A stretch of 64,000 nt of DNA from contig JAPDRO010000010.1 of NCBI GenBank assembly GCA_030247885.1, positions 868,001-932,000 on the forward strand. Direction: 5' to 3'. Under the pieces are notes generated by a model that worked only from the letters and a program-made list of their open reading frames with translations, did no database searches and was not told where the DNA came from. The position numbers were made by a program, and so were the translations under genes. This document shows, piece after piece, positions 1 through 64,000 of this stretch (the first letter of the stretch is position 1; every line of letters begins with the position of its first letter). This DNA is from Taxawa tesnikishii (nom. ined.). Lineage: Eukaryota > Ascomycota > Dothideomycetes > Dothideales.

Positions 1-3000
1 GGCTCCCCTACGTTCATGACCAGACGTACATGAGCGTGGTCGAAGCCTTCGGCAAGAGCGGTCGTGGCAACGAGATACGGGCGGTCGGAGGTATGGATCC
101 AGCGATCAACGATGAGCTTCTTCTGTTCCGGCGTTCCGCTCTTTGCGGTGTATGCAGCACAACCAAGCAGTTGGCACAGGCTGTCCGCGTCCTCACACGT
201 TCGGACGTATAGGACGATCTTGTCACGGGAATGATCGAACAGGTCGGAGTCGCGCCACGCGTCTTGCGCTTCGACCGCACTCTGCTCCAGAAGGCTGCCT
301 TTGCGAGGGTCTGCCCTGCGGACCATGTAGAATATGTTGGGTCGGTTGCTCGATGCTCTGATGGTTGTCGGACGGTAGAGGTAGTTGCGCTCCTCAAACT
401 CCTCTTTCATGGACGGAGGCAGTGTGGCTGTCAGGTAGACAAACTGCGTCCTGAGATTGCGGACCGCAGTAAGGTCGACGATGCTCGATCGGTAGTCAAC
501 GGCAGTCACCGTCAGGTGGCATTCGTCGATCACGATTCGATCGAGTTTCTGCTGGACGATCAGGCTTCGTGCGTATTTCGTGAAGTGTGTTGTGGCCGCA
601 GCCTCAACGCTGACGATTATCAGCGATGCTTCTCGACTTTCTCCCGGCAACCATTCGAGGTGAGCGATGTTCAGTTCCCGTATCCGCCGAAGCAGGTCTG
701 CCCGAAGGGATACGAGCGGCACGATGAGGATGGTGATCCCGGCATCAGGCAGCGTACACGGCAACATGAAGGACAGGCTCTTTCCGGCTCCGGTTGGCAA
801 GATGGCCACCACCTGCTCCGTCCACGACATGATCGTGGTGAGGGTCTGTTCCTGCTCCCTCGATTTCCACATCATTCTCTGGTTGCCGTAGAGCTTTCTG
901 AGCCCTTCCAGCAGAGCCTCTGCCGACCACGGTTTGCGGGGCCGATAGACACCCTTGGCAAGTCGTTCCTTCAGTCGACACTCTTCTCCGTCCCTCTTTC
1001 GCTTCTTGCCTTTAGCATCGTCTCCACTCCCCAGAAGTCCTGCCACAACGTTGACGCGCGAAGTCCCATTCGGATCAGCCCGTCCCACACGTTGCCGAAG
1101 GTCGCTCCCGTCTGATTGGCATACGCCCTGTTGACCGTGCGTGTCTTGTGGTTGCGCTGTCTCGTCATCGCTCGGATATCCTCCTCCATCTCCTCGGCGT
1201 CCTCGTCGTCTTCGTTGACTTCGAAGCAGCCTATGTTGCTCGCAAACTTGGTCTTGACGATGGCCACGCTCATCTGGCGCCAGTTGGAAACGTGAAGCCG
1301 GGGTGTGCACGCCCGAGCACTGGCTTCCTCCAGACAACGACTCAACCGTCCTTCGCCCCACACCTTTCCGTCTTTCTCCCACAAGAACGAGGAGAGCAGT
1401 GCCTTTGGTGATTGCTGCCGCAGAAAGACCTGTCGTAGCGGCACGACATAGACGAGGTAATCCAGCAACAGGTCGCCCACCGGATTGGCGAGAAACCGGA
1501 TGTTTTCCTTGTACCTGCCCGTCTGCTGCTGACCTTTGTGGTATTTGACATGTATCATGACACGATCGTGGCGGAGTGTGATGGATCGTCGTCGTTGCGT
1601 GTTCCGCCAGGTCATGGAGAAGAACTCGCTTTCGCGGATGGGCTGACCGCCACTGATGTGAACGAGGACACACAAGCGTTTCAAGAACTCCTGCACAGTT
1701 GCCTCGTAGCCGGCTAGCGCACTGTCCCTCCAAACGAAGCCGCTCGCTGATCGACGGTCTTGCTGAAGGAAAAGGCGGCACAGTTGCTCGGAACGCTCAA
1801 CGGCGGCCAACAGAGCTTTGTCCGTCCCCCTCAGCAGGAGAGCGTTGTCACGATGCTGGATCAAGCTCCAGCCGACGGTATCGACGTTGCCGCTATCTCT
1901 AAGCGCCCAAGACTGCATGCGGCGTAGGTCCTTCTGACCCAGCAGCAAGTCGTCGTACAGTAGCCGTTCGCACTCACGGTATTCGGAGAGCAGTAGCGTG
2001 GGGATCTGGTCCATACGCAGCTCTGTATCTTCGTATGTCAGGACCTGTTCGCTTTCGTCCCAACAGGCCTCATGATCACCCACGCTGTCCTTCGAGATGC
2101 GAAACAGCAACAGGCGCCAGCGGAGTATCTCCCCATCGGCGTCTCGGCCGTCTGCTGCAGATAACTCTCACAGCATTCCTTGACGAGCGCGAGCGTTTCT
2201 CCCCACCCTGCCGCTCTTTGCGAGCACAGTCATAGAAGATCAGCAGCTGCGCGACCCATATCATCGCAGACAGACTGCTGTTGAAGTTGCCGGGTTCCAT
2301 CCAGCCTTGCGTAGACGGCTTGATGCTTAGCATCGCGCAGAAGCTCACTATTGGCGAGCGGTACCGTCGGGCTCCGGTAGTGTGACGGATAACGAGCATC
2401 CATAACTCAACCAGCCCATCTCTCAGTTGGCCCTTGATCCCTTCACCCGTGCCCGTCGCTCCCCGTTCTGCTAACCGACGGAGGTTATGCCACACCACCC
2501 TTTGCTTGTCCGTCGGTTCGATCACGTCCTCTGGCCGGATCGTCTCCTCCGAGTCAGCACTGAAGTGGTACTCGTCACAGATCGCCACTCGCTCCAGGTA
2601 CGACAGGAACTGTGACGCCAGCTTGAAGTAGACCTTGAGCGTGCCGGGCTCCTTGTAAGGATCGAACGGCCGAACCTTCCCAATCGACTCGACCTGCGAC
2701 GACTGGAACCGACTGAGAACGACGCGACATGGCCAAGTGAGCATACAGTCGGGTCCGTCGAAACACCAGCCGTGCGCCTCCCTGAGCACGTCCTCCATCG
2801 CATCGACGATCGTCCGCAGAGGACATCCTTCGTCTCGCGAGGGCACGGCGATCGCTGCTCGGATCTCGTCTTTCTTCAAGCCGCAGACATGGTCGACGAT
2901 GCCGGTCTCTCTGAGCCATGGTACCACGGTAGAACGATGCTCGTCGAATCCGCGGACACGGTTGGCCGCAGATGCGGCGTCGCGCTCTGCCTGAAGGATG

Positions 3001-3563
3001 TCTTCTTCTTGCGTCCGGAAGAAGTCACGCTGGTGACCGGCTCGCCTCCGACCGCAAATCTCCAGGTCCGCTACTTGGACCTCGAAGTACCTCTGCCAGC
3101 TTCCGACCTTGAAGAAACGCTGACAGGCGCGGTCGCAAGACCACAGCTTGTTGTGGGTATGGACCTGCTTCAAACGAGCATCGCCGCCTCGCTTCTGTCC
3201 GTTGACCCAGCCGTGTTGCCGCTCACAATGATCTTGCATGCCACGCGGAGTGCGGCATATATAGGGACAAAGCCTGCCTTCGCCATCTTTCCCGCCACAC
3301 TTCAAGCCGTCGAAGTACACCGGAAGTCCCGTTACGGGAGGCTCTGTTGCTGCTGGATAGATGACATCTGCCTCGACTTGCGCAAGTTCGGTAAAAGACC
3401 CGACTTTGGCAATAATGTCCCGCCGTTGTTGTAAGCTGAGACGCTTGTGATGCACACGAAGATGTTTGGCGAGCTGCGAAGGTACGACTGCATACTGACA
3501 ATGGATGCAAACAAGGATGCGGTGCTGGGCGACTACTTGGAAGAGACGATGAAAATCATCCAT
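1..3563 (-). pseudogene. DUF3505/RecQ-like telomere-linked-type helicase, partial
   Basis: Large RecQ-family ATP-dependent DNA helicase of the fungal telomere-linked type; its 3' part lies beyond the left edge. The N-terminus (from 3563) has two Cys/His pairs in DUF3505/OrsD style (CIHCQYAV near residue 19; CPYICRTP near residue 98). The core read on the minus strand has Walker A LPTGAGKS (about 790-815), the DECH box (about 520-540), YLTATLP (about 430-450) and motif V ALAEGF (about 35-60). The frame changes three times, near 2195, 2135 and 1010, each inside GGGGAG where one more G would restore continuity; between these points coding is clean. It is either a recently broken gene or an intact gene with sequence errors. 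Such helicases are usually subtelomeric or accessory. Family call firm; status open. Confidence 0.85.
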
Positions 3564-3904
3564 CTGAGTCTTGGCTTGCCTTCACGGCTGCCATACTTGC
3601 GAGGCCAGACATAGCTATATTACCTTTCTAAGGATTTAAAGGATCCATGTGATGCTCAGGATCAATTGTTTAGAGCGTACTGATCACGTCGCATAGACAC
3701 AGGGCTGGTCTTTGTTTGGAGAGGCCGCCCTGCGAAAATGCGGGGAGTGGCCTATGCACAAGGCGCCTCATCTTTTTCCTTTTAAGACCGCCGCCCTTGA
3801 TGTTCCATGTATATGGCATATATATGAGTGGTGTTTGGCATGCAGAGAGAATAACCTTATGACAGTATAGTGTGTGGGTTTCGAGAAGGTTGGGGCTCGG
3901 GAAG
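3564..3904. other. Upstream region of the helicase
   Basis: I see no gene in this stretch. It contains AT-rich patches, including a TATATAT-type run near 3820, and would hold the promoter of the minus-strand helicase. Confidence 0.4.
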
Positions 3905-3997
3905 GCAAACGAATCGTGGTCAACAGGTGCAAACGAATCGTGGTCGTTCCTCTAACCCTTAGGGTTATAGCCCACGCAAAAGCAAACGAATCGTGGC
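3905..3997. repeat. Three 17-bp direct repeats around a telomere-like palindrome
   Basis: The word GCAAACGAATCGTGGTC occurs at about 3905-3921 and 3929-3945 and, with one change, at about 3981-3997. Between the second and third copies lies TAACCCTTAGGGTTA (about 3952-3966), a head-to-head pair of telomere-type units (CCCTAA/TTAGGG). The repeats could be subterminal binding sites of an otherwise lost transposon, because the next bases belong to a transposon stub. Confidence 0.7.
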
Positions 3998-4004
3998 CAT
4001 TCGT

Positions 4005-4356
4005 TTGACTTCTACGAGTAGCGATTTGGGTGGTGTTCTAGGTTCTTCAGCGTGTCAACTTCAGCGCGAGACTATTCCAAGAGGGAGGATATCTAGTCAT
4101 GCTTTACGCCAGCGAGATACAGGCTGGGTACCGGTTTCGCAGAGGTTACGCTCCGGGCGCAGCACACAGCCGCCTTCACGATACTTTCCAATTAGTTAGT
4201 AGCTAGAATAGTTCTGTTGCTGTTCTTCTTGAGCTGTATGAGATCCTAGGTCGATGCACCCAGTGGTTAAATTACTAGAGCTGTTCTTTCATGTATCGCT
4301 GAGACGCAAAAAGCGTGCATCAAGTGGGAACGTGCATCAAGTGGGGAAGTTCGTTA
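4005..4356 (+). mobile_element. 3' stub of a pogo-like element (same family as 47.2 kb)
   Basis: The translated tail (about 4010-4200, ending RSTQPPSRYF) matches the C-terminus of the elements at 34.9 and 47.2 kb. The right end at 4313-4356 has the word pair CGTGCATCAAGTGGG, repeated at a 17-bp period, followed by AAGTTCGTTA; it is the inverted match of the left end at 47213. No 5' half is present, so this is a truncated copy. The left boundary near 4005-4010 is uncertain. Confidence 0.75.
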
Positions 4357-4848
4357 CACGAGTAGGATGTCCGCCGTTTGACAGTTTCGGTCTGTGCAAA
4401 TGAGCGGTTTTAACGTCTCATCAATGCCCTATCAATGTCACGCAGGATGCAGGCTAGAGCAGGGAACCCAAGAAGGATCTGCTAAGCTCAGGGGCATGCT
4501 CGCACGCATGCGATATTGAGATTGAAAATCGAACGGCCCTAATCTGGACTCAGGCAAACATAGATAGCACTGCTATCTACAGAGACTCAGTCTAAATACT
4601 CACACAACTGATTACACAACAGATAGAGAAACAGAATACTCTTTCACAACAGGTTTTGTTTTAGGTTGAGGTACAAAAAGCCGTCTCTACCCGCATGAAG
4701 ACTGTCTTCCGACTGTTCATGATCCTCAACATTGACGGCGCCCGCTCACCAATTCATCTCATTTGCTTGACAAGGGTCAGCCACAGACGTGTTGTTCAGT
4801 CTGGATACTAGTCGCAGGTACGCATAACCAAACACGACCTGTATAGAT
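4357..4848. other. Intergenic
   Basis: No gene that I can support. It lies between the transposon stub and the Cdc25-like reading frame and may contain that gene's promoter. Confidence 0.4.
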
Positions 4849-5265
4849 TTGGCTCAGCCCATCTGCATGTTTTACACGGTTCTAACACAGACCGTTTCCT
4901 GCTTAGCCGAAGAGTGCCGCTTCCCGATACACTCTGCCACTATCATGCCTTCCTTTGCCTCTAGCATGAGAACAGTATATCTGTCTGGCTCGACCTCTAA
5001 CAAACAACAAGAACGAAAAGAGCAACAACATCAACATGACGATGAGCATGTCGCGCTCCGATGTTCATCTGTCAGGTTGCTACCCGACAACAGTGACACA
5101 ACTACCACAAGAGAGAACGAGGTGGTGATCAGAATGCTGGACCATACCCCTACGAAAAGGCCGCTGCTCTACGGTCTGTACAACGCCAGCTTACCATCTG
5201 TCAGCCATTTGAAAAAGCAGGCGTCGCACGATTACGATCACGGAAGCAAGTCAGAAGGTCCTTAG
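4849..5265 (+). CDS. Upstream reading frame, probable N-terminus of the Cdc25-like gene
   Basis: A 138-codon frame, Ser/Thr- and Gln/His-rich, which ends two bases before the Cdc25-like frame opens. A one-base longer T run at the stop (about 5262) would fuse the two frames into a protein of about 370 residues, as expected for Cdc25 proteins with a low-complexity regulatory N-terminus. A stretch reading DHTPTKRP resembles a proline-directed site. It could instead be a chance open frame. The start is uncertain; an internal Met near 4968 is an alternative. Confidence 0.4.
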   Translation: MAQPICMFYTVLTQTVSCLAEECRFPIHSATIMPSFASSMRTVYLSGSTSNKQQERKEQQHQHDDEHVALRCSSVRLLPDNSDTTTTRENEVVIRMLDHTPTKRPLLYGLYNASLPSVSHLKKQASHDYDHGSKSEGP

Positions 5266-5267
5266 AC

Positions 5268-5966
5268 ATGCTTCCGAACGCCGACGAGGTGCAGAACCAT
5301 GATCAACCTATCGGCATACGACCGGCTGAGGTCAGCAATGATTGTTACAGTAACAAACTTCGACATCTCGAAAACGAGTACCGGTCAGATAGTCTTCCAC
5401 GGATACTACCGGAGACCTTGCTTTACGTGCTCGATGGAAGACACAAGACCGACTTCGAAAATGTCATAATCGTTGACTGTCGGTTCGAATACGAGCATCT
5501 AGGCGGGCACATTGAAGGCGCTATTCGCTACGATGGCAAGGAGCTCCTCGTGGAGAAGCTTTTCGAACAAGCCCCGTTACCACGCACGCTGCTTGTCTTT
5601 TATTGCGAGTTTTCGATCTATCGCGCTCCCCAAGTCGCCAAACATGTGCGACAACATGACAGGACTGTGAACTACTCTCAATATCCAACGCTTACTTATC
5701 CTGAGATGTATGTTCTGGAAGGGGGTTACAGCAAGTTCTTCCAGCTCCACACGACAAGATGCTATCCTCAGGACTACGTCAGGATGAAAGATCAAGACCA
5801 CAAGCAGTGCCGCAAGAGGAGCTTGGATAAGCTAAGAAAGAGGAGGAAGCACACTCACGCAAAGGCATTCGCTTGTGGTGAGCTTAACTCTAAGTTGGCA
5901 AGTGACACTGCGTTCGATGAACGCCTGTTCTCGCGCGACTCAAGCATTCTGAAACCATTACGGTGA
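5268..5966 (+). CDS. Cdc25-like (rhodanese-fold) phosphatase
   Basis: A 232-codon frame with the Cdc25 signature order: VIIVDCRFEYEHLGGHIEGA (residues about 65-84), then the P-loop FYCEFSIYRAP (about 108-118), then LEGGYSKFF (about 148-157). In Cdc25 the CX5R loop dephosphorylates the inhibitory Thr/Tyr of Cdk1. Here the CX5R Cys and Arg are both present, but the usual His before the Cys is Tyr, which may lower activity. The C-terminus is short and basic (RKRSLDKLRKRRKHTH). It is probably a divergent paralogue rather than the essential copy. The FHA kinase at 10.3-12 kb belongs to the kinase family that regulates Cdc25. Confidence 0.8.
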   Translation: MLPNADEVQNHDQPIGIRPAEVSNDCYSNKLRHLENEYRSDSLPRILPETLLYVLDGRHKTDFENVIIVDCRFEYEHLGGHIEGAIRYDGKELLVEKLFEQAPLPRTLLVFYCEFSIYRAPQVAKHVRQHDRTVNYSQYPTLTYPEMYVLEGGYSKFFQLHTTRCYPQDYVRMKDQDHKQCRKRSLDKLRKRRKHTHAKAFACGELNSKLASDTAFDERLFSRDSSILKPLR

Positions 5967-7146
5967 GAGTATCGAGCTTCTCCTAAGAGGTGCGGATGTG
6001 ACAGAGTGAGCCGGTCTACTTGAACATTAGAGCTGATCGGAACAGAGGTGCCCGATCGCGTGGGCCGGTTGACCTCCACAGTCCTTCAACAGAGGATCTC
6101 CGTCGCACCGCGATGGCAGACGCCGCGCGACGTCGAAACTGCTGCACGACGCTTCGCGGCCAGTAAACGCTATGGTAGCACATGTGCAAAAGCTTGAATT
6201 CCAGAGATATCGCGAGGCGGAGGCACGGATGATGAGCCGCGCATACTGGGTGTTCTCGCTCTGAGTCGTCTTGTTTTCGGGCCTGAGCTGGGTGCTGCTG
6301 CTAGGCGTTCCGTTAGCTGTCATTCTCTGGCAACTCAGATGGTACCCGCATAGAAGCAAGCCTTTAGCGAAAGTGGCTAGCCAAGACAACTCGAAAGACG
6401 CCGCTGTTGTGTGATTCATATGCAAGGTCTTGTCCGTCCTTCAACAGCAGATTGTGGATCCCGAAGGCCATACACCTTATCCGAAGGGTCAGCTGAAAAC
6501 GAACAATGATGCAGCAACTTAGTCCACCTAACAACAACCGCAATTTTCTGTTGTAGACATGGTCCATGCCAGGTTGTGGAATGCCCAAACCCTGCTTTCG
6601 TCAGGCACTAATGCGGGCCCGATTCCGTCAGCACTAACAAGGAAGATAGAGCGCAGAAAACCAAAGCCTTGATGTCATGGGCATACGATTCGCTTGTTCA
6701 GTTTGCGCGACTGATCGGAATCCAGCTTACTTCATTGCTCTTAAACTAGTCCTCCCCGACGAGCTCTGTAATCCTTGACTTATTGCCTGGCCCGTAAATA
6801 CTGTTAAGTACCTAGCTCAAGCTAGGATACTTGAGACACAAGAGAATACGCCCTGACCTATTCGGATTGTATAGCAATCAGGATAGCCCTATAGCGCTAG
6901 GAGCCAATCCATACAATATTCCATCAAAATAGAGGCAATCCAAGCAATGGATTTGAAAGTCCGCCAGAACTCCGCTGGTCGGCTATCGTCGGCTGTTGTC
7001 GGCTAGCGTCCCATGTCCAGCTGCCATGTCCAGTTGCAACCCCCAAGACCCTAGCACCCCCAATTATCTTCGCAATCTCCGCGAGTGCACCCTCGTTCCA
7101 CACTTGAGAGCCACCGAAAGGTCTGGATGCCGTTCTAGTAGGCACA
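5967..7146. other. Intergenic with weak, broken open frames
   Basis: About 1.2 kb without a gene I can defend. Short open stretches on both strands near 6030-6560 are interrupted and show no recognisable domain. Confidence 0.35.
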
Positions 7147-8652
7147 ATGGAAGCAACAGCAACGTCTCCTATCACATCATCGGCCGAGATGCCTGATCGG
7201 CAGAAAAGAAAACGTACGTTTTGCGCTTGCGGCCTCACTTCGTAAGAAGAAACCAGAGCTAACACTCGCAAAGGGCGGTCCACCGCTAAGGCCCATAACA
7301 AGCGCACAGTACGGAAAACAGACAATCATGCGTCAGCGTCGCGACATTGTTCCGAGCACGGTGCGTCTGCTGAGCGAGCAGATCAGGATCCAAACTGCAG
7401 TCCCGCTTCTTCTCCGAACCCAGGTTGGAGCTCTGTGAACACACAACCTACAAGCACTTCATCGCCGTCCACCTCTCTCTCCTATCTCAGCGTTATCTGT
7501 CAGGCGCTACAAGCAAACCCAGATGGACTTCGGACGACCGAGATACTGTCTTGGATGGAAAAGCACCATCCTAGCGATATACTTAGTCGCGATAGTAGCA
7601 GGCTAAAGAGTGGGATATCTGCGACATTGAGCACGTATGCTAAAGGGGTCAATCCGAGATTTGTGGGACGGAGTCAAGGCAAGGGCAGAGAGGGACAAGG
7701 CTTTCTTTGGACTTTTGCTAGTGCTAAGACAAACCCATTGCGTCGAACGTACGGACCATCGGAAAGTGGTGCTGAAGGAGACGCTCCTGACGCGCTTGCG
7801 AACACTTCCAGTGCTGGTATAGAAGCAGAGAAGCCATCGCAGCCCCTTGTTACAGACACCAACAATTACAGCGATGCTAGCGTGGGGGCGACTGCAACCC
7901 CAGCAAGATGCGACGGAATGTCACAGGAGGAGAACACAGATCGTGTATATGCAGGAACGGACAACGTAGCATCGGAGAAGCTAGCTGCAGACCGCCGAAC
8001 TGCCGTTGCCGACGGTGCCCTTTTGTCACCACAAGACCACAGTGGCACTGGTGAAGAGCTCGATACGGGGAACAGTGATGGTGACGCGCGTGAGGTAACG
8101 CAAGAGAAAGGAGAGAGGGCTGGGCGGTTGTTGAGCTCGACGACGGCAGCGACGGTTAGGTCAGGTAGTGGAGTACCAACCGAGCGTTCACCACCTCGAG
8201 AGCCTACACTGTCCTTGTCTCCGGATGAGGATGTTCTGGACCAGGAGAGAAGTACCGCTTTGCCAGCATCGAACCAGCGGACGCCGTTTTCGACTTCAAA
8301 GAACGCTGACCTGGACGACTCCACGACACAGGAACTGATCATGATAGGCAGGAAAGTCAAGGAGTATCGACAACATCGGCGCGCGCTACGGCTTGCAGAG
8401 GAGGAGCTCGGGCAGTGTTCGTCTGACGTCAGGGAGGCAGAAACAGGTCTTGCATCACAGGCCAAGCGCATGGAGGATATATGTGCACAGGTCGAGACTC
8501 TACGACGGGAGCAGAGAGATGTGCAACAGAGGGTGCAAGATCTCAATCGTTCTGTGGGAGAGAGAAGACTCAAGTTGGAGGAGGTAGAGCAAAGTCGGGG
8601 CTACCATCTCAGAGAAACGCGTCAAATCGAGAGGGATCTTGGGCTCTCATGA
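7147..8652 (+). CDS. Forkhead-like winged-helix and coiled-coil protein
   Basis: The main open frame (continuous from 7246 to 8652) has a winged-helix-like N-terminal segment (SYLSVICQAL, RTTEILSWMEKHHP, KSGISATLS, GFLWTF; about 7470-7720) resembling forkhead or GDS1-type folds. A long acidic, Ser/Thr-rich linker follows, then a C-terminal coiled coil (about 8330-8640). The frame has no ATG near its beginning. In the same phase upstream, an ATG at 7147 starts a short basic stretch (RQKRKR) that meets a TAA at 7243-7245. A very short GT-AG intron (about 33 nt) or a base error would join them. It is probably a nuclear DNA-binding protein; no precise orthologue recognised. Confidence 0.6.
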
Positions 8653-8743
8653 GATGTTTGAGTAAGTTACCGTTGAACCTTGTGAGGATATGGAAAGAGA
8701 AGGGAAGCAGAACGGTAGGAAACTTCGACCACATTTGTTGCGG

Positions 8744-9243
8744 TCAAACCTTTGTAGCATCTTGGTCACTGGCGACATGTCTTCCTTGTACATATTGAAC
8801 GAAGCCATTGCTGAGATATTGGTCTGAGGGTGTGTCGGTAGCGGTCACGCTTGACTTGGTCCAAGCATCCGATCCAAACAAGAGCATTCTTACTAGTGAT
8901 TCGGGATATGTGCTGCTCCTCTTCCAGTACAACGGCGGGCAAGTCGGGGTGCGCGAAAAACAGTTGACGGAGCTTTGCGTCCGGCAAAGTACGATCTTTC
9001 CGTGAACAGAGTTTTGCGCATATGATGACTGGACATTCGTTTCGATGACTGGGGGAACCAATGTGTTGCAAGCATGCTAGACATCCTTGACCTGACCAAA
9101 CGTGAACGGGCTGCAAAAGGAAGTGTCCACGGAATCAGATGAACAAAACTGCGCGTAATCAACCAAGCGAGATGTTGGTTAAGCGATGGCAAAGCCTGCT
9201 TAACTGACAAGATCGCTTCTGGAATAACGTGCTCAACATCCAT
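8744..9243 (-). CDS. Possible hypothetical protein in two overlapping frames
   Basis: Minus-strand frames at 8766-9116 and 8893-9243 overlap and have a plausible composition (for example KDRTLPDAKLRQLFFAHP). No domain is recognisable, no intron joining them is obvious, and the start is unclear. It may be a decayed gene or chance frames. Confidence 0.22.
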
Positions 9244-9955
9244 GCAAGATTCGCAGTTGACTGGTGGCAGCGCCAGCTCAGCAAAGCCAGGCAGGATACG
9301 CGTGGATGGCCTAGACCTACAGGGGTTTAGAGTCAGGGCTCCCGATTACTGCCTTCTCGGCTATAGAAGCTTTCCTTACCTAACCGTCGACGACTCGACG
9401 ACTCGACCGAAGGATCTCGGTAGGATTCTGGACAGAACCCTTGTTCCAGTCGGGATAGAAGGGCCTTTGTCGGATTCCTGGCTGAGTCATTGACTGCCGC
9501 TTGGCTCGATGCACAGCGCCTGCCGACAATGTCTGTTTCCGGCAAGGCATTCGTCGATGAGAACTTGCACTCCCCATGAATAGCACGTTGCGCGTACTGT
9601 CTTGGGAGTTGGTCGCAATTGACATGGATAAAGAGAACGTTTCAGTCACTCATGCTGCGACGCAAGTTCTTCCCTCAATACCTTGAGCCTTGGTGTACGT
9701 TAGCTTCAATCATGCTCACTCGGTTTCATTAATAGGTGACTAAGATAGCACTGACAGATATTCGTCCGATGGTGTCAAGTTCTGTTGGGATGTTGGCTCC
9801 ACTCCAGGAGCTACAGGATGGACGGCGGACGATGTCAGACGGTTTCGTTTGTGCTGTACTACTGAAGCTGGTATCCTTCAGTACAGTCAACACATGTAAA
9901 GCAAGCAATGGAGCTGGCAAACTTACAGATTCTTCGGTCTGAACCTTGATTCTGT
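9244..9955. other. Intergenic
   Basis: No supportable gene, and no repeat apart from a tandem GACGACTCGAC-like stutter near 9390. Confidence 0.35.
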
Positions 9956-10125
9956 TAACGTAAACCGTGGGGTAGTTGGTCAGGTGGGGATGTTGGTCAG
10001 TTAACGCAGTTAGGCAGTTCTAAGCGCACTAAGCCTTATTGGCTAGCTTATCTCGTCCAACCTTGACTCCATCGAGGCTACTGACCAACTACCCCACCTG
10101 ACCAACTACCCCACGGTTTACGTTA
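9956..10125. mobile_element. MITE of the 17-bp-word Fot1/pogo type
   Basis: A 170-bp element bounded by TA (9956-9957 and 10124-10125) with near-perfect inverted ends. Each end starts ACGTAAACCGT and carries GGGGTAGTTGGTCA and GGGGATGTTGGTCA at a 17-bp period. The core (about 10000-10080) includes AAGCCTTATTGGCTAGCT and is related to the core of the MITE at 41174. It codes for nothing and is probably mobilised in trans by a Fot1/pogo transposase. Confidence 0.9.
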
Positions 10126-10291
10126 TAGCTGTCTCCGCAAGAGAGGTTCCCTTCTCATCCCCGTATAGCGCTTGTGGTAACCTGAGACTTGATACGAGCT
10201 GTCATGTGCAACCCAACAATGACCATCCTTACCCGTACCCGGTAAGCCTGCTGGACTTGGAACGCATGATCCCTCTTGGAGGAATGCTACG

Positions 10292-12013
10292 CTAGCTCTC
10301 TCCAAAAGACGTCTCTGCCGGCACTGGTTGGCCTGAGAGCCTTTCTTGGGCATTCGTCTTGACTATGTCACGTCTTTGACGCTTTCGAGATCGGCCGTGA
10401 GATGACCGACGCGATCCAGACACACGTGCCGTATCCAGCTGTGTGCATTGCTCGAATGTTTCGAGCCCATGCAAGTCTGCCCCGAAGGTAGACATCTTCT
10501 CCGTCGGCGTGGTACACTCAGCCCCCTGGTACCGCATGTGAAGCATGACTTGGTAAGAGCGATACGCTTCGGCTGCTTGTTTGAGACAGTCGTCTGCCGA
10601 TGACCTCTGTTTTGGGTCAAGTCGCAGCATGTGTGTCGACAGACAATCCACAAGCTCGTCCGAGTCCCAGTCTTCGACTGCCTTCACTACCCGGTTGCAC
10701 CAGTCCCTCGCACGGAAAGGTCCACGTTTCAGTTTCGGGAGGCCGTATGCGAACTCAAACACTACAAGTCCGAGCGACCATATGTCGACAGCGGAAGTAT
10801 ATCCGGATCCTTTCCAGATCTCTGGCGCCGCGTAGAGGGCCGTGCCGCAACAAGTCTGCAGTGCAGGCATGTCCTTCACCAACCCGAAGTCTGCAAGCTT
10901 GATGCTGAAGGGACTGCGAGACTCGATGAGGATGTTGGCTGGTTTGGTGTCTCTGTGTGCGAGACACTGAGAATGCAGATACCCGACGCCCTGGAGTCCC
11001 TGGTAGAGGAGTGCCACTGCCTCTTCCACAGCAATGGGCACGTTCTCATGCTGGTCCCGCAGGTTGCCTAGGGGAAGGTACTCCATCACCAGCAAGGGGT
11101 TAGGTTCTGGTCTAAAGTCCACAAATCGGACGATCCGTTGCTACACACGGTCAAAGATGCACATTCATGACCGTAGAATAATGCATACATGCGATACTCT
11201 TTTCATCGCGGCAACTTCGTTTTCCCAGCCGGGACGCATGAACTCCTTCCCGGCATACACATAGCCAGTGCTCACATCAACGACTTTGTGCACTGCTCCA
11301 AACTCGCCACGTCCCAGCTCTTCGTACAGTATATAGACAGGCCCTTGGCCAGGAGAATGTGACGTAGTAGGAGCTGCAGCGGTGCCCTGACTGTGAATGC
11401 CGAGTATGTTGAATGGAGGGAGCGCCGACGTGCTTTTCTCATGTTCTCTGCGACTTTCGAGAAATGTATTGACGTTCGCTTGATACTCTAACTGGCATTC
11501 TTCGTGCCTAGCCAACTCAATCCAGAACTTGGAGTCGGTGCCCGATAGTTGGGCTTCGATCTTCTCGAACTCTTCAAAGATGATCCACGTGAAGTGTGAT
11601 CGCTTCTGGTCTTTTGTTTGACCGTCATAGCTGACAGCCGTGCCACATCTGGAGAAGTCACGAAGTATGACACGGCCATCATCGTCAAACGTAATGCTGA
11701 AGTGCTCACCACTGATGCTACCCTGTCCTCTTCTTTGCCCTAGCAGAACATCGCATCGTCGTGGGTCAGTGCCAAATACGTACCCTTTCTGGATGTCTTC
11801 TGGTGGTTGGGTGAAAGTCAGACGGAGGCGGTAACCACAGTTTGCATCATCGTCATCCTCTTGCAGATTAGGCAAGGGCGTGCTCTCTCGGCTATCGAAG
11901 CTGTGATCAGAAGACGGTGGCGAGTAGCGACGTCTGTTGTGTGGTAGTCCAAATGCCGCCTCTGCGGTACTGCTCACTGCGGTCAATACCAGGATTGTGT
12001 GCTGACCTTCCAT
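10292..12013 (-). CDS. FHA-domain Ser/Thr kinase, Chk2/Cds1/Mek1-like
   Basis: Two exons, 12013-11189 and 11140-10292, with a 48-nt intron (11141-11188; donor GTATGC, acceptor TGTAG) that restores phase and gives about 557 residues. The FHA domain is at about residues 65-125 (GTDPRRCDVLLG, SISGEHFSI, GTAV). The kinase domain runs from about residue 235: glycine loop LGRGEFGAV, ATP lysine in YAGKEF, catalytic loop HRDTKPANIL, ADFG, APE and DIWSLG, so the catalytic residues are all visible. A basic tail (SRKRQRRD) could be a nuclear signal. FHA plus kinase is the Chk2/Rad53/Mek1 layout, which acts in DNA-damage or meiotic checkpoints and binds phosphothreonine. It is likely an extra paralogue; exact orthology is not assigned. 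Confidence 0.85.
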
Positions 12014-12474
12014 ATCCTCGTGACGTGGGGCGACACGGAAACAAACTCGGTTGGAAAGCAGCGGGTCTTCTATCTATAAATTGTGCCAGGCCCTGAGGGT
12101 GTTGGACATGCAGGATGGCATGCACTTAAGCGCCATTGCATGTCATCCGTGAACCAATAGCAGGCGCCTATGCTGGTCGGGACGTTGGAGTCACACACTC
12201 GATCGGCTCCTTGGCGCTTCTAGCGTCGGTGGGTTTCCGTGAAGCTCACCTCACACACGTGGCAAGGCTTCGTTACTGATCTTCCGCTCCGACCTGGTAG
12301 GACGATTCTCCTTAGAAATACCGCCAACACATCCGCGCTGTGAGGCGCTCGCCCTGCTTCCATATATCACATCGCCAAGCACACCATGTCTTCCATAGGA
12401 GAGATACTCGTGCAGGACTTGTGCAGCTTGGCCGCAGAAGATCTTAGAGGGAGAAGGTAGAAGCAAGCGACTCA
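12014..12474. promoter_or_regulatory. Divergent intergenic promoter region
   Basis: 461 bp between the start of the minus-strand FHA kinase and the plus-strand helical protein gene. It must hold both promoters. I do not see a clear TATA box. Confidence 0.45.
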
Positions 12475-13964
12475 ATGACCGTCTACCTGGCTTACACAGG
12501 ACCACTTCACAGCTACTTCAAACTCAGTGATCCATCGAACTTGACCGTGGAGCACGTTCAGAGGCTAAGGTAAAGGCATTTGATGTACCAGTCGACGAGG
12601 CTTTGACCATGGAATTGTCACACTGACTTGCTTCATAGGAACCTCGTTAGTGGGATCGATAAGTCCAATCCTGTAGACGCAGGTGCACTGGATGAGAGAT
12701 TGAGGTAAGCGTCCGAATCTGATACGTTTGCGTTTGCAATCAGCCCATTGTACCTGCACTAAGACGTTCCCTTGCCCAGACACATCAACTCAGCGCTTGT
12801 CACCCGTGCCAGTTCCCGGTCCACCTCCGCAACGACGCCGGATCCGGAAGATCACAAAGAAGATTACCTGTGTGAGGAGAAAGAAGCGCATGATGCGTTG
12901 ACGCGAGATGGTGGCGGGCCTTCTCATCCGATCGGTTTAGGATTTGACATCCTGGATGAGCCTGGACAATATGCGGAGATAATATCATACTGGCGGGGCA
13001 ACAGCGGCAGAGGATGGGACATCATTAAAGAACAACTCGCGTGTTGGAGAAAGTTCCGAGATTATCAAGAGAGAGAGTTCGTAGAAATCGCACGGCACCG
13101 GAAAGGTTCGCCAATTACATTCGGCATGTCCGTACCTACCGGCTTGAAAGAGGCTTGCAGGGCGAGATCGAGTTGTACGAGGATCGCACCCGACAGACCC
13201 AGCTGGACGACTGGAGAGAATATCAATACTACCAGTGTCGGACAGCCGACCGTTTCAGGAAAGTTATGGAACATGCTGAGACAAGAATCGAACAGTCTCA
13301 GGAGAAGCTACAGGCAGCCATAAATGCAGGGCAGATGGCAGAGTCGATAAAGTGGATCGAGAAGGCGGATGTCACATACTGGCGAGCTAGAAGAGGCACC
13401 GCAAGGAGGAAGCTGGAAGAGCACAGTATCCTGCTGAAGTGGATTGCACAGCAAATCCCCACAATGGCTTCAGGGCATAGATCTCCGAGTCGGGGATCAG
13501 AAGCTCCTGCCCGCGATGATGATGAGGAAGCCAAAGCAGTTCTGCGGAATCGTCCCAGTGTACGTCAGCCGGTAACACCTGTCAGCCCCTACCCGGATCC
13601 TGCACAAACTCTAGGAAAGAGAAAACGATCCGTGGGAGAATTGTCGCCGTGCTCAGCGAAGCCATCAAAAGCTCGGAAGTCTTGTGCGCCGATAGATATG
13701 GATGGAAGAAAAGAGCGCGGCACTATTGCAGGTGTCCTCACACAATCTACGACACCTGTCAAGGAACATGATGAATGCTCCGCGATAAGATCCGAGCGGC
13801 ACGGCGGTTCTGTTCGCTTGAGAAGAAGCCGGAGGATAGCGCAGCTCAAGAGCGAAGCTCAGTCCTCGGAGTCAACACCAACAGCTCTTCCATCCGTCCG
13901 ACCGCCAAGGATGCAGAAAGTCTCGACAAGGAAAAGGCGTCCCCGCAACCTAGCTACCAGCTAA
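12475..13964 (+). CDS. Helical fungal protein, function unknown, three exons
   Basis: ATG at 12475. Introns at 12570-12638 (GTAAAG...CATAG) and 12705-12779 (GTAAGC...CCCAG) join to give a start reading MTVYLAYTGPLHSYF. The third exon holds a long, charged, mainly helical region (YQEREFVEIARHRK, then RLERGLQGEIELYEDRTRQ) and a basic tail (RLRRSRRIAQ, TRKRRPRNLA) suggesting nuclear location. Near 13105 the frame shifts: one more A in an AAA run would join HRK to RFANYIRHV. The splice structure argues for a real gene. The style, with Trp/Arg/Tyr-rich helices, is common among fungal accessory proteins, but I do not know a function. Confidence 0.65.
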
Positions 13965-14153
13965 GCTGACCCTTTCAGTACCGTCGAGCCTACAGCCTGC
14001 AGTCCTGCGGCACGTGGCTCCACACCTGAGAGCGAAGGGCGCGTGCAATCGACTTGACCACTCTCCTGTTGTCCGATTTTGTTTCGATTGCACACGGTAA
14101 GCTGTCAAGCCTATGTCGCTTGGAGTTGGTGACTATATTCCTCGTAAGTTAAC
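13965..14153. other. Short intergenic
   Basis: 3' flank of the helical-protein gene; nothing else is visible. Confidence 0.4.
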
Positions 14154-14485
14154 TAACGTCTTTCGCGGGATGGTGGAACGGGTGAGATAGTCAACCACTA
14201 GAACGCACCACTTCCACCTTCTACGTTGCCACTACCCACAACGGATATTTCTACACCAAATAGACCACTTTATGTCGAAGCTGATATGAAGAGTGCAATC
14301 TTAGTTGTAAAGAAGAAGGAGTATACCTCTGTCTGCAGGGCTGCTAGCGCAGTCAACATCCCTTACCCAACTCTACGCGACCGTATCGCTGGATGCACTT
14401 CACGCGCAATAGCGCATGGATCGGAGCAGATCATTCCAAACGCGGAGAAGAAGTCCTGAGTCCGATGGATTGCACATCCTACGTG

Positions 14486-16337
14486 TAACGTAAACCGCGG
14501 GGTAATGGATCAGGTGGGGTAATGGATCACTAAAACGCGACCCTCCGATCTACTAATATTACTACTACCCACTATGAGTGCTTCTATGCCTAACCAGCGA
14601 GCGTATACTGAAGCTAATATCCAGAATGCTATCTCGGCCCTAAAAAAGAAGGAATACACATCAATCCGCAAGGCTGCTAGCGCGTTTAACGTTCCAAGTA
14701 CAACGCTTCGAAACCGCATGGTTGGACATACTTCGCGCGCTATAGCGCACGAAACAGAGCAGATCCTATCAGTCGCGGAAGAGAAGACATTAGTCCGATG
14801 GATTACACGTCTCACACGTACCGGCTTTCCTGCTTCGCCTACGTTGGTTGTGCAAATGGCTGAGGAAATCCAACGCGGACGCGTGCAGCTATCGAAGACT
14901 TCACGGCCATTACCTCGACCGATCGGCGAGAAGTGGCTCGATCGCTTCAAGACTCGTCATCCGGAGATTGCAAGCATCTGGACACGTCAGATAGATAGCG
15001 CACGCTTCAATGCGACAAGCTATGAAGCCGTAAAGAGGTGGTTTGACGCGGTGACGGAGCTGTTTGTGCAACACAACTATCCTCCGAAGCGCGTCTACAA
15101 CATGGACGAGTCCGGCTTTGCTGTCGGAGCGAGTCAGTCATCGAGAGCTCTAGTAAATGTACGTGAAGCGTCAAGCTGGAAGCAGATCGGAAGCCGAGGG
15201 GAGTGGATAACGGCGATCGAGTGTGTGAGCGCTGCCAGAGAAGCTGTGCCGCCCTTGATCATCTTCAAGGCCAAACATACTAATACAGCATGGGTACCTG
15301 CACATACGCCTCCAGACTGGAGGTTCTCGACTAGCAGCAGCGGCTGGACGTCCGATAGTTACGGCTACGAGTGGCTGACCACTATTTTCGGGCCTTCGAC
15401 ACGGCCGGAGGACCCTACAGCACGGCGACTACCGATCATGGACGGCCATAGTAGCCATATGACAGCGAAAGTGATCGCCTTCTGCATGCAGAACACAATC
15501 GGCTTGCTCGTCCTACCACCTCGTTGTCCGCACATAATCCAGCCGCTCGATGTTGGGGTGTTTGCACCGCTAAAGCGCGCGCTAGCTTCGGAGACCGATG
15601 CCGCTTTACGAGTCGACTCTGGCCGCATATCGCGCGTAGAATGGACAGAAATGTACATCCGAGCAAGGGATAGGGCGCTTACTAGACACAACATCCTTGC
15701 TGGATGGAGAGGCGCCGGCCTTCAACCTCTGAGCCCTGTGACGGTACTTGACAAGCTACCTACAAAGCCAACTCCGGTAGACGTACAACCTCATACACCT
15801 CCACAACAACCTGATCTGGACCTTTCGCTACTTAATAGCTCTCCGCCAAATGGGACCGAGCTACGCGAAGCAAACGTAGCGCTCAACTCGGCGATCAAAG
15901 CTGCGCAGGACTTGCCTTCTCCGGTAAAGCGGTATACAGAGCGGATGACTCGCGCTTTTGAGTCGACGCATAGCGAGCTCGTTACTTTGCGCAAGCAGGT
16001 AGAAGAACAGGAGAAGCTTCTCAACATGCGAAAGGCTCGAAAGAAGGAAAGCGAGTCGCATTAAAGGGAAAGTTCGTATTTAGCACGGAGGAAGTACTCG
16101 AGATAGCCAAGACGGCGGAAGCGGATTCGGCAACGAAAAAGCCGCGCGGACGGCCACGTAAGCGTCCAATCGAAGAGGTAGTCGAGGAGGAGGAAGACGA
16201 AGAACTAGAGAACATTTGTAGCGACTCAGATTCTGATTGCATCGTTGTTGCGGTTCGTAATTAGTGGTAGAAGCTAGGAGGTTCGCAGTTGAGTGATCCA
16301 TTACCCCACCTGATCCATTACCCCGCGGTTTGCGTTA
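14486..16337 (+). mobile_element. Fot1/pogo element A, complete ends
   Basis: 1852 bp including the TA duplication at 14486-14487 and 16336-16337. The inverted ends read ACGTAAACCGC (right: ACGCAAACCGC), then GGGGTAATGGATCA twice at a 17-bp period. It sits inside the older element described at 14154-17092. The ends match with one visible mismatch, suggesting a fairly young insertion. Confidence 0.92.
14574..16263 (+). pseudogene. Fot1/pogo (DD35D) transposase of element A
   Basis: Cut-and-paste transposase: psq-type HTH (residues about 10-50), CENP-B-type HTH (about 60-130), then a DDE_1 domain with D in YNMDESGFAVGA, D in IMDGHSSH and D in IQPLDVGVF. The continuous frame stops at 16064. In another phase (to 16263) the usual tail follows: VALKGKF-like segment, AT-hook PRGRPRKRP, acidic stretch and SDSDSDC. 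A single missing G near 16046 (AAGGAAAG for AAGGGAAAG) explains the break. The DDE core looks intact, so the catalytic part could still be made. Confidence 0.85.
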
Positions 16338-17137
16338 CTAGTTTTCCTGCTTTGCCTGCGGTAGTCGTACAAATAGCTAAGGAAATCCGACGTAGACGCA
16401 TTTAGCTGTCAAAGTCTTTATGATTACGTCCTCGGCCGATCGGCGAGAAGTGACTCAGCCGCCCCAGGACTCGTCATCTTGAGATCGCCGCTATATGAGC
16501 TCTCCAGATTGATAGTGCGTGCTTCAATGCGACGCCTCGTGAGGCTGTAACAACGTGGTCCGATGCGGTAACGGAGCTTTTGTGCAGCAACAGTATCCTC
16601 CGGAGCGTGTCTACAAAATGGATGAGTCAGGATTTGCAGTTGCAGCAAGTCAATTGTAAAGAGCTCTACCAAGATACGCGAAGCATCTAGCTGGAAGCAG
16701 GTCGGAAGCCGAGGGGAGTAGATAAGAGCGATCGAGTGCGCTGCCGGAGTCGCTGTGCCCCCTTGATCATCAAGGCAAAACACACCAACAGTGCATAAAT
16801 ACCTACGTGCCCGTCTTCATACTAGAGGTTCTTGACCAGCAATAGCGGCTAGATGTCTTACAGCCACGGCTTCAAGTGGCTGACTAACGTTTTCGAGCCC
16901 TCGAGGCGGCTTGAGAAGCCTACGGCACGGCGACTACTGATCGTGGACGGCCACAGCAGCCATATCACAGCGAATGTGATGGGCTTCTGTATACGGGACA
17001 CAATCGACTTGCTTGTTCTACCGCACAGTTGTTCGCACATACTCTGCACACCTATGCTCAGACGCATCGACTCGATTCCTTTGAAGAGCTGATTAGCGTA
17101 TAGTATGCGACGGGGCGGCTCGGGCCCAGCTTTCCTA

Positions 17138-18989
17138 TAACGTAGTCCGCGGGGATGTGGGTCACGCGGGGTAGTGGGTCACTACAACGCGAACCTCCAA
17201 TCTTCTACCGTTACTACCAACTACCATGAGTACTTCTATACCTAGTAAACAGGCTTATACGGAAGAGGATATCCAGAAGGCCATTTCTGCTGTTAAAAAC
17301 AACGAATACCCATCAGTTCGTAAGGCTGCCCTCGCATTCAAGGTCCCGAACACAACGCTACAGCATCGCATGTCTGGACGAACTTCACGCGCTATAGCGC
17401 ACCAAGATGAGCAGCTCCTTTCTATACCGGAAGAAAAGACGTTAGTACGATGGATTACACGTCTTACGCGTACCGGATTCCCGCTTCGCCTGCGTTGGCT
17501 CTACAAATGGCTGAGGAGATACGACGCGGACGCGTCCAGCTTTCCAAGGCTTCCGCCCTAACTCTTCGACCAGTTGGCGAGCATTGGCTCGATCGCTTCA
17601 AGGCTCGTCATCCTGAGATCGCAGGCATCTGGACGCGTCAGATTGATAGCGCACGGTTCAGAGCGACGAGCTACGAGAACGCAAAGAAGTGGTTTGACGC
17701 GGTAACGGAGATGTGGATACAGAACCAATATGCGCCGGAGCACGTTTACAACATGGACGAGTCCGGCTTCGCAGTCGGAGCGAGTCAGTCATCAAGAGCA
17801 TTGGTCAACATACGTGAGGACAGTAGTTGGAAGCAGATCATTAGCAGGCAAGAATGGATAACTGCAATCGAGTGCGTAAGCGCTGCCGGCCTGGCTGTTC
17901 CACCCTTGTTGATCTACAAGGCGAAACACACCAACACTGCGTGGATACCTGCCCAAACACCCAAGGACTGGAGGTTCTCAACTAGCAATAGCGGCTGGAC
18001 GTCCGATAGCCACGGTTACGAGTGGCTGACTACCGTGTTCGAGCCTTTGACACGGCCGGAGGACCCTACAACTCGGAGACTACTGATCATGGACGGCCAC
18101 AGCAGCCATATTACTGGCAAGGTAATTGCGTTCTATATGCAGAATGCAATTGACTTAATGATACTACTACCTTATTGTTCGCATATCCTTCAACCGCTTG
18201 ATGTTAGCGTCTTTGCGCCGCTAAAGCGTACGCTAGCCTCGGAGACTAATGCTACTTTGCGTGTCGATTCTGGTCGCATATCGCGCGTAGAATGGACTAA
18301 GATGTGCATCCGCGCAAGGGATAGGGCGCTTACTACTCGCAACATTCTCGCTGGGTGGCGCGGTACTGGTTTAGTACCGCTAAGCCCTATATCCGTGCTT
18401 GAAAAGCTGCCTTCTAGGACGACTCCAGCCGCTTCACCACCGCATACACCACCCCAGCAACTCGATCTAGACCTGTCGCTACTCTGTAGCTCACCGCCAG
18501 ACGGCACTGAACTACGTGAAGCAAACGCGCTACTCAATTCCACGATAAAGGCTATCCAGGACGTTCCATCTCCGGCGAAGCGGTATACGGAGCGTATGAC
18601 TCGCGCTTTTGAATCGACGCACAGCGAGCTTATCACTTTACGCAAGCAGGTAGAAGAACAGGAGAGGCTTCTCAATACTCGAAAGGCCCGAACAAAGGGC
18701 AAGCGAGTTGCATTGAAAGGGAAGTTCGTGTTTAGTACGCAAGAAGTACTCGAGATAGCGAAGGTAGCAGAAGCGGAGACAGCAAAGAAAAAGACTCGTG
18801 GACGGCCACGTAAGTGCAAGGCGAAAGAAATAACTGAGGAGGAGGAAGACGAGCTATTTGAGAACCTACCCAGCGACTCTGATTCTGATTGTATTATGGT
18901 TGCAATGCGCAGATAATTAATGGAGTTGAAAGGGTAGAGATTCGTTGACCCACTACCCCGCGTGACCCACATCCCCGCGGACTACGTTA
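17138..18989 (+). mobile_element. Fot1/pogo element B, complete ends
   Basis: 1852 bp bounded by TA. The ends read ACGTAGTCCGC, then GGGGATGTGGGTCA and GGGGTAGTGGGTCA at a 17-bp period, and are inverted matches. The same family with the same length recurs at 57797-59648 in the opposite orientation. Confidence 0.92.
17226..18916 (+). pseudogene. Fot1/pogo transposase of element B
   Basis: ATG at 17226. The frame shifts near 17485, where CCC replaces the CCCC seen in the sister copy, and then continues to 18916 through the DDE_1 domain (YNMDESGFAVGA, IMDGHSSH, LQPLDVSVF), AT-hook KTRGRPRK and SDSDSDC tail. Compared with relatives, the region after the second Asp has several changes of the G-to-A or C-to-T kind (LLPYCSH for LPPHCSH; DVSVF for DVGVF; KRTLASETNATLR for KRALASETDAALR), consistent with mild point-mutation decay. 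The AT-hook is in frame here, unlike in three other copies. Confidence 0.85.
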
Positions 18990-20006
18990 GAGAAAGGAGA
19001 AGCTAACGACGTCTTAAGTAGTCGCCTTTCCCAGCTCTGGTATGACTTTCAATCAGCACTAGAGATAGAGCGGAACAGCATAACGACATAGGCTATTGAG
19101 ACTCAGATCCTAGCTCTGCCTGCGCTATAACGTCAACAGTGTGCTAGACAGCCTAATTATGTAAGCTTCTCTGGCTTTGCGCTCCGATCTTTGCCTCATG
19201 TTTTCTCTGAATCCTAGTGACTTGGTAACACATGACTACAAGGCTACGTAAGGGTGCATACATAGTGACGATCACGTGACGTCATCTTGCCACCTTCGTA
19301 CAAAGGCATAAATGAACAGGGAGCACAACATTTTCAAAACAGTAGGGTAGAGCCAGTACGCAAATACCCGAATACCGCAGGGAGAAACTAAACTTCAACC
19401 GGAGCAAGGGCGATATACCCTCCCAGAGGACTGGCTTAGGACGGCCACGAGACTACTCTACGACAAGCTCAAGCAAGCCTGTGAGATACCTATGGTAAGG
19501 CACTATGAGTCTTACGATTGCAATAGACAGGGACAGTGGAGATAGGACGGTACAGGAGCTTTACAGGTCGATAGGTCCTTACAAGTACACCAACGGGAAC
19601 GGGTACAATGCCAAGACCGGGTGCAAGCGAGGCAAAGTCATGCCTGCAAAACGCAGGAGTCAGGGGCGGTCTTCTACTGTTTCCTGGGCAGGGCTCCACA
19701 TGAAGCGGTGGCCATGAGCCTGGATAGTCGCGGCACGTACGGACGCGCCCGTGGTCCCCTGAGCATTACGTTGTTCGCTGCAATGTACATACTGCAACGC
19801 ACATGTACAGGATGCCCCGCCTATCCGGCTTGGCTGGATGTGGATAGTTCACAACCCAAACACATCGAATCATAGAGCGGTAGGTTTTGCTGAGTATATC
19901 TGGGGATGTAGTCTTTACCCCTTTTCCGTAAGCTGATGTTTGTCCCTAGATTCCAAAAGCGTTTTTGTGACCTGATCCTTGTCCCGCTTTTACCAACGAT
20001 GGCGAC
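18990..20006. other. Intergenic
   Basis: About 1 kb with no gene I can support. Short open stretches near 19380-19880 have no recognisable domain. The last part is the promoter side of the membrane-protein gene. Confidence 0.35.
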
Positions 20007-20014
20007 TTATATAG
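20007..20014 (+). promoter_or_regulatory. TATA-like box of the rhodopsin-like gene
   Basis: TTATATAG about 60 nt before the ATG at 20074, in a plausible place for a fungal TATA element. Inferred from position and sequence only. Confidence 0.4.
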
Positions 20015-20073
20015 TAGCTTGCGACAATCCAAGATCTTAGCTCCACCTCCCCGCTTCTGTCAAGATTTACAAT

Positions 20074-21450
20074 ATGAACATGGAAGGTAAGAGTGGTCAG
20101 GTGTTACTGGTAAACTTGTCATTCTGGGTTCTATCGTGGACCTTTGTCTCCCTTCGAATCTACGTTAGGTGAGTAATACGTTGCTTCCTTCCACTACATC
20201 GAAACACGGTTGACCTGACTTGTTCTGTCAACAGATCTTGCGTGATCAAATCGTTTGGGCCTGACGACTGGATGATCCTGGTTACTCTTGCCTTCTTTAC
20301 GGCTTATCTTATATGCCAACTCGGCGGCGTTGTTCATGGAACTGGTCAGCTTCGCGCAGATATCACGGATAGGAATGCCGAAACCGCTCTGCGAGTAAGC
20401 TATTTTTGCCTGCTCACATCGCTCTGGAAGTATGTGTAACTAAGGACATCTAGTTCTGGTGGTTCTGCGAGCTGTTTTACACCTGTAGTACCGGAGCCCT
20501 CAAAGTAGCTGTCGGATTGGTCCTTCGCCGCTTCGCAACCAAACGTCTTCACATCTGGATTATCTGGCTCCTCTGTTGTGCAACTATACTCGTCTGCAGC
20601 GTCTACTTTTTCATCGCCCTATTCCAATGCAAGCCTATATCGTATTGGTGGGACCTGAATCCCGATCATCATGGAACTTGCATCAGCCCATACCCACTCT
20701 TGATCACGTCATATGTGGCATCGGCCCTCAACTCCATAGCTGACTGGTCCTTTGGTATCTTGCCTATATTTATCATCAGGCGGTTGCATTTGAACAGACA
20801 CGTAAAATGTATCTTAGGAGGTATCTTGGGTTTTGCAGGAGTGTAAGTAATCCAAAACCCTCAAATCGGTTATCAAAAGCTAAAGTTGTGGCTTCTAGCG
20901 GCTGCTTAGCAACGCTTATGCGTATGCCGTATGTTGAGCAAATCAAAACCAACAAGGGGAGTGGCTCTACAACACGACCGAGCTTGCCGTCTGGTCGACG
21001 GTGGAGGTCGGTATAGGGATCACCGCGGCCTCCTTGCCGACGCTGCGTCCAATTCTTCAACCGCTCCTCACTCGCTTCGGGATAGACGTCTCGTCCGGCT
21101 ATCAGGAGCCTACCATTAACTGGGTTGAGAGTTCCAGGAAAAGCACCGGTCTTCATATAAAAACCTCTAACAAGGCCATATCTTTTGATGATACTGAAAA
21201 GCTGGCAGGCAAGAATGATCTAGTGATCACGACGATGACGGAGACTAATGGACACGGACCGAATCATAATGTACCTGAACGGGCCGCCAGCTTGACAGAA
21301 GGGGAGTCGGATCACAGTTCAGACATTAGCAGAGTTGTTGAGGTGGGCTCGATTAGGAAGAGCGCAATCTGTTCGAGCAATAAGGGACATGGCGAAACTA
21401 TTTTCATTGACTCTTCTGGATATCAAACTTCCACACATCACCTGGTGTAA
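20074..21450 (+). CDS. Fungal rhodopsin-like 7TM integral membrane protein (SatP/PTH11-type domain)
   Basis: Four exons: 20074-20168, 20235-20394, 20454-20842 and 20899-21450, with introns of 66, 59 and 56 nt, all GT-AG and phase-consistent. The product has multiple membrane segments and the conserved features of the fungal rhodopsin-domain family: FGPDDWMIL, ALKVAVGLVLRR, CKPISYWWD and SIADWSFGILPI. A Ser-rich cytoplasmic tail follows. In exon 4 near 20957 the frame changes at GGGGAG; one more G would continue into EWLYNTTELAVWSTVEVGIG, the expected last helix. It is probably a plasma-membrane protein, with ligand unknown. Confidence 0.8.
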
Positions 21451-22033
21451 AGAGCGAATCCTGCAGGTGGATCGAAATTTCTTTGGGGTCGGCTTGTCCA
21501 TCTTTCATACTTCGAGTTTTTTAGCACGCTTTGGCTGCTCTTGAACCATCTCTTTCGAGCTTGCTCATGGAATGTTAGCTGAATTAGACCTGATTGCTCG
21601 CTCATTGTCATGAGCGGAGTTATGGTCGATGTTTCGTGTGGCCACAGCTCTTTTTCAGAAGCCACGTCCGAACCCTGGAGAAGGACAACGGAGGTTTCAG
21701 ATAGCTTTCGCGTTATGAAGGTGGTTAACGAAGGAAGGTAGCAAAGTTCGGCGTTCGGAGATGAGCCGAGGCTCTTTGACAGGATGAGTGAAAGCCACGA
21801 TAGTGAAGAATCTCAGGCAGTTGTTGAGTGGTTGTTATAAGGTGTATATATATCAGAATCTGATATGCCATCCATCTGCTGCAATTACAGCCTTCACCCT
21901 CTCCCCTATGCTCTTAATGCAGTTATCTCTGACAGTTTGAGAGATCTTTGGCCAACATGTTCAATCATCTTCTTCCTCATACAAGGTGTCTAAGATGCAG
22001 GAGATTTGCCTATACGTACACGCGCTATAGGCG
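21451..22033. other. Intergenic
   Basis: No supportable gene. It separates the membrane-protein gene from the second helicase. Confidence 0.35.
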
Positions 22034-24370
22034 ATGCAGGCTATCTGGAACGCCTATCCGGGCGCTAACGCGGGCCGGAACACCGACCATCAGTCACTAC
22101 CAACGGCACCTGTAATAGATCTACCCAGTGCAAGCGAGCTTCTTACGTACGAGGCTGCACACAAGATTCTCATACGCAAGCAGCATGGCTCGGCCATTAG
22201 GAGTCTCCCGTACCATCTCGAGCATTATCATAACTTCAGTGCGACATCAAGGGCGGCAATCGTCGCACAGCACTGCAACGAGAAGCACGGCTGGAGATCA
22301 AGTACCAAAGCGCGACGTCAATGGACCGACGTAAAGGTCCAGACTTTCTTCCCGACGAGCGGGTTGCAACGATACTTTACCGTCGATGTCTCTCTGCAGC
22401 AACGCGAGCAGCCAGCCGAGCAGCCATCCGAGCAAGTGACTTGTTCCAAGGATACGCAAGGCTGTAGCGATACGCAGAGTGTTGTACAGGAGTACCGAGA
22501 GGCTGCTCGTCGGCGAGAGCGCGAGCTAGAAACTGCCGACGACAAGGTTGCGAAGACGGATCGTACCGGCTGGTTCAACCGGACAGGTTGACCAGAACAC
22601 CTTGCACGCCGCAATCTTGCCGACTTGTCGCGCGCCAGTCGGCTGCCGGACCGCGAGGAGCGACTGTTGCAGCAAGCTCTACGCGTTGTCGACCTTCTGA
22701 TTGAACGAAGCGTTGCAGGCCTGGCAACTTTAGCGATTGAAACAAGGAGATGGCTTAAGAGCGTCAAGCGCAAGGAAATCGAAAAGCGTCCCCTTGGCAG
22801 GCTCCAGAACCCCGAAAGTCAGCAACGATATGCGGGCTACTTCAGGCGCTTCACCTGCTACGTCCTTCGTATGCTCCTAGCTAATGAAGCTTCATCTGAT
22901 GCTGCCGAAGCTTTGTCCTCGAGTGAACAGGACGAGGGAAGCGAGAGCGATGACAGTGCAAGCAGCTCTGGCGTTCCCGTTCGGAGGAAAGTCTGGCGAG
23001 ACTGTATGCGAGATGCGTGCGAGTTGTTCCTTGGCGCGACAGCCAGAAAGATCTGGCTCGGGAGCTCTAGGCTGCCCTGGAGCTAGAAGATGAACAAAGT
23101 CAGGCAGGGAAGATGCTAGAGCTGTTCTCATCCTTCATCCTCCAAGCCATCGACGATCAGCCGTTCTCAAGTGGGTTGATACGCTTTCTCGCTGTGCTCG
23201 GCATCGACGAACAGACGAACCGCCTGCGGACTGCCGATCAGTTCGCCTTCATGTTAGCCGGAGTCGTCTACTGCGTCCGAGTGCTCGCTGCGGAGATCAT
23301 GCTTCTATCGGCGCATCGCGGCAGCCAAGGGATCGCCCAGCGCGAAGAGTTCCTGCGAATGCGGAAGAAGTACCTGACAGTCAGCAAGTGACTATCGCCC
23401 CAGACTGACACGGCTGAAGAACCTCAGGACACTTCAATGCCAGATGGTACTGCTAACTGCTACCCAACCACCGTTGTTGGAGCCCGAGCTTGCGCAGAGT
23501 ATGTTAGTCCAGAATGCTCACTACATCCGAGCCAGCACAGTACGACGAAACATCAGATACTGCGTGCAACAGTGTGCCAGAGGGAAGGTCGTCGAGACGG
23601 CCGAACAGATCTGCAAGAGGCGCAGGCGAGATGTAGGGGGACGTAGGATAGTGGTTTACTGCCGTCGAAAGGAAGACTGTGAAGTGTTGGCAGACCGGCT
23701 TAGGTGCGAATACTACCATGCAGACCTAAGCGTCAGCGACCGCGGCGAGAAGCTAGCAGGATGGAAGGAAGATGGCGGCTTCGTCATCGCAACTTCAGCC
23801 TTAGGTACGGGTGTTGACTATCCGGGGATTGTTTTCGTACTGTACGCGGGGATACCGAATGATATGATCGACTACGTGCAGGAATCTGGAAGAGCTGGCC
23901 GTACGGGTGAGACAGCAGACTCGATGATAGTGTTCGAGGAGGGTTGTCTTGACGCGAAGAGCGAAGTTTTGCTAAGCGCCGACGAATGGGGCATGGTCGA
24001 GTTCCTCCGGACGCGAGGTTGCCGGAGTGAGGTGATGAGCAGCTTCCTTGACGGGTCGAGGAGGGAATGTGGGGAGGAAGACGCGCAGTGCGACAGATGC
24101 GGAGAGGGAATGAGCGAGTGGCAGGAATGGCAGCGGCGGGAGCAGGCAGAGCGGAGCACGATTACAGAGTTGCTTGACGGGTTCGCAGGCGTGTGCTCGG
24201 CTTGCTGGCTTAGGTACGGAAGTGAGCAGGGACAGTCGCACTCGTTATACGACTGCGAGCGAGGAAGGGCGTTGAGCCAATCTGGATGTGACGGTTTTCG
24301 CAAGGGAGTATGGTACGCGCGCAACAGTCACGCTGCACAAAATGCGGATTCAGCCAAAAGCTCTGCATGA
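22034..24370 (+). pseudogene. Second telomere-linked-type RecQ helicase, internally deleted
   Basis: The N-terminal part (22034-22591) matches helicase 1 in layout (RSLPYHLEHYHN zinc-finger-like segment lacking its first Cys pair; FFPTSGLQRYFTV). A TGA replaces a Trp codon near 22588 in the same phase. Near 23035 the frame changes at a TT run, and an in-frame TAG follows near 23076. After 23391 the sequence jumps directly to motif III (MVLLTATQPPL), so Walker A and the DECH box are lost. The remaining C-terminus has RIVVYCRRKEDCEVL, ATSALGTGVDYPG, the motif VI segment QESGRAGRTGE and the RecQ zinc-binding cysteines (REC, CDRC). It cannot encode an active helicase. Confidence 0.85.
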
Positions 24371-24669
24371 CGGGAAGGGGTAGTGGGGGAAGCGTCAGTG
24401 GGCGAACGTCCTGATGCCGATGCTGATCGTGCCAAGGGGAGCGGGGAGAGGGAGTTAGGCTTGCCAGAGAAAGCGGGTTTTCATAGCAATGGGTCGGAGT
24501 GGAAGGAGTACCAAACGTGGCTAGGAAAACGGCATGTGCGGAGGATATGGGGGAGACGATGAGCAACGCGATGGCAGTAATGCGAGAGGTGATAGTATGG
24601 GTAATTGATGGGCAGAGTGATCGTATAGGATGAGCTATAGAAGGCGGAAGATGTACGATATGATGACTG
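24371..24669. other. 3' flank of helicase relic
   Basis: Purine-rich sequence between the helicase relic and a Fot1 element; no gene seen. Confidence 0.35.
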
Positions 24670-26520
24670 TAACGTAAACCGTGGGGAAGCGAACCAGGTG
24701 GGGAAGCGAACCACCTAAACGCGATTCCTCTACGTTCTACCGTTTCCACCACTAGACATGGGTACTTCTATACCTGGTAAACAAGCCTATACGGAAGCTG
24801 ATATCCAGAACGCAACATTCGCAGTCAAAAATGAAGAATATCCGTCGATTCGCAAGGCTGCCCTCGCATTCCACATCCCCTATCCAAGTCTACGCGCTCG
24901 TATGTCTGGACGCAATTCACGCGCCGTAGCGCACCACAACGAGCAGCTTCTTTCAACACCGGAAGAAAAGACATTAGCACGATGGGTTACACGTTTTACG
25001 CGTACCGGATTCCCCGCTTCGCCTGCGTTGGCTATACAAATGGCCAAGGAGATACGACGCAGACGCGTCCAGCTTTCTACGGCTTCCGCACTAACTCTCA
25101 AACCAATTGGCGAGAAGTGACTCGATTGTTTCAAAACTCGTCATCCTGAGATTGCCGGCATCTAGACACGTCAGATCGACACTGCGCGGTTTAAAGAGAC
25201 GAGCTACGAGAATGTAAAGAGGTGGTTTGACGCGGTAACGGAGATGTGGATACAGAACCAATACGCTCCGGAGCACGCTTACAACATGGACGAGTCCGGC
25301 TTCGCTGTCGGAGCGAGTCAGTCTTCAAGAGCATTGGTCAACATACGTGAGGATAGTAGTTGGAAGGTGATTGGAAGCAGACAAGAGTGGATAACTGCAA
25401 TAGAGTACGTAAGCGCTTCCAGCGTGGCTGTTCCACCGTTGTTGATTTTTAAAGCCAAACACACGAACACTGCGTGGATACCTGCTCGAACACCCAAGGA
25501 CTGGAGGTTCTCAACTAGCAATAGCGGCTGGACATCCGACAGTCACGGTTACGAGTGGCTAACTACCGTGTTCGAGCCTTTGACACGGCCGGAGGACCCT
25601 GCAAGCCGGAGACTACTAATCATGGACGGCCACAGTAGCTATGTTACTGCGAATGTGATTGCGTTCTGTATGCGGAACACAATCGACTTGATGATCCTAC
25701 CACCTCATTGTTCGCATATCCTCCAACCGCTCGATGTTGGCGTGTTTGCGCCGCTGAAGCGCGCGCTGGCTTCCGAAACCGACGCCGCTCTTCGACTCGA
25801 TTCAAGCCGTATCTCACATGCGGAATGGGTTCAGATGTATGTTCGTGCAGGGGCAAAGGCACTTACAACTAACAATATCCTTGCTGGATGGCGCGGTGCT
25901 GGTTTGGTACCGCTAAGCCCAATATCCGTGCTCGAAAAGCTGCCTTCTAGGACGACTCCAGCCGCTTCACTACCTTACACACCGCCACCACAACCCGATC
26001 TGGACTTATCGCTACTTCATAGCTCATCGCCAGATGGCACTGAACTACGCGAAGCAAACGTGCTACTGAGCTCCACGATTAAGGCCGCCCACGATCCTCT
26101 ATCCCCGGCGAAGCCGTATATAGAGCGGATGACTCGCTTTGCAGAACTCACGAACAACGAGAACATAACTCTGCGGAAGCAGGTCAAAAAACAGGAGGAG
26201 CTTCTCAACACACGAAAGGCTCGAGCAAAAGGCAAGCGAGTCGAATTGAAAGGACGGTTCGTGTTTAGTACCCATGAGGTGCGTGAGATAGCGAAGGCAG
26301 CGGAAGCGGATTTGTCAAACAAAAAGACATGTAAGCGGCCGCGCAAGCGCCCAATCGAGGTGACGCTCGAGAGCGATGGAGAAGAAGAGGCGGAAGTTGT
26401 CGTAAGCGACTCAGATTCTGATCGTGCTGTTGTTGCAGCGCGTGGATGCCAATTGAAGCTTGAAAGGTCACAGTAGGTGTTTCGCTTCCCAGGCTTTTTC
26501 GCTTCCCCCGGATTACGTGA
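24670..26520 (+). mobile_element. Fot1/pogo element C with unequal ends
   Basis: Left end: TA, ACGTAAACCGT, then GGGGAAGCGAACCA twice at a 17-bp period. The right end (about 26476-26520) has the same layout but different bases (GGGAAGCGAAAC, then GGGGGAAGCGAAAAA; terminal ACGTGA instead of ACGTTA). The right end has therefore diverged or been exchanged, and the right TA is not intact. Confidence 0.8.
24758..26476 (+). pseudogene. Fot1/pogo transposase of element C
   Basis: ATG at 24758. HTH part in frame to 25120, where a Trp codon reads TGA; a second Trp codon reads TAG near 25165. The frame then stays open to 26476 through DDE_1 (YNMDESGFAVGA, IMDGHSSYVTANV with Tyr for the usual His, LQPLDVGVF) and an AT-hook-like CKRPRKRP, ending DSDSDRAVV. 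Both stops are TGG changes, that is G:C to A:T, as in repeat-induced point mutation. There are no frameshifts in the open parts. Confidence 0.85.
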
Positions 26521-26653
26521 TGGGAAAGAAAACCATATATGACCAAATTCCCGCCAAATCATTTCTTGACAGTTATGTTGAGGTTGAGAGAAAAGTTGAT
26601 GTTGCCCAGACATATCTGGAACTGTTGCCATACCTCTCGTCAGCTCTTGTATC

Positions 26654-27084
26654 TCAAACAATGCAACAGAGCTGTTGGGGATAGAGAAGTGCGCTTACAC
26701 CCAAAGCGTTGTTGCAACAAATGATTGTCTGCGCGCAGTTCGTTGTTGATGTCGTGCAAGTATTCCCTGAACTCGTCGGGCTGCAGCAGTAGGGGTGCCG
26801 GAGGAGCACAAGTTCGTCTGCGATGAACAGGTTGTGCGCTCCTCGAGCTCACTACCGCTGTCGCGGCGTCGGAGAGCTTCGATTGCGGCCGTGTTTGGGA
26901 TTGGCAGGCGCGCAAGCATGGATGGATCGGAAAAAGGGTTGGGTTGTGCATCGGCGGAGGGGTCGGCAATGGCGACAGGCAGCGGGAGAGCTTCTGCCGA
27001 GGCGTCTGCAACGGGGATAGCAAGAGAGTTGTGTGTGAAAAAGATAAAGAAGCTGAGGAATGCGACGATGATTGAGGAGAACAT
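26654..27084 (-). CDS. Hydrophobin-like secreted Cys-rich protein
   Basis: ATG at 27084. Signal peptide (IIVAFLSFFIFFTHNSLA, cleavage after about residue 21), then an Ala/Pro-rich pro-region with a basic LRRR site. The frame then changes phase near 26790 at CCCC; one more C would give LCSSGTPYCCSPTSSGNTC and then NCAQTIICCNN, a hydrophobin-type C..CC..C..C..CC pattern close to the hydrophobin at 29.1 kb (both have PYCCSPTS and a CCNN motif). A GTAAGC donor after CCNNALG and an acceptor CAACAG would end the protein at 26654-26656, with the last Cys in LCCIV. Read without the shift, the frame is a non-cysteine tail ending at 26695. Hydrophobins coat aerial surfaces and spores. Confidence 0.55.
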
Positions 27085-28992
27085 ATCGGACTAGTGTTAT
27101 CTGGTCGAACTACTAGGAATGCGGTACTGGATGCTGAAGGAGATGAACGGGTTAGAGACCCAGCTATAACTTCTGTTCAGCAGCATCAAGGCGAGCTGGT
27201 TCTTTTTATCTGATAATCTATCGTTTCGAAGACTGATCTAGACAGTTTCCTCAATCCTGCTTCTGTTCTCGTTCTCGACCCGCAAAGCATGACAGGGTTC
27301 TCTCTGGGCGTGCGTCTAGGCCTCAAGGCGCTATGAGGGTTGTAGTCACGCATCTGAATATGTAAAACGAGAATCGGCATTGAGCCACCGTGAGCTTTGA
27401 GATAGAATGTCGATATAGCAAGCCACGAGCGAATTCATGCGTCGTCTACCCCGGAATAGTGATCTAGATTGGTCCACCGCATCAACCGCGGCAGTGTCGG
27501 AAGCATGTTCCCGGAGTCTAGAAAAGCATTCGACGGGGTCAGAGCAGGGCATTGTCGCCGTTACCTGCATGTCCCGCATCCGGTCTGATTCGTGGTTTCC
27601 AAGACCTCTGATGCGGAAAGGCTGCGGAGATCATAGTCTATTCTAGCCTTTCCAGGTGAGTTGCACTGCTTCGTTGGATCTAGGCGAGCTGAAAACCCGA
27701 GGCAATGTAATCAAGGTCATGCCATGCTCTGCACTGCATACAGCGAATCAAGACGGTTCTTCCTAGTTTAAGGTCCGAATAAGCATGGCGTGGTTGTTCA
27801 GTCGCCTCCGCATTCCGTTTGTGCTTTTGCGGAGATCAGCTAGATCAGCCAGCCACATTGGAACGCCCAGGATCCCCACATTTTCCCTTTCGAGCTCTTC
27901 TCCTCCTGTTAAGCTTCTTAGGCGATCCTTTCTAGTGCTTGTGTTCCGTCGCACATAATAGGCCCCTCTGCAGGGTACATTGTACCATATAGCTGCAATG
28001 TGCCGTCTGTCGAGCGCCTCAGCGACTCCTGGTTTCTTTTACATAACAGAACTTCGTTCTCTGCCGTGTCCGCAGCAGTATCGGAAACATCGGTTGGCTG
28101 TCAGCAAGCCAAAACTGTTCCAGAGCTCATATTACCGTGGTTCGAGAAGACTAGTAAGCCGGGGATAGCCAAGGATACACCAGCACAGCATCGACGGCAA
28201 TGCGGATAGAAATGTGGCGACCATCCAGATCAGGAAGTGAGAAGACGCGAGCTTTCTTTGTTCTCACATTCTCGTGGCACCCCTATCTGTTCTTCCGTAA
28301 CTCTAGTACTCCAATCAAGGGTGAGTTGGCTTGTCGTCAGAATGAGCACTTGCTTTGCAGCAACAATGATACAATAAGGTGGACAAGTCATGAGGTTCGT
28401 CTGGGCTGAGCGGTCGCCATAAGCCGATCTATAGCTGTTTTGAAGCACTTTCTCGGTGTGACAGTGCTTGCAGGGACTGCCAAAATGCATTGCAGCCATT
28501 CACTGACTGCCGCGGCGAACTCATTTTCCTTGAGAAGTACATTCACTACAGCCTGATCGCGGAACTGGACTTCTGCTGGCTTGCTTTCATGGCTTCCTCT
28601 CCTGAGCATTGTCAAGCCACTTCCTACCCTGCATCATGCACGCCAGCCCTGCTCTGCACAGAGATCAGGTAACCAGCTTCAGCTTTGCTTCCTGCCTGAA
28701 CATCCGCGCGACGACGAGGATGCTTGTCCGGTCCAGCTCGCCTCCGGGCATGCAAGAAGGGCGCTCCGGGCGGTAGACTGATCGAGACTGCTTCGTAGAG
28801 CTGAAGAATTGGAAGCCTGATACTTTTTGGCTCCGTCAGACCACACGTGTACAGGCAAGTCGGGCCTTGGCTGTACCGCTCGAATTGCAGGAAGTAGGAG
28901 ATGAGAAGGACGAGAGTGCAGTCGTGCGGTCGCCATTGGCCTAAGTTGGTCCAGCGCTTCCGACAAGAAAGGTCCAGAACCATCAGAGAAGT
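27085..28992. other. Intergenic between two divergent hydrophobin-like genes
   Basis: About 1.9 kb. Short open stretches on both strands show no domain or splice pattern. It would contain both promoters. Confidence 0.35.
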
Positions 28993-28993
28993 C

Positions 28994-29001
28994 TATATAA
29001 A
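28994..29001 (+). promoter_or_regulatory. TATA box of the hydrophobin gene
   Basis: TATATAAA about 130 nt before the ATG at 29129, followed by a CA/AGC-rich leader with repeated CAGCAGCAC units (29036-29060), typical of strongly expressed fungal secreted-protein genes. Confidence 0.6.
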
Positions 29002-29128
29002 CCCCTTTCATCGCCCACCTTGTCTGGTCATCAAGCACCAGCAGCACCAGCAGCAGCATCACTCTAGCAGCCGAACAAGACAAACTCACTTCAAACTCCT
29101 TCAAAAAAAACCTACTCCTCATCCAAAA

Positions 29129-29607
29129 ATGCAGTTCACCAAGATCATCGCTCTCATCGCCCTCTCCGTCGCAGGTGGCGTAGCTTCTCCTATCGCCGAG
29201 CCGGGCAAGGCTCCACCGCCACCACCTTCCAAGCCAGCTCCACCACCACCGCCACCGGCGCCACCAGTGATCAACCAGCAACAAGTGAGTGACTATCAAG
29301 TGCGATGAAAGAGAAAATGTACTCACGCTTGTCTAAAGATCTCTTGCGGTGCCGGAGCAGCTCCATACTGCTGTTCCCCTACCTCAACCGGCAAATCATC
29401 TGGCACCACATGCTCGGGTTTCGACTCCAGCGTTGGTTGCAATAACGTTATCGTCTGCTGCAACAACAACAACAACGGCGTAAGAGCAATCCCAAGGACG
29501 TCTGTCATTCACTGGCGATTGCTAACGTCTCCCTTCCTATATAGAACCAAGCTTGCTCGGCGAGCCTCGCCCAGCCAGTCGTGTTCCAAGCTGCCGTCGT
29601 CATCTGA
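29129..29607 (+). CDS. Hydrophobin-like secreted protein, three exons
   Basis: Exons 29129-29284, 29339-29479 and 29545-29607. The introns are GTGAGT...TAAAG and GTAAGA...TATAG and the phases agree, giving 119 residues. Signal peptide MQFTKIIALIALSVAGGVAS, then a Pro-rich spacer. Eight cysteines follow the hydrophobin order: C-X7-CC-X12-C-X8-C-X5-CC-X9-C (SCGAG, PYCCSP, TTCSG, GCNN, IVCCNN, QACSA). The C4-C8 spacing is class I-like and the C3-C4 loop is short. It should be an amphipathic surface protein of the cell wall, spores or aerial hyphae. The gene looks intact. Confidence 0.85.
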
Positions 29608-31394
29608 TGACGGGATCAGGAACCGACTGTCGAGGTTATGGCGGCTCGAGTTAGGACATGCACTGGCTGAGATCTTTTGTGCGTTGGTGGCCCAAGGAAC
29701 AGCGCTCGACGGTGTGACTGAGATGCTTTGGTAGAGCGCAAAGGAAGCAGAAAACTCAAAAACATGTTCGGCTCTGCGTGATCTGGTTTTGCTTTCATCT
29801 GACTGCGTTCTTGATCTTCAATAGTGCTGCAATGGAGTGAGTTTCTGTGTTAACCCGCCGCTTCCCATTTCTGCAACAACTTGAGTGGTAACAATCCTCA
29901 AGTATCTCTCACACCACTCTCCGCTCAAATCATGAGCGTGCTCATGTCTTGCCAGGCTGTTTGCTCTGTTTGTCCCGCATCGGAAGCTGCCGTGTCACTC
30001 TTTCTTCACCTCCAATTGGTCTTTCAACTCATCACTCAAGTTGTTGGCAATCGAATTCTCTATGTTGCTGTCCGTCCGTTTGAAGTTGTGCTCGTCGATG
30101 CCAATGTTCTAGTAGGAGCTTCAGGGGGCAACCTTACCCATACAGAGGCGTTTTTGACCCACGGCTGTCTCTACACTATCATGAAATCAGACCTTGACGG
30201 TTGCAATCTTGCGACAACAATCAAAATAATCTTGCCAAGCAGTCTATATGGTTCTTACATGCAGTATCGCGCGTCCGTACACAGCATGTAGAATGCCGTC
30301 ATATCTGTTCAACAACACGCCTCCATGCTTCCGAAGCCCTAGCGCTCCCTATCGCCGAAAATCGCAGTGTTCCTTCGTCTTGCCCTTCTACTCTCTCCCC
30401 TCGATCGGTAGCAACCAGCGCGGCTCATCCCTATACCGTGGGTTCGCTTCATGGAGCTCGACGCGTGATCGGACTTAACCTCCAGTATCCGCCTTTCGAC
30501 GATCATACCATTAGCAACCACGGTATATCGTAATGGCGTGAGAGTCGAGATCTGATCTTCGGTCTCCAGTGTGTTATCTCCTAAGCGCCGGCCAGAACAA
30601 TCCACGCCGAAGGTGTCTATGGGAAGGGCCATTACAGCTGCTGCTTGCTCCGCGATAGTCTTGCTGCCTTGAGCTTGCTTCTGCGCACGGAGCTGCATGT
30701 AACGATGGAACCCTGCTTCCCGGATCCCGGCGTTTGGCCAGCGTAACCACGCATCCGGTCTCTTGTCCACGACGCTTTAGCGTAGTATCCTTGAAACCAC
30801 TGATCCTTGCGCCCACCATCATTTTCTGAACGACTACACTATCTGTTGCGCCGCAGAACTCCAATTTGTGATTAGCTATCAACAGCTTCAATTATGAATG
30901 CGGCCTCTTGCACAGTCGTAGACTAGGCTCGGCGTTGACCGTTCTCTCCAACGCTCGCGCAAGGCGTCCGCCCAGATCCAAGTGTCTACCTGTCGCGAGC
31001 TCTATGTTTTGCGCGAAAGTCACAGCGCTTCACGTCGCACCCTTTCGTATTGAAACAAAGCTGCTAATGCAAGCCATTGCAGACATACCCTACGCTGGTC
31101 TGACACCTACGAGAGACATACTGCACAGTCTCGCCTAACGGACACCAGATCATGGCTGAAGTCCATTGAGTACACTCTTGGACTATCTTCAGTAGACAGT
31201 GCCAACCAATCCGAAGGTGTAAAGCATCGGGTCAACTCATGTTGCTTTTCGTCGGTTTGCATCGATACGAACTGACATTTCGCAAGGCAATCGGGCAATA
31301 GGGAGCCGAGGCGACTCAACCAAGAAGAGCTGAGGAACTTCAAAAGGGTAGCCTCCTTCCGCACAGATCGCTGATTGAACAACTTCTTCACCAG
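29608..31394. other. Intergenic, with weak hypothetical frames
   Basis: Open stretches at 29881-30291 (+) and 30339-30891 (-) have no recognised domain. The minus-strand pair changes phase near 30740 (RPDAWLRWPNAGIREAGFHR on one side, SGFKDTTLKRRGQ on the other) and may be a decayed gene. Nothing firm. Confidence 0.25.
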
Positions 31395-31945
31395 TAACTT
31401 GCTAGTCGGGAACCTCCAGCTTGGAGGCGTGTGCGCGGGTACCCACGCGGTGTTGGTGTGTTTGGCTTTGAAGATAATCAAGGGAGGCACATCTTCACCA
31501 GCAGTACTTACACACTCGATCGCCGTTATCCAATCCCCTCGGCTTCCGACCTGCTTCCAACTAGCTGCCTCGCGTATGTTGACTAATGCTCTTGACGATT
31601 GACTCGCTCCGACCGCGAAGCTAGAGTCATCCATATTGTATACGCGGTCCGCAGGATACTTGTGCTGCACTAACAGCTCCGTCACCGCGTCAAACCACCT
31701 CTTTGCGGCGTCATGACTAGTCGCATGAAAGCGAGCACTATCAATCTAACGAGTCCAGATGCTAGCGATCTCAAGATGGCGGGTTTTGAAGCGGTGCAGC
31801 CACTTCTCGCCAATCGGCCGAGGTGATGGTCTCGAAGTCTTCGATAGCTGCACGCGTCCGCCTTAAATTTCTTCGGCCATTTGCACCATCAAGCCAGGCG
31901 AAGCTAGGAAATCAGTACGCGTAAGACGTGTAATCTATACTTCCT
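31395..31945 (-). pseudogene. Fragment of a Fot1/pogo transposase
   Basis: The minus strand encodes the middle of a Fot1 transposase: decayed HTH part (about 31945-31690), then VYNMDDSSFAVGA (first catalytic Asp), VNIREAASWK and ECVSTAGEDVPPLIIFKAKHTNTAW, stopping abruptly after the SWRFPTS segment near 31395. No inverted ends are present. It abuts a different transposase fragment on the right. Confidence 0.75.
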
Positions 31946-31949
31946 CCTC

Positions 31950-32928
31950 ATTCGACCCACACGCTCCAGCCACTTGATGTAGTAATGTTCAAGCCTCTAT
32001 CAACTGCGTACTCAAAGGAGCTTACAACGCACCTTCATAATGGCCAAGGACTGTCAGGTATTAAGAAGAGCGACTTCTTCCACCTGTTCTGGAAGGCCTG
32101 GATGGGCACGTTTACTCAGGGGCCGATACTCAGGTCCTTTGAGGCAACGGGGATAGCACCCCTCCAACCCAACGTCATCCTCCAATGATTTGCCAAGGAC
32201 TCCCCTGACAACTCTGACACAGATAGGAGCTCTGGTTCAGTGTATTCTGGCGAAGACTGGCTCAAAACAGAGACTCTGTTGCGCAAAGTTGCCAAGGATG
32301 AAGGCAGTAGAGAGCTGAAGAAGATCAAGCGCTCACTCCACCACATCTCAGTTCAAAACACAGTCCTCCACCACGAGATTGCAGGCCTCGAAGAGGTTCT
32401 CAAGACTCAGAAGAAGCACAAGAAGAAGAGCAAGCCCCTTGAGTTTCAGCATCACAAGGACTACCACGGTGGAGCCGAGTTCTACTCTCCTAGTAGAGTA
32501 GAGAAAGCACGCTTACGTGAGAGGGTTAAACAACAAGAACAGGAGGCAGAGAAGCTCAAAAAGCAGAGATGGCTGAGATAAGGCACGCCAATAAGCTGTA
32601 CAAGGAGAAGATCGCGCAGGAGAGGCGTGAGCAGCGGGTGATAGCGAAGGAAGAACGCAACCGGCTCAAAGCTGTTAAGGCTGCTGAAGTCGCCGAACGC
32701 AAGGCTGAGAGAGAGCGTCAGAACCAAGCTCACAACGCTGCAAAAGCTCTGCAACTATCCCAAGGAGGCAAGCGCAAGGCCTCACAGAGTGCAGCACCCA
32801 GAAAGAAGCAGAGTTGTGGTGGTGCAGCTGCCTGTAGTCGTGCTATTGCTGCGCCGCGTTCCCCGTCACCACCAGCTACATACAACACTCGCGGCCGCAA
32901 AATCCTTCGACCAAGAAAGTATTGGTGA
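31950..32928 (+). pseudogene. C-terminal half of a different pogo-like transposase
   Basis: Begins at THTLQPLDVVMFKPL (third catalytic Asp) and continues through SYSKEL-like helices, FFHLFWKAW and FEATGIAPLQPNVIL, as in fungal DDE_1 transposases of another subfamily. A TGA interrupts at 32186-32188. A long Lys/Arg coiled coil follows, changing phase near 32563 at AAAAAG (one A short), and it ends NTRGRKILRPRKYW at 32928. The 5' half is missing and I found no end repeats. Confidence 0.75.
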
Positions 32929-33283
32929 CAAAGTTCATCGCATATGTCTGTATAGTGCTCCACCAAATCATCCTGTGATAATAACAACTGTGTGTGGCTT
33001 TACAGCCTCATCTTTGAGTGACCTGTCGGGGTGAGAAATCGGGCGGCACGCGCACGGACACGGTAAGCGGCGTATCGTGAGTTCAAGGACGTCGGCTTTT
33101 CGAACGCGTTTTGCCCTTTCCCCGCGTCAGACATTAGACAGACAGGCGCGCCGCTTACTGCCGTGCTTCTTCAAACACTGACCATGTACATACTCACTTA
33201 TTCTCCTACAATCACTTTCGTGCTGGCTGACCACTATCAATCATTTCTTCTCAGCTTCACTCTGCGTCGGCCTGAGGCGTAGT
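32929..33283. other. Upstream region of the BAH-PHD gene
   Basis: No gene; probable promoter and 5' UTR of the following gene. Confidence 0.4.
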
Positions 33284-34645
33284 ATGGCTAGGAAGCGCCG
33301 TGTCAGTGAAGTCACACAACCAACGCAAGCTGCGCCGCCATCACATGCGCCGACCTCCAAACGATGCAAAACCCCGCCACCGGACCTCAGTGGGGCCTCC
33401 GTAGAGTCTCGCACGTTGAGAACACAAATCGAGAAGTTGACTGCATACTTCGAAGAATGCGACAGAAACGGCAAGCCTCCATTCAATGTTCAATACGGAC
33501 GTGCTGCCGGCGCAAAAGGGAAAGCAAAATCAAAGCAAAGCGGGTTTGGGGATATTCGTGTCCAATTCGGGTTGCAAGGGGTCAAATACCTGGAGGACAC
33601 CTACGTCACCATCCAGCCCGCAGCGAAATGGGCTCAGCTCAAGCGCTACTCAAGATTCGCGGGTACGTGAGGCTGAACCGCTGTGGTACGCTACCAGACT
33701 AAGTGATAAACTAGTTGGCACCGAGACGATCGGGAACGGTGAGATCATCCTCGTAGACCACGGAGAGACAGGACAAGATACCGACATAGGCGCGAAGATC
33801 AAAGCACGTGGAAACATCAAGAAGAATGTTATAGATGTTGCGCATCAGTGGAAAGCGCAAGTGCATGACACGCGCGCCTTGAACGAGAACCGGGTTTTCA
33901 TCCTTGTCTCCTGGCTCAACCGGCCGAGCGATCTCCCGACCGGGCCTGCACCGTATCATGCCAAAAACGAGCTCATACCCACCAATGAGGTTTGTATCAT
34001 CGATGCGATGACTGTGAACGGTCCCTTGAATGTGGTGCATTGGGACGAATATGACGACACTGCCGCGCCGCCGGAAGAAGATCAATACTTCTGGAGACAG
34101 ACCTACAACTACATCACCAAATCCCTATCGGTACGTAAGAGCAGAAGAACAGTCGGTGCAGGGGCTAAGCGGGAACGCTATAGAAGCTGCGAATGTTGTG
34201 TGTGGATGAACAACCACATAATCCTGACCGGATCATGGTTCAATGCAGCAACCCTGCATGTCGATTATGGTTGCACGATCAATGTATAGCTGACGAAGCC
34301 GCAAGACGAGCAGCTGCTGCAACATCTATGACGCAGCTAGGACAGACATCTTCGAACGGCAGTGGCGCGACCGAAGGTGACTCTATGGAAGCAGGAGCGG
34401 GCAAGCCCGATCTTGAAGGTGCTATAGCTGTTAGCAAGGTGGCTGGAGTGGAGGCATATGTGTTCATTAAGGCAACCAAGTCTTCGACCGAAAAGAGAGA
34501 ATGGTTGAAAAACGAAGAACTGAAGATGGGTTCGGTGAATCAAAGCCAAGTCGTCATCATCGATAAGAGAGGGAAGGATGAACGAAGGAGGTCGGAGCGG
34601 GTGAGGTGCCTCAGTTGTCGAACTGTCATCGGAGATCACGGTTGA
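33284..34645 (+). CDS. BAH-PHD chromatin-reader-like protein
   Basis: Exons 33284-33662, 33715-34130 and 34184-34645, with introns GTACGTG...ACTAG and GTACGTA...TATAG and consistent phases, giving 418 residues. The BAH domain covers about residues 85-260 (VKYLEDTYVTI, VFILVSWLNRPSD, NELIPTNEVCIIDA, VVHWDEYDD, FWRQTYNY). A PHD-like finger follows (PHNPDRIMVQCSNPACRLWL, HDQCI), though the usual first CxC has only one Cys. BAH-PHD proteins in fungi include readers of H3K27 methylation, a mark typical of subtelomeric silent chromatin. This is probably a paralogue; target unknown. The gene is undamaged, unlike its neighbours. Confidence 0.8.
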
Positions 34646-34936
34646 GCGCAACGATCTGATAGGGGTGTTAACAACATGGGCTTAGTACAGTCTTTTGCTT
34701 TATTGCAGCCAGCTTCAAGTTGGGCATGTTTCCTGTGCGAGGACTTAGACTGCCGACTGTCAACAACGAGTCGAGGTTGCGTATCTATAACAAACCAAGC
34801 GCATGTTGTTTTTACTGGTTTGACTAAACAGCACTTGACTGGGCGCTAATAAGTCGTTGCAGAGCTCTGACGATTGAAGCGCCTAAGACTGTAGGGTTTA
34901 ATCATTGTCGGGTGGAGCACGAGCGCAAGACTGCAT
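34646..34936. other. 3' flank of the BAH-PHD gene
   Basis: Short intergenic stretch between the BAH-PHD gene and a transposon end; nothing else is visible. Confidence 0.4.
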
Positions 34937-36400
34937 TAACGTGATTCCCCACTTGATGACCGATCCCACATGATGACCGATTTTGCGCATTACCAACAAC
35001 CAACTTTATCCTACTCCACAATGGACCACAACACTCGTATAGCTTGCGCAATAGATGATTTAGAGTCGCAAGAGCGTATAAACTATGCCGTGACTGCGCG
35101 AAAGTGGAACATCGACCGTAGAACACTAGCAAAGCGCTACAAAGGCGAAACAGGCACAGTCCAAGAAGCCATCTCTTACACGCGCCGGAAGCTCACAGAC
35201 GCGCAAGAAGAGGTGCTTGTTGCGCATGCTAACAGACTTACGGATCGTGGCCTTCCACCGACACCGCAGATGCTTAAGAATATTGCTGAACAGATTGCAA
35301 AAACTGCGCTTGGAAAGAACTGGGTCACCCGCTTCTACCAGCGTCACCGCGATCGCCTCACTAGCATCTACCTACGAACAATCGGTCACAAGCGCAAGGT
35401 AGCAGATAACTCGCACTACTTCCAAGACTTCTTTGACCTAGTCAGTTTTCTCCCACCTGCGTTATAGTAGCGTGCAGCCTGCTTCTAGTATGCGCGTCTA
35501 ACGCTCTTAACCTAGCTTCACAAAAGATGGAGCAGTACGACGTCACGCCATCAAACACGTACAACTTTGACGAGAAAGGCTTCTTGATAGGCCTCTCTAG
35601 GTCTACAAAAAGGATTGTCTCATGTGAGCACGGTTCTTCAGTCCCGCTCGGGTTGAGCGAGCTCGGCAGCAAGCAGCCGACGAAGCGGAGGCGGAGCGCC
35701 AACGCAAGCAAGCTATACAAGATCGGAAGGTTGAAGCAGCTAGAGCACGAGCAGACAAAGCGCGTGAGAGGGAGGAAAGAAAGGCCGCGCGTGCTGCGGC
35801 GCGGGAGGCAGCCAAAGCAGAGCGAGAACGTGAAAAGGCCGAACGAGCGGCAAAGAAAGTAGCGCAACAAGCGAGTAAGCTTGCGCAAACTACTAAGCAG
35901 CCTCGGGCTGCTACCATAGAAGAAGGAGAAGTGATAGTGGTAAGGGCAGCGAAAGTAGACGCTACTAAGCCTAGGAAGAGGGGTCTCGAAGAGGAAGGGG
36001 TAGGGGTGCCCCGGAAGAGGCTTCACGCGCAGCCTTCCACACAGCGCACCCAGCGAGAAGCAAGCGATTCAGGTGCCATTCTAGGTTCTACGGAGTCTAA
36101 GCTTCAGCGTGCTGTTACTTCTAGAGGGAGGGTTTCTAGTCCTACTTTGCGCCAGCGAAAGGCAGGTTGGGTACCGGTTTCGCGGAGGTTACGCTCCGGG
36201 CGTAGCACACAGCCGCCCTCACGATATTTTTAAGTTAGTTAGTAGCCAGAATAGCTCTGTTACTACTCTTCTTAAAGTACATAAAACATCAGGTTAATGC
36301 ATCTAGTGGTTGAATTATTAGAGCTGTGCTTTCATGTTTAGCTAGGATGTGCAAAATCGGTCATCATGTGGGATCGGTCATCAAGTGGGGAATCACGTTA
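34937..36400 (+). mobile_element. Pogo-like element G1 with internal deletion
   Basis: 1464 bp from TA 34937-34938 to TA 36399-36400. The inverted ends read ACGTGATTCCCCAC with TTGATGACCGAT and ATGATGACCGAT at a 17-bp period. It keeps the 5' coding part and the 3' coding tail, but the catalytic core between them is missing. The sister copy at 47213 has the same deletion point, so the deleted form itself seems to have spread. Confidence 0.88.
35021..36233 (+). pseudogene. Deleted pogo-like transposase of G1
   Basis: ATG at 35021. psq-type HTH and CENP-B-type HTH (about residues 1-150; TARKWNIDRRTLAKRYKG, GKNWVTRFYQRH). A 75-nt intron lies at 35441-35515 (GTCAGT...CCTAG). Exon 2 begins LHK-MEQYDVTPSNTYNFDEK with the first catalytic Asp; an AAAA run is one A shorter than in the 47-kb copy and shifts the frame. 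After about 35625 the sequence jumps to the tail: an Ala/Arg/Glu-rich coiled coil (EREEKAERAAKK-like), then VPRKRLHAQPSTQRTQ, ending RSTQPPSRYF at 36233. The second and third catalytic Asp are absent, so it cannot catalyse transposition. Confidence 0.8.
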
Positions 36401-36599
36401 CAGACTTTCAGAGGTTCAGTGTCGTTTCCCGCATCTGAACTCTGATTGTAAGCGTTTCTCACCAAAAATCGATCAATTATCGGGTTGTTTCCATCAATTG
36501 TACACCCTCTATATCTCAGATAGCTTCTATCAATCAAACTATCTGAATTGAGGCCCTTGGCGCTTCTGTATAGCTGTTTTCTTGATGCTGTTTCTAGTC

Positions 36600-38348
36600 A
36601 TGCGGACCCGTAGCACTGCAAAACAAGCCGCTTCCCCTATCTCTACACCCCAAGCGCCAAACCATAGGGAGAGCCTTATTGTTAAGCTATTGATCCCTAA
36701 ACGTCTATCAGCTGCCCCTACAAGTGCCAGTACCCTTCAGCACGCTCAGTTGTTGCTTCGGGCAGCTGAAGGGGTCGAAGATGTTGATGACCAGCTTCTC
36801 CACGCGTCTGAGGCTAGTATAGCACCTTCGGAAGAGCCAGAGCCAGAGCCAGAGCCAGAGCGGCCAACAAGACGACTAGCGCCTTCAAGGAAGCGTAAAG
36901 AGCAGGAGATCAAGGTTGATTCGTCTTCAAAGAAGCGTAAGAGCAAGGCCATGCAGCAGAAGAAGCAGAAGAAGCAGAAGAAGCAGAAGAAACAGAAGAA
37001 ACAGAAGAAACAACGCTCTAGAACTGGAGCACGCTCTCCAGCCCCGCCACCACCACCACCACCACCACCACCACCACCTCTCTCTCCCACGCCAGCGCCA
37101 GCGCCAGCGCCAGCTCGTCAGGTACCTCGCTCGCAAAGGGCAACTTCAAGCCTCCAGCGTGAATGCGAAAGAGATCCAGAATCCCTTCACGCGTGCTATA
37201 TAGGCTACACCTTCTCTTGGAAGGTGTTTATACATAAGCAGAAGGATCCAGTCGGTGAGAACTACCGCCATAGCTGTAAGGAGGACCCTCAGTACTACTG
37301 GGAGCACTATATCGAAGACGACATCAACGAGAATGTACCAAAGGAGCACAGCTTTGAGATTGTTGGCTTCCGAGCAGAGCTCTCGCTCAATAAGCGTGGC
37401 ACACCTGATGTCTCCTACCAGCGAGCAGACGTTGACTTTGAACAATTCAATGCAACGATTGCTCGCTGGCAGTTACGATACCCTACAGTAAGGGCTCATG
37501 GAACAGTAACTGTTACTGTGAAACAGGCAGTTGATCCGACTATACCGCTGCCGCCGCCGCCAGCAACTGGTACGGAGCCGCTAGCAGCCTCTCAACGAGC
37601 AAGAGCTCGTAACCGGCCAACTCAGAGCACAACTGTGGCCATGTTATCCAACCTTCCGGTTGAGCAAGCTCTTGACCGTCTGTTCAATGAGAACCAGACT
37701 GGCGCTCAGTTAATGAATAGATGGAAGTGTTCAGGCTCTTGTACCATGAATCCGAAGAGCGCTTATTGTTGGATCCATGTAGGCACTGGCCGCCATGTAA
37801 AGATACTGCAACAAGACTGGTTAGCATGGGCTTCGGCAATTGACGCTACTCCACCGAGGGCCTCACTCGACAAACCGCCGCCGGAGATGCTCGAGAGGTG
37901 GAAAGGGATAGCAGAGGGTGTAGCAGCGAGCAGTCGATCGAGGAGGCATGGGATACAGTCGTCAGCAAGCGACCAAAGCAGCTCTGTGGTCCATAATCAC
38001 TACAACTATCCAAGCAGCCCTCCAGGTAGAGAGAACACTGCACCGCTCGCCATGGATCTGCCATCCTCACCATGGCCAGCAGAATACCTATACGACGAGG
38101 TCCTCAGAGAGTATGTCGACTGGTTAAAAAGCCGCACGCTCCGTGACCATTACAAGCAAGCTTTTGAGGCTGTATGGGAGGTCTGTGAGGCGGAGTTTGT
38201 AGATGTACGCCAATTGAAGCGGAAGGGCGTATGGTGGCTTGTTGACAGAGGCATCAAAGAGGGCGTAGCAGAGGTTGTAGTGCGTGATATCAGAGAGTGG
38301 AAAGCGGAGTTCAAAGATCAGAGGGATAGGCTCCATAGCCTTGATTAG
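36600..38348 (+). CDS. Passenger protein of the Tc1 element, unknown function
   Basis: A continuous frame of about 580 residues, intact. ATG at 36600 (MRTRSTAKQA); an earlier Met at 36582 is possible. Order: Glu/Pro repeat PEPEPEPE (about residue 85), a KKQ repeat encoded by an AAGAAGCAG microsatellite (36952-37010), a proline run, then a conserved-looking globular part (YIGYTFSWKVFIHKQKDP, FEIVGFRAELSLN). A Cys/His cluster follows, CSGSC with YCWIHVGTGRH (about 37725-37790), which could bind zinc. The C-terminal helical domain ends WKAEFKDQRDRL. It lies between the element's inverted repeats, so it should move with it. It could be a DNA-binding partner of the transposase or cargo; I do not recognise a named domain. 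Confidence 0.75.
   Translation: MRTRSTAKQAASPISTPQAPNHRESLIVKLLIPKRLSAAPTSASTLQHAQLLLRAAEGVEDVDDQLLHASEASIAPSEEPEPEPEPERPTRRLAPSRKRKEQEIKVDSSSKKRKSKAMQQKKQKKQKKQKKQKKQKKQRSRTGARSPAPPPPPPPPPPPPLSPTPAPAPAPARQVPRSQRATSSLQRECERDPESLHACYIGYTFSWKVFIHKQKDPVGENYRHSCKEDPQYYWEHYIEDDINENVPKEHSFEIVGFRAELSLNKRGTPDVSYQRADVDFEQFNATIARWQLRYPTVRAHGTVTVTVKQAVDPTIPLPPPPATGTEPLAASQRARARNRPTQSTTVAMLSNLPVEQALDRLFNENQTGAQLMNRWKCSGSCTMNPKSAYCWIHVGTGRHVKILQQDWLAWASAIDATPPRASLDKPPPEMLERWKGIAEGVAASSRSRRHGIQSSASDQSSSVVHNHYNYPSSPPGRENTAPLAMDLPSSPWPAEYLYDEVLREYVDWLKSRTLRDHYKQAFEAVWEVCEAEFVDVRQLKRKGVWWLVDRGIKEGVAEVVVRDIREWKAEFKDQRDRLHSLD
36952..37115. repeat. Coding microsatellites
   Basis: An AAGAAGCAG-type repeat (36952-37010), a CCACCA run (about 37045-37080) and a CCAGCG run (about 37090-37112), all inside the passenger gene and encoding KKQ, Pro and Ala-Pro tracts. 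Such tracts are prone to length change between strains. Confidence 0.85.
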
Positions 38349-39360
38349 ACAGCAATATAGCAGTTGTTGAAGTGACCTTTCGCAGCCTCGCTATCGTACC
38401 CAGTTACCTGTATACAGTGCTCCAGAAACGCTGTAAAATCATAGAACAGGCCCTTCTCGAAGAGCTCGAACTCTCGCCTAATATACATCTTCAGCTGGCC
38501 AAAGTACTCTTCAATAGGGTTGAAATCTGGAGAGTAAGGCGGTAGATACACCAACCGGACGCCAGCTACGTTACAGAGCTCGACAATCTGCTCGGTATGA
38601 TGGAAAGAGGCGTTGTCCATCAATACAACTGATCGAGGCGCTGGATATGGTTGACAATGAGGCAGCAGCTTATGCTCGAACCACTGTTCGAACACCTCAC
38701 CGTCGGTATAGCCGGTATACACCTCAGCGGTAAGCACGCCTTCGATGGTACACGCTGGAAGGATGTGATGGCGGTCGCTGCGCGTCAACCGAGCCGTCTG
38801 TATGGGCGCTAGTCCAATAGGTGACCATCCACTCCTTCAATATCCAGCTCTCGAATCGCAACCGCTCTCGTCTATACACACAATTTGCTCGGCGGTAAAC
38901 TGGCTCATTTGGAGGATGTACTGGTCTCGAAGAAGCTGGTTACGCTCGGCAGCAACCCTTCGTACCTATACCAAAGTGAGCAGATATCCAGATAGCGAGG
39001 GTGACAACTAACAGCCTTCTTTGACCAGCCTATACCACGTAGTTCCTTCGATATTGTCTGCTCGCAAACGTTTATGCCGAACTCATCAAACAACCAGGCA
39101 GCCATCTCGTCAAGGTACATCCCTGGTTTCTCAATCAACTTCTGGAGCAAGCCATCGAACGCTTCCACGGTGATCCTTCGCTGAAGACCTGGTATGGTCC
39201 TTGGAGCGACGGCAGCTCCAAACACACGCAGATTACGCCTATACCGCTGGAGGGTACGTATGGTAGTACTACAGGCAGCAGCAACCTGCTCGTCAGAGAG
39301 CCCAAGAGCCATCAACTCGAGGGCCTGTAGGCGCCGTTCGATTGAGATACGAGGTGCCAT
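38345..39360 (-). pseudogene. Tc1/mariner DD34E transposase (DDE_3)
   Basis: Exon 1 runs from 39360 (MAPRISIERRLQALELMALG, HTH) to 39013. A 47-nt intron follows (38966-39012; donor GTTAGT, acceptor TATAG) and exon 2 from 38965 to 38345. Catalytic residues: first Asp in VCIDESGCDS, second in VVLMDNASFHH, Glu in NPIEEYFGQL, with 34 residues between the last two. One TGA interrupts exon 2 at 38837-38839, probably a CGA Arg codon changed by one transition; otherwise the reading is clean. Its TAA stop overlaps the TAG of the convergent passenger gene. Confidence 0.85.
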
Positions 39361-39576
39361 CGATTTGCAGGTAGATGACGTCAGATACACCAGAAGAAGA
39401 GCAGGAGCAGCTACAACAAGGCCTCAACAGCTTCGATTCGATGGAGGATCAATGGACAATACAAGAGGTGGACTGTTGATGGTAGAAACCCGCTTGGTAA
39501 TCAAATCTTGGTGAGGATTCTACACAAACAAGACTGCGACGCGGGGAAGGCGACACTGAACCTCTGAAAAGTTGTA

Positions 39577-41173
39577 TGGCTCTTCGAGCTGCGTCCTGTC
39601 AATCCGAGCGACCCTACCTGGCCTAGATAGCCCGTCCGTAGCATCGAATACATCCTATCCTGTCAGCAATACCTACGCTCCGACTCCCGCCCGTGACAGA
39701 TGTCCCAATGCTTGGACGAATGCTCGCCCGTCATGGACGCACGCCACTAGAAGCGCAGAAGTCACCTGTTAGTATGCCTCGTACAGGCCACGTGGTGCAG
39801 GAACGTGTGCTCCACACAGCCGTCTGCTGGAGGCGAGGACGTGAATTGTGTATGTAGGCCAGATGGGCCATCCGCCGGCACAGTTCTGTCGCAATACAGT
39901 CGCTTCTACTGCGCGACTCACAACTGTTTACTTTGATGTGAAAACAAGAGGCAATCCTTGTTCCCCGACGTGGTTTATGCTTTCGATTTAGTGCTTACTG
40001 TGGCAAGTTGTCGGGAACCCGGAAGGACCGATTTGCCAGGCGGGAAAGACAAACGGCTAGCTGTTCTAGGGGTTATGTATGGATACCGTATCAAACGCAC
40101 CTGAAGCTAGGGACATCTGCTCTAAGGGTTGAGCGCCGAGTCTATCTCATCGAAGACCCCAAAAGATCGAGCATCCTACCAGATCGTCAGGCTGGACGCC
40201 TGCTGTTCTTTACCGGACCCGGACGGCTTGCCTCTCGTCTAACGTCACCTTACAAATTGGGCGTATATGTTCTACACAGCCCAGGACAGCGTTGCACTGC
40301 CGCATCACAGTAAAGGGAACCGGAGGCCTGGACCGTAGCTAAAGGTTGCAACACGAAGGCGATGCCTCTTATCCGGTCCAGCTTTCTATCTAGTTCGGAC
40401 AGATGTGGAGATTACGATTAGAGTCGGTGAGTTCGCCCGCTCATGACGGTCCATACGCTCCGCTTACACTAGATCAGTGTCCGAGCTGCCGAAGATAGCT
40501 ACAGCCCAAGCCTACATCCAGCGACTCAGGACAGAGCCGCCGACGGCGACTCACATGGTCCAGAGCCAGATCGGATCGTTGGTTTCTTGGTCAAGCGAGG
40601 AAGATGCTCCTACCGCGTCGAGTACAGGTCAAGCATAGCTACAGGGTACTGCATCAAGAGGGGGACATACTGCCATCAGCCTCTTTGTTGCTGGGTTGCT
40701 AGCATCGAGGGACTCGGACCGATTTCGGATGGCGCAAGAACCTTGGAGGTCCTGCAAGATGATCGGTTATTCACCGTGCGCTGGAAGTCCTCGTTGGTCC
40801 CTGCTGAGCGTGTCGAGTGTCTGGAGAAGATCGCTGAGTTTTGGAAAGAACAGCATACAGTTGCAGAAGGTACTATTCCCCTTTCCGCCCTTTGTTCTCT
40901 GATCTCATCTTGCAAGAGTTCTAATAGTGTGTAGTAACTCCTTTGTAAAACATGTTTGACGGCTTCTAGACACCTCACAGTAGCCGTCGCAACTCCGCCC
41001 GTTGTCTGTTGTGGCTTGTGATTCTTTACCACTTATGCGATCGTTTCCTTTGTTGGGAAGGCCATTGAAGTCTCTCACAACAGATGCTAAGGCACCGTAC
41101 GAGCTCGGACGTCCAGTATGCGGCGTCAGTGAGCATAGCCCAACCTGGAACTCTCGTTGAGGTTCAGTTCGAA
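39577..41173. other. Intergenic, no confident gene
   Basis: About 1.6 kb. A short plus-strand frame at 40587-40934 contains a sensible-looking stretch (LVPAERVECLEKIAEFWKEQ) but no domain, splice structure or partner. It may be a gene remnant. Confidence 0.3.
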
Positions 41174-41344
41174 TAACGTAGTTGCCGGGGTAGTTGATCA
41201 GCCTGGGTAGTTGATCAGTTAACCGTTATAGGCAGTTTCAAGCGTGATAGAGCTTATTGGCTAGCTCGTTCCAGGATAAACTAAACCTAATCAAGGCTAC
41301 TGATCAACTACCCAGGCTGATCAACTACCCCGGCAACTACGTTA
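41174..41344. mobile_element. Second MITE of the 17-bp-word type
   Basis: 171 bp with TA at 41174-41175 and 41343-41344 and near-perfect inverted ends: ACGTAGTTGCC, then GGGGTAGTTGATCA and TGGGTAGTTGATCA at a 17-bp period. The core has GCTTATTGGCTAGCT and TCAAGGCTAC, as in the MITE at 9956. Its word matches the 5' end of element D at 46.7 kb, a possible source of transposase. Confidence 0.9.
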
Positions 41345-42575
41345 CCTTTGACGAGGTATCCTGCCTCTCTAGGCAACAATGTAGAGTCTACACAAATGCA
41401 AAGAAGTGAGCTCAGATGACTCTATGTAACAAGCATTGATTACACCAATCTACTGCCAAAGTGTTATCGCTGGGCCATGCTGCACGAGCCTATCTTACCA
41501 TATCTCCAAACCGGTATCGATCAAGTTATGCGTGATACACAGGCCGTTATGCGGATGCCGAGATAGCACTCACGTTTACCAACACCGCAAGACTGGGTAG
41601 CACGATGGCCGTAACGTATCTCATAAGGCAGGAGACATCCAAATGCGCCGGAAGCGCCGCGCGTATCAGAAAGTGCGTCCGACCGATGTACCAGTTGCTG
41701 CGGCTCTGCATCATGTGCTCGCGCCTTGTTAGATCGAGACCTACTGCTGCCTATCAGTCATAATGTGGCTTCTCATCACGCTACGGTTTAACAAGCTGTT
41801 GCGTGTTACCCTGTATAGGCATTCTGTTTGGTTGATCAAGGCCCTGTGGCGGCCGTTGTGAGCAGTGCTTTCTGCGCCATTACTACATCTCGCGTGCATC
41901 AACGGATCGAGTCCTAGCGCGAACGTCCAAAGCTGACTCTCAAGCTAAGCAAAGCCACGCACCATGCCATCGTCCTCGAACTAGCCACTCGCCTATGAGC
42001 AACTCAGGCCCAACCAATGTTCGCTGCAGCCTGTCATGCCCACACCCCTGCTGTCCAACGCATGGGGAGACAGCTCCAACTTTCTCCACAGCCAATCCGT
42101 GTCCAACCTTTTCCGTAGCTGGGTGAAGCACTTGCGCCATCTGGGACATCTCGGACAGATGCTTTTCTATTCTGCCTGGACACTCCCGCTACTGCCATTC
42201 GAGTCTATCTACCCTATTGGGCTTTTGGGTCGAGATCTTTCCTGGTTAATCCTCAAACACGAGTCCCTCGCCAACATGTTTTCCTAAAACGCTCCCTTTC
42301 CACCATATCCTCCCTGAGTGGCGCCCAGACCCATGTTGGACAGGTCGGTATCGTCATTCTCCTAAACTTCTTTACTCGCTTAGAGATGTTCTCGGGTCTT
42401 CGGTAGTTGATTAAGGGACCTTCAGAGAATCTTCTTATTCCGCGCCTCAGTCAGAGCCTATTTCTCTTCCCTTAGTCTGGCGCGTACTCCTTTTCGAAGA
42501 AGTCACTTCGGGTTGCATAGCCTAACGACATATAGCTTCCATCAAGATCACGCACGGTTACCGGTCATGCGTTAA
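41345..42575. other. Intergenic upstream of the Zn2Cys6 gene
   Basis: No gene supported. The region just before 42576 is pyrimidine-rich, as in fungal promoters. Confidence 0.35.
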
Positions 42576-44052
42576 GTGATCCATTCTGCAATGCTACTGC
42601 GTAGCTGCACGCGACTAACTGTTTCCACCCACTTGGACTTCCACTCCACTTCCCCAAACAACCTTCAGATGTCAGAGTCTCAAGCCCAGGACCACTCCAC
42701 CGCCCCGGAAACGCCCGTCTTTAACGATTTGAACGTACTTGCAGATCAAGGCCATCGCCCACCCATCGTTCTTGGTTCATATACTCCGGCCATCCTCAGG
42801 AAGAGGAAGATGTCAATGGCGAAGGAGAGTCCTACCATCAAGCGCTCCGCATCCACTCCACAAACGAGCAGTGCGCAAGTGGAAGAGACGGACCGGTCGC
42901 CGTCTTCGTTGGGCAAGAGCAGTCGCAACAAACTTGGATACCAGAGGACCTCAATTGCCTGTGGTTAGTCAAGCTAACCCATGGTCATGCATACCGAGGT
43001 TCAGTCGGAGCAGCAACAGTGGCTAATATACTATAGATCACTGCAGGAGAAGGAAGATCAGGTGTGTACCTGCTAAGGGCGACCTAGAAAATCGATGCAG
43101 CAACTGCATCCATTTGAAGAAAAAGTGTGTCTACACACCTGTCGACACGAACCAGGCCACACAGAGTCCTGCGCAACAACCGCAGCCAGGAGAGAGTCTT
43201 GGTTCAAACTCTTCCTCTTCCATTGTCTCAATCTCTCCTACCGACATGGGTTCAATGAGACCAACAGATCGCGATAGGAGTTTTGGAACCGTTCTCCCTC
43301 TGCCTACCAATGTTGCACAAGACTGTAGACTGTCGGTAGAACCTGATAGCGCTCTCGCCATCACAGCTGGTGGTAAGAATCAATTTCGACCTGAACGGCG
43401 CAGCGGCCCTAATCTCTCTCCAGGTTCTGTGAACGGTACAGGCTCTGGTGGTTATACTCCAGATACCGCTTCTCACGCATCTTGGAGCGCTAGACCTTAC
43501 AACACCCATTCTGGACACCACGACTCCGCCAACGTTTGGAACAGTCCGCGCGATAATCTAGCGATGGGTGACCTCTCGCCATCCCCTTCAGGCCCAGATG
43601 GCTTTGCGCCGAACTCGCTTCCCTTCCACCACGAGTTCTCATACCTGTATAGAGATGATCATGGCATGCATTCACCGGGGAGATTGATGTCATATGGAAA
43701 CATCGGTAACCTACCTAGTTTCACGCATTCCATGACAGTTTCGCAAGATGGCATACCCAGACGGCTCCCCTTTTATGAACTATCCGCCTCCCTCGCTGGA
43801 TACAACCAGTACTAGACGTCCGTCAGTACGTCAGAACCTCAATCAGCACCCGTAGAACACAAGCAGGCTTATAGGTTACCGCACGCGCAGTGGCCATACT
43901 ATCCAAAACAACAACACGTGAGTTGTGTCACAGGGCCTCCCGCCGATTCATCAAGCGGACCATGGCTGTCTCCGACACAACTAGCCCATGCCCCAGACGG
44001 CATCTACATGGATTTACGTAGTCCGGCCATGCCCAATCCACCCAAGTCGTAA
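42576..44052 (+). CDS. Zn2Cys6 binuclear-cluster transcription factor
   Basis: Exon 1 runs to 42963. A 73-nt intron at 42964-43036 (GTTAGT...CTATAG) splits the zinc cluster, which when spliced reads ACDHCRRRKIRC, then RCSNCIHLKKKCVYTP, the six-Cys pattern of fungal Gal4-type regulators. ATG at 42576 or, more likely, 42669 (MSESQAQDHS). The Ser/Pro-rich remainder stops at 43815, but clear coding continues in other phases (FMNYPPPSLDTTSTRR, then PYYPKQQHVSCVTGPPADSS) to a TAA at 44050-44052, so two further small frame changes (near 43755 and 43835) are implied. No fungal-specific middle homology domain is visible. Target genes unknown. Confidence 0.8.
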
Positions 44053-44874
44053 CGATAGTGAAAGTGGTTTCCGGCTTGGCGACTTTTAGAGAAACATGTT
44101 ATCGTTCGCGCGCCTCCTATTCGATAATGTCAAAATAGCAGATTCGCTCTGGAGGACCAACCATCGTTACAGGGTTGCAACTGGTCTTGGGATCTAGCAA
44201 AGGAATCAGGGCATGGCATGCTACAGATTGCGTTTCACGGGACATGGATATACGTGCGTTCGGGTTACGCGTACATGACATGTGGGAAAGCGAAGATTGG
44301 CGTTTGAAATGCACTCATGGTTTAATAGTATAGGGTACGATAGTGGGAGGTTTCCATGGGCTGGATCACTTTGTTGACTTCAACATCTTCGCCAGCAGCC
44401 ATTGGTCTTCAGTGCGACGGTACGTATGCATCTAGGACTAATACTAAGATGAGAGTTATGCCGAACAACCCTAAAGCCCGATTCTCTAAACGCAATGTCC
44501 TTAATCAAACTCATTCGTTTGCACAACTGTGGTGGGCATGTTCTTTCCTTTTCCTGGTCGCGGGAGAAAAGAAACCTAACGCAGCGCAAGGTTGCACACA
44601 AGGTTGCATAGAGTGACCTTTCCCTAATTGGGAATGCCCATTGACCATAGGCTGCAGATTAGATTGATGTACCACGCCGTTGGCTCTCAAGCGGCGGGTC
44701 AGCCGCCGCACGGAAGGCATTGCTTGATGATAAATCAGAGCAGCATTCATGTCAGTGGATGTGATTGGCCTAAAAAATTGGGCGTGAGAGAAGAACAGGA
44801 ATGTTTATGATGAAAGGGGCCGATTGACTATGTTTCGGTCACCTCTAACAAAAGAATGGTTGTTACGTCCTCCT
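44053..44874. other. Intergenic
   Basis: No supportable gene in about 800 bp; short open stretches lack domains. Confidence 0.35.
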
Positions 44875-44908
44875 TAACGTGAACCGCGGGGTAATGGATC
44901 AGGTGGGG
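44875..44908. mobile_element. 34-bp stub of a Fot1 element A-type end
   Basis: TA, ACGTGAACCGC and GGGGTAATGGATCA, then GGTGGGG, which stops exactly where the next element's TA begins. In a full A-type end the next bases would be TAATGGATCA, so element D appears to have used the TA inside the second word as its target. Confidence 0.75.
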
Positions 44909-46743
44909 TAACGTAATCCGCGGGGTAGTGAATCACCAAATCTCTACCCTTTAGACTTCATTAATCATCTACGCATTGCAACAACAATACAATCAGAATC
45001 TGAGTTGCTGGACACGCTCTCAAGTTCTTCATCTTCCCTATCCTCGAGTACCTCTTCGATTAGACGCTTGCGTGGCCGTCCACAAGTCTTTTCTTCGCTG
45101 TCTCCGCTTCCGCTGCCCTCGCTATTTCGAGCACTTCCTGCGTGCTAAACACGAACCGTCCTTTCAATTCAACTCGCTTGCCTTTGTTTCGAGCCTTCCG
45201 TGTATTAAGAAGCTTCTCCTGCTCTGCCAACTGTTTGCGCATTGTAACGTTCTCGCTTTGCGTCAGTTCAAAAGCGCGAGTCATCCGCTCCGCGTATCGC
45301 TTCGCCGGGGATGGAAGATCCTGGGCGGCCCTAATCGTGGAATTAAGTAGCGCATTCGCTTCTCGTAGTTCGGTGCCATCGGGCGGAGAGCTGTCAAGTA
45401 GCGATAAGTCCAGATCGGGTTGTTGTGGCGGCGTATGCGGTGGTGAAGCGCCTGGAGTCGTCCTCGTAGGCAGCTTATCAAGCACAGATATTGGGCTTAG
45501 CGGTACCAAACCAGCACCGCGCCATCCACCGAGGATATTGTTAGCTGTAAGTGCCTTTGCCCTCGCGCGGATATACGTCTCAACCCATTCTACGCGTGAG
45601 ATGCGGCCTGAGTCGAGTCGAAGAGCGGCGTCGGTTTCGGAAGCCAGCGCGCGCTTAAGCGGCGCAAACACGCCAACGTCAAGCGGCTGAAGGATATGCG
45701 AACAATGAGGTGGTAAGATCATCAAGTCAATTGCGTTCCGCATGCAGAATACAATCACGTTTGCAGTAATATGGCTACTATGGCCGTCCATGATTAGCAA
45801 TCTCTGGGTCGTAGGGTCCTCCGGCTTAGTCAAAGGCTCGAAAACAGTAGTAAGCCATTCATAACAGTGGCTATCGGAAGTCCAGCCGCTGTTACTAGTT
45901 GAGAACCTCCAGTCCTTAGGTGTTCGAGCAGGTATCCACGCAGTGTTGGTATATTTGGCCTTGAAAATCAACAACGGTGGAACAGCTACGCCGGCAGCGC
46001 TTACGCACTCGACTGCAGTTATCCACTCTTGTCTACTTCCGATCTGCTTCCAACTACTGTCCTCACGTATGTTGACTAATGCTCTCGACGATTGACTCGC
46101 TCCGACTGCGAAGCCGGACTCGTCCATGTTGTAGGCGTGCTCCGGAGCGTATTGGTTTTCTATCCACATCTCCGTCACCGCGTCGAACCACCTCTTTACG
46201 CCCTCGTAACTCGTCGCTTTGAACCGCGCAGTGTCAATCTGACGTGTCCAGATGCCGGCGATCTCAGGATGACGAGCATTGAAGCGTTCTAGCCAATGAT
46301 TGCCAATTAGTCGAGGGGTTGATGTAGAAGCCTTGGAAAGCTGGACGCGACCGCGTCGTATCTCCTCAGCCATTTGTACAGCCAACGCAGGCGACGCAGG
46401 GTATCCAGTGCGTGTGAGACGTGTAATCCATCGTGCTAATGTCCTTTCTTCCGCGTTTGAGAGGATCTGCTCTGTTTCGTGCGCAGTAGCGCGCGAAGTT
46501 CGTCCAGACATGCGACTATGTAGCGTGGCGAAGGGGACGTTGAATGCGAGGGCAGCTTTGCGAATTGACGGGTACTCTTTGTTTTTTACTGCAGATAGTG
46601 CCTTTTGAATATCAGCTTCCGTATAGGCTGGTTTGTTAGGCGTGGAAGTGCTCATAGTGGGTGGTGGAAGTAGTAGAAGGTAGAAAGGTCACGTTTCGGT
46701 GATCAACTACCCCGGCTGATCAACTTCCCCGGAAATTACGTTA
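44909..46743 (-). mobile_element. Fot1/pogo element D with unlike ends
   Basis: TA at 44909-44910 and 46742-46743. The right (5' of the gene) end carries GGGGAAGTTGATCA and GGGGTAGTTGATCA at a 17-bp period. The left (3') end carries only one word, GGGGTAGTGAATCA, after ACGTAATCCGC and resembles the B family (and B's following TCTCTACCCTTT). The element is thus a hybrid of two families. Its two flanks do not match each other either: a Fot1 stub on the left, a dioxygenase exon on the right. Confidence 0.85.
45060..46655 (-). CDS. Fot1/pogo transposase of element D
   Basis: An uninterrupted 531-residue frame. psq-type HTH (about 10-50), CENP-B-type HTH (about 60-135), DDE_1 with Asp at about 178 (YNMDESGF), 290 (LIMDGHSSH) and 326 (LQPLDVGVF), spacing DD35D. 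Of the Fot1 genes here it is among the best preserved and may supply transposase. The end reads AKKRLVDGHASV because an AAAA run is one A shorter than in elements A and B; in the neighbouring phase the AT-hook tail (RGRPRKR-like) and SDSDSDC follow. It may therefore be a real truncated product, a sequence error, or slippage. Confidence 0.88.
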   Translation of the reverse strand: MSTSTPNKPAYTEADIQKALSAVKNKEYPSIRKAALAFNVPFATLHSRMSGRTSRATAHETEQILSNAEERTLARWITRLTRTGYPASPALAVQMAEEIRRGRVQLSKASTSTPRLIGNHWLERFNARHPEIAGIWTRQIDTARFKATSYEGVKRWFDAVTEMWIENQYAPEHAYNMDESGFAVGASQSSRALVNIREDSSWKQIGSRQEWITAVECVSAAGVAVPPLLIFKAKYTNTAWIPARTPKDWRFSTSNSGWTSDSHCYEWLTTVFEPLTKPEDPTTQRLLIMDGHSSHITANVIVFCMRNAIDLMILPPHCSHILQPLDVGVFAPLKRALASETDAALRLDSGRISRVEWVETYIRARAKALTANNILGGWRGAGLVPLSPISVLDKLPTRTTPGASPPHTPPQQPDLDLSLLDSSPPDGTELREANALLNSTIRAAQDLPSPAKRYAERMTRAFELTQSENVTMRKQLAEQEKLLNTRKARNKGKRVELKGRFVFSTQEVLEIARAAEAETAKKRLVDGHASV

Positions 46744-47212
46744 CGGATGACGGTTCAACTTCTTGAGAAGCTTGCCAACTGGGCCGTCATGCGGGATGGG
46801 ATATGGTACAGGAAGGATGGCTTTGAACCAAAAGTCCCCAGCATCGTCGCTCGTCAAGATTGCTCTGCCGTCCGGTCCTGGTCTGTCGGCATGTTGCACG
46901 TCATAGAATCCTTTCGAATCGGTCTCCCAGATATCGATTTCTGCCCCGCGTATAGGTCTTCCCTCGATGTCCTTGACAGTGCAGGTTACAAGCAGCAGCT
47001 GGCCGTCCGGATCTTGAGATATCGAAGCGCCATGAACGCTGTGCTTAGCCTCGTGTGTATGGAAGGGTCCAAAAACGGTGCCTTCGGTGCTGTGTTGCGG
47101 CTTCGGATGGTCGATTGAATCGACTAATAGGGATAGACCCAGGACGTCCGACAGCAAAATGAATTCCTACATGGTATTCAGTCACGGCATTCTAATGGCT
47201 GGTAACTCCACG
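46744..47212 (-). pseudogene. Relic exon of a hydroxyquinol/catechol 1,2-dioxygenase
   Basis: Intradiol ring-cleavage dioxygenase segment: EFILLSDVLGLSLLVDSI, GTVFGPFHTHEA, GRPIRGAEIDIWETDSKGFYDVQ, DDAGDFWFKAILPVPYPIPHDGPVG, KLLKKLNRHP. A 3' splice site (ATGTAG) precedes EFILL at about 47170. The gene is cut in the codon after HP, where family members continue with Tyr-Arg-Pro; that TAC supplied the TA target of element D. On the other side it is cut by element G2 at 47213. The N-terminal exons and the C-terminal half with the iron ligands are not adjacent. Intact enzymes open hydroxyquinol rings in aromatic catabolism. Confidence 0.85.
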
Positions 47213-48376
47213 TAACGAACTTCCCCACTTGATGCACGTTCCCACTTGATGCACGCTTTTCCTCACCAAACTCTATCACCATTACTCCACCCTGCAATGA
47301 ACAACAACGCTCGGATCGAGGCTGCACTGGTAGATTTAGATTCGCAAGAGCGTGTGAACTATGCTGCAACCGCACAAAAGTGGAGAGTCGATCGGAGTAC
47401 ACTATCAAGGCGCCATCAAGGCCAAACAGGCACAATCCAGGAAGCCGTCTCTTACACGCGCCGGAAGCTCACAGATGCGCAAGAAGAGGTGCTTACTGCG
47501 CATCTGAATAGACTTACGGACCGTGGCCTTCCACCGACACCGCAGATGCTTAAGAATATTGCTGAACAGATTGCAAAAACTGCGCTTGGAAAGAACTGGG
47601 TCACGCGCTTCTACCAGCGACACCGCGATCGCCTTACCAGCATGTACCTACGAGTGATCGATCACAAGCGCAAGGTAGCAGATAACTCGCACTACTTCCA
47701 AGACTTCTTTGACCTAGTCAGTTTTCTCCCACCTGCGTTATAGTAGCGTGCAGCCTGCTTCTAGTATGCGCGTCTAACGCTCTTAACCTAGCTTCACAAA
47801 AAGATGGAGCAGTACGACGTCACGCCATCAAACACGTACAACTTTGACGAGAAAGGCTTCTTGATAGGCCTCTCTAGGTCTACAAAAGGATTGTCTCATG
47901 TGAGCACGGTTCTTCAGTCCCGCTCGGGTTGAGCGAGCTCGCCGGCAAGCAGCTAACGAAGCGGAGGCGGAGTGCCAACGCAAGCAAGCTATACAAGATC
48001 GGAGGGTTGAAGCAGCTAGAGTACGGGTAGAGAAAGCGCGTGAGAAGGAAGAAAGGAAGGCTGCGCGTGTTATAGCGCGCGAGGCAGCAAAAGTAGAGCG
48101 GGATCGTAAAAAGGCTGAACGAGCGGCGAGGAAAGCAGCGCAACAAGCTAGCAAGCATGCGCAAACTACTAAGCAGCCTCGGGCTACTAGTACAGAGGAA
48201 GAAGAAGTGATAGTGGTAAGGGCAACGAAAGTAGACGCTGCTGGGCCTAAGAAGAGGGGTCCTGAAGAGGAGGAGGTAGAGGTCCCCCAGAAGAGGCTTC
48301 ACGCACAGCCTTCCACACAACGCACTCAGCAAGACACAAGCGATTTGGGTGATGTTCTAGGTTCTTCAGCGTGTCT
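47213..48376 (+). mobile_element. Pogo-like element G2, 5' portion fused to element E
   Basis: Left end at TA 47213-47214: ACGAACTTCCCCAC with CTTGATGCACG words at a 17-bp period, the inverted match of the stub ending at 4356. It contains the HTH gene start (ATG 47297), the same 75-nt intron (47717-47791) as G1, the first catalytic Asp segment and the coiled-coil tail, with the core deleted at the same point as G1. The sequence leaves the family at about 48376, inside the tail coding region, and changes directly into the 3' end of Fot1 element E. Confidence 0.82.
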
Positions 48377-50149
48377 TGCGCACCGGAACAATGATACAGT
48401 CAGAATCTGAGTCGCTATGTATGTTTTCAGGCACTTCATCTTCCTCATCCTCTAGCACTTCTTCAATTGTACGCTTGCGTGGTCGTCCGCGTGGTTTTTA
48501 GTCGATGACTCCGCTTCGGCTGCCTTGGCTATCTCGAGCACGTCCTGCGTGCTAAACACGAACCTGCCCTTCAATGCGACCCGCTTTCCCTTCTTCCGGA
48601 CCTTTCGCGCATTGAGAAGCTTCTCTTGTTCTTGTAACTGCTTGCGCAAAGTAACGTTCTCGCTATGCGTCACTTCAAAAGCGCGAGTCATCCGCTCCGC
48701 ATATCGCTTCGCCGGGGATGGAGCCTCCTGGATCGCCTTGATTGCAGAGTTGAACAGTGCGTTTGCTTCGCGTAGCTCGGTGCCGTCTGGAGGAGAGCTA
48801 TCGAGTAGCGAAAGGTCTAGATCGAGTTGTTGCGGAGGTGTATGAGGTTGCAAATCCGCTGCAGTCGATTCCGCAGGCAGCTTGTTAAGCACCGTTATAG
48901 GGCTTAGCGGCACTAGACCAGCAGCTCTCCATCCGCTTAGGATATTCCTCGTTGTAACAGCCTTAGCTCTCGCGCGTATGTACATCTCCGTCCACTCTAC
49001 GCGCGATATGCGGCCAGAGTCGACTCGTAAAGCCGCGTCGGTCTCCGAAGCTAGCGCGCGCTTGAGCGGTGCAAACACGCCAACATCAAGCGGCTGGAGT
49101 ATATGCGAACAGTGAGGCGGCAGGATGAGCAAGTCGATCGCATTCTCCATGCAGAAGGCGATCACTTTCGCTGTCATATGGCTGCTATGGCCGTCCATGA
49201 TTAGCATTCTTCGTGTCGTAGGGTCGTCAGGCCGCGTCAAGGGCTCGAACACCGTGGTCAGCCATTGAAAACCATGACTATCGGACGTCCAACCGCTGCT
49301 GCTAGTCGAGAACCTCCAGTCTGGAGGCGTATGTGAGGGTACCCAGGCGGTGTTGGTGTGTTTGGCCTTGAAGATGATCAAGGGAGGCACGGTAGCCCCA
49401 GCAGCACTCACACACTCGATTGCAGTTATCCACTCCTGACGGCCTGCAACTACCTTCCAGCTAGATGTCTCGCGTACATTGACTAGAGCTCTTGATGTTT
49501 GGCTCGCTCCGACAGCGAAGCCGGACTCGTCCATGTTGTATACGCGCTCCGGAGGATAGTTATGTTCTACAAAAAGCTCCGTCACCGCGTCAAACCACCT
49601 CTTTACGACGTCATGGCTTGTCGCATTGAAGCGCGCGCTCTCAATCTGACGAGTCCAGATGCCTGCGATCTCAGGATGGCGAGTCTTGAAGCGGTCAAGC
49701 CACTTCTCACCAATTGGCCGAGGAGATGGTAGTGGTTTCTTCGATAGCTGCACGCGTGCGCGTCGGATTTCCTCGGCCATTTGCACAACCAACGCGGGCG
49801 AAGCAGGAAAGCCGGTGCGTGTAAGACGTGTAATCCATCCGACTAACGTCTTCTCTTCCGCGTTCGAAAGGATTTGATCCGATTCATGCGCTATAGCGCG
49901 TGAAGGTCGTCCGGCCATGCGATGGTGTATAGTAGTAGGAGGGATATTAAATGCGCGGGCAGCGTCTCGAACTGATTTGTAGTCTTTGTTTTTGTAGGCA
50001 GAAATACACTTCTGGATATCAGATTCGGTATAAACTTGCTTATCTAGTATAGAAGCACTCATTGTTGGTAGTGGTAGGTTTAGAAGTTGAGAAGACGAGT
50101 TTCAGTGTCTCGCTTCCCCACCTGTCTCGCTTCCCCGCGGTTTACGTTA
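48377..50149 (-). mobile_element. Fot1/pogo element E, 3' end replaced
   Basis: The right end (50101-50149) reads ACGTAAACCGC with GGGGAAGCGAGACA twice at a 17-bp period and a terminal TA. The left end has no inverted repeat: the sequence breaks within a few codons of the transposase stop, where element G2 begins. The whole 47213-50149 block therefore has one end from each of two families. Confidence 0.82.
48452..50062 (-). CDS. Fot1/pogo transposase of element E
   Basis: An uninterrupted 536-residue frame with HTH pair, DDE_1 domain (VYNMDESGFAVGA, LIMDGHSSHM, LQPLDVGVF) and coiled C-terminal segment. As in element D, the AT-hook is out of phase because an AAAAA run is one A short (TKNHADDHASV instead of TKKPRGRPRKR). 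The neighbouring phase reads through the acidic SDSDSDC tail to the breakpoint. The catalytic part appears whole, but the element lacks one of its own ends. Confidence 0.85.
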   Translation of the reverse strand: MSASILDKQVYTESDIQKCISAYKNKDYKSVRDAARAFNIPPTTIHHRMAGRPSRAIAHESDQILSNAEEKTLVGWITRLTRTGFPASPALVVQMAEEIRRARVQLSKKPLPSPRPIGEKWLDRFKTRHPEIAGIWTRQIESARFNATSHDVVKRWFDAVTELFVEHNYPPERVYNMDESGFAVGASQTSRALVNVRETSSWKVVAGRQEWITAIECVSAAGATVPPLIIFKAKHTNTAWVPSHTPPDWRFSTSSSGWTSDSHGFQWLTTVFEPLTRPDDPTTRRMLIMDGHSSHMTAKVIAFCMENAIDLLILPPHCSHILQPLDVGVFAPLKRALASETDAALRVDSGRISRVEWTEMYIRARAKAVTTRNILSGWRAAGLVPLSPITVLNKLPAESTAADLQPHTPPQQLDLDLSLLDSSPPDGTELREANALFNSAIKAIQEAPSPAKRYAERMTRAFEVTHSENVTLRKQLQEQEKLLNARKVRKKGKRVALKGRFVFSTQDVLEIAKAAEAESSTKNHADDHASVQLKKC

Positions 50150-51180
50150 CCATTAGTACTACTATCAAATGCGCCTCTCAACGACCACACAGTGTCTCTA
50201 GACCTCGCATCGGCCGTCCACAAGCTTGTACAGAGCGCACAAAGCGTACAGTTGTGCGTTATGCGCGTAAATATCCATTTCACAACTATGGCCAGCTTTT
50301 GAAGGATCTCCAGCTGGATTGCAGCCATGCTACAGTCTACCGAGTTCTGAAGGACCAAGGCATTGAGGATTAGATTGCCAAGAAGAGACCTTTGTTGTCA
50401 GAAGCCTCAGCTGAAAGGAGAAGAGAATGGTGTGAATTACACAAAGACTGGAGTGTTGAAGACTAGCTAAAAGTCATCTTTTCAGATGAGTACTCTGTGG
50501 AGCGTGGATCTAGTAAACCAGCTGCCTATGTATGGCGTGCTACTGGCCAAGCATACTAGAAAGACAAGGTTCAACCATTCAACAAGAGCAAGGACATACG
50601 TGTGATGGTATGGGCTGGCATATATAGCAACTACAAGACTGAATTGATTGTTATGCGTAGGGATATGGAGTCAAAGAGGCAAGGGTACTCAGCATACTCA
50701 TACATTGATGCTCTTACTATGGGCCTACTTCCTATGTACCATAAGGACCTGCTATTCCAGCAAGATAACGCTGGTATACACACAGCCAGAAAGACAGCAG
50801 CTTTTTCAGAAAGGAAGGCATCAAACTGGTGGAAGGCTAGCCTGCATACTCACCAGATCTGAACCCCATTGAGCATGTATGGGCTATGCTCAAAAAGCAG
50901 CTCTTTCAGCTATATCCTGGCATGGATCTATGGAGTGGTGATGATGACTTTGTACATGGGAGGATGGAAGATGCCCTTGTACATGCTTGGGATCATATCA
51001 GTAGTAATGCAGTGTATAACTGTGTTGTGAGTATGGTGGATAGGATCCAGGCTTGCCTTCAGAATGATGGCTGGTACACTAGATACTGAAGAAAATCACT
51101 GTTCCTGAGTTGCCATGCAAACCTCCAAGATCTGAACTATTCCATACTCAGTTTGCTAGTTAATTGCTAGTGTTATAGGT
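50150..51180 (+). pseudogene. Decayed Tc1/mariner transposase
   Basis: A Tc1-type DDE_3 transposase lacking its N-terminal HTH, which is cut where element E ends. Recognisable: RPRIGRPQACTERTKRTVV, KVIFSDEYSVE (first Asp), LLFQQDNAGIHTA (second Asp), then in another phase PAYSPDLNPIEHVWAMLKK (Glu), ending CLQNDGWYTRY at 51089. Four TAG stops all stand where Trp (TGG) is expected, and one frame change near 50800 sits in a TTTTT run. It is unrelated in sequence to the Tc1 element at 36-39 kb. The right end is not defined. Confidence 0.82.
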
Positions 51181-52563
51181 ACAGGGCATAGGGTGGTGTA
51201 TCAGAGGGTAGGCTTCTGGATTCGGAGGATTCGGGGAATTACGCAGACTTTTGCCGAGGTATCATATCCCTGCGAGGAACAGATCGTCATGGAGGTACCA
51301 TACCGATGTATCCGGAGTTTCTTATCAGCCAAGGCTAACCCACACCAATCCAATCTTTCTCTCCCGATATTGCTGATACGTTGCTCCATAGATTGGCACT
51401 GAACAAATTTGCTTTCGCGATTCTATATTGTATGGTACATGTTGATCAACCAAGTATGCAGCTAACCTTGAGTTGAGGAAACACAGGCTACTGACAACTG
51501 AGCACGTTGCCGCTCCGTTTCGAAAGCTTCTGTGTCATTGCAGCCGCCTTGTATCTCTATTATGGATATGGAAATCGCGTCTTGAGAGGCGCATTGCCTC
51601 CCACCGTTAGCGCAGGATTGAAGACGTCACCTGATTGCAACCTACCATTGCACCGATGCCCAACCATCGGCAACACTTCTTGGTATAGGAAACGTAGCCA
51701 GCTGATCGCCTGAGCAGTTCTGAGGCGCCGCTCGAGCTGCTACCGGTAGGTATCGATCGTCCATGAAGGCCATAGTCATCAGGCACGTAGCGTTGCGATC
51801 GTTGGCTATTCTAGGGGCACAGTCAGGCTGTCGTTTACTTCAACATTTGCAAACATACTGGAACTGGAGATCTTCGCCAGCGAGTATCTTGGGAATCGGA
51901 TAGAGCATTGTAGGTAGAAGCTTCTCGAACGGTACCACTTGCGGCGATATCATCGCGGAAACGGTAAGGTAATCTCTAATATTGACCATGTTGTATACTC
52001 TAGTAATTTCATTTGGAAAGTCCACTCTTGTTGCATTTATACTTCACTTGGCCTCAGAACAGGAAGCTGGAAGCCCGCCTCGTGCGTGCCCGGGTTCCCA
52101 ACTTTGGACTTGTGCCCTAAATCAGGAAATGCATCCATGCTTTATTTATTACCAGCTAACAAGAGCGGTAGGGTAGCGGGAGCATTGATGCGCCAAATGC
52201 CTCCGATTCAATTGGTATGTGGCACGAACATGCAAGTGCTCTCCGTTCGATCAACTTATGATACATGTTTAGACAGTCATAACAATACCCAACCGAAAGG
52301 TCATTAGCAAAATGGAGAAAGACTTCAATGAGAAGAGATCGTTGCGTATCTCTGTAGCATCCACACTTCTCTTACGCAAGGCGGAGACATTGGGCCTTCT
52401 ACTACAAAAGCATGATGTGCATACGTCCCCTTTGCGCACTTCTAATGAGCTTAGAGTTACACTTTTTCTGTCGCGCTCCTCCTATGATGAGCTTGCTAGT
52501 ATTGGTGTAGGGCTAGACTGATACATGAGCGTGGAATCTGAGCTATTGCACTTCAACATCCGT
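51181..52563. other. Intergenic
   Basis: About 1.4 kb without a gene I can support. Confidence 0.35.
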
Positions 52564-53070
52564 CTACAGTATTCGGCGCCAAGAACGCAATACAGTCATA
52601 GTCTCCATTCTGCACCGCGGCTTCCGCTCTACGACCTGATAACTACTGTCCTGTCGGCAATCGACAGACCTGGCTTCTAGTCGTGGTTTGACTTCGATGA
52701 TGCGATACGAGGGTCGATTGTCAAGGTGGGCGTTCCTCACACGATGAACACGTGGCATGCGCAGGATGGCCGTAGTAAGCCTAGGTATCGACGGTATCTC
52801 TATTCGGACACGTCTCAGGTCTTCGGGTAGCGTGCTGTATGTATGCCCATCCTTGCTTACATAGATGAGTTGTGTGAGATGTTCTGCATAGGTCTTGCCG
52901 TAAGTACACAGGTGAGGGTCGTGTACATAGGTTGAGGGGCTGGAACATTCGTAGCAGCGCTGCGTATGTTGCTCAAAGGCTCTAAGCGCCTCGTGTTCAG
53001 CGGTAGAGGGTAGGCGAGACACGGATGTCACTGGTGACTCAAGGAACCGAACACGGCGGTGTTTCTCCAT
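52564..53070 (-). CDS. Small conserved-type fungal protein with Cys pairs
   Basis: 168 residues, intact. CYECSSPSTYV and HLCTYG (about residues 39-58) form a Cys/His cluster that could bind zinc, followed by LTQLIYVSKDGHTYST and a C-terminal part rich in Arg. The layout resembles small fungal proteins of unknown function in which a CxxC and an LCxxG precede a Tyr-rich segment. No catalytic motif is visible. Confidence 0.55.
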   Translation of the reverse strand: MEKHRRVRFLESPVTSVSRLPSTAEHEALRAFEQHTQRCYECSSPSTYVHDPHLCTYGKTYAEHLTQLIYVSKDGHTYSTLPEDLRRVRIEIPSIPRLTTAILRMPRVHRVRNAHLDNRPSYRIIEVKPRLEARSVDCRQDSSYQVVERKPRCRMETMTVLRSWRRIL

Positions 53071-53530
53071 ACTTTCTTGCTGTTCTATGGAGCGAGATGA
53101 TACCGTGGTAGATACTAATTATATGGTGAGGGAAAGACTCACATTCCCGTTTCCCGCTTCCCATCTACGGGAGCGCCACGGGTCCGAGCAGACTGTACAT
53201 CTATATACTGGGATCCGGGATAGTGGTGGCTCTACTGGAAATATATCCGTCTAGAATAGCGCGTCTTGCAGCGACCGACAAACGGATGATGCCTGTCTTC
53301 CTCATACTAATCGGTATAGGGCTGCTTTACTGATGTGAGCTGTCGCTCCCACCGATTGCCTCTATCCACAAATCGCATTCCTCCCTCTCCTTGCTAGTCA
53401 CATTGCCCCCTTCAGCAGCCGCATTAGGGCCAGAGTAATGATGTTGTTGACTCTCTTACCCCAAGGCTTCATGACATGGAGATGAAACTCATCGTTGTCT
53501 TGGTGCTTTCTTCCGTGTTCCATCAGAAGC
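53071..53530. other. Intergenic
   Basis: Promoter side of the small Cys-pair protein gene on the minus strand; nothing else is visible. Confidence 0.35.
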
Positions 53531-53941
53531 TCATGCTGAGAGTTTATGATCCTTGGACGTGTCAATTGGATGCTGATTCCGGAGGTGTGAAGGAACGTAC
53601 TGCATAGCTACCTGCAGCGAGCTTTCCAGCATTGTCACCCTCTCGTCTAGGCTTTTGCCTTGAGGAAAAGGTTGTATTGGAGAGCAAAGGAATTGAGAGA
53701 TGTCGTCATTGTTGAACTCGCAAGCCAATCCGCTAGCAAAAATGTTCTGGTTCGTATTGACGTCCAATCTGGGGCCATGCCCTTTGTCATTCGGAGAGCT
53801 TTGGGAGGCATGTGAAGCGGTAAAGGCAAATCCGCTGGACGTCATGTTCGGTTGGTAGAGTCTCGATGCGGACATAATGAGTGGAGGGTGTAATAGGAAC
53901 GTCGTGATGATTACGAACTTGTCTACTCTTACTGTAGGCAT
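53531..53941 (-). CDS. Small hypothetical fungal protein
   Basis: 136 codons. The Met at 53875 (MSASRLYQPNM) is an alternative start giving 114 residues; the extra N-terminal residues are hydrophobic and could be untranslated. The C-terminal part has a short coiled-coil segment (LDERVTMLESSLQVAMQ). No domain recognised. Confidence 0.4.
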   Translation of the reverse strand: MPTVRVDKFVIITTFLLHPPLIMSASRLYQPNMTSSGFAFTASHASQSSPNDKGHGPRLDVNTNQNIFASGLACEFNNDDISQFLCSPIQPFPQGKSLDERVTMLESSLQVAMQYVPSHLRNQHPIDTSKDHKLSA

Positions 53942-54382
53942 AGAAGAGCGAACTTATAACGATAGCGAAGCTCGGTGTAAGCCACTCACTTGAGAACACA
54001 GAAGGAGGATCCCGGCCTGCGTCTTCTGTTATCACAACACATCAAGGGGCGTCTATGATGGTCTGTTGGCGAAACGGGTCAAGCCTATCACAGCGAATGT
54101 AGAAGCGCGTGGCGGCAACCCGTGTTCCGATCGATTGGTATAACTAAGTGTCGGCAGCGCTCTAGATTGCAGTAACTTACCGAGGTGGGGCTGCGAGGTA
54201 TATTGACTTGGGTAGGGTTAACAGCACAGATGCGGAATAGTGCACAAGCAGGTCATCACACCTCATTTTCCGCCGCATGCCAGAGAGTAAAACACTCTAA
54301 AGGAACAAGCTCGAGGGACGGAGCAAACACATCGGGACACGCAACCTTATCAAGCAAGTACGGATGCTGTGATGATCAGCAT

Positions 54383-55438
54383 CTAGGCAGTGTGATATGT
54401 TGAAGTTCTTACAGGCTTCAGCAACTTTTGATGGGGTGATCTCTTTACGTTGTGGATGTTGAATAAGTCCTCTAAAAGATCTACCAGTTGCTTGCAGCCA
54501 CTCCAGCGCTCAGCAGTTTTTAGTCCGTAGACTTTGTTCTGATCGCGTTGCTTGCGCACCTGCTTAGCGGTAGTCGTCCCAGATCGCAGTCGGCCGTCCA
54601 TGCAGTCCAGGAGGACTAGACCAAGGTCCTCGAGATCAGTATTAGGGAGGTCATCGATACCAGGCTTACTACAATTCTCCCAATCCGCTTTCCACGCAAA
54701 GTCAGCAGATACACTCCATTCGTACTTTGTGGACTCATACACAATAGCGGTTGCAATGTCCGGCTGCAGAAACGGATCGCTCGCAGATCAATGTGACCAT
54801 GCACCACGCCACGCAAACCCACATGCTGTATAGCGCCAAAGATCTGAGCAATGTTAGGGATGCCCGAGAGGTTATCTACTGCCACTCACCGATTTTGCTA
54901 GGAGACGAATATGCATTTCCGTCAGAGGAAGATGCACGTGAATGACCTCCTCAAGGGTGCATCGGAGATAGTCCATTCCGATGTAGATGTCAGCGTCATC
55001 TGCAAACGCGAATCTGATCTCGACGATGTTGTGATGTTTGAAGTCCTGTAAGTCTTGCAGAAGGGAACGTCCTACTGAGCGGTCAAGCCTCTTGAACATG
55101 TACATGACGGGTGGTCCGGCCTTAGGCATGCAGACAAATGATCTTTCTGCCCCTTGTGTGAGGATGCCGAGTTGGGTAAAGTCCTTCCATGGCGTGCACG
55201 CCTCAACTGTGACAGTGTCCTGCAAGCCTTTGTTGACACCAGGTCCTCCCCTGTAAGCTGGTGCAGGTGGCACAGGCATGGCATGAACAGCCGACGGAGG
55301 AATCCACGAAGGTTCTGACGATCGACCCATACTTCCATTCCTTCTTACCAGTGCTTGCGCCGTGGGCACATGTAGCTTGGCTGCTTGAGGTCGAGGGTGC
55401 CGCTCGATAGCCTGGGAGAGCCTCTTGTTGTTTTCCAT
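54383..55438 (-). CDS. Protein-kinase-like (probable pseudokinase) gene
   Basis: Exon 1 runs 55438-54890; the intron is 54844-54889 (GTGAGT...CTCAG); exon 2 runs from 54843. The product resembles fungal kinase-like proteins: CMPKAGPPVMYMFKRLD (possible Lys), FKHHNIVEIRFAFADD, IYIGMDYLRCTLEEV, then VVHGHIDLRAIRF at the catalytic-loop position, where HRD is replaced by HxHID. No DFG or APE is seen, so catalysis is doubtful. In exon 2 near 54770 the frame changes at a TTT run; one more T would join IRF to LQPDIATAIVYESTK. The 3' limit is unsure, since a GTAAGA donor near 54408 could add an exon. Confidence 0.6.
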
Positions 55439-55764
55439 AGCTCACTGCACGTTGCTGTTCTAAGATGATCCATCTTGAAGGCGGCAGCCAACTGATAAGC
55501 AAGACCTCTGCCGAGGCGAGACGGCGACATCCTGAAGACCAGATACCGCATCCTGAATGCCGCTTGTGTACGTTGACGCGCCGTGCTTGCCGTTATCATG
55601 CGCGGCGTAGGTGCGTGTGCGGCACAGGCGCGCATACGGCGTGTAGGCGTGACTGGTTGAAGATATAAATGTGCATGAACACTCCCTCCAGATGAAGCGT
55701 GCAACAGAATCGTCTGTGCCTTTTGCTTCCACCTCCTATCCTTGACCGTTCATCTTTCACCCTC
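55439..55764. promoter_or_regulatory. Divergent intergenic region
   Basis: 326 bp between the kinase-like gene (minus) and the next plus-strand gene; it holds both promoters. A TTTATATC segment near 55660 is TATA-like on the minus strand. Confidence 0.4.
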
Positions 55765-56270
55765 ATGGACAACGAATCCGCCGGGTGCGAACCGGCAAAC
55801 AGCGGCAAAAGCGTCGAAATGATCGGTTGTGAAACGATCCTTGCTGAGCTGCGGCAACTGAGTCATGAATTTCGACAGCTTCAGGCGTTCCTGATTGCAC
55901 AATCGGATGCCCGACAACGATTCATCGCTGCGGCGGAGCAGGTGCAGGCCGCGGTAGTGAGCCTTCACACGCTTGGGAACACACACGCCGGGGAGCCTGT
56001 ACCGGAACGTTATATTCGCCCATCAGCTACCGATGCACGACAGAGGCAAGTGACCGCATTCGCTCACTGTTGTTACATAACCTGATGTTCCGATACAGAG
56101 ACCGTGACCATGCGACAGCCAGCTCAAGCGGCTCTCAGACGGCTCTGCCACTCTCCCCACGAACGTTATCAACGCTAGCGTCCCTCGACCGAGCGCTGTC
56201 GTCATCCGAGCCGTCAGAATGGGCGGCTTCCGGCAAAAATGTTGGGGAGGGTTCGCACGACAACAGTTGA
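55765..56270 (+). CDS. Small helical protein with a probable GC-AG intron
   Basis: ATG at 55765 (MDNESAGCEP). Exon 1 runs to 56045 and contains a helical segment (ILAELRQLSHEFRQLQAFLI, then QRFIAAAEQVQAAVVSL). A 53-nt intron at 56046-56098 has donor AG|GCAAGT and acceptor ATACAG; using it continues in phase into RDRDHATASSSGS, ending at 56270 for about 150 residues. Without splicing the frame ends at 56085. No known domain. Confidence 0.5.
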
Positions 56271-56877
56271 GCAGACAAGCCGACCGTATACATAGGGTAC
56301 ACAGTGTTCGATCTGTATAAACGGATGGCTTCAGTAACGGATCATTGTCTTTCCGTTCGTTTGACTCGCACTGCACTGTATTACATATTATCGAGCTGTA
56401 GCCGTAGCACCTGTTGCACCTTGCGCCCTGTACTTCAAAGGAAGGCTTGGCTCGGTCAAAACCGAACCCCGCCCCTAAACTACCCGATTGGCTCCATAAA
56501 ATCATGCGCCAAGCGTCATGCAGCGATGATGGCGGCATACCCCGCTTGTTCAGCAGATCCCTACAAGCTCCTTTTCTTCCGTTCTTACGAGTTAGCTACA
56601 TACTACAGCTACCAATCAACTGCCTACTTACCAACCACCCTACCTCAGGGATCTGCACCCCAATCAGCGGCTATAGTCAGGATATGGGACCATTGTTGAC
56701 CATCTGCCTTGGGGAGGAGGGCGAGAGACAGGTATCAGGAAACAGTCCCTCGAAAAAAGCTCACAATCTGGTCTCCTATCAAGACACACCAGTATTGCTG
56801 GCTGCATGTTAGAGGATTCTTAAACCGTAAGACCATCCGCCTTCCGGTCTTCTTGAACATATGAATTATCAATAACG
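56271..56877. other. Intergenic
   Basis: About 600 bp, with no supportable gene. Confidence 0.35.
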
Positions 56878-57514
56878 ATGTCTTGCCAAGTCGTACGTCG
56901 AAAGCTCGCGCCCAAGATTCCCGCCGATCTGCCTGCCCATCCGTTCTTACATGCACTGCCCCCAGTCGAGAATATCCTCAAAGCCAGCAGGAAGCCTGTA
57001 CGGAAGACCCATGTGACGCAAAGTCAAGCACACGAAAACCGGCCGCTCGCTCAGAGGCAGAGCTGTTGAAGACGGAAAGATCAGAACATGCGGAAACACG
57101 TCAGTGGCTATGGGCCGAGATTGGTGTGCGTATACAGACACAAAGAGAGCTTGCTCAGATGTGGCAATATCGCGAAGATTGGGCAAGCCTCTGGGCCACA
57201 TGTAATGATATGCTCTTGCGATGCGATGCTGAAAGACTACACCTTGTGCAAGAGAATACACAACTGCGTCAGCAGCTGGACAAAGTGCGCGACGAGAGCC
57301 AATCGGTTTCGTGCAGCGTAAGCCCGCTCCATTCTATTGTTGTTGTTTGCATATGGCTAATGTCTTGCAGCACCATTCCGTCTTCAGCCTGGGCCTAGAT
57401 GCGATGGCAGCAAAGGACCGGGAAATTCGGTTGCTAGAACAGAAGGTTCTATCTCTTCAGACCGGGCAGAACTTGGAAGAGGTGCCAGAGGATAGTGAAA
57501 GGGGCGAGCAGTAA
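56878..57514 (+). CDS. Coiled-coil protein, two exons
   Basis: ATG at 56878 (MSCQVVRRKL). The frame changes near 57036 at an AAAA run (one more A would join QAHE to KPAARSEAELL). A long helical part follows (LKTERSEHAETRQWLWAEIG, LHLVQENTQLRQQLDKVRDE). The intron at 57318-57370 (GTAAGC...TGCAG) joins to HHSVFSLGLDAMAAKDREIR and ends SERGEQ at 57514. Heptad-like leucines suggest a coiled coil; function unknown. Confidence 0.5.
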
Positions 57515-57796
57515 AGGTTGTCACAGGAGGAGCATGACTTGTCGGTACAATCCGAATGCACGTTGCCTGTACTTGGGGCTGTATCATGTCCACTAGTTTT
57601 CCTTTGCTTGAGCTTGGAGCTGTGAGTAACTACAGATCCGGTTAGCACTCTATTGCGACTTCCGGTCGACTCGCTACTCTTTTCGCTCCTCTCTCCTCCC
57701 GAGGCTTGACAGCAAAAGAGAAGGGCACGCAAGCTACCTTGGAGTACATATACCACTAAGCGGCGCGATTGAGGCTCTCGGTACCGCCGTTTATGA
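57515..57796. other. Short intergenic
   Basis: 3' flank of the coiled-coil gene up to the next transposon; nothing else. Confidence 0.4.
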
Positions 57797-59648
57797 TAAC
57801 GTAGTCCGCGGGGATGTGGGTCACGCGGGGTAGTGGGTCAACGAATCTCTACCCTTTCAACTCCATTAATTATCTGCGCATTGCAACCATAATACAATCA
57901 GAATCAGAGTCGCTAGGTAGGTCCTCAAATAGCTCGTCTTCCTCCTCCTCAGTTATTTCTTTCGCCTTGCACTTACGTGGCCGTCCACGAGTCTTTTCTT
58001 TGCTGTCTCCGCTTCTGCTACCTTCGCTATCTCGAGTACTTCTTGCGTACTAAACACGAACTTCCCTTTCAATGCAACTCGCTTGCCTTTGTTTCGCGCC
58101 TTCCGTGTATTAAGAAGCTTCTCCTGCTCTGCCAACTGTTTGCGCATTGTAACGTTCTCGCTTTGCGTCAGTTCAAAAGCGCGAGTCATCCGCTCCGCGT
58201 ATCGCTTCGCCGGGGATGGAAGATCCTGGGCGGCCCTAATCGTGGAATTAAGTAGCGCATTCGCTTCTCGTAGTTCGGTGCCATCGGGCGGAGAGCTGTC
58301 AAGTAGCGATAAGTCCAGATCGGGTTGTTGTGGCGGCGTATGCGGTGGTGAAGCGCCTGGAGTCGTCCTCGTAGGCAGCTTATCAAGCACAGATATTGGG
58401 CTTAGCGGTACCAAACCAGCACCGCGCCATCCACCGAGGATATTGTTAGCTGTAAGTGCCTTTGCCCTCGCGCGGATATACGTCTCAACCCATTCTACGC
58501 GTGAGATGCGGCCTGAGTCGAGTCGAAGAGCGGCGTCGGTTTCGGAAGCTAGCGCGCGCTTAAGCGGCGCAAACACGCCAACATCAAGCGGTCGAAGGAT
58601 ATGCGAACAATGAGGTGGTAGTATCATCAAATCAATCGCATTCTGCATACAGAAGGCAATTACCTTGCCAGTAATATGGCTGCTGTGGCCGTCCATGATC
58701 AGTAGTCTCCGAGTTGTAGGGTCCTCCGGCCGTGTCAAAGGCTCGAACACGGTAGTCAGCCACTCGTAACCGTGGCTATCGGACGTCCAGCCGCTATTGC
58801 TAGTTGAGAACCTCCAGTCCTTGGGTGTTTGGGCAGGTATCCACGCAGTGTTGGTGTGTTTCGCCTTGTAGATCAACAAGGGTGGAACAGCCAGGCCGGC
58901 AGCGCTTACGCACTCGATTGCAGTTATCCATTCTTGCCTGCTAATGATCTGCTTCCAACTACTGTCCTCACGTATGTTGACCAATGCTCTTGATGACTGA
59001 CTCGCTCCGACTGCGAAGCCGGACTCGTCCATGTTGTAAACGTGCTCCGGCGCATATTGGTTCTGTATCCACATCTCCGTTACCGCGTCAAACCACTTCT
59101 TTGCGTTCTCGTAGCTCGTCGCTCTGAACCGTGCGCTATCAATCTGACGCGTCCAGATGCCTGCGATCTCAGGATGACGAGCCTTGAAGCGATCGAGCCA
59201 ATGCTCGCCAACTGGTCGAAGAGTTAGGGCGGAAGCCTTGGAAAGCTGGACGCGTCCGCGTCGTATCTCCTCAGCCATTTGTAGAGCCAACGCAGGCGAA
59301 GCGGGGAATCCGGTACGCGTAAGACGTGTAATCCATCGTACTAACGTCTTTTCTTCCGGTATAGAAAGGAGCTGCTCATCTTGGTGCGCTATAGCGCGTG
59401 AAGTTCGTCCAGACATGCGATGCTGTAGCGTTGTGTTCGGGACCTTGAATGCGAGGGCAGCCTTACGAACTGATGGGTATTCGTTGTTTTTAACAGCAGA
59501 AATGGCCTTCTGGATATCCTCTTCCGTATAAGCCTGTTTACTAGGTATAGAAGTACTCATGGTAGTTGGTAGTAACGGTAGAAGATTGGAGGTTCGCGTT
59601 GTAGTGACCCACTACCCCGCGTGACCCACATCCCCGCGGACTACGTTA
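57797..59648 (-). mobile_element. Fot1/pogo element B2, a mosaic copy
   Basis: 1852 bp, the same length and same ends as element B (TA, ACGTAGTCCGC, GGGGATGTGGGTCA and GGGGTAGTGGGTCA). The outer parts match element B almost base for base, but an inner block at about 58085-58605 matches element D (about 45190-45710) instead, with only a few differences visible. This is a mosaic, explained by gene conversion or template switching. Confidence 0.9.
57953..59560 (-). CDS. Fot1/pogo transposase of element B2
   Basis: An uninterrupted 535-residue frame. The N-terminal half is identical to element B's protein (MSTSIPSKQAYTEEDIQKA) and keeps the CCCC run that B lacks. From about KRALASETDAALRLDSGRIS to RKARNKGKRV it is element D's protein; after that it is B-like again. 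DDE_1 residues are present (YNMDESGF, LIMDGHSSH), but the segment around the third Asp reads LRPLDVGVF instead of LQPLDVGVF, at one edge of the mosaic block. The end KKRLVDGHVSARRKK is out of phase with the AT-hook by one A. Confidence 0.88.
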   Translation of the reverse strand: MSTSIPSKQAYTEEDIQKAISAVKNNEYPSVRKAALAFKVPNTTLQHRMSGRTSRAIAHQDEQLLSIPEEKTLVRWITRLTRTGFPASPALALQMAEEIRRGRVQLSKASALTLRPVGEHWLDRFKARHPEIAGIWTRQIDSARFRATSYENAKKWFDAVTEMWIQNQYAPEHVYNMDESGFAVGASQSSRALVNIREDSSWKQIISRQEWITAIECVSAAGLAVPPLLIYKAKHTNTAWIPAQTPKDWRFSTSNSGWTSDSHGYEWLTTVFEPLTRPEDPTTRRLLIMDGHSSHITGKVIAFCMQNAIDLMILPPHCSHILRPLDVGVFAPLKRALASETDAALRLDSGRISRVEWVETYIRARAKALTANNILGGWRGAGLVPLSPISVLDKLPTRTTPGASPPHTPPQQPDLDLSLLDSSPPDGTELREANALLNSTIRAAQDLPSPAKRYAERMTRAFELTQSENVTMRKQLAEQEKLLNTRKARNKGKRVALKGKFVFSTQEVLEIAKVAEAETAKKRLVDGHVSARRKK

Positions 59649-60260
59649 ACTACTACGGGCTCTGTATTGCGCCTAGTCATTTGCGAAAGCCTTTTGATCT
59701 TCATCTCAAAGTAGTGCCTCCTTTCTATGTAGTTTTCGCTCAGAAAACTTATCTATGTTCTCAAGTGTTCGTTTTCCAAGTTATGCTCTGTTTCACGTGG
59801 CTCTCACTCTGCAGTCCCTGCGCGAGGCCACCAATCTGATAGCATTCGCTCACGTACCGTACCCATGAGTAATACCGTACCCATGAGTAATTCCCAGTTA
59901 GAAAAAGAGGCAGTATCTTGTGTAGCATTCTGTAGCTTGTCACAATGACTCTATAGTCTCGTGATCTGTAAGGGGAGGTGAAAGACAAATGTCAGATACT
60001 GATCAATAGCTATCAAATTGTCTACAAGTTTGGCAAGGGTTTGAAATCATATGTTACGTCACCAATGGTCACAGGCTCAAAGTCTTTCTCCATCCGTGTT
60101 ATATCTGCAGCTGCAAGACATGAAGTGTCGATAGGACCATTGGATTGTACTACTGCGTCCACTGATGGTCTACACGAGATGAGTTGCTGGCTAGAGTCCT
60201 AGTCGCTTCAAAAGTCAGTCTGGAACTGCTCAAAGTCTCGCATCCATGAGCATTCAGCGT
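59649..60260. other. Intergenic with a small tandem duplication
   Basis: No gene. TACCGTACCCATGAGTAA occurs twice in tandem at about 59856-59891. Confidence 0.5.
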
Positions 60261-62285
60261 CTAACTTACGGTCTGGGGCGGTCGATGACTGTCCAATAGG
60301 CTAGGTGAGCGGTAGCTGCCGATTGATGGAGAGACATGAGAAGAAGGCAGCCCTAGATTTCCCATCGCCTCATCGAGCTGTTGCATGTCGTGCTCTTGCT
60401 GGCCTTTGTTGCCTGCTAGCCTTTTGTACAGCCAGGGATGCTCATTGCGGTTCTCCTCTCTTAAATATTCCATGGTATCAGGATGAATGTTATAATGCTG
60501 GCAGACAAGGAAGAATTTCCTGGCTTGATGTCGAGCGTAGCGCCGCTCAGCGGCCCACGACTCAACATTCTGCTTTGAGGAGATCTTCGACAATTCAGTT
60601 TTGGTAAGCCAAGCCTTCGCATTTCCGTCATTTCCATTGCGCCACTGAACTTGAAAGTAACTGATTGGTTCCCGCGGATTGATCGGTCTACCATCAGCAC
60701 GCCATCTTTTCTCGTAGACATACTCAGGGTCCAATTCGACGAAATGTAGGATTCCTTTGATGTCTGCGTGTTTCTTACCCTCCAGGAAAGCGGCGTCCAC
60801 GCCCCTTGGCCACCTTTTCCAGAGCAACGCGCCTTCCCCTTTGCCACAGGCTGCCGACGGCAGGCTTATGAACAAGGGCCGGCGTTCTGTGCCACAGTTG
60901 ACGATTGTTCTATAGCCAGTTCCTGTTTTAGTGACAAATTCTATCTTTCCAAAGGCTTGGATCTGCGATTCACTTTGGACGCTCAATGTACCAACCCATG
61001 CGATGCTGTTGCCTTTATTCTGAAGGCGGAGAAGGTCTGCTGGGTTCAATCGATCAGAGATCCCCGACGTAGGGACTACATTCGGAGCGGATGAGGTAGA
61101 TGCTGCACTAGGTGCATGAGACGAAGGCATGGGCATGCTCTGCACCTCCCCTCTCCACCTTCGGATCAGCGCCTGGTCCTCTTCTGTACTGCCCGTTGAG
61201 CCCGACAAGCACGCCATGAAGAGCTGTTCCATTTCGTCCTCGTTCAGAGTATCAGTGTCAAAACCAGGTATGGTTATACCGCAGAACGCAAGCTTTGCCC
61301 CTTGCAGCGCGACGCCCTTAGACCGTTCGGATTTGGACTTGTTCAGTAGCTCTTCCATTTTAGAGACATCTATCTCAACATGGTTGACAGAAGGTATGTC
61401 GCAAGCGCGGAGTTGCTTGTTGACTTCTCTGAGAGTAACAATCGCTTGTTCTTTGTCTTTGGAACTTGCGTCACCAGCGAGGGTAGCGAGGGCCGTTCCG
61501 GCTCCTTGACCTGCTGCCGTTTGCTTCTTGTTGACTTGTATCAATAGACGATTGAGAGCCACTTGGTCTTTCGCGTCTGCTGCCTCAAAGATTTGGTGAA
61601 TCAGCTCTTTAGCTTGTTTGCTGACCAACTGGCTTGGTTGAAGCCCATATTTGTGGGCGAGGGAAATAAGCATGCGAAAAGCTCCTACGAGCTTGCCGGT
61701 GAGGGCGTCCTTTTCGGGTTTCGGGCCCGTCCAATCCTTCCACTGGGTCAGCATATGTCGCATGGAGTTGATTTGGCCCGAAATGGAGGGAATGGTCTGG
61801 TTCCAGTTAGCCAAGTCGGTCTTGTTGTCACCGGCCTTTTGAATGATCTGTTTTTGTTTGTCCTCTACTACTTTGCGATCTCCGTCGGTAAGTGTGGCGT
61901 TCCACATGGTTCTGAACACAGGATACATGTCCTCAATGAGTTGGACCACTCCTGCTGGGTGTGTTGTCTGAGGCTTTTCTAAGATCTCGTTCAAGTTGAG
62001 TTCGCCTTCCGTGAGTAAGGAAGTGTTATCTGGGGTCCCATCGCTACTTTCTTCTGGTGGTTCATCCCCATGAGCGCTAGGATGGAATTCCTCCCCACCC
62101 ATTTCGATGTCATCTGCATCCTGCACAGTAGGTTGACGAGGATTGTCTTGTGTATTGACGGAGCTATCTGGCAAAGTTGGGTAAAAGACATGGCTCAAGA
62201 AAAGGCGAGTGTTGTATTGTTCGAGAAACGCTGGGCAACTCAGCTGCCAATTTATCGGAGAGCCCTCGCTCTCCATATACGGCAA
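60261..62285 (-). CDS. 674-residue orphan protein
   Basis: A single intact exon. Order: acidic, Ser/Thr-rich N-terminus (residues about 30-110); a helical middle (FRTMWNATLTDGDRKVVED, MRHMLTQWKDWTG, ALNRLLIQVNKKQ, about 115-330); a Ser/Ala/Pro-rich linker (about 395-430); a C-terminal mixed region with many Trp/Tyr residues (KIEFVTKTGTGYRTIVNCGT, LLWKRWPRGVDAAFLEG, VQWRNGNDGNAKAWLTKTEL), which reads like a small beta-rich module; then a basic helix and a low-complexity tail. No signal peptide, membrane segment or catalytic motif is recognised. The absence of any break over 2 kb in this damaged region suggests it is maintained. Confidence 0.65.
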   Translation of the reverse strand: MPYMESEGSPINWQLSCPAFLEQYNTRLFLSHVFYPTLPDSSVNTQDNPRQPTVQDADDIEMGGEEFHPSAHGDEPPEESSDGTPDNTSLLTEGELNLNEILEKPQTTHPAGVVQLIEDMYPVFRTMWNATLTDGDRKVVEDKQKQIIQKAGDNKTDLANWNQTIPSISGQINSMRHMLTQWKDWTGPKPEKDALTGKLVGAFRMLISLAHKYGLQPSQLVSKQAKELIHQIFEAADAKDQVALNRLLIQVNKKQTAAGQGAGTALATLAGDASSKDKEQAIVTLREVNKQLRACDIPSVNHVEIDVSKMEELLNKSKSERSKGVALQGAKLAFCGITIPGFDTDTLNEDEMEQLFMACLSGSTGSTEEDQALIRRWRGEVQSMPMPSSHAPSAASTSSAPNVVPTSGISDRLNPADLLRLQNKGNSIAWVGTLSVQSESQIQAFGKIEFVTKTGTGYRTIVNCGTERRPLFISLPSAACGKGEGALLWKRWPRGVDAAFLEGKKHADIKGILHFVELDPEYVYEKRWRADGRPINPREPISYFQVQWRNGNDGNAKAWLTKTELSKISSKQNVESWAAERRYARHQARKFFLVCQHYNIHPDTMEYLREENRNEHPWLYKRLAGNKGQQEHDMQQLDEAMGNLGLPSSHVSPSIGSYRSPSLLDSHRPPQTVS

Positions 62286-62465
62286 GAAAGCCTGTGCACG
62301 GCCCTATTCCCGGATCTTGTCTCCGGACGCCCGTCCAACGCGTCCAGCGTCCAAAGTCCAACGCCCGCTTCCCGAACCCAACCGCTTTGTGTCCCGCGAG
62401 ACAAAATATATGTCCGTCGACCAAGAGAACTAGATTTTTGCAGTACAGCTGGTTTAAGAGGTGCA
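62286..62465. promoter_or_regulatory. Divergent promoter region
   Basis: 180 bp between the 674-residue gene (minus) and the secreted-protein gene (plus), probably a shared bidirectional promoter. A short TTTTG-rich stretch lies just before the plus-strand ATG. The plus-strand frame stays open upstream of 62466, but that part is antisense to the other gene. Confidence 0.4.
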
Positions 62466-63218
62466 ATGCTTGGCTTTCTAACTCTGTTTATCGGCGCCAG
62501 TGCCGCCTTCGCAAAACAGTATGGTTATATCTTGGTACAGTCGTACCTCTGCCTTCTGCTACTAATCTCTTCACGTAGTGCCGCATCCTGGAACGAAACA
62601 TCCTCAGGGGTCATCATTCCAGTGAATATCGAATCCAATCTGAGCTTCGTACCATCGTCGGTTAGCGCACCTTCCGGCTCGACAATACGCTTGCAATATT
62701 CGGGTGCCGACATTGGGCCTGTAGCAATATGGCAAGCTCTGGATCCTTGTCAAAAAAACCATACAAATACATCTGTACCTATGCCATCGTTCCACCAGTT
62801 TTCCAACGGGTTACACACTCTGGACCTGAAAACCGAGCTCAATGAACGCTACTTTCTCAGCTTTGCTAAAGCGGACTCGAAGCCGTACTGCGACAGCGGG
62901 AGAATGCTATACGTTACTCCAATGGATAAGCAGGTTCCATGTGGCTGCAAGTCTGATGGCGTTGGACCTACCGCTTCGGCGGGATTTGCAACGAAACCGA
63001 GCAGTGGCGTGCAGACGCCCAGCATCGTATACGCAAGCAACGTAGCAGTTTCAAGCACACAGCTCAGCAATACCGGAACAAGCGCGTTTCCAAGTAATCA
63101 GTACACAGTGAGCGCACCGGGCCATACTTCACCTCCTATTACAGGTATGGCTAGCAAATACACAGCCACGGGTTGCTTGGTTCTATCGATGTTACTCAGT
63201 GCCTTCTTCTGTCTCTAG
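62466..63218 (+). CDS. GPI-anchored cupredoxin-like secreted protein
   Basis: ATG at 62466. Signal peptide MLGFLTLFIGASAAFA. A likely 60-nt intron at 62519-62578 (GTATGG...ACGTAG, with TACTAAT near its 3' end) preserves the frame. The mature part (IIPVNIESNLSFVPSSVSAP, SGSTIRLQY, then FHQFSNGLHTLDL and PYCDSG) resembles the fungal extracellular Ser-rich cupredoxin-like family, though the copper-ligand His/Cys/Met set is incomplete as far as I can see. A Ser/Thr-rich stalk and a hydrophobic C-terminal tail (CLVLSMLLSAFFCL) predict a GPI anchor at the cell surface. Confidence 0.7.
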   Translation: MLGFLTLFIGASAAFAKQYGYILVQSYLCLLLLISSRSAASWNETSSGVIIPVNIESNLSFVPSSVSAPSGSTIRLQYSGADIGPVAIWQALDPCQKNHTNTSVPMPSFHQFSNGLHTLDLKTELNERYFLSFAKADSKPYCDSGRMLYVTPMDKQVPCGCKSDGVGPTASAGFATKPSSGVQTPSIVYASNVAVSSTQLSNTGTSAFPSNQYTVSAPGHTSPPITGMASKYTATGCLVLSMLLSAFFCL

Positions 63219-63623
63219 TAGGTTTGTATAGCGTAGCCATCTAGATAGTCATTCCGTATGTAGAACAGCAATACAATAGTCAAGATTACATTGCACCGTC
63301 GTAAAGTCCAGAACATTATAAAGAGCCACCAATACAGATCAAAATGCATGTGTTTGCACATGTGTGACATTGTGAGACATCCGAGACAACGAAAGGCCAA
63401 CAGTGCATACTCACCCATGTCACAAAGACCCATTTCCGAACTCTGTAAGCTAACCTCGAATCGGTCCCAGTTTTGAGCGCTGAGATCCCACTTCAGGGAC
63501 GTTCATACTCGAGAGTGTATGTTAGGGAAAAGGGACTGATTACATAGCATGCAAAGGGATATAAGACGAGGCGAAGTACTAATGTACGTCTATGACTAGG
63601 ATTGCATTGTAGCTAGAAGAAAA
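63219..63623. other. Intergenic
   Basis: 3' flank of the GPI-anchored protein gene and 5' flank of the edge gene; no further features seen. Confidence 0.4.
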
Positions 63624-64000
63624 ATGGCTTGTTCACGAAAGAGGGCTCGCTCGGTCGATGGCGGAGGAATATCTCTGCAACTACAGATCCAAACTCTTCA
63701 AGAAGTAGAAGACGCCCATCATAGGGATATCCTGGATCAACTTGACTACCTTCAGAGCCAGCTTGCGAACACCGGTTCATCAGCTCGGCCTTGCTTCAAG
63801 CGGCTGAAAACTAGTGATACCAGAGCGACAAAGTTGTTGGTGTCTACAGATACAAACCAATCGCAGTCTACATCCGGTTCTCCATGCCCTGCAACGCCCG
63901 TGAGCTCGATATTCCGAACTATCGTGGTAAACCTGATACACACTGTTGTTACTGAAGCATCTCGCAAAGCTACGAGTAAGTGCACCCGCTTTGTTAACAT
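63624..64000 (+). CDS. Partial hypothetical gene at the right edge
   Basis: ATG at 63624 (MACSRKRARSVDGGG, a basic N-terminus that could be a nuclear signal), then a short helical segment (LQIQTLQEVEDAHHRDILDQ). The exon stays open to a GTAAGT donor at 63976, where an intron probably begins; the rest lies outside the window. No domain seen. Confidence 0.5.
   Translation, partial: MACSRKRARSVDGGGISLQLQIQTLQEVEDAHHRDILDQLDYLQSQLANTGSSARPCFKRLKTSDTRATKLLVSTDTNQSQSTSGSPCPATPVSSIFRTIVVNLIHTVVTEASRKATSKCTRFVN

Follow-up and report, generated by a model that had tools for sequence, protein, structure and literature searches.

The ends of the Fot1/pogo-type transposons found in a 64,000-nucleotide stretch of contig JAPDRO010000010.1 of Taxawa tesnikishii (the window, hereafter) raise the question of whether the word repeated in each end is read by the transposase of the same element and, if so, by which of its residues. 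The initial annotation had proposed that each end is made of TA, ACG(T/A) and two word copies at a constant 17-bp period, and that the words, as binding sites of a two-part helix-turn-helix (HTH), change in concert with it.

Double-repeat ends in the window and in the genome

All of the 11 positions originally cited proved to be Fot1/pogo ends with two direct copies of a word, those at 46743, 50149 and 4356 being on the minus strand, and partner ends beyond that list were located at 10125, 16337, 18989, 36400, 41344, 44875 and 59648 (Table 1). Terminal inverted repeats of ~43–50 bp bounded by TA, and two internal direct repeats of ~17 bp per end, identify the elements as Fot1/pogo-type transposons. 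The start TA-ACG(T/A) is present at the 11 cited ends but does not extend to all Fot1-type ends; those of other families start with TACCGTG, TAGAAG or TACAGG and keep the double repeat at a lag of 17. The constant period did not stand either: the lag is 17 bp in 29 of 32 families; the other three, which belong to one clade (the CACCGAGCGG type), have 18 bp, as does the single copy L039, which has an inserted base. End spacing is clade-specific (17 or 18 bp), not universal.

Searching the genome for the 34-place pattern of the GGGG-type end, with at most one mismatch, gave 190 sites, 94 of them forward and 96 reverse; this is far above chance, as the reversed control gave 2 under the same threshold. 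A 14-base self-match of at least 11 was detected at 153 of 634 sites starting with TAACG in the window and 48 loci, some sites being counted twice because some of these stretches overlap; among the 153, the lag was 17 in 112 and 18 in 32. In 15 families, the two copies agree at 9.27 of 10 bases within an end versus 6.50 between families, an agreement reached by none of 20,000 permutations, and the claimed concerted change of both copies holds when tested in the same families.

Table 1. Fot1/pogo-type elements, ends and recognition-helix codons in the window.
Feature	Positions	Strand	Words, helix residues (x1,x2,x3,x4) and remarks
Solitary TTGATGCACG-type end	4313..4356	-	no HTH reading frame in the 650 bases beside it
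Non-autonomous element (MITE), 170 bp	9956..10125	.	end words TAGTTGGTCA / ATGTTGGTCA, period 17
Fot1/pogo element	14486..16337	+	TAATGGATCA in both copies of both ends; ORF 14574-16064; helix S,T,R,N
Recognition-helix codons x1..x4 (S-T-T-L-R-N), 14486 element	14697..14714	+	counted from ORF; alignment
Fot1/pogo element	17138..18989	+	words ATGTGGGTCA/TAGTGGGTCA; helix N,T,Q,H at about 17349-17366; reading frame broken downstream
5' end of Fot1/pogo element	24670..24713	+	word AAGCGAACCA twice; element extends to about 26520, 3' end degenerate
Recognition-helix codons Y-P-S-L-R-A, 24670 element	24881..24898	+	x1 = Y predicted from the word ahead of translation
TTGATGACCGAT-type element, 1,464 bp	34937..36400	+	both ends 98% complementary; helix R,R,A,K at about 35117-35134; other elements of this type about 2,360 bp
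MITE, 171 bp	41174..41344	.	word TAGTTGATCA twice in both ends
Fot1/pogo element with chimeric ends	44875..46743	-	5' end at 46743, words AAGTTGATCA/TAGTTGATCA, matching own helix F,A,H,S; 3' end at 44875, foreign word TAATGGATCA
5' end of TTGATGCACG-type element	47213..47256	+	helix R,S,S,R at about 47393-47410
5' end of element with ORF 48452-50062	50106..50149	-	word AAGCGAGACA twice; helix P,T,H,H at about 49922-49939
Fot1/pogo element	57797..59648	-	words ATGTGGGTCA/TAGTGGGTCA; 535-aa transposase frame (ORF 57953-59560); helix N,T,Q,H at about 59420-59437

The MITE at 41174 and the 46743 family have the same word, which suggests the latter as its likely driver.

Covariation of the first recognition helix with the end word

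HTH_psq, HTH_Tnp_Tc5 and DDE_1 domains were all present in two of the three long window proteins scanned, the protein of ORF 48452-50062 giving no psq match at E 0.001; two short N-terminal fragments in the window matched Tc5 only. The profile of the DNA-binding region matched the CENP-B domain 1hlv_A over both HTH units (E 7.4e-5, profile 10–111), and 1hlv also ranked first in the fold comparison, at a weak Foldseek E of 0.075. The single 535-aa protein used as query had no PDB match. The residues x1–x4 lie within the third predicted helix (residues 33–40), and their mean column entropy is 2.18 bits, compared with 0.92 for HTH1 and 0.39 for HTH2. One helix filter itself required T/S, L/I and R; a filter lacking this requirement returned T in 28/29, L in 25/29 and R in 29/29. 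In the main group of 15 families, which includes the fragment L020 and the degenerate L019, the Tc5/CENP-B-type second HTH varies much less than the first, as does the GGGG anchor of the end. Of the two-part HTH originally put forward, it is mainly the first (psq-type) unit, and there the recognition helix, that carries the signal.

Residues x1 and x4 were spotted by eye before testing. In the 15 main-group families, the mutual information is 1.24 of 1.24 bits between x4 and base 22 and 1.39 of 1.52 bits between x1 and base 25. Corrected for four helix residues by the variable word positions, p was 0.0019 for both pairs in copy 1, and 0.0003 (x4–22) and 0.0056 (x1–25) in copy 2; the jackknife maximum p was 0.002 and 0.0007, respectively. 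When all 81 variable columns were scanned (648 tests for copy 1, 567 for copy 2), these pairs showed the smallest p of all column-by-base tests in both copies, with min-p corrected values of 0.0022 for each in copy 1 and of 0.0037 (x4–22) and <0.0001 (x1–25) in copy 2. The proposed covariation of word and HTH is thereby upheld for x1 and x4 of HTH1 by the min-p correction, but not by the max-z correction over all columns, under which neither x4–22 (0.19 in copy 1, 0.20 in copy 2) nor x1–25 (0.42 and 0.37) is significant. By z, column 94 of HTH2 outranks both pairs in copy 2, where its association with bases 18 and 21 has a min-p corrected value of 0.036. An association of linker column 53 with base 23 was also observed (p 0.0015; min-p corrected, 0.10).

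Over the 32 families, x4 goes with G22 when Arg or Lys (12/12) or Asn, His, Ala or Gln (11/12), with C22 when acidic (D/E, 5/5) and with T22 when Ser (3/3), and x1 goes with C25 when Arg (14/14; 13/14 in copy 2) or Tyr (6/7), with T25 when Asn, Gln or Phe (7/7) and with A25 when Pro or Lys (2/2), Arg x1 and Arg/Lys x4 occurring solely outside group A and descent being controlled in the main group only. The DNA-binding regions of the compared groups are about 24–34% identical. Leave-one-out prediction by exact residue was right for 29/30 at base 22 (majority guess, 22) and 26/29 at base 25 (majority, 20). Among the 58 single elements with both ends and the four residues readable, out of 150 scored DDE_1 matches in the genome, the 5' end fits at base 22 in 57/58 and at base 25 in 55/56. 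Residue x1 was predicted in advance 11 times, and all of the four readable cases held, two in previously unseen families and two (L049, L050) in extra copies of known ones. A one-base register shift for the TTGATG and TACCGTG families was considered and dropped, as counting unshifted from TA gives the same x4–22 and x1–25 pairs.

Exceptions were also found. L014, with TACAGGGG ends, breaks both rules, and Ser at x1 occurs with T or A at base 25. These rules do not decode the complete word, since x3 pairs weakly with base 24 (Arg–A, 7/12) and x2 has no clear partner base; L022 shares its x1–x4 (RSSR) with L035e, L038 and L020d, and its word differs at bases 20, 21 and 24.

Probable reading of the word by HTH1 and competing explanations

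Starting from what is directly established, namely the end architecture, the agreement of the copies, the covariation and its independence of descent in the main group, we consider it highly probable that each end holds tandem transposase sites whose word is read by the HTH1 helix, x4 addressing base 22 and x1 base 25. The end would be a pair of putative sites with a CENP-B-like footprint of ~17 bp per copy, and we infer that each 17-bp copy is most likely bound by one transposase monomer, with HTH1 setting family specificity. The second HTH would probably recognise the conserved anchor (bases 14–17), leaving the variable word (bases 21–27) to the recognition helix of the first. Residue x4 would specify the top-strand base 22 (G for Arg/Lys or a small polar residue, C for Asp/Glu, T for Ser) and x1 would specify base 25 (C for Arg or Tyr, T for Asn/Gln/Phe, A for Pro/Lys), acting most likely via the bottom-strand base, judging by chemistry. 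Because both copies at both ends must match the helix, words would change in concert and families would be specific for their own ends, the advantage presumably being the avoidance of cross-mobilisation.

Linkage could also arise with x1 and x4 reading no DNA at all, if the 5' end and the gene start travelled from element to element as one block. Chimeras in which one end is foreign (L004/L006, L024_3407, L045_3379 and the window element at 44875) and catalytic domains that do not track the words are in line with such an exchange. A 5' block, however, leaves the 3' end untouched, and yet the 3' ends of the 58 elements, the mis-paired one of L017 included, fit at base 22 in 51/58 and at base 25 in 50/56. 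Moreover, the rest of HTH1 is weakly related to the word (r = 0.19, 979/20,000; 767/20,000 after removing x1–x4), whereas x1–x4 keep r = 0.45 (6/20,000) in a partial Mantel test with catalytic distance and the rest of HTH1 removed. The observed pairs also agree with the known pairing chemistry of Arg with guanine, Asn or Gln with adenine and acidic residues with cytosine, and block exchange is, on the whole, improbable. The mixed-end elements had been taken as candidate proof of mobilisation with one foreign end, a view that was dropped: L004 and L006 share 1,853 identical bp and the left flank (300/300), but their right flanks are alike at 83/300, and the right flank of L006 starts with the same 30 bases as that of L005, which indicates recombination or duplication.

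Co-inheritance of word and helix within lineages is slightly less probable still. Copies of a family do have both in common, and outside group A shared descent may still account for the agreement. In the main group it is largely contradicted by the distance tests, for which the catalytic tree and the Mantel analyses comprised 14 families (L020 left out): the distance between words (bases 21–26) correlates with that between x1–x4 (r = 0.45, 7/20,000) and shows no relation to the distance between catalytic domains (r = −0.07), removal of which leaves the helix association as it was (partial r = 0.45, 3/20,000). When mapped on the catalytic tree, the two bases (22 and 25) and the two residues (x1 and x4) show roughly the number of changes obtained with shuffled labels. 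Two combinations recur on distant branches: AAGCGAACCA accompanies Y..RA in the 24670 element (both copies) and in L004 (second copy, the first being AAGCGAGCCA), and T22 accompanies Ser x4 in L035 and the 46743 element. Least probable of all is that slippage or gene conversion produced the double repeat incidentally and that it is no binding site, as conversion-like mosaics (L004/L005/L006) might suggest, given the fixed register of the copies across families with unrelated words, the helix correlation present in both copies and the interpretation of such repeats as transposase binding sites in the available text of earlier papers (PMC3441728, PMC2836289).

With reading by HTH1 as the favoured explanation, two end bases shift in step with two residues, and the match between enzyme and DNA is therefore partly readable from sequence. 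That the HTH1 of fungal pogo elements has a simple, transferable code, by which two end bases are predictable from the protein and the reverse, seems to us somewhat better than an even prospect; if true, one genome could thereby keep dozens of families orthogonal. Co-evolution of transposases and ends is often assumed, and contacts are known from single structures; natural enzyme–site pairs on one scaffold, of which this genome holds 32 families, are a different kind of evidence. Some of these pairs are nearly alike (S-T-R-N on TAATGGATCA versus S-T-W-N on TAATGGAACA, for example) and make specificity directly testable, and the words make it possible to match MITEs with their drivers. They also give leads on how pogo-derived CENP-B-type proteins might switch targets and, if the reading is true, a natural record of a CENP-B-type domain altering its target with the scaffold unchanged.

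Comparison with known systems

The CENP-B box is 17 bp long. CENP-B on its box (1hlv), the best match by both sequence profile and fold, has the bipartite HTH in common with the transposases described here; CENP-B is, however, a host protein with one box, whereas each end of the elements carries its sites as a tandem pair, and the first recognition helix of their transposases has diversified.

The double-repeat architecture is already published (PMC2836289). According to the available text of that paper, Trem elements have two 17-bp direct repeats per end, TremA and TremB measure about 1.85 kb with inverted repeats of 43–49 bp, and Trem-type elements encode HTH_psq, CENPB and DDE domains; binding of the repeat by the HTH and CENPB domains had been suggested, and HTH differences were said to relate possibly to the ends. 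The Fot1/pogo elements with internal 17-bp repeats treated there (Trem, Aft1, Tan1, Pot2 and Fot1) resemble ours in size, repeats and domains, but no residue is tied to a base in that text, whereas two residue–base pairs, controlled for descent in one group, and an 18-bp clade are reported here. Likewise, no residue-to-base relation is described for the DAHLIAE elements of Verticillium in the available text of PMC3441728, and a published residue-to-base code for these ends was not found among the matches listed and the passages available from open-licence PMC papers.

Mos1 mariner and Tc3 (1u78) also place a bipartite HTH on their inverted repeats, in another branch of the superfamily, and a tandem 17-bp double site is not described for them in the available text of PMC4505599. 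In Mos1, Arg-48 and Lys-44 of HTH1 contact the end bases G22 and G33 (PMC4505599). Those contacts come from a single structure, whereas the relation reported here is a covariation over families, known from sequence.

Distribution of the ends and their double repeat

By sequence inspection, a Fot1/pogo-type end was present at all 11 coordinates where the initial annotation had claimed one. DDE_1 and HTH_Tnp_Tc5 were matched in each of the three long encoded proteins and HTH_psq in two of them; the transposase's named relatives, among 120 homologues listed, were Cladosporium, Hortaea, Cryomyces and Aureobasidium proteins, making a dothideomycete fungus the likely source. In the genome (29.4 Mb, 34 contigs; window at C2:868001-932000), 150 scored DDE_1 matches were obtained from 195 candidates. 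Contig C2 (1,163,921 bp), which carries the window, holds about 4% of the bases, yet 123 of these 150 transposase matches; it is transposon-dense and perhaps an accessory chromosome. The GGGG-type end, searched as a 34-place pattern with at most one mismatch, was found at 190 places versus 2 for the reversed control.

The sample analysed comprised 40 stretches round C2 DDE_1 matches (21-573 kb), eight C2 loci, three small loci and the window, thus covering part of C2's DDE_1 matches and a few others rather than the whole genome. In a first pass, 40 of 77 DDE_1 matches were without a TAACG-type end pair, five of these 40 being loci absent from the end map. A flanking inverted-repeat search led to the further end types TACCGTG, TAGAAG and TACAGG, all with the same double repeat; even including this search, no recognised end pair was found for several of the 77 matches.

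Thirty-two families were defined as distinct combinations of 5' word and helix residues. The lag between the two copies of the word was 17 in 29 of them, including the degenerate copy L039 with its one-base insertion, and 18 in the three CACCGAGCGG/CTCGCGG families; therefore the 17-bp period, originally described as constant, is so within clades but not across all families. The proposed agreement between the two copies was instead borne out, as copies 1 and 2 of the same end were alike at 9.27 of 10 bases, against 6.50 between families (0 of 20,000 permutations; 15 main-group families).

Covariation of the words with the recognition helix

In the main group (15 families with a GGGG anchor), the recognition segment of the first, psq-type HTH (HTH1) reads (V/I)P-x1-x2-T-L-x3-x4-R, and in both copies base 22, counted with the outer TA as bases 1-2, is fully set by x4 and base 25 nearly so by x1. 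When all variable columns of the DNA-binding region were scanned against all variable word positions, x4-base 22 and x1-base 25 gave the smallest p in either copy, with min-p values, corrected across the full set of tests, of 0.0022 for both pairs in copy 1 and of 0.0037 and <0.0001 in copy 2. By z they took the first two ranks in copy 1; in copy 2 they came third and fourth, after column 94 of the second, Tc5/CENP-B type HTH (HTH2). The word-HTH covariation suggested by the initial annotation thus holds for these two pairs by min-p over all columns, but is not significant by max-z (0.19 and 0.42 in copy 1; 0.20 and 0.37 in copy 2), whose null is heavy-tailed (95% point 7.2 and 7.5), in our reading from columns with one deviant row. 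Outside the recognition helix, the strongest associations were with base 23 for column 53 (linker) in copy 1, and with bases 18 and 21 for column 94 in copy 2 (column 94 min-p corrected, 0.036).

In column variability x2, x1, x4 and x3 ranked 1, 2, 3 and 6. Among the 72 of 120 retrieved homologues passing a motif filter, x4 was third and x1 fifth in entropy of 153 columns; when the filter did not require T, L or R, they were still kept in 28, 25 and 29 of 29. Mean column entropy in the main group was 0.39 bits for HTH2, 0.92 for HTH1 and 2.18 for x1-x4. In this group a conserved anchor accompanies a conserved HTH2, by which it is probably read, and a variable word accompanies HTH1.

Common descent was controlled for in the main group only. 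Word distance was unrelated to catalytic-region distance (r=-0.07, 14 families), and the x1-x4 association was unchanged after removing the latter, alone or with the rest of HTH1 (14 families). Neither words nor helix residues had phylogenetic signal on the catalytic tree, with Fitch changes of 5 (base 22), 8 (x4), 6 (base 25) and 7 (x1) against shuffled means of 4.74, 8.31, 6.66 and 7.72. In a jackknife by family, p stayed <=0.002 for x4-22 and <=0.0007 for x1-25.

All 32 families were then compared in one register counted from TA. At x4, D/E occurred with C22 (5/5), R/K with G22 (12/12), S with T22 (3/3) and N/H/A/Q with G22 (11/12); at x1, R occurred with C25 (14/14; copy 2, 13/14), Y with C25 (6/7), N/Q/F with T25 (7/7) and P/K with A25 (2/2), base 25 being split for Ser. 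L014 is an exception to both rules. Under within-group permutation both pairs were still first and second of four residues by 14 positions. Arg-G, acid-C and Asn/Gln-A are standard contacts, and the pairs seen here would agree with them on the assumption that the top strand is read by x4 and the bottom strand by x1.

The relation of x3 to base 24 is weak. In copy 1 of the 5' ends of the TACCGTG and TTGATG families (L038, L035e, L020d, L029e, L032e, L010e), Ser at x3 is accompanied by ATGCACG and Thr by ATGCGC; a third rule confined to these groups is possible, with L022 as an exception, whose x1-x4 are identical to those of L035e, L038 and L020d, yet whose word differs at bases 20, 21 and 24.

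Predictions, single elements and mosaics

After the first families had been seen, x1 was predicted for 11 places. Four were readable and the prediction held in all: Tyr at window 24670 and C2:402908, new families whose sequence was known but untranslated when x1 was predicted, and Tyr at C2:617475 and Asn at C2:1055973, further copies of the known families L004 and L035. No HTH was seen next to the end at the predicted places C9:99596 and C2:67520. A weaker forecast, ruling out Tyr and Asn for TAGTGGAACA, proved right as well (Ser was found).

For 58 elements both ends were available and the helix could be read; base 22 fitted in 57/58 of their 5' ends and 51/58 of their 3' ends, base 25 in 55/56 and 50/56. 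The 3' misfits came from foreign end words, ends with one base missing, L014 and one mis-pairing (L017). Mosaic elements, in which the word at one end belongs to another family than the word at the other, are listed in the table together with MITEs of 169-171 bp. Three MITE words resemble those of full-length families, so that the word could be used to assign their drivers; the fourth, AAGCGAAACA, was not seen adjoining a readable helix. The OrsD and Helicase_C regions (971-3563 and 22034-24370) may represent a mobile or telomere-linked element of helicase type.

Coordinates of the end layout, mosaic elements, MITEs and other window features
Feature	Location	Strand	Remark
Main (GGGG) group end	bases 14-17; 18-27; 31-34; 35-44		anchor; word; second anchor; second word
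Mosaic element	window 44875-46743		5' end matches helix family
Mosaic element	L004/L006 759-2611		5' end matches helix family
Mosaic element	L024 3407-5255		5' end matches helix family
Mosaic element	L045 3379-5231		5' end matches helix family
Mosaic element	L034 1635-3469		5' end matches helix family
Mosaic element	L042 1358-3508		5' end matches helix family
Mosaic element	L046 5930-8064		3' end matches helix family, alone among the mosaics
MITE	window 41174-41344		word resembles full-length family
MITE	window 9956-10125		word resembles full-length family
MITE	L023 3415-3584		word resembles full-length family
MITE	L041 4258-4426		
OrsD-domain reading frame	window 2076-3563	-	adjoins frame 971-2110 without Pfam match
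Helicase_C frame	window 23444-24370	+	downstream of unmatched frame 22034-22591

Structure and known systems

A profile of 22 DNA-binding segments matched CENP-B in 1hlv over both HTH units (E 7.4e-5), and 1hlv also ranked first, though with modest scores, among the fold matches of the predicted model (mean pLDDT 78), whose third helix (residues 33-40) begins at x1. Each word copy is most likely one transposase footprint. One helix would have to match two such tandem footprints per end, at two ends, and the words would change in concert because all four must match it.

Both the double 17-bp repeat and its proposed binding by the transposase are already published (PMC2836289, PMC3441728, PMC4188875). 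In the portions available of the open-licence PMC literature, including these three, PMC4505599 and PMC7325037, no residue-to-base covariation was found. In mariner Mos1, G22 and G33 of the end are contacted by Arg-48 and Lys-44 of HTH1 (PMC4505599).
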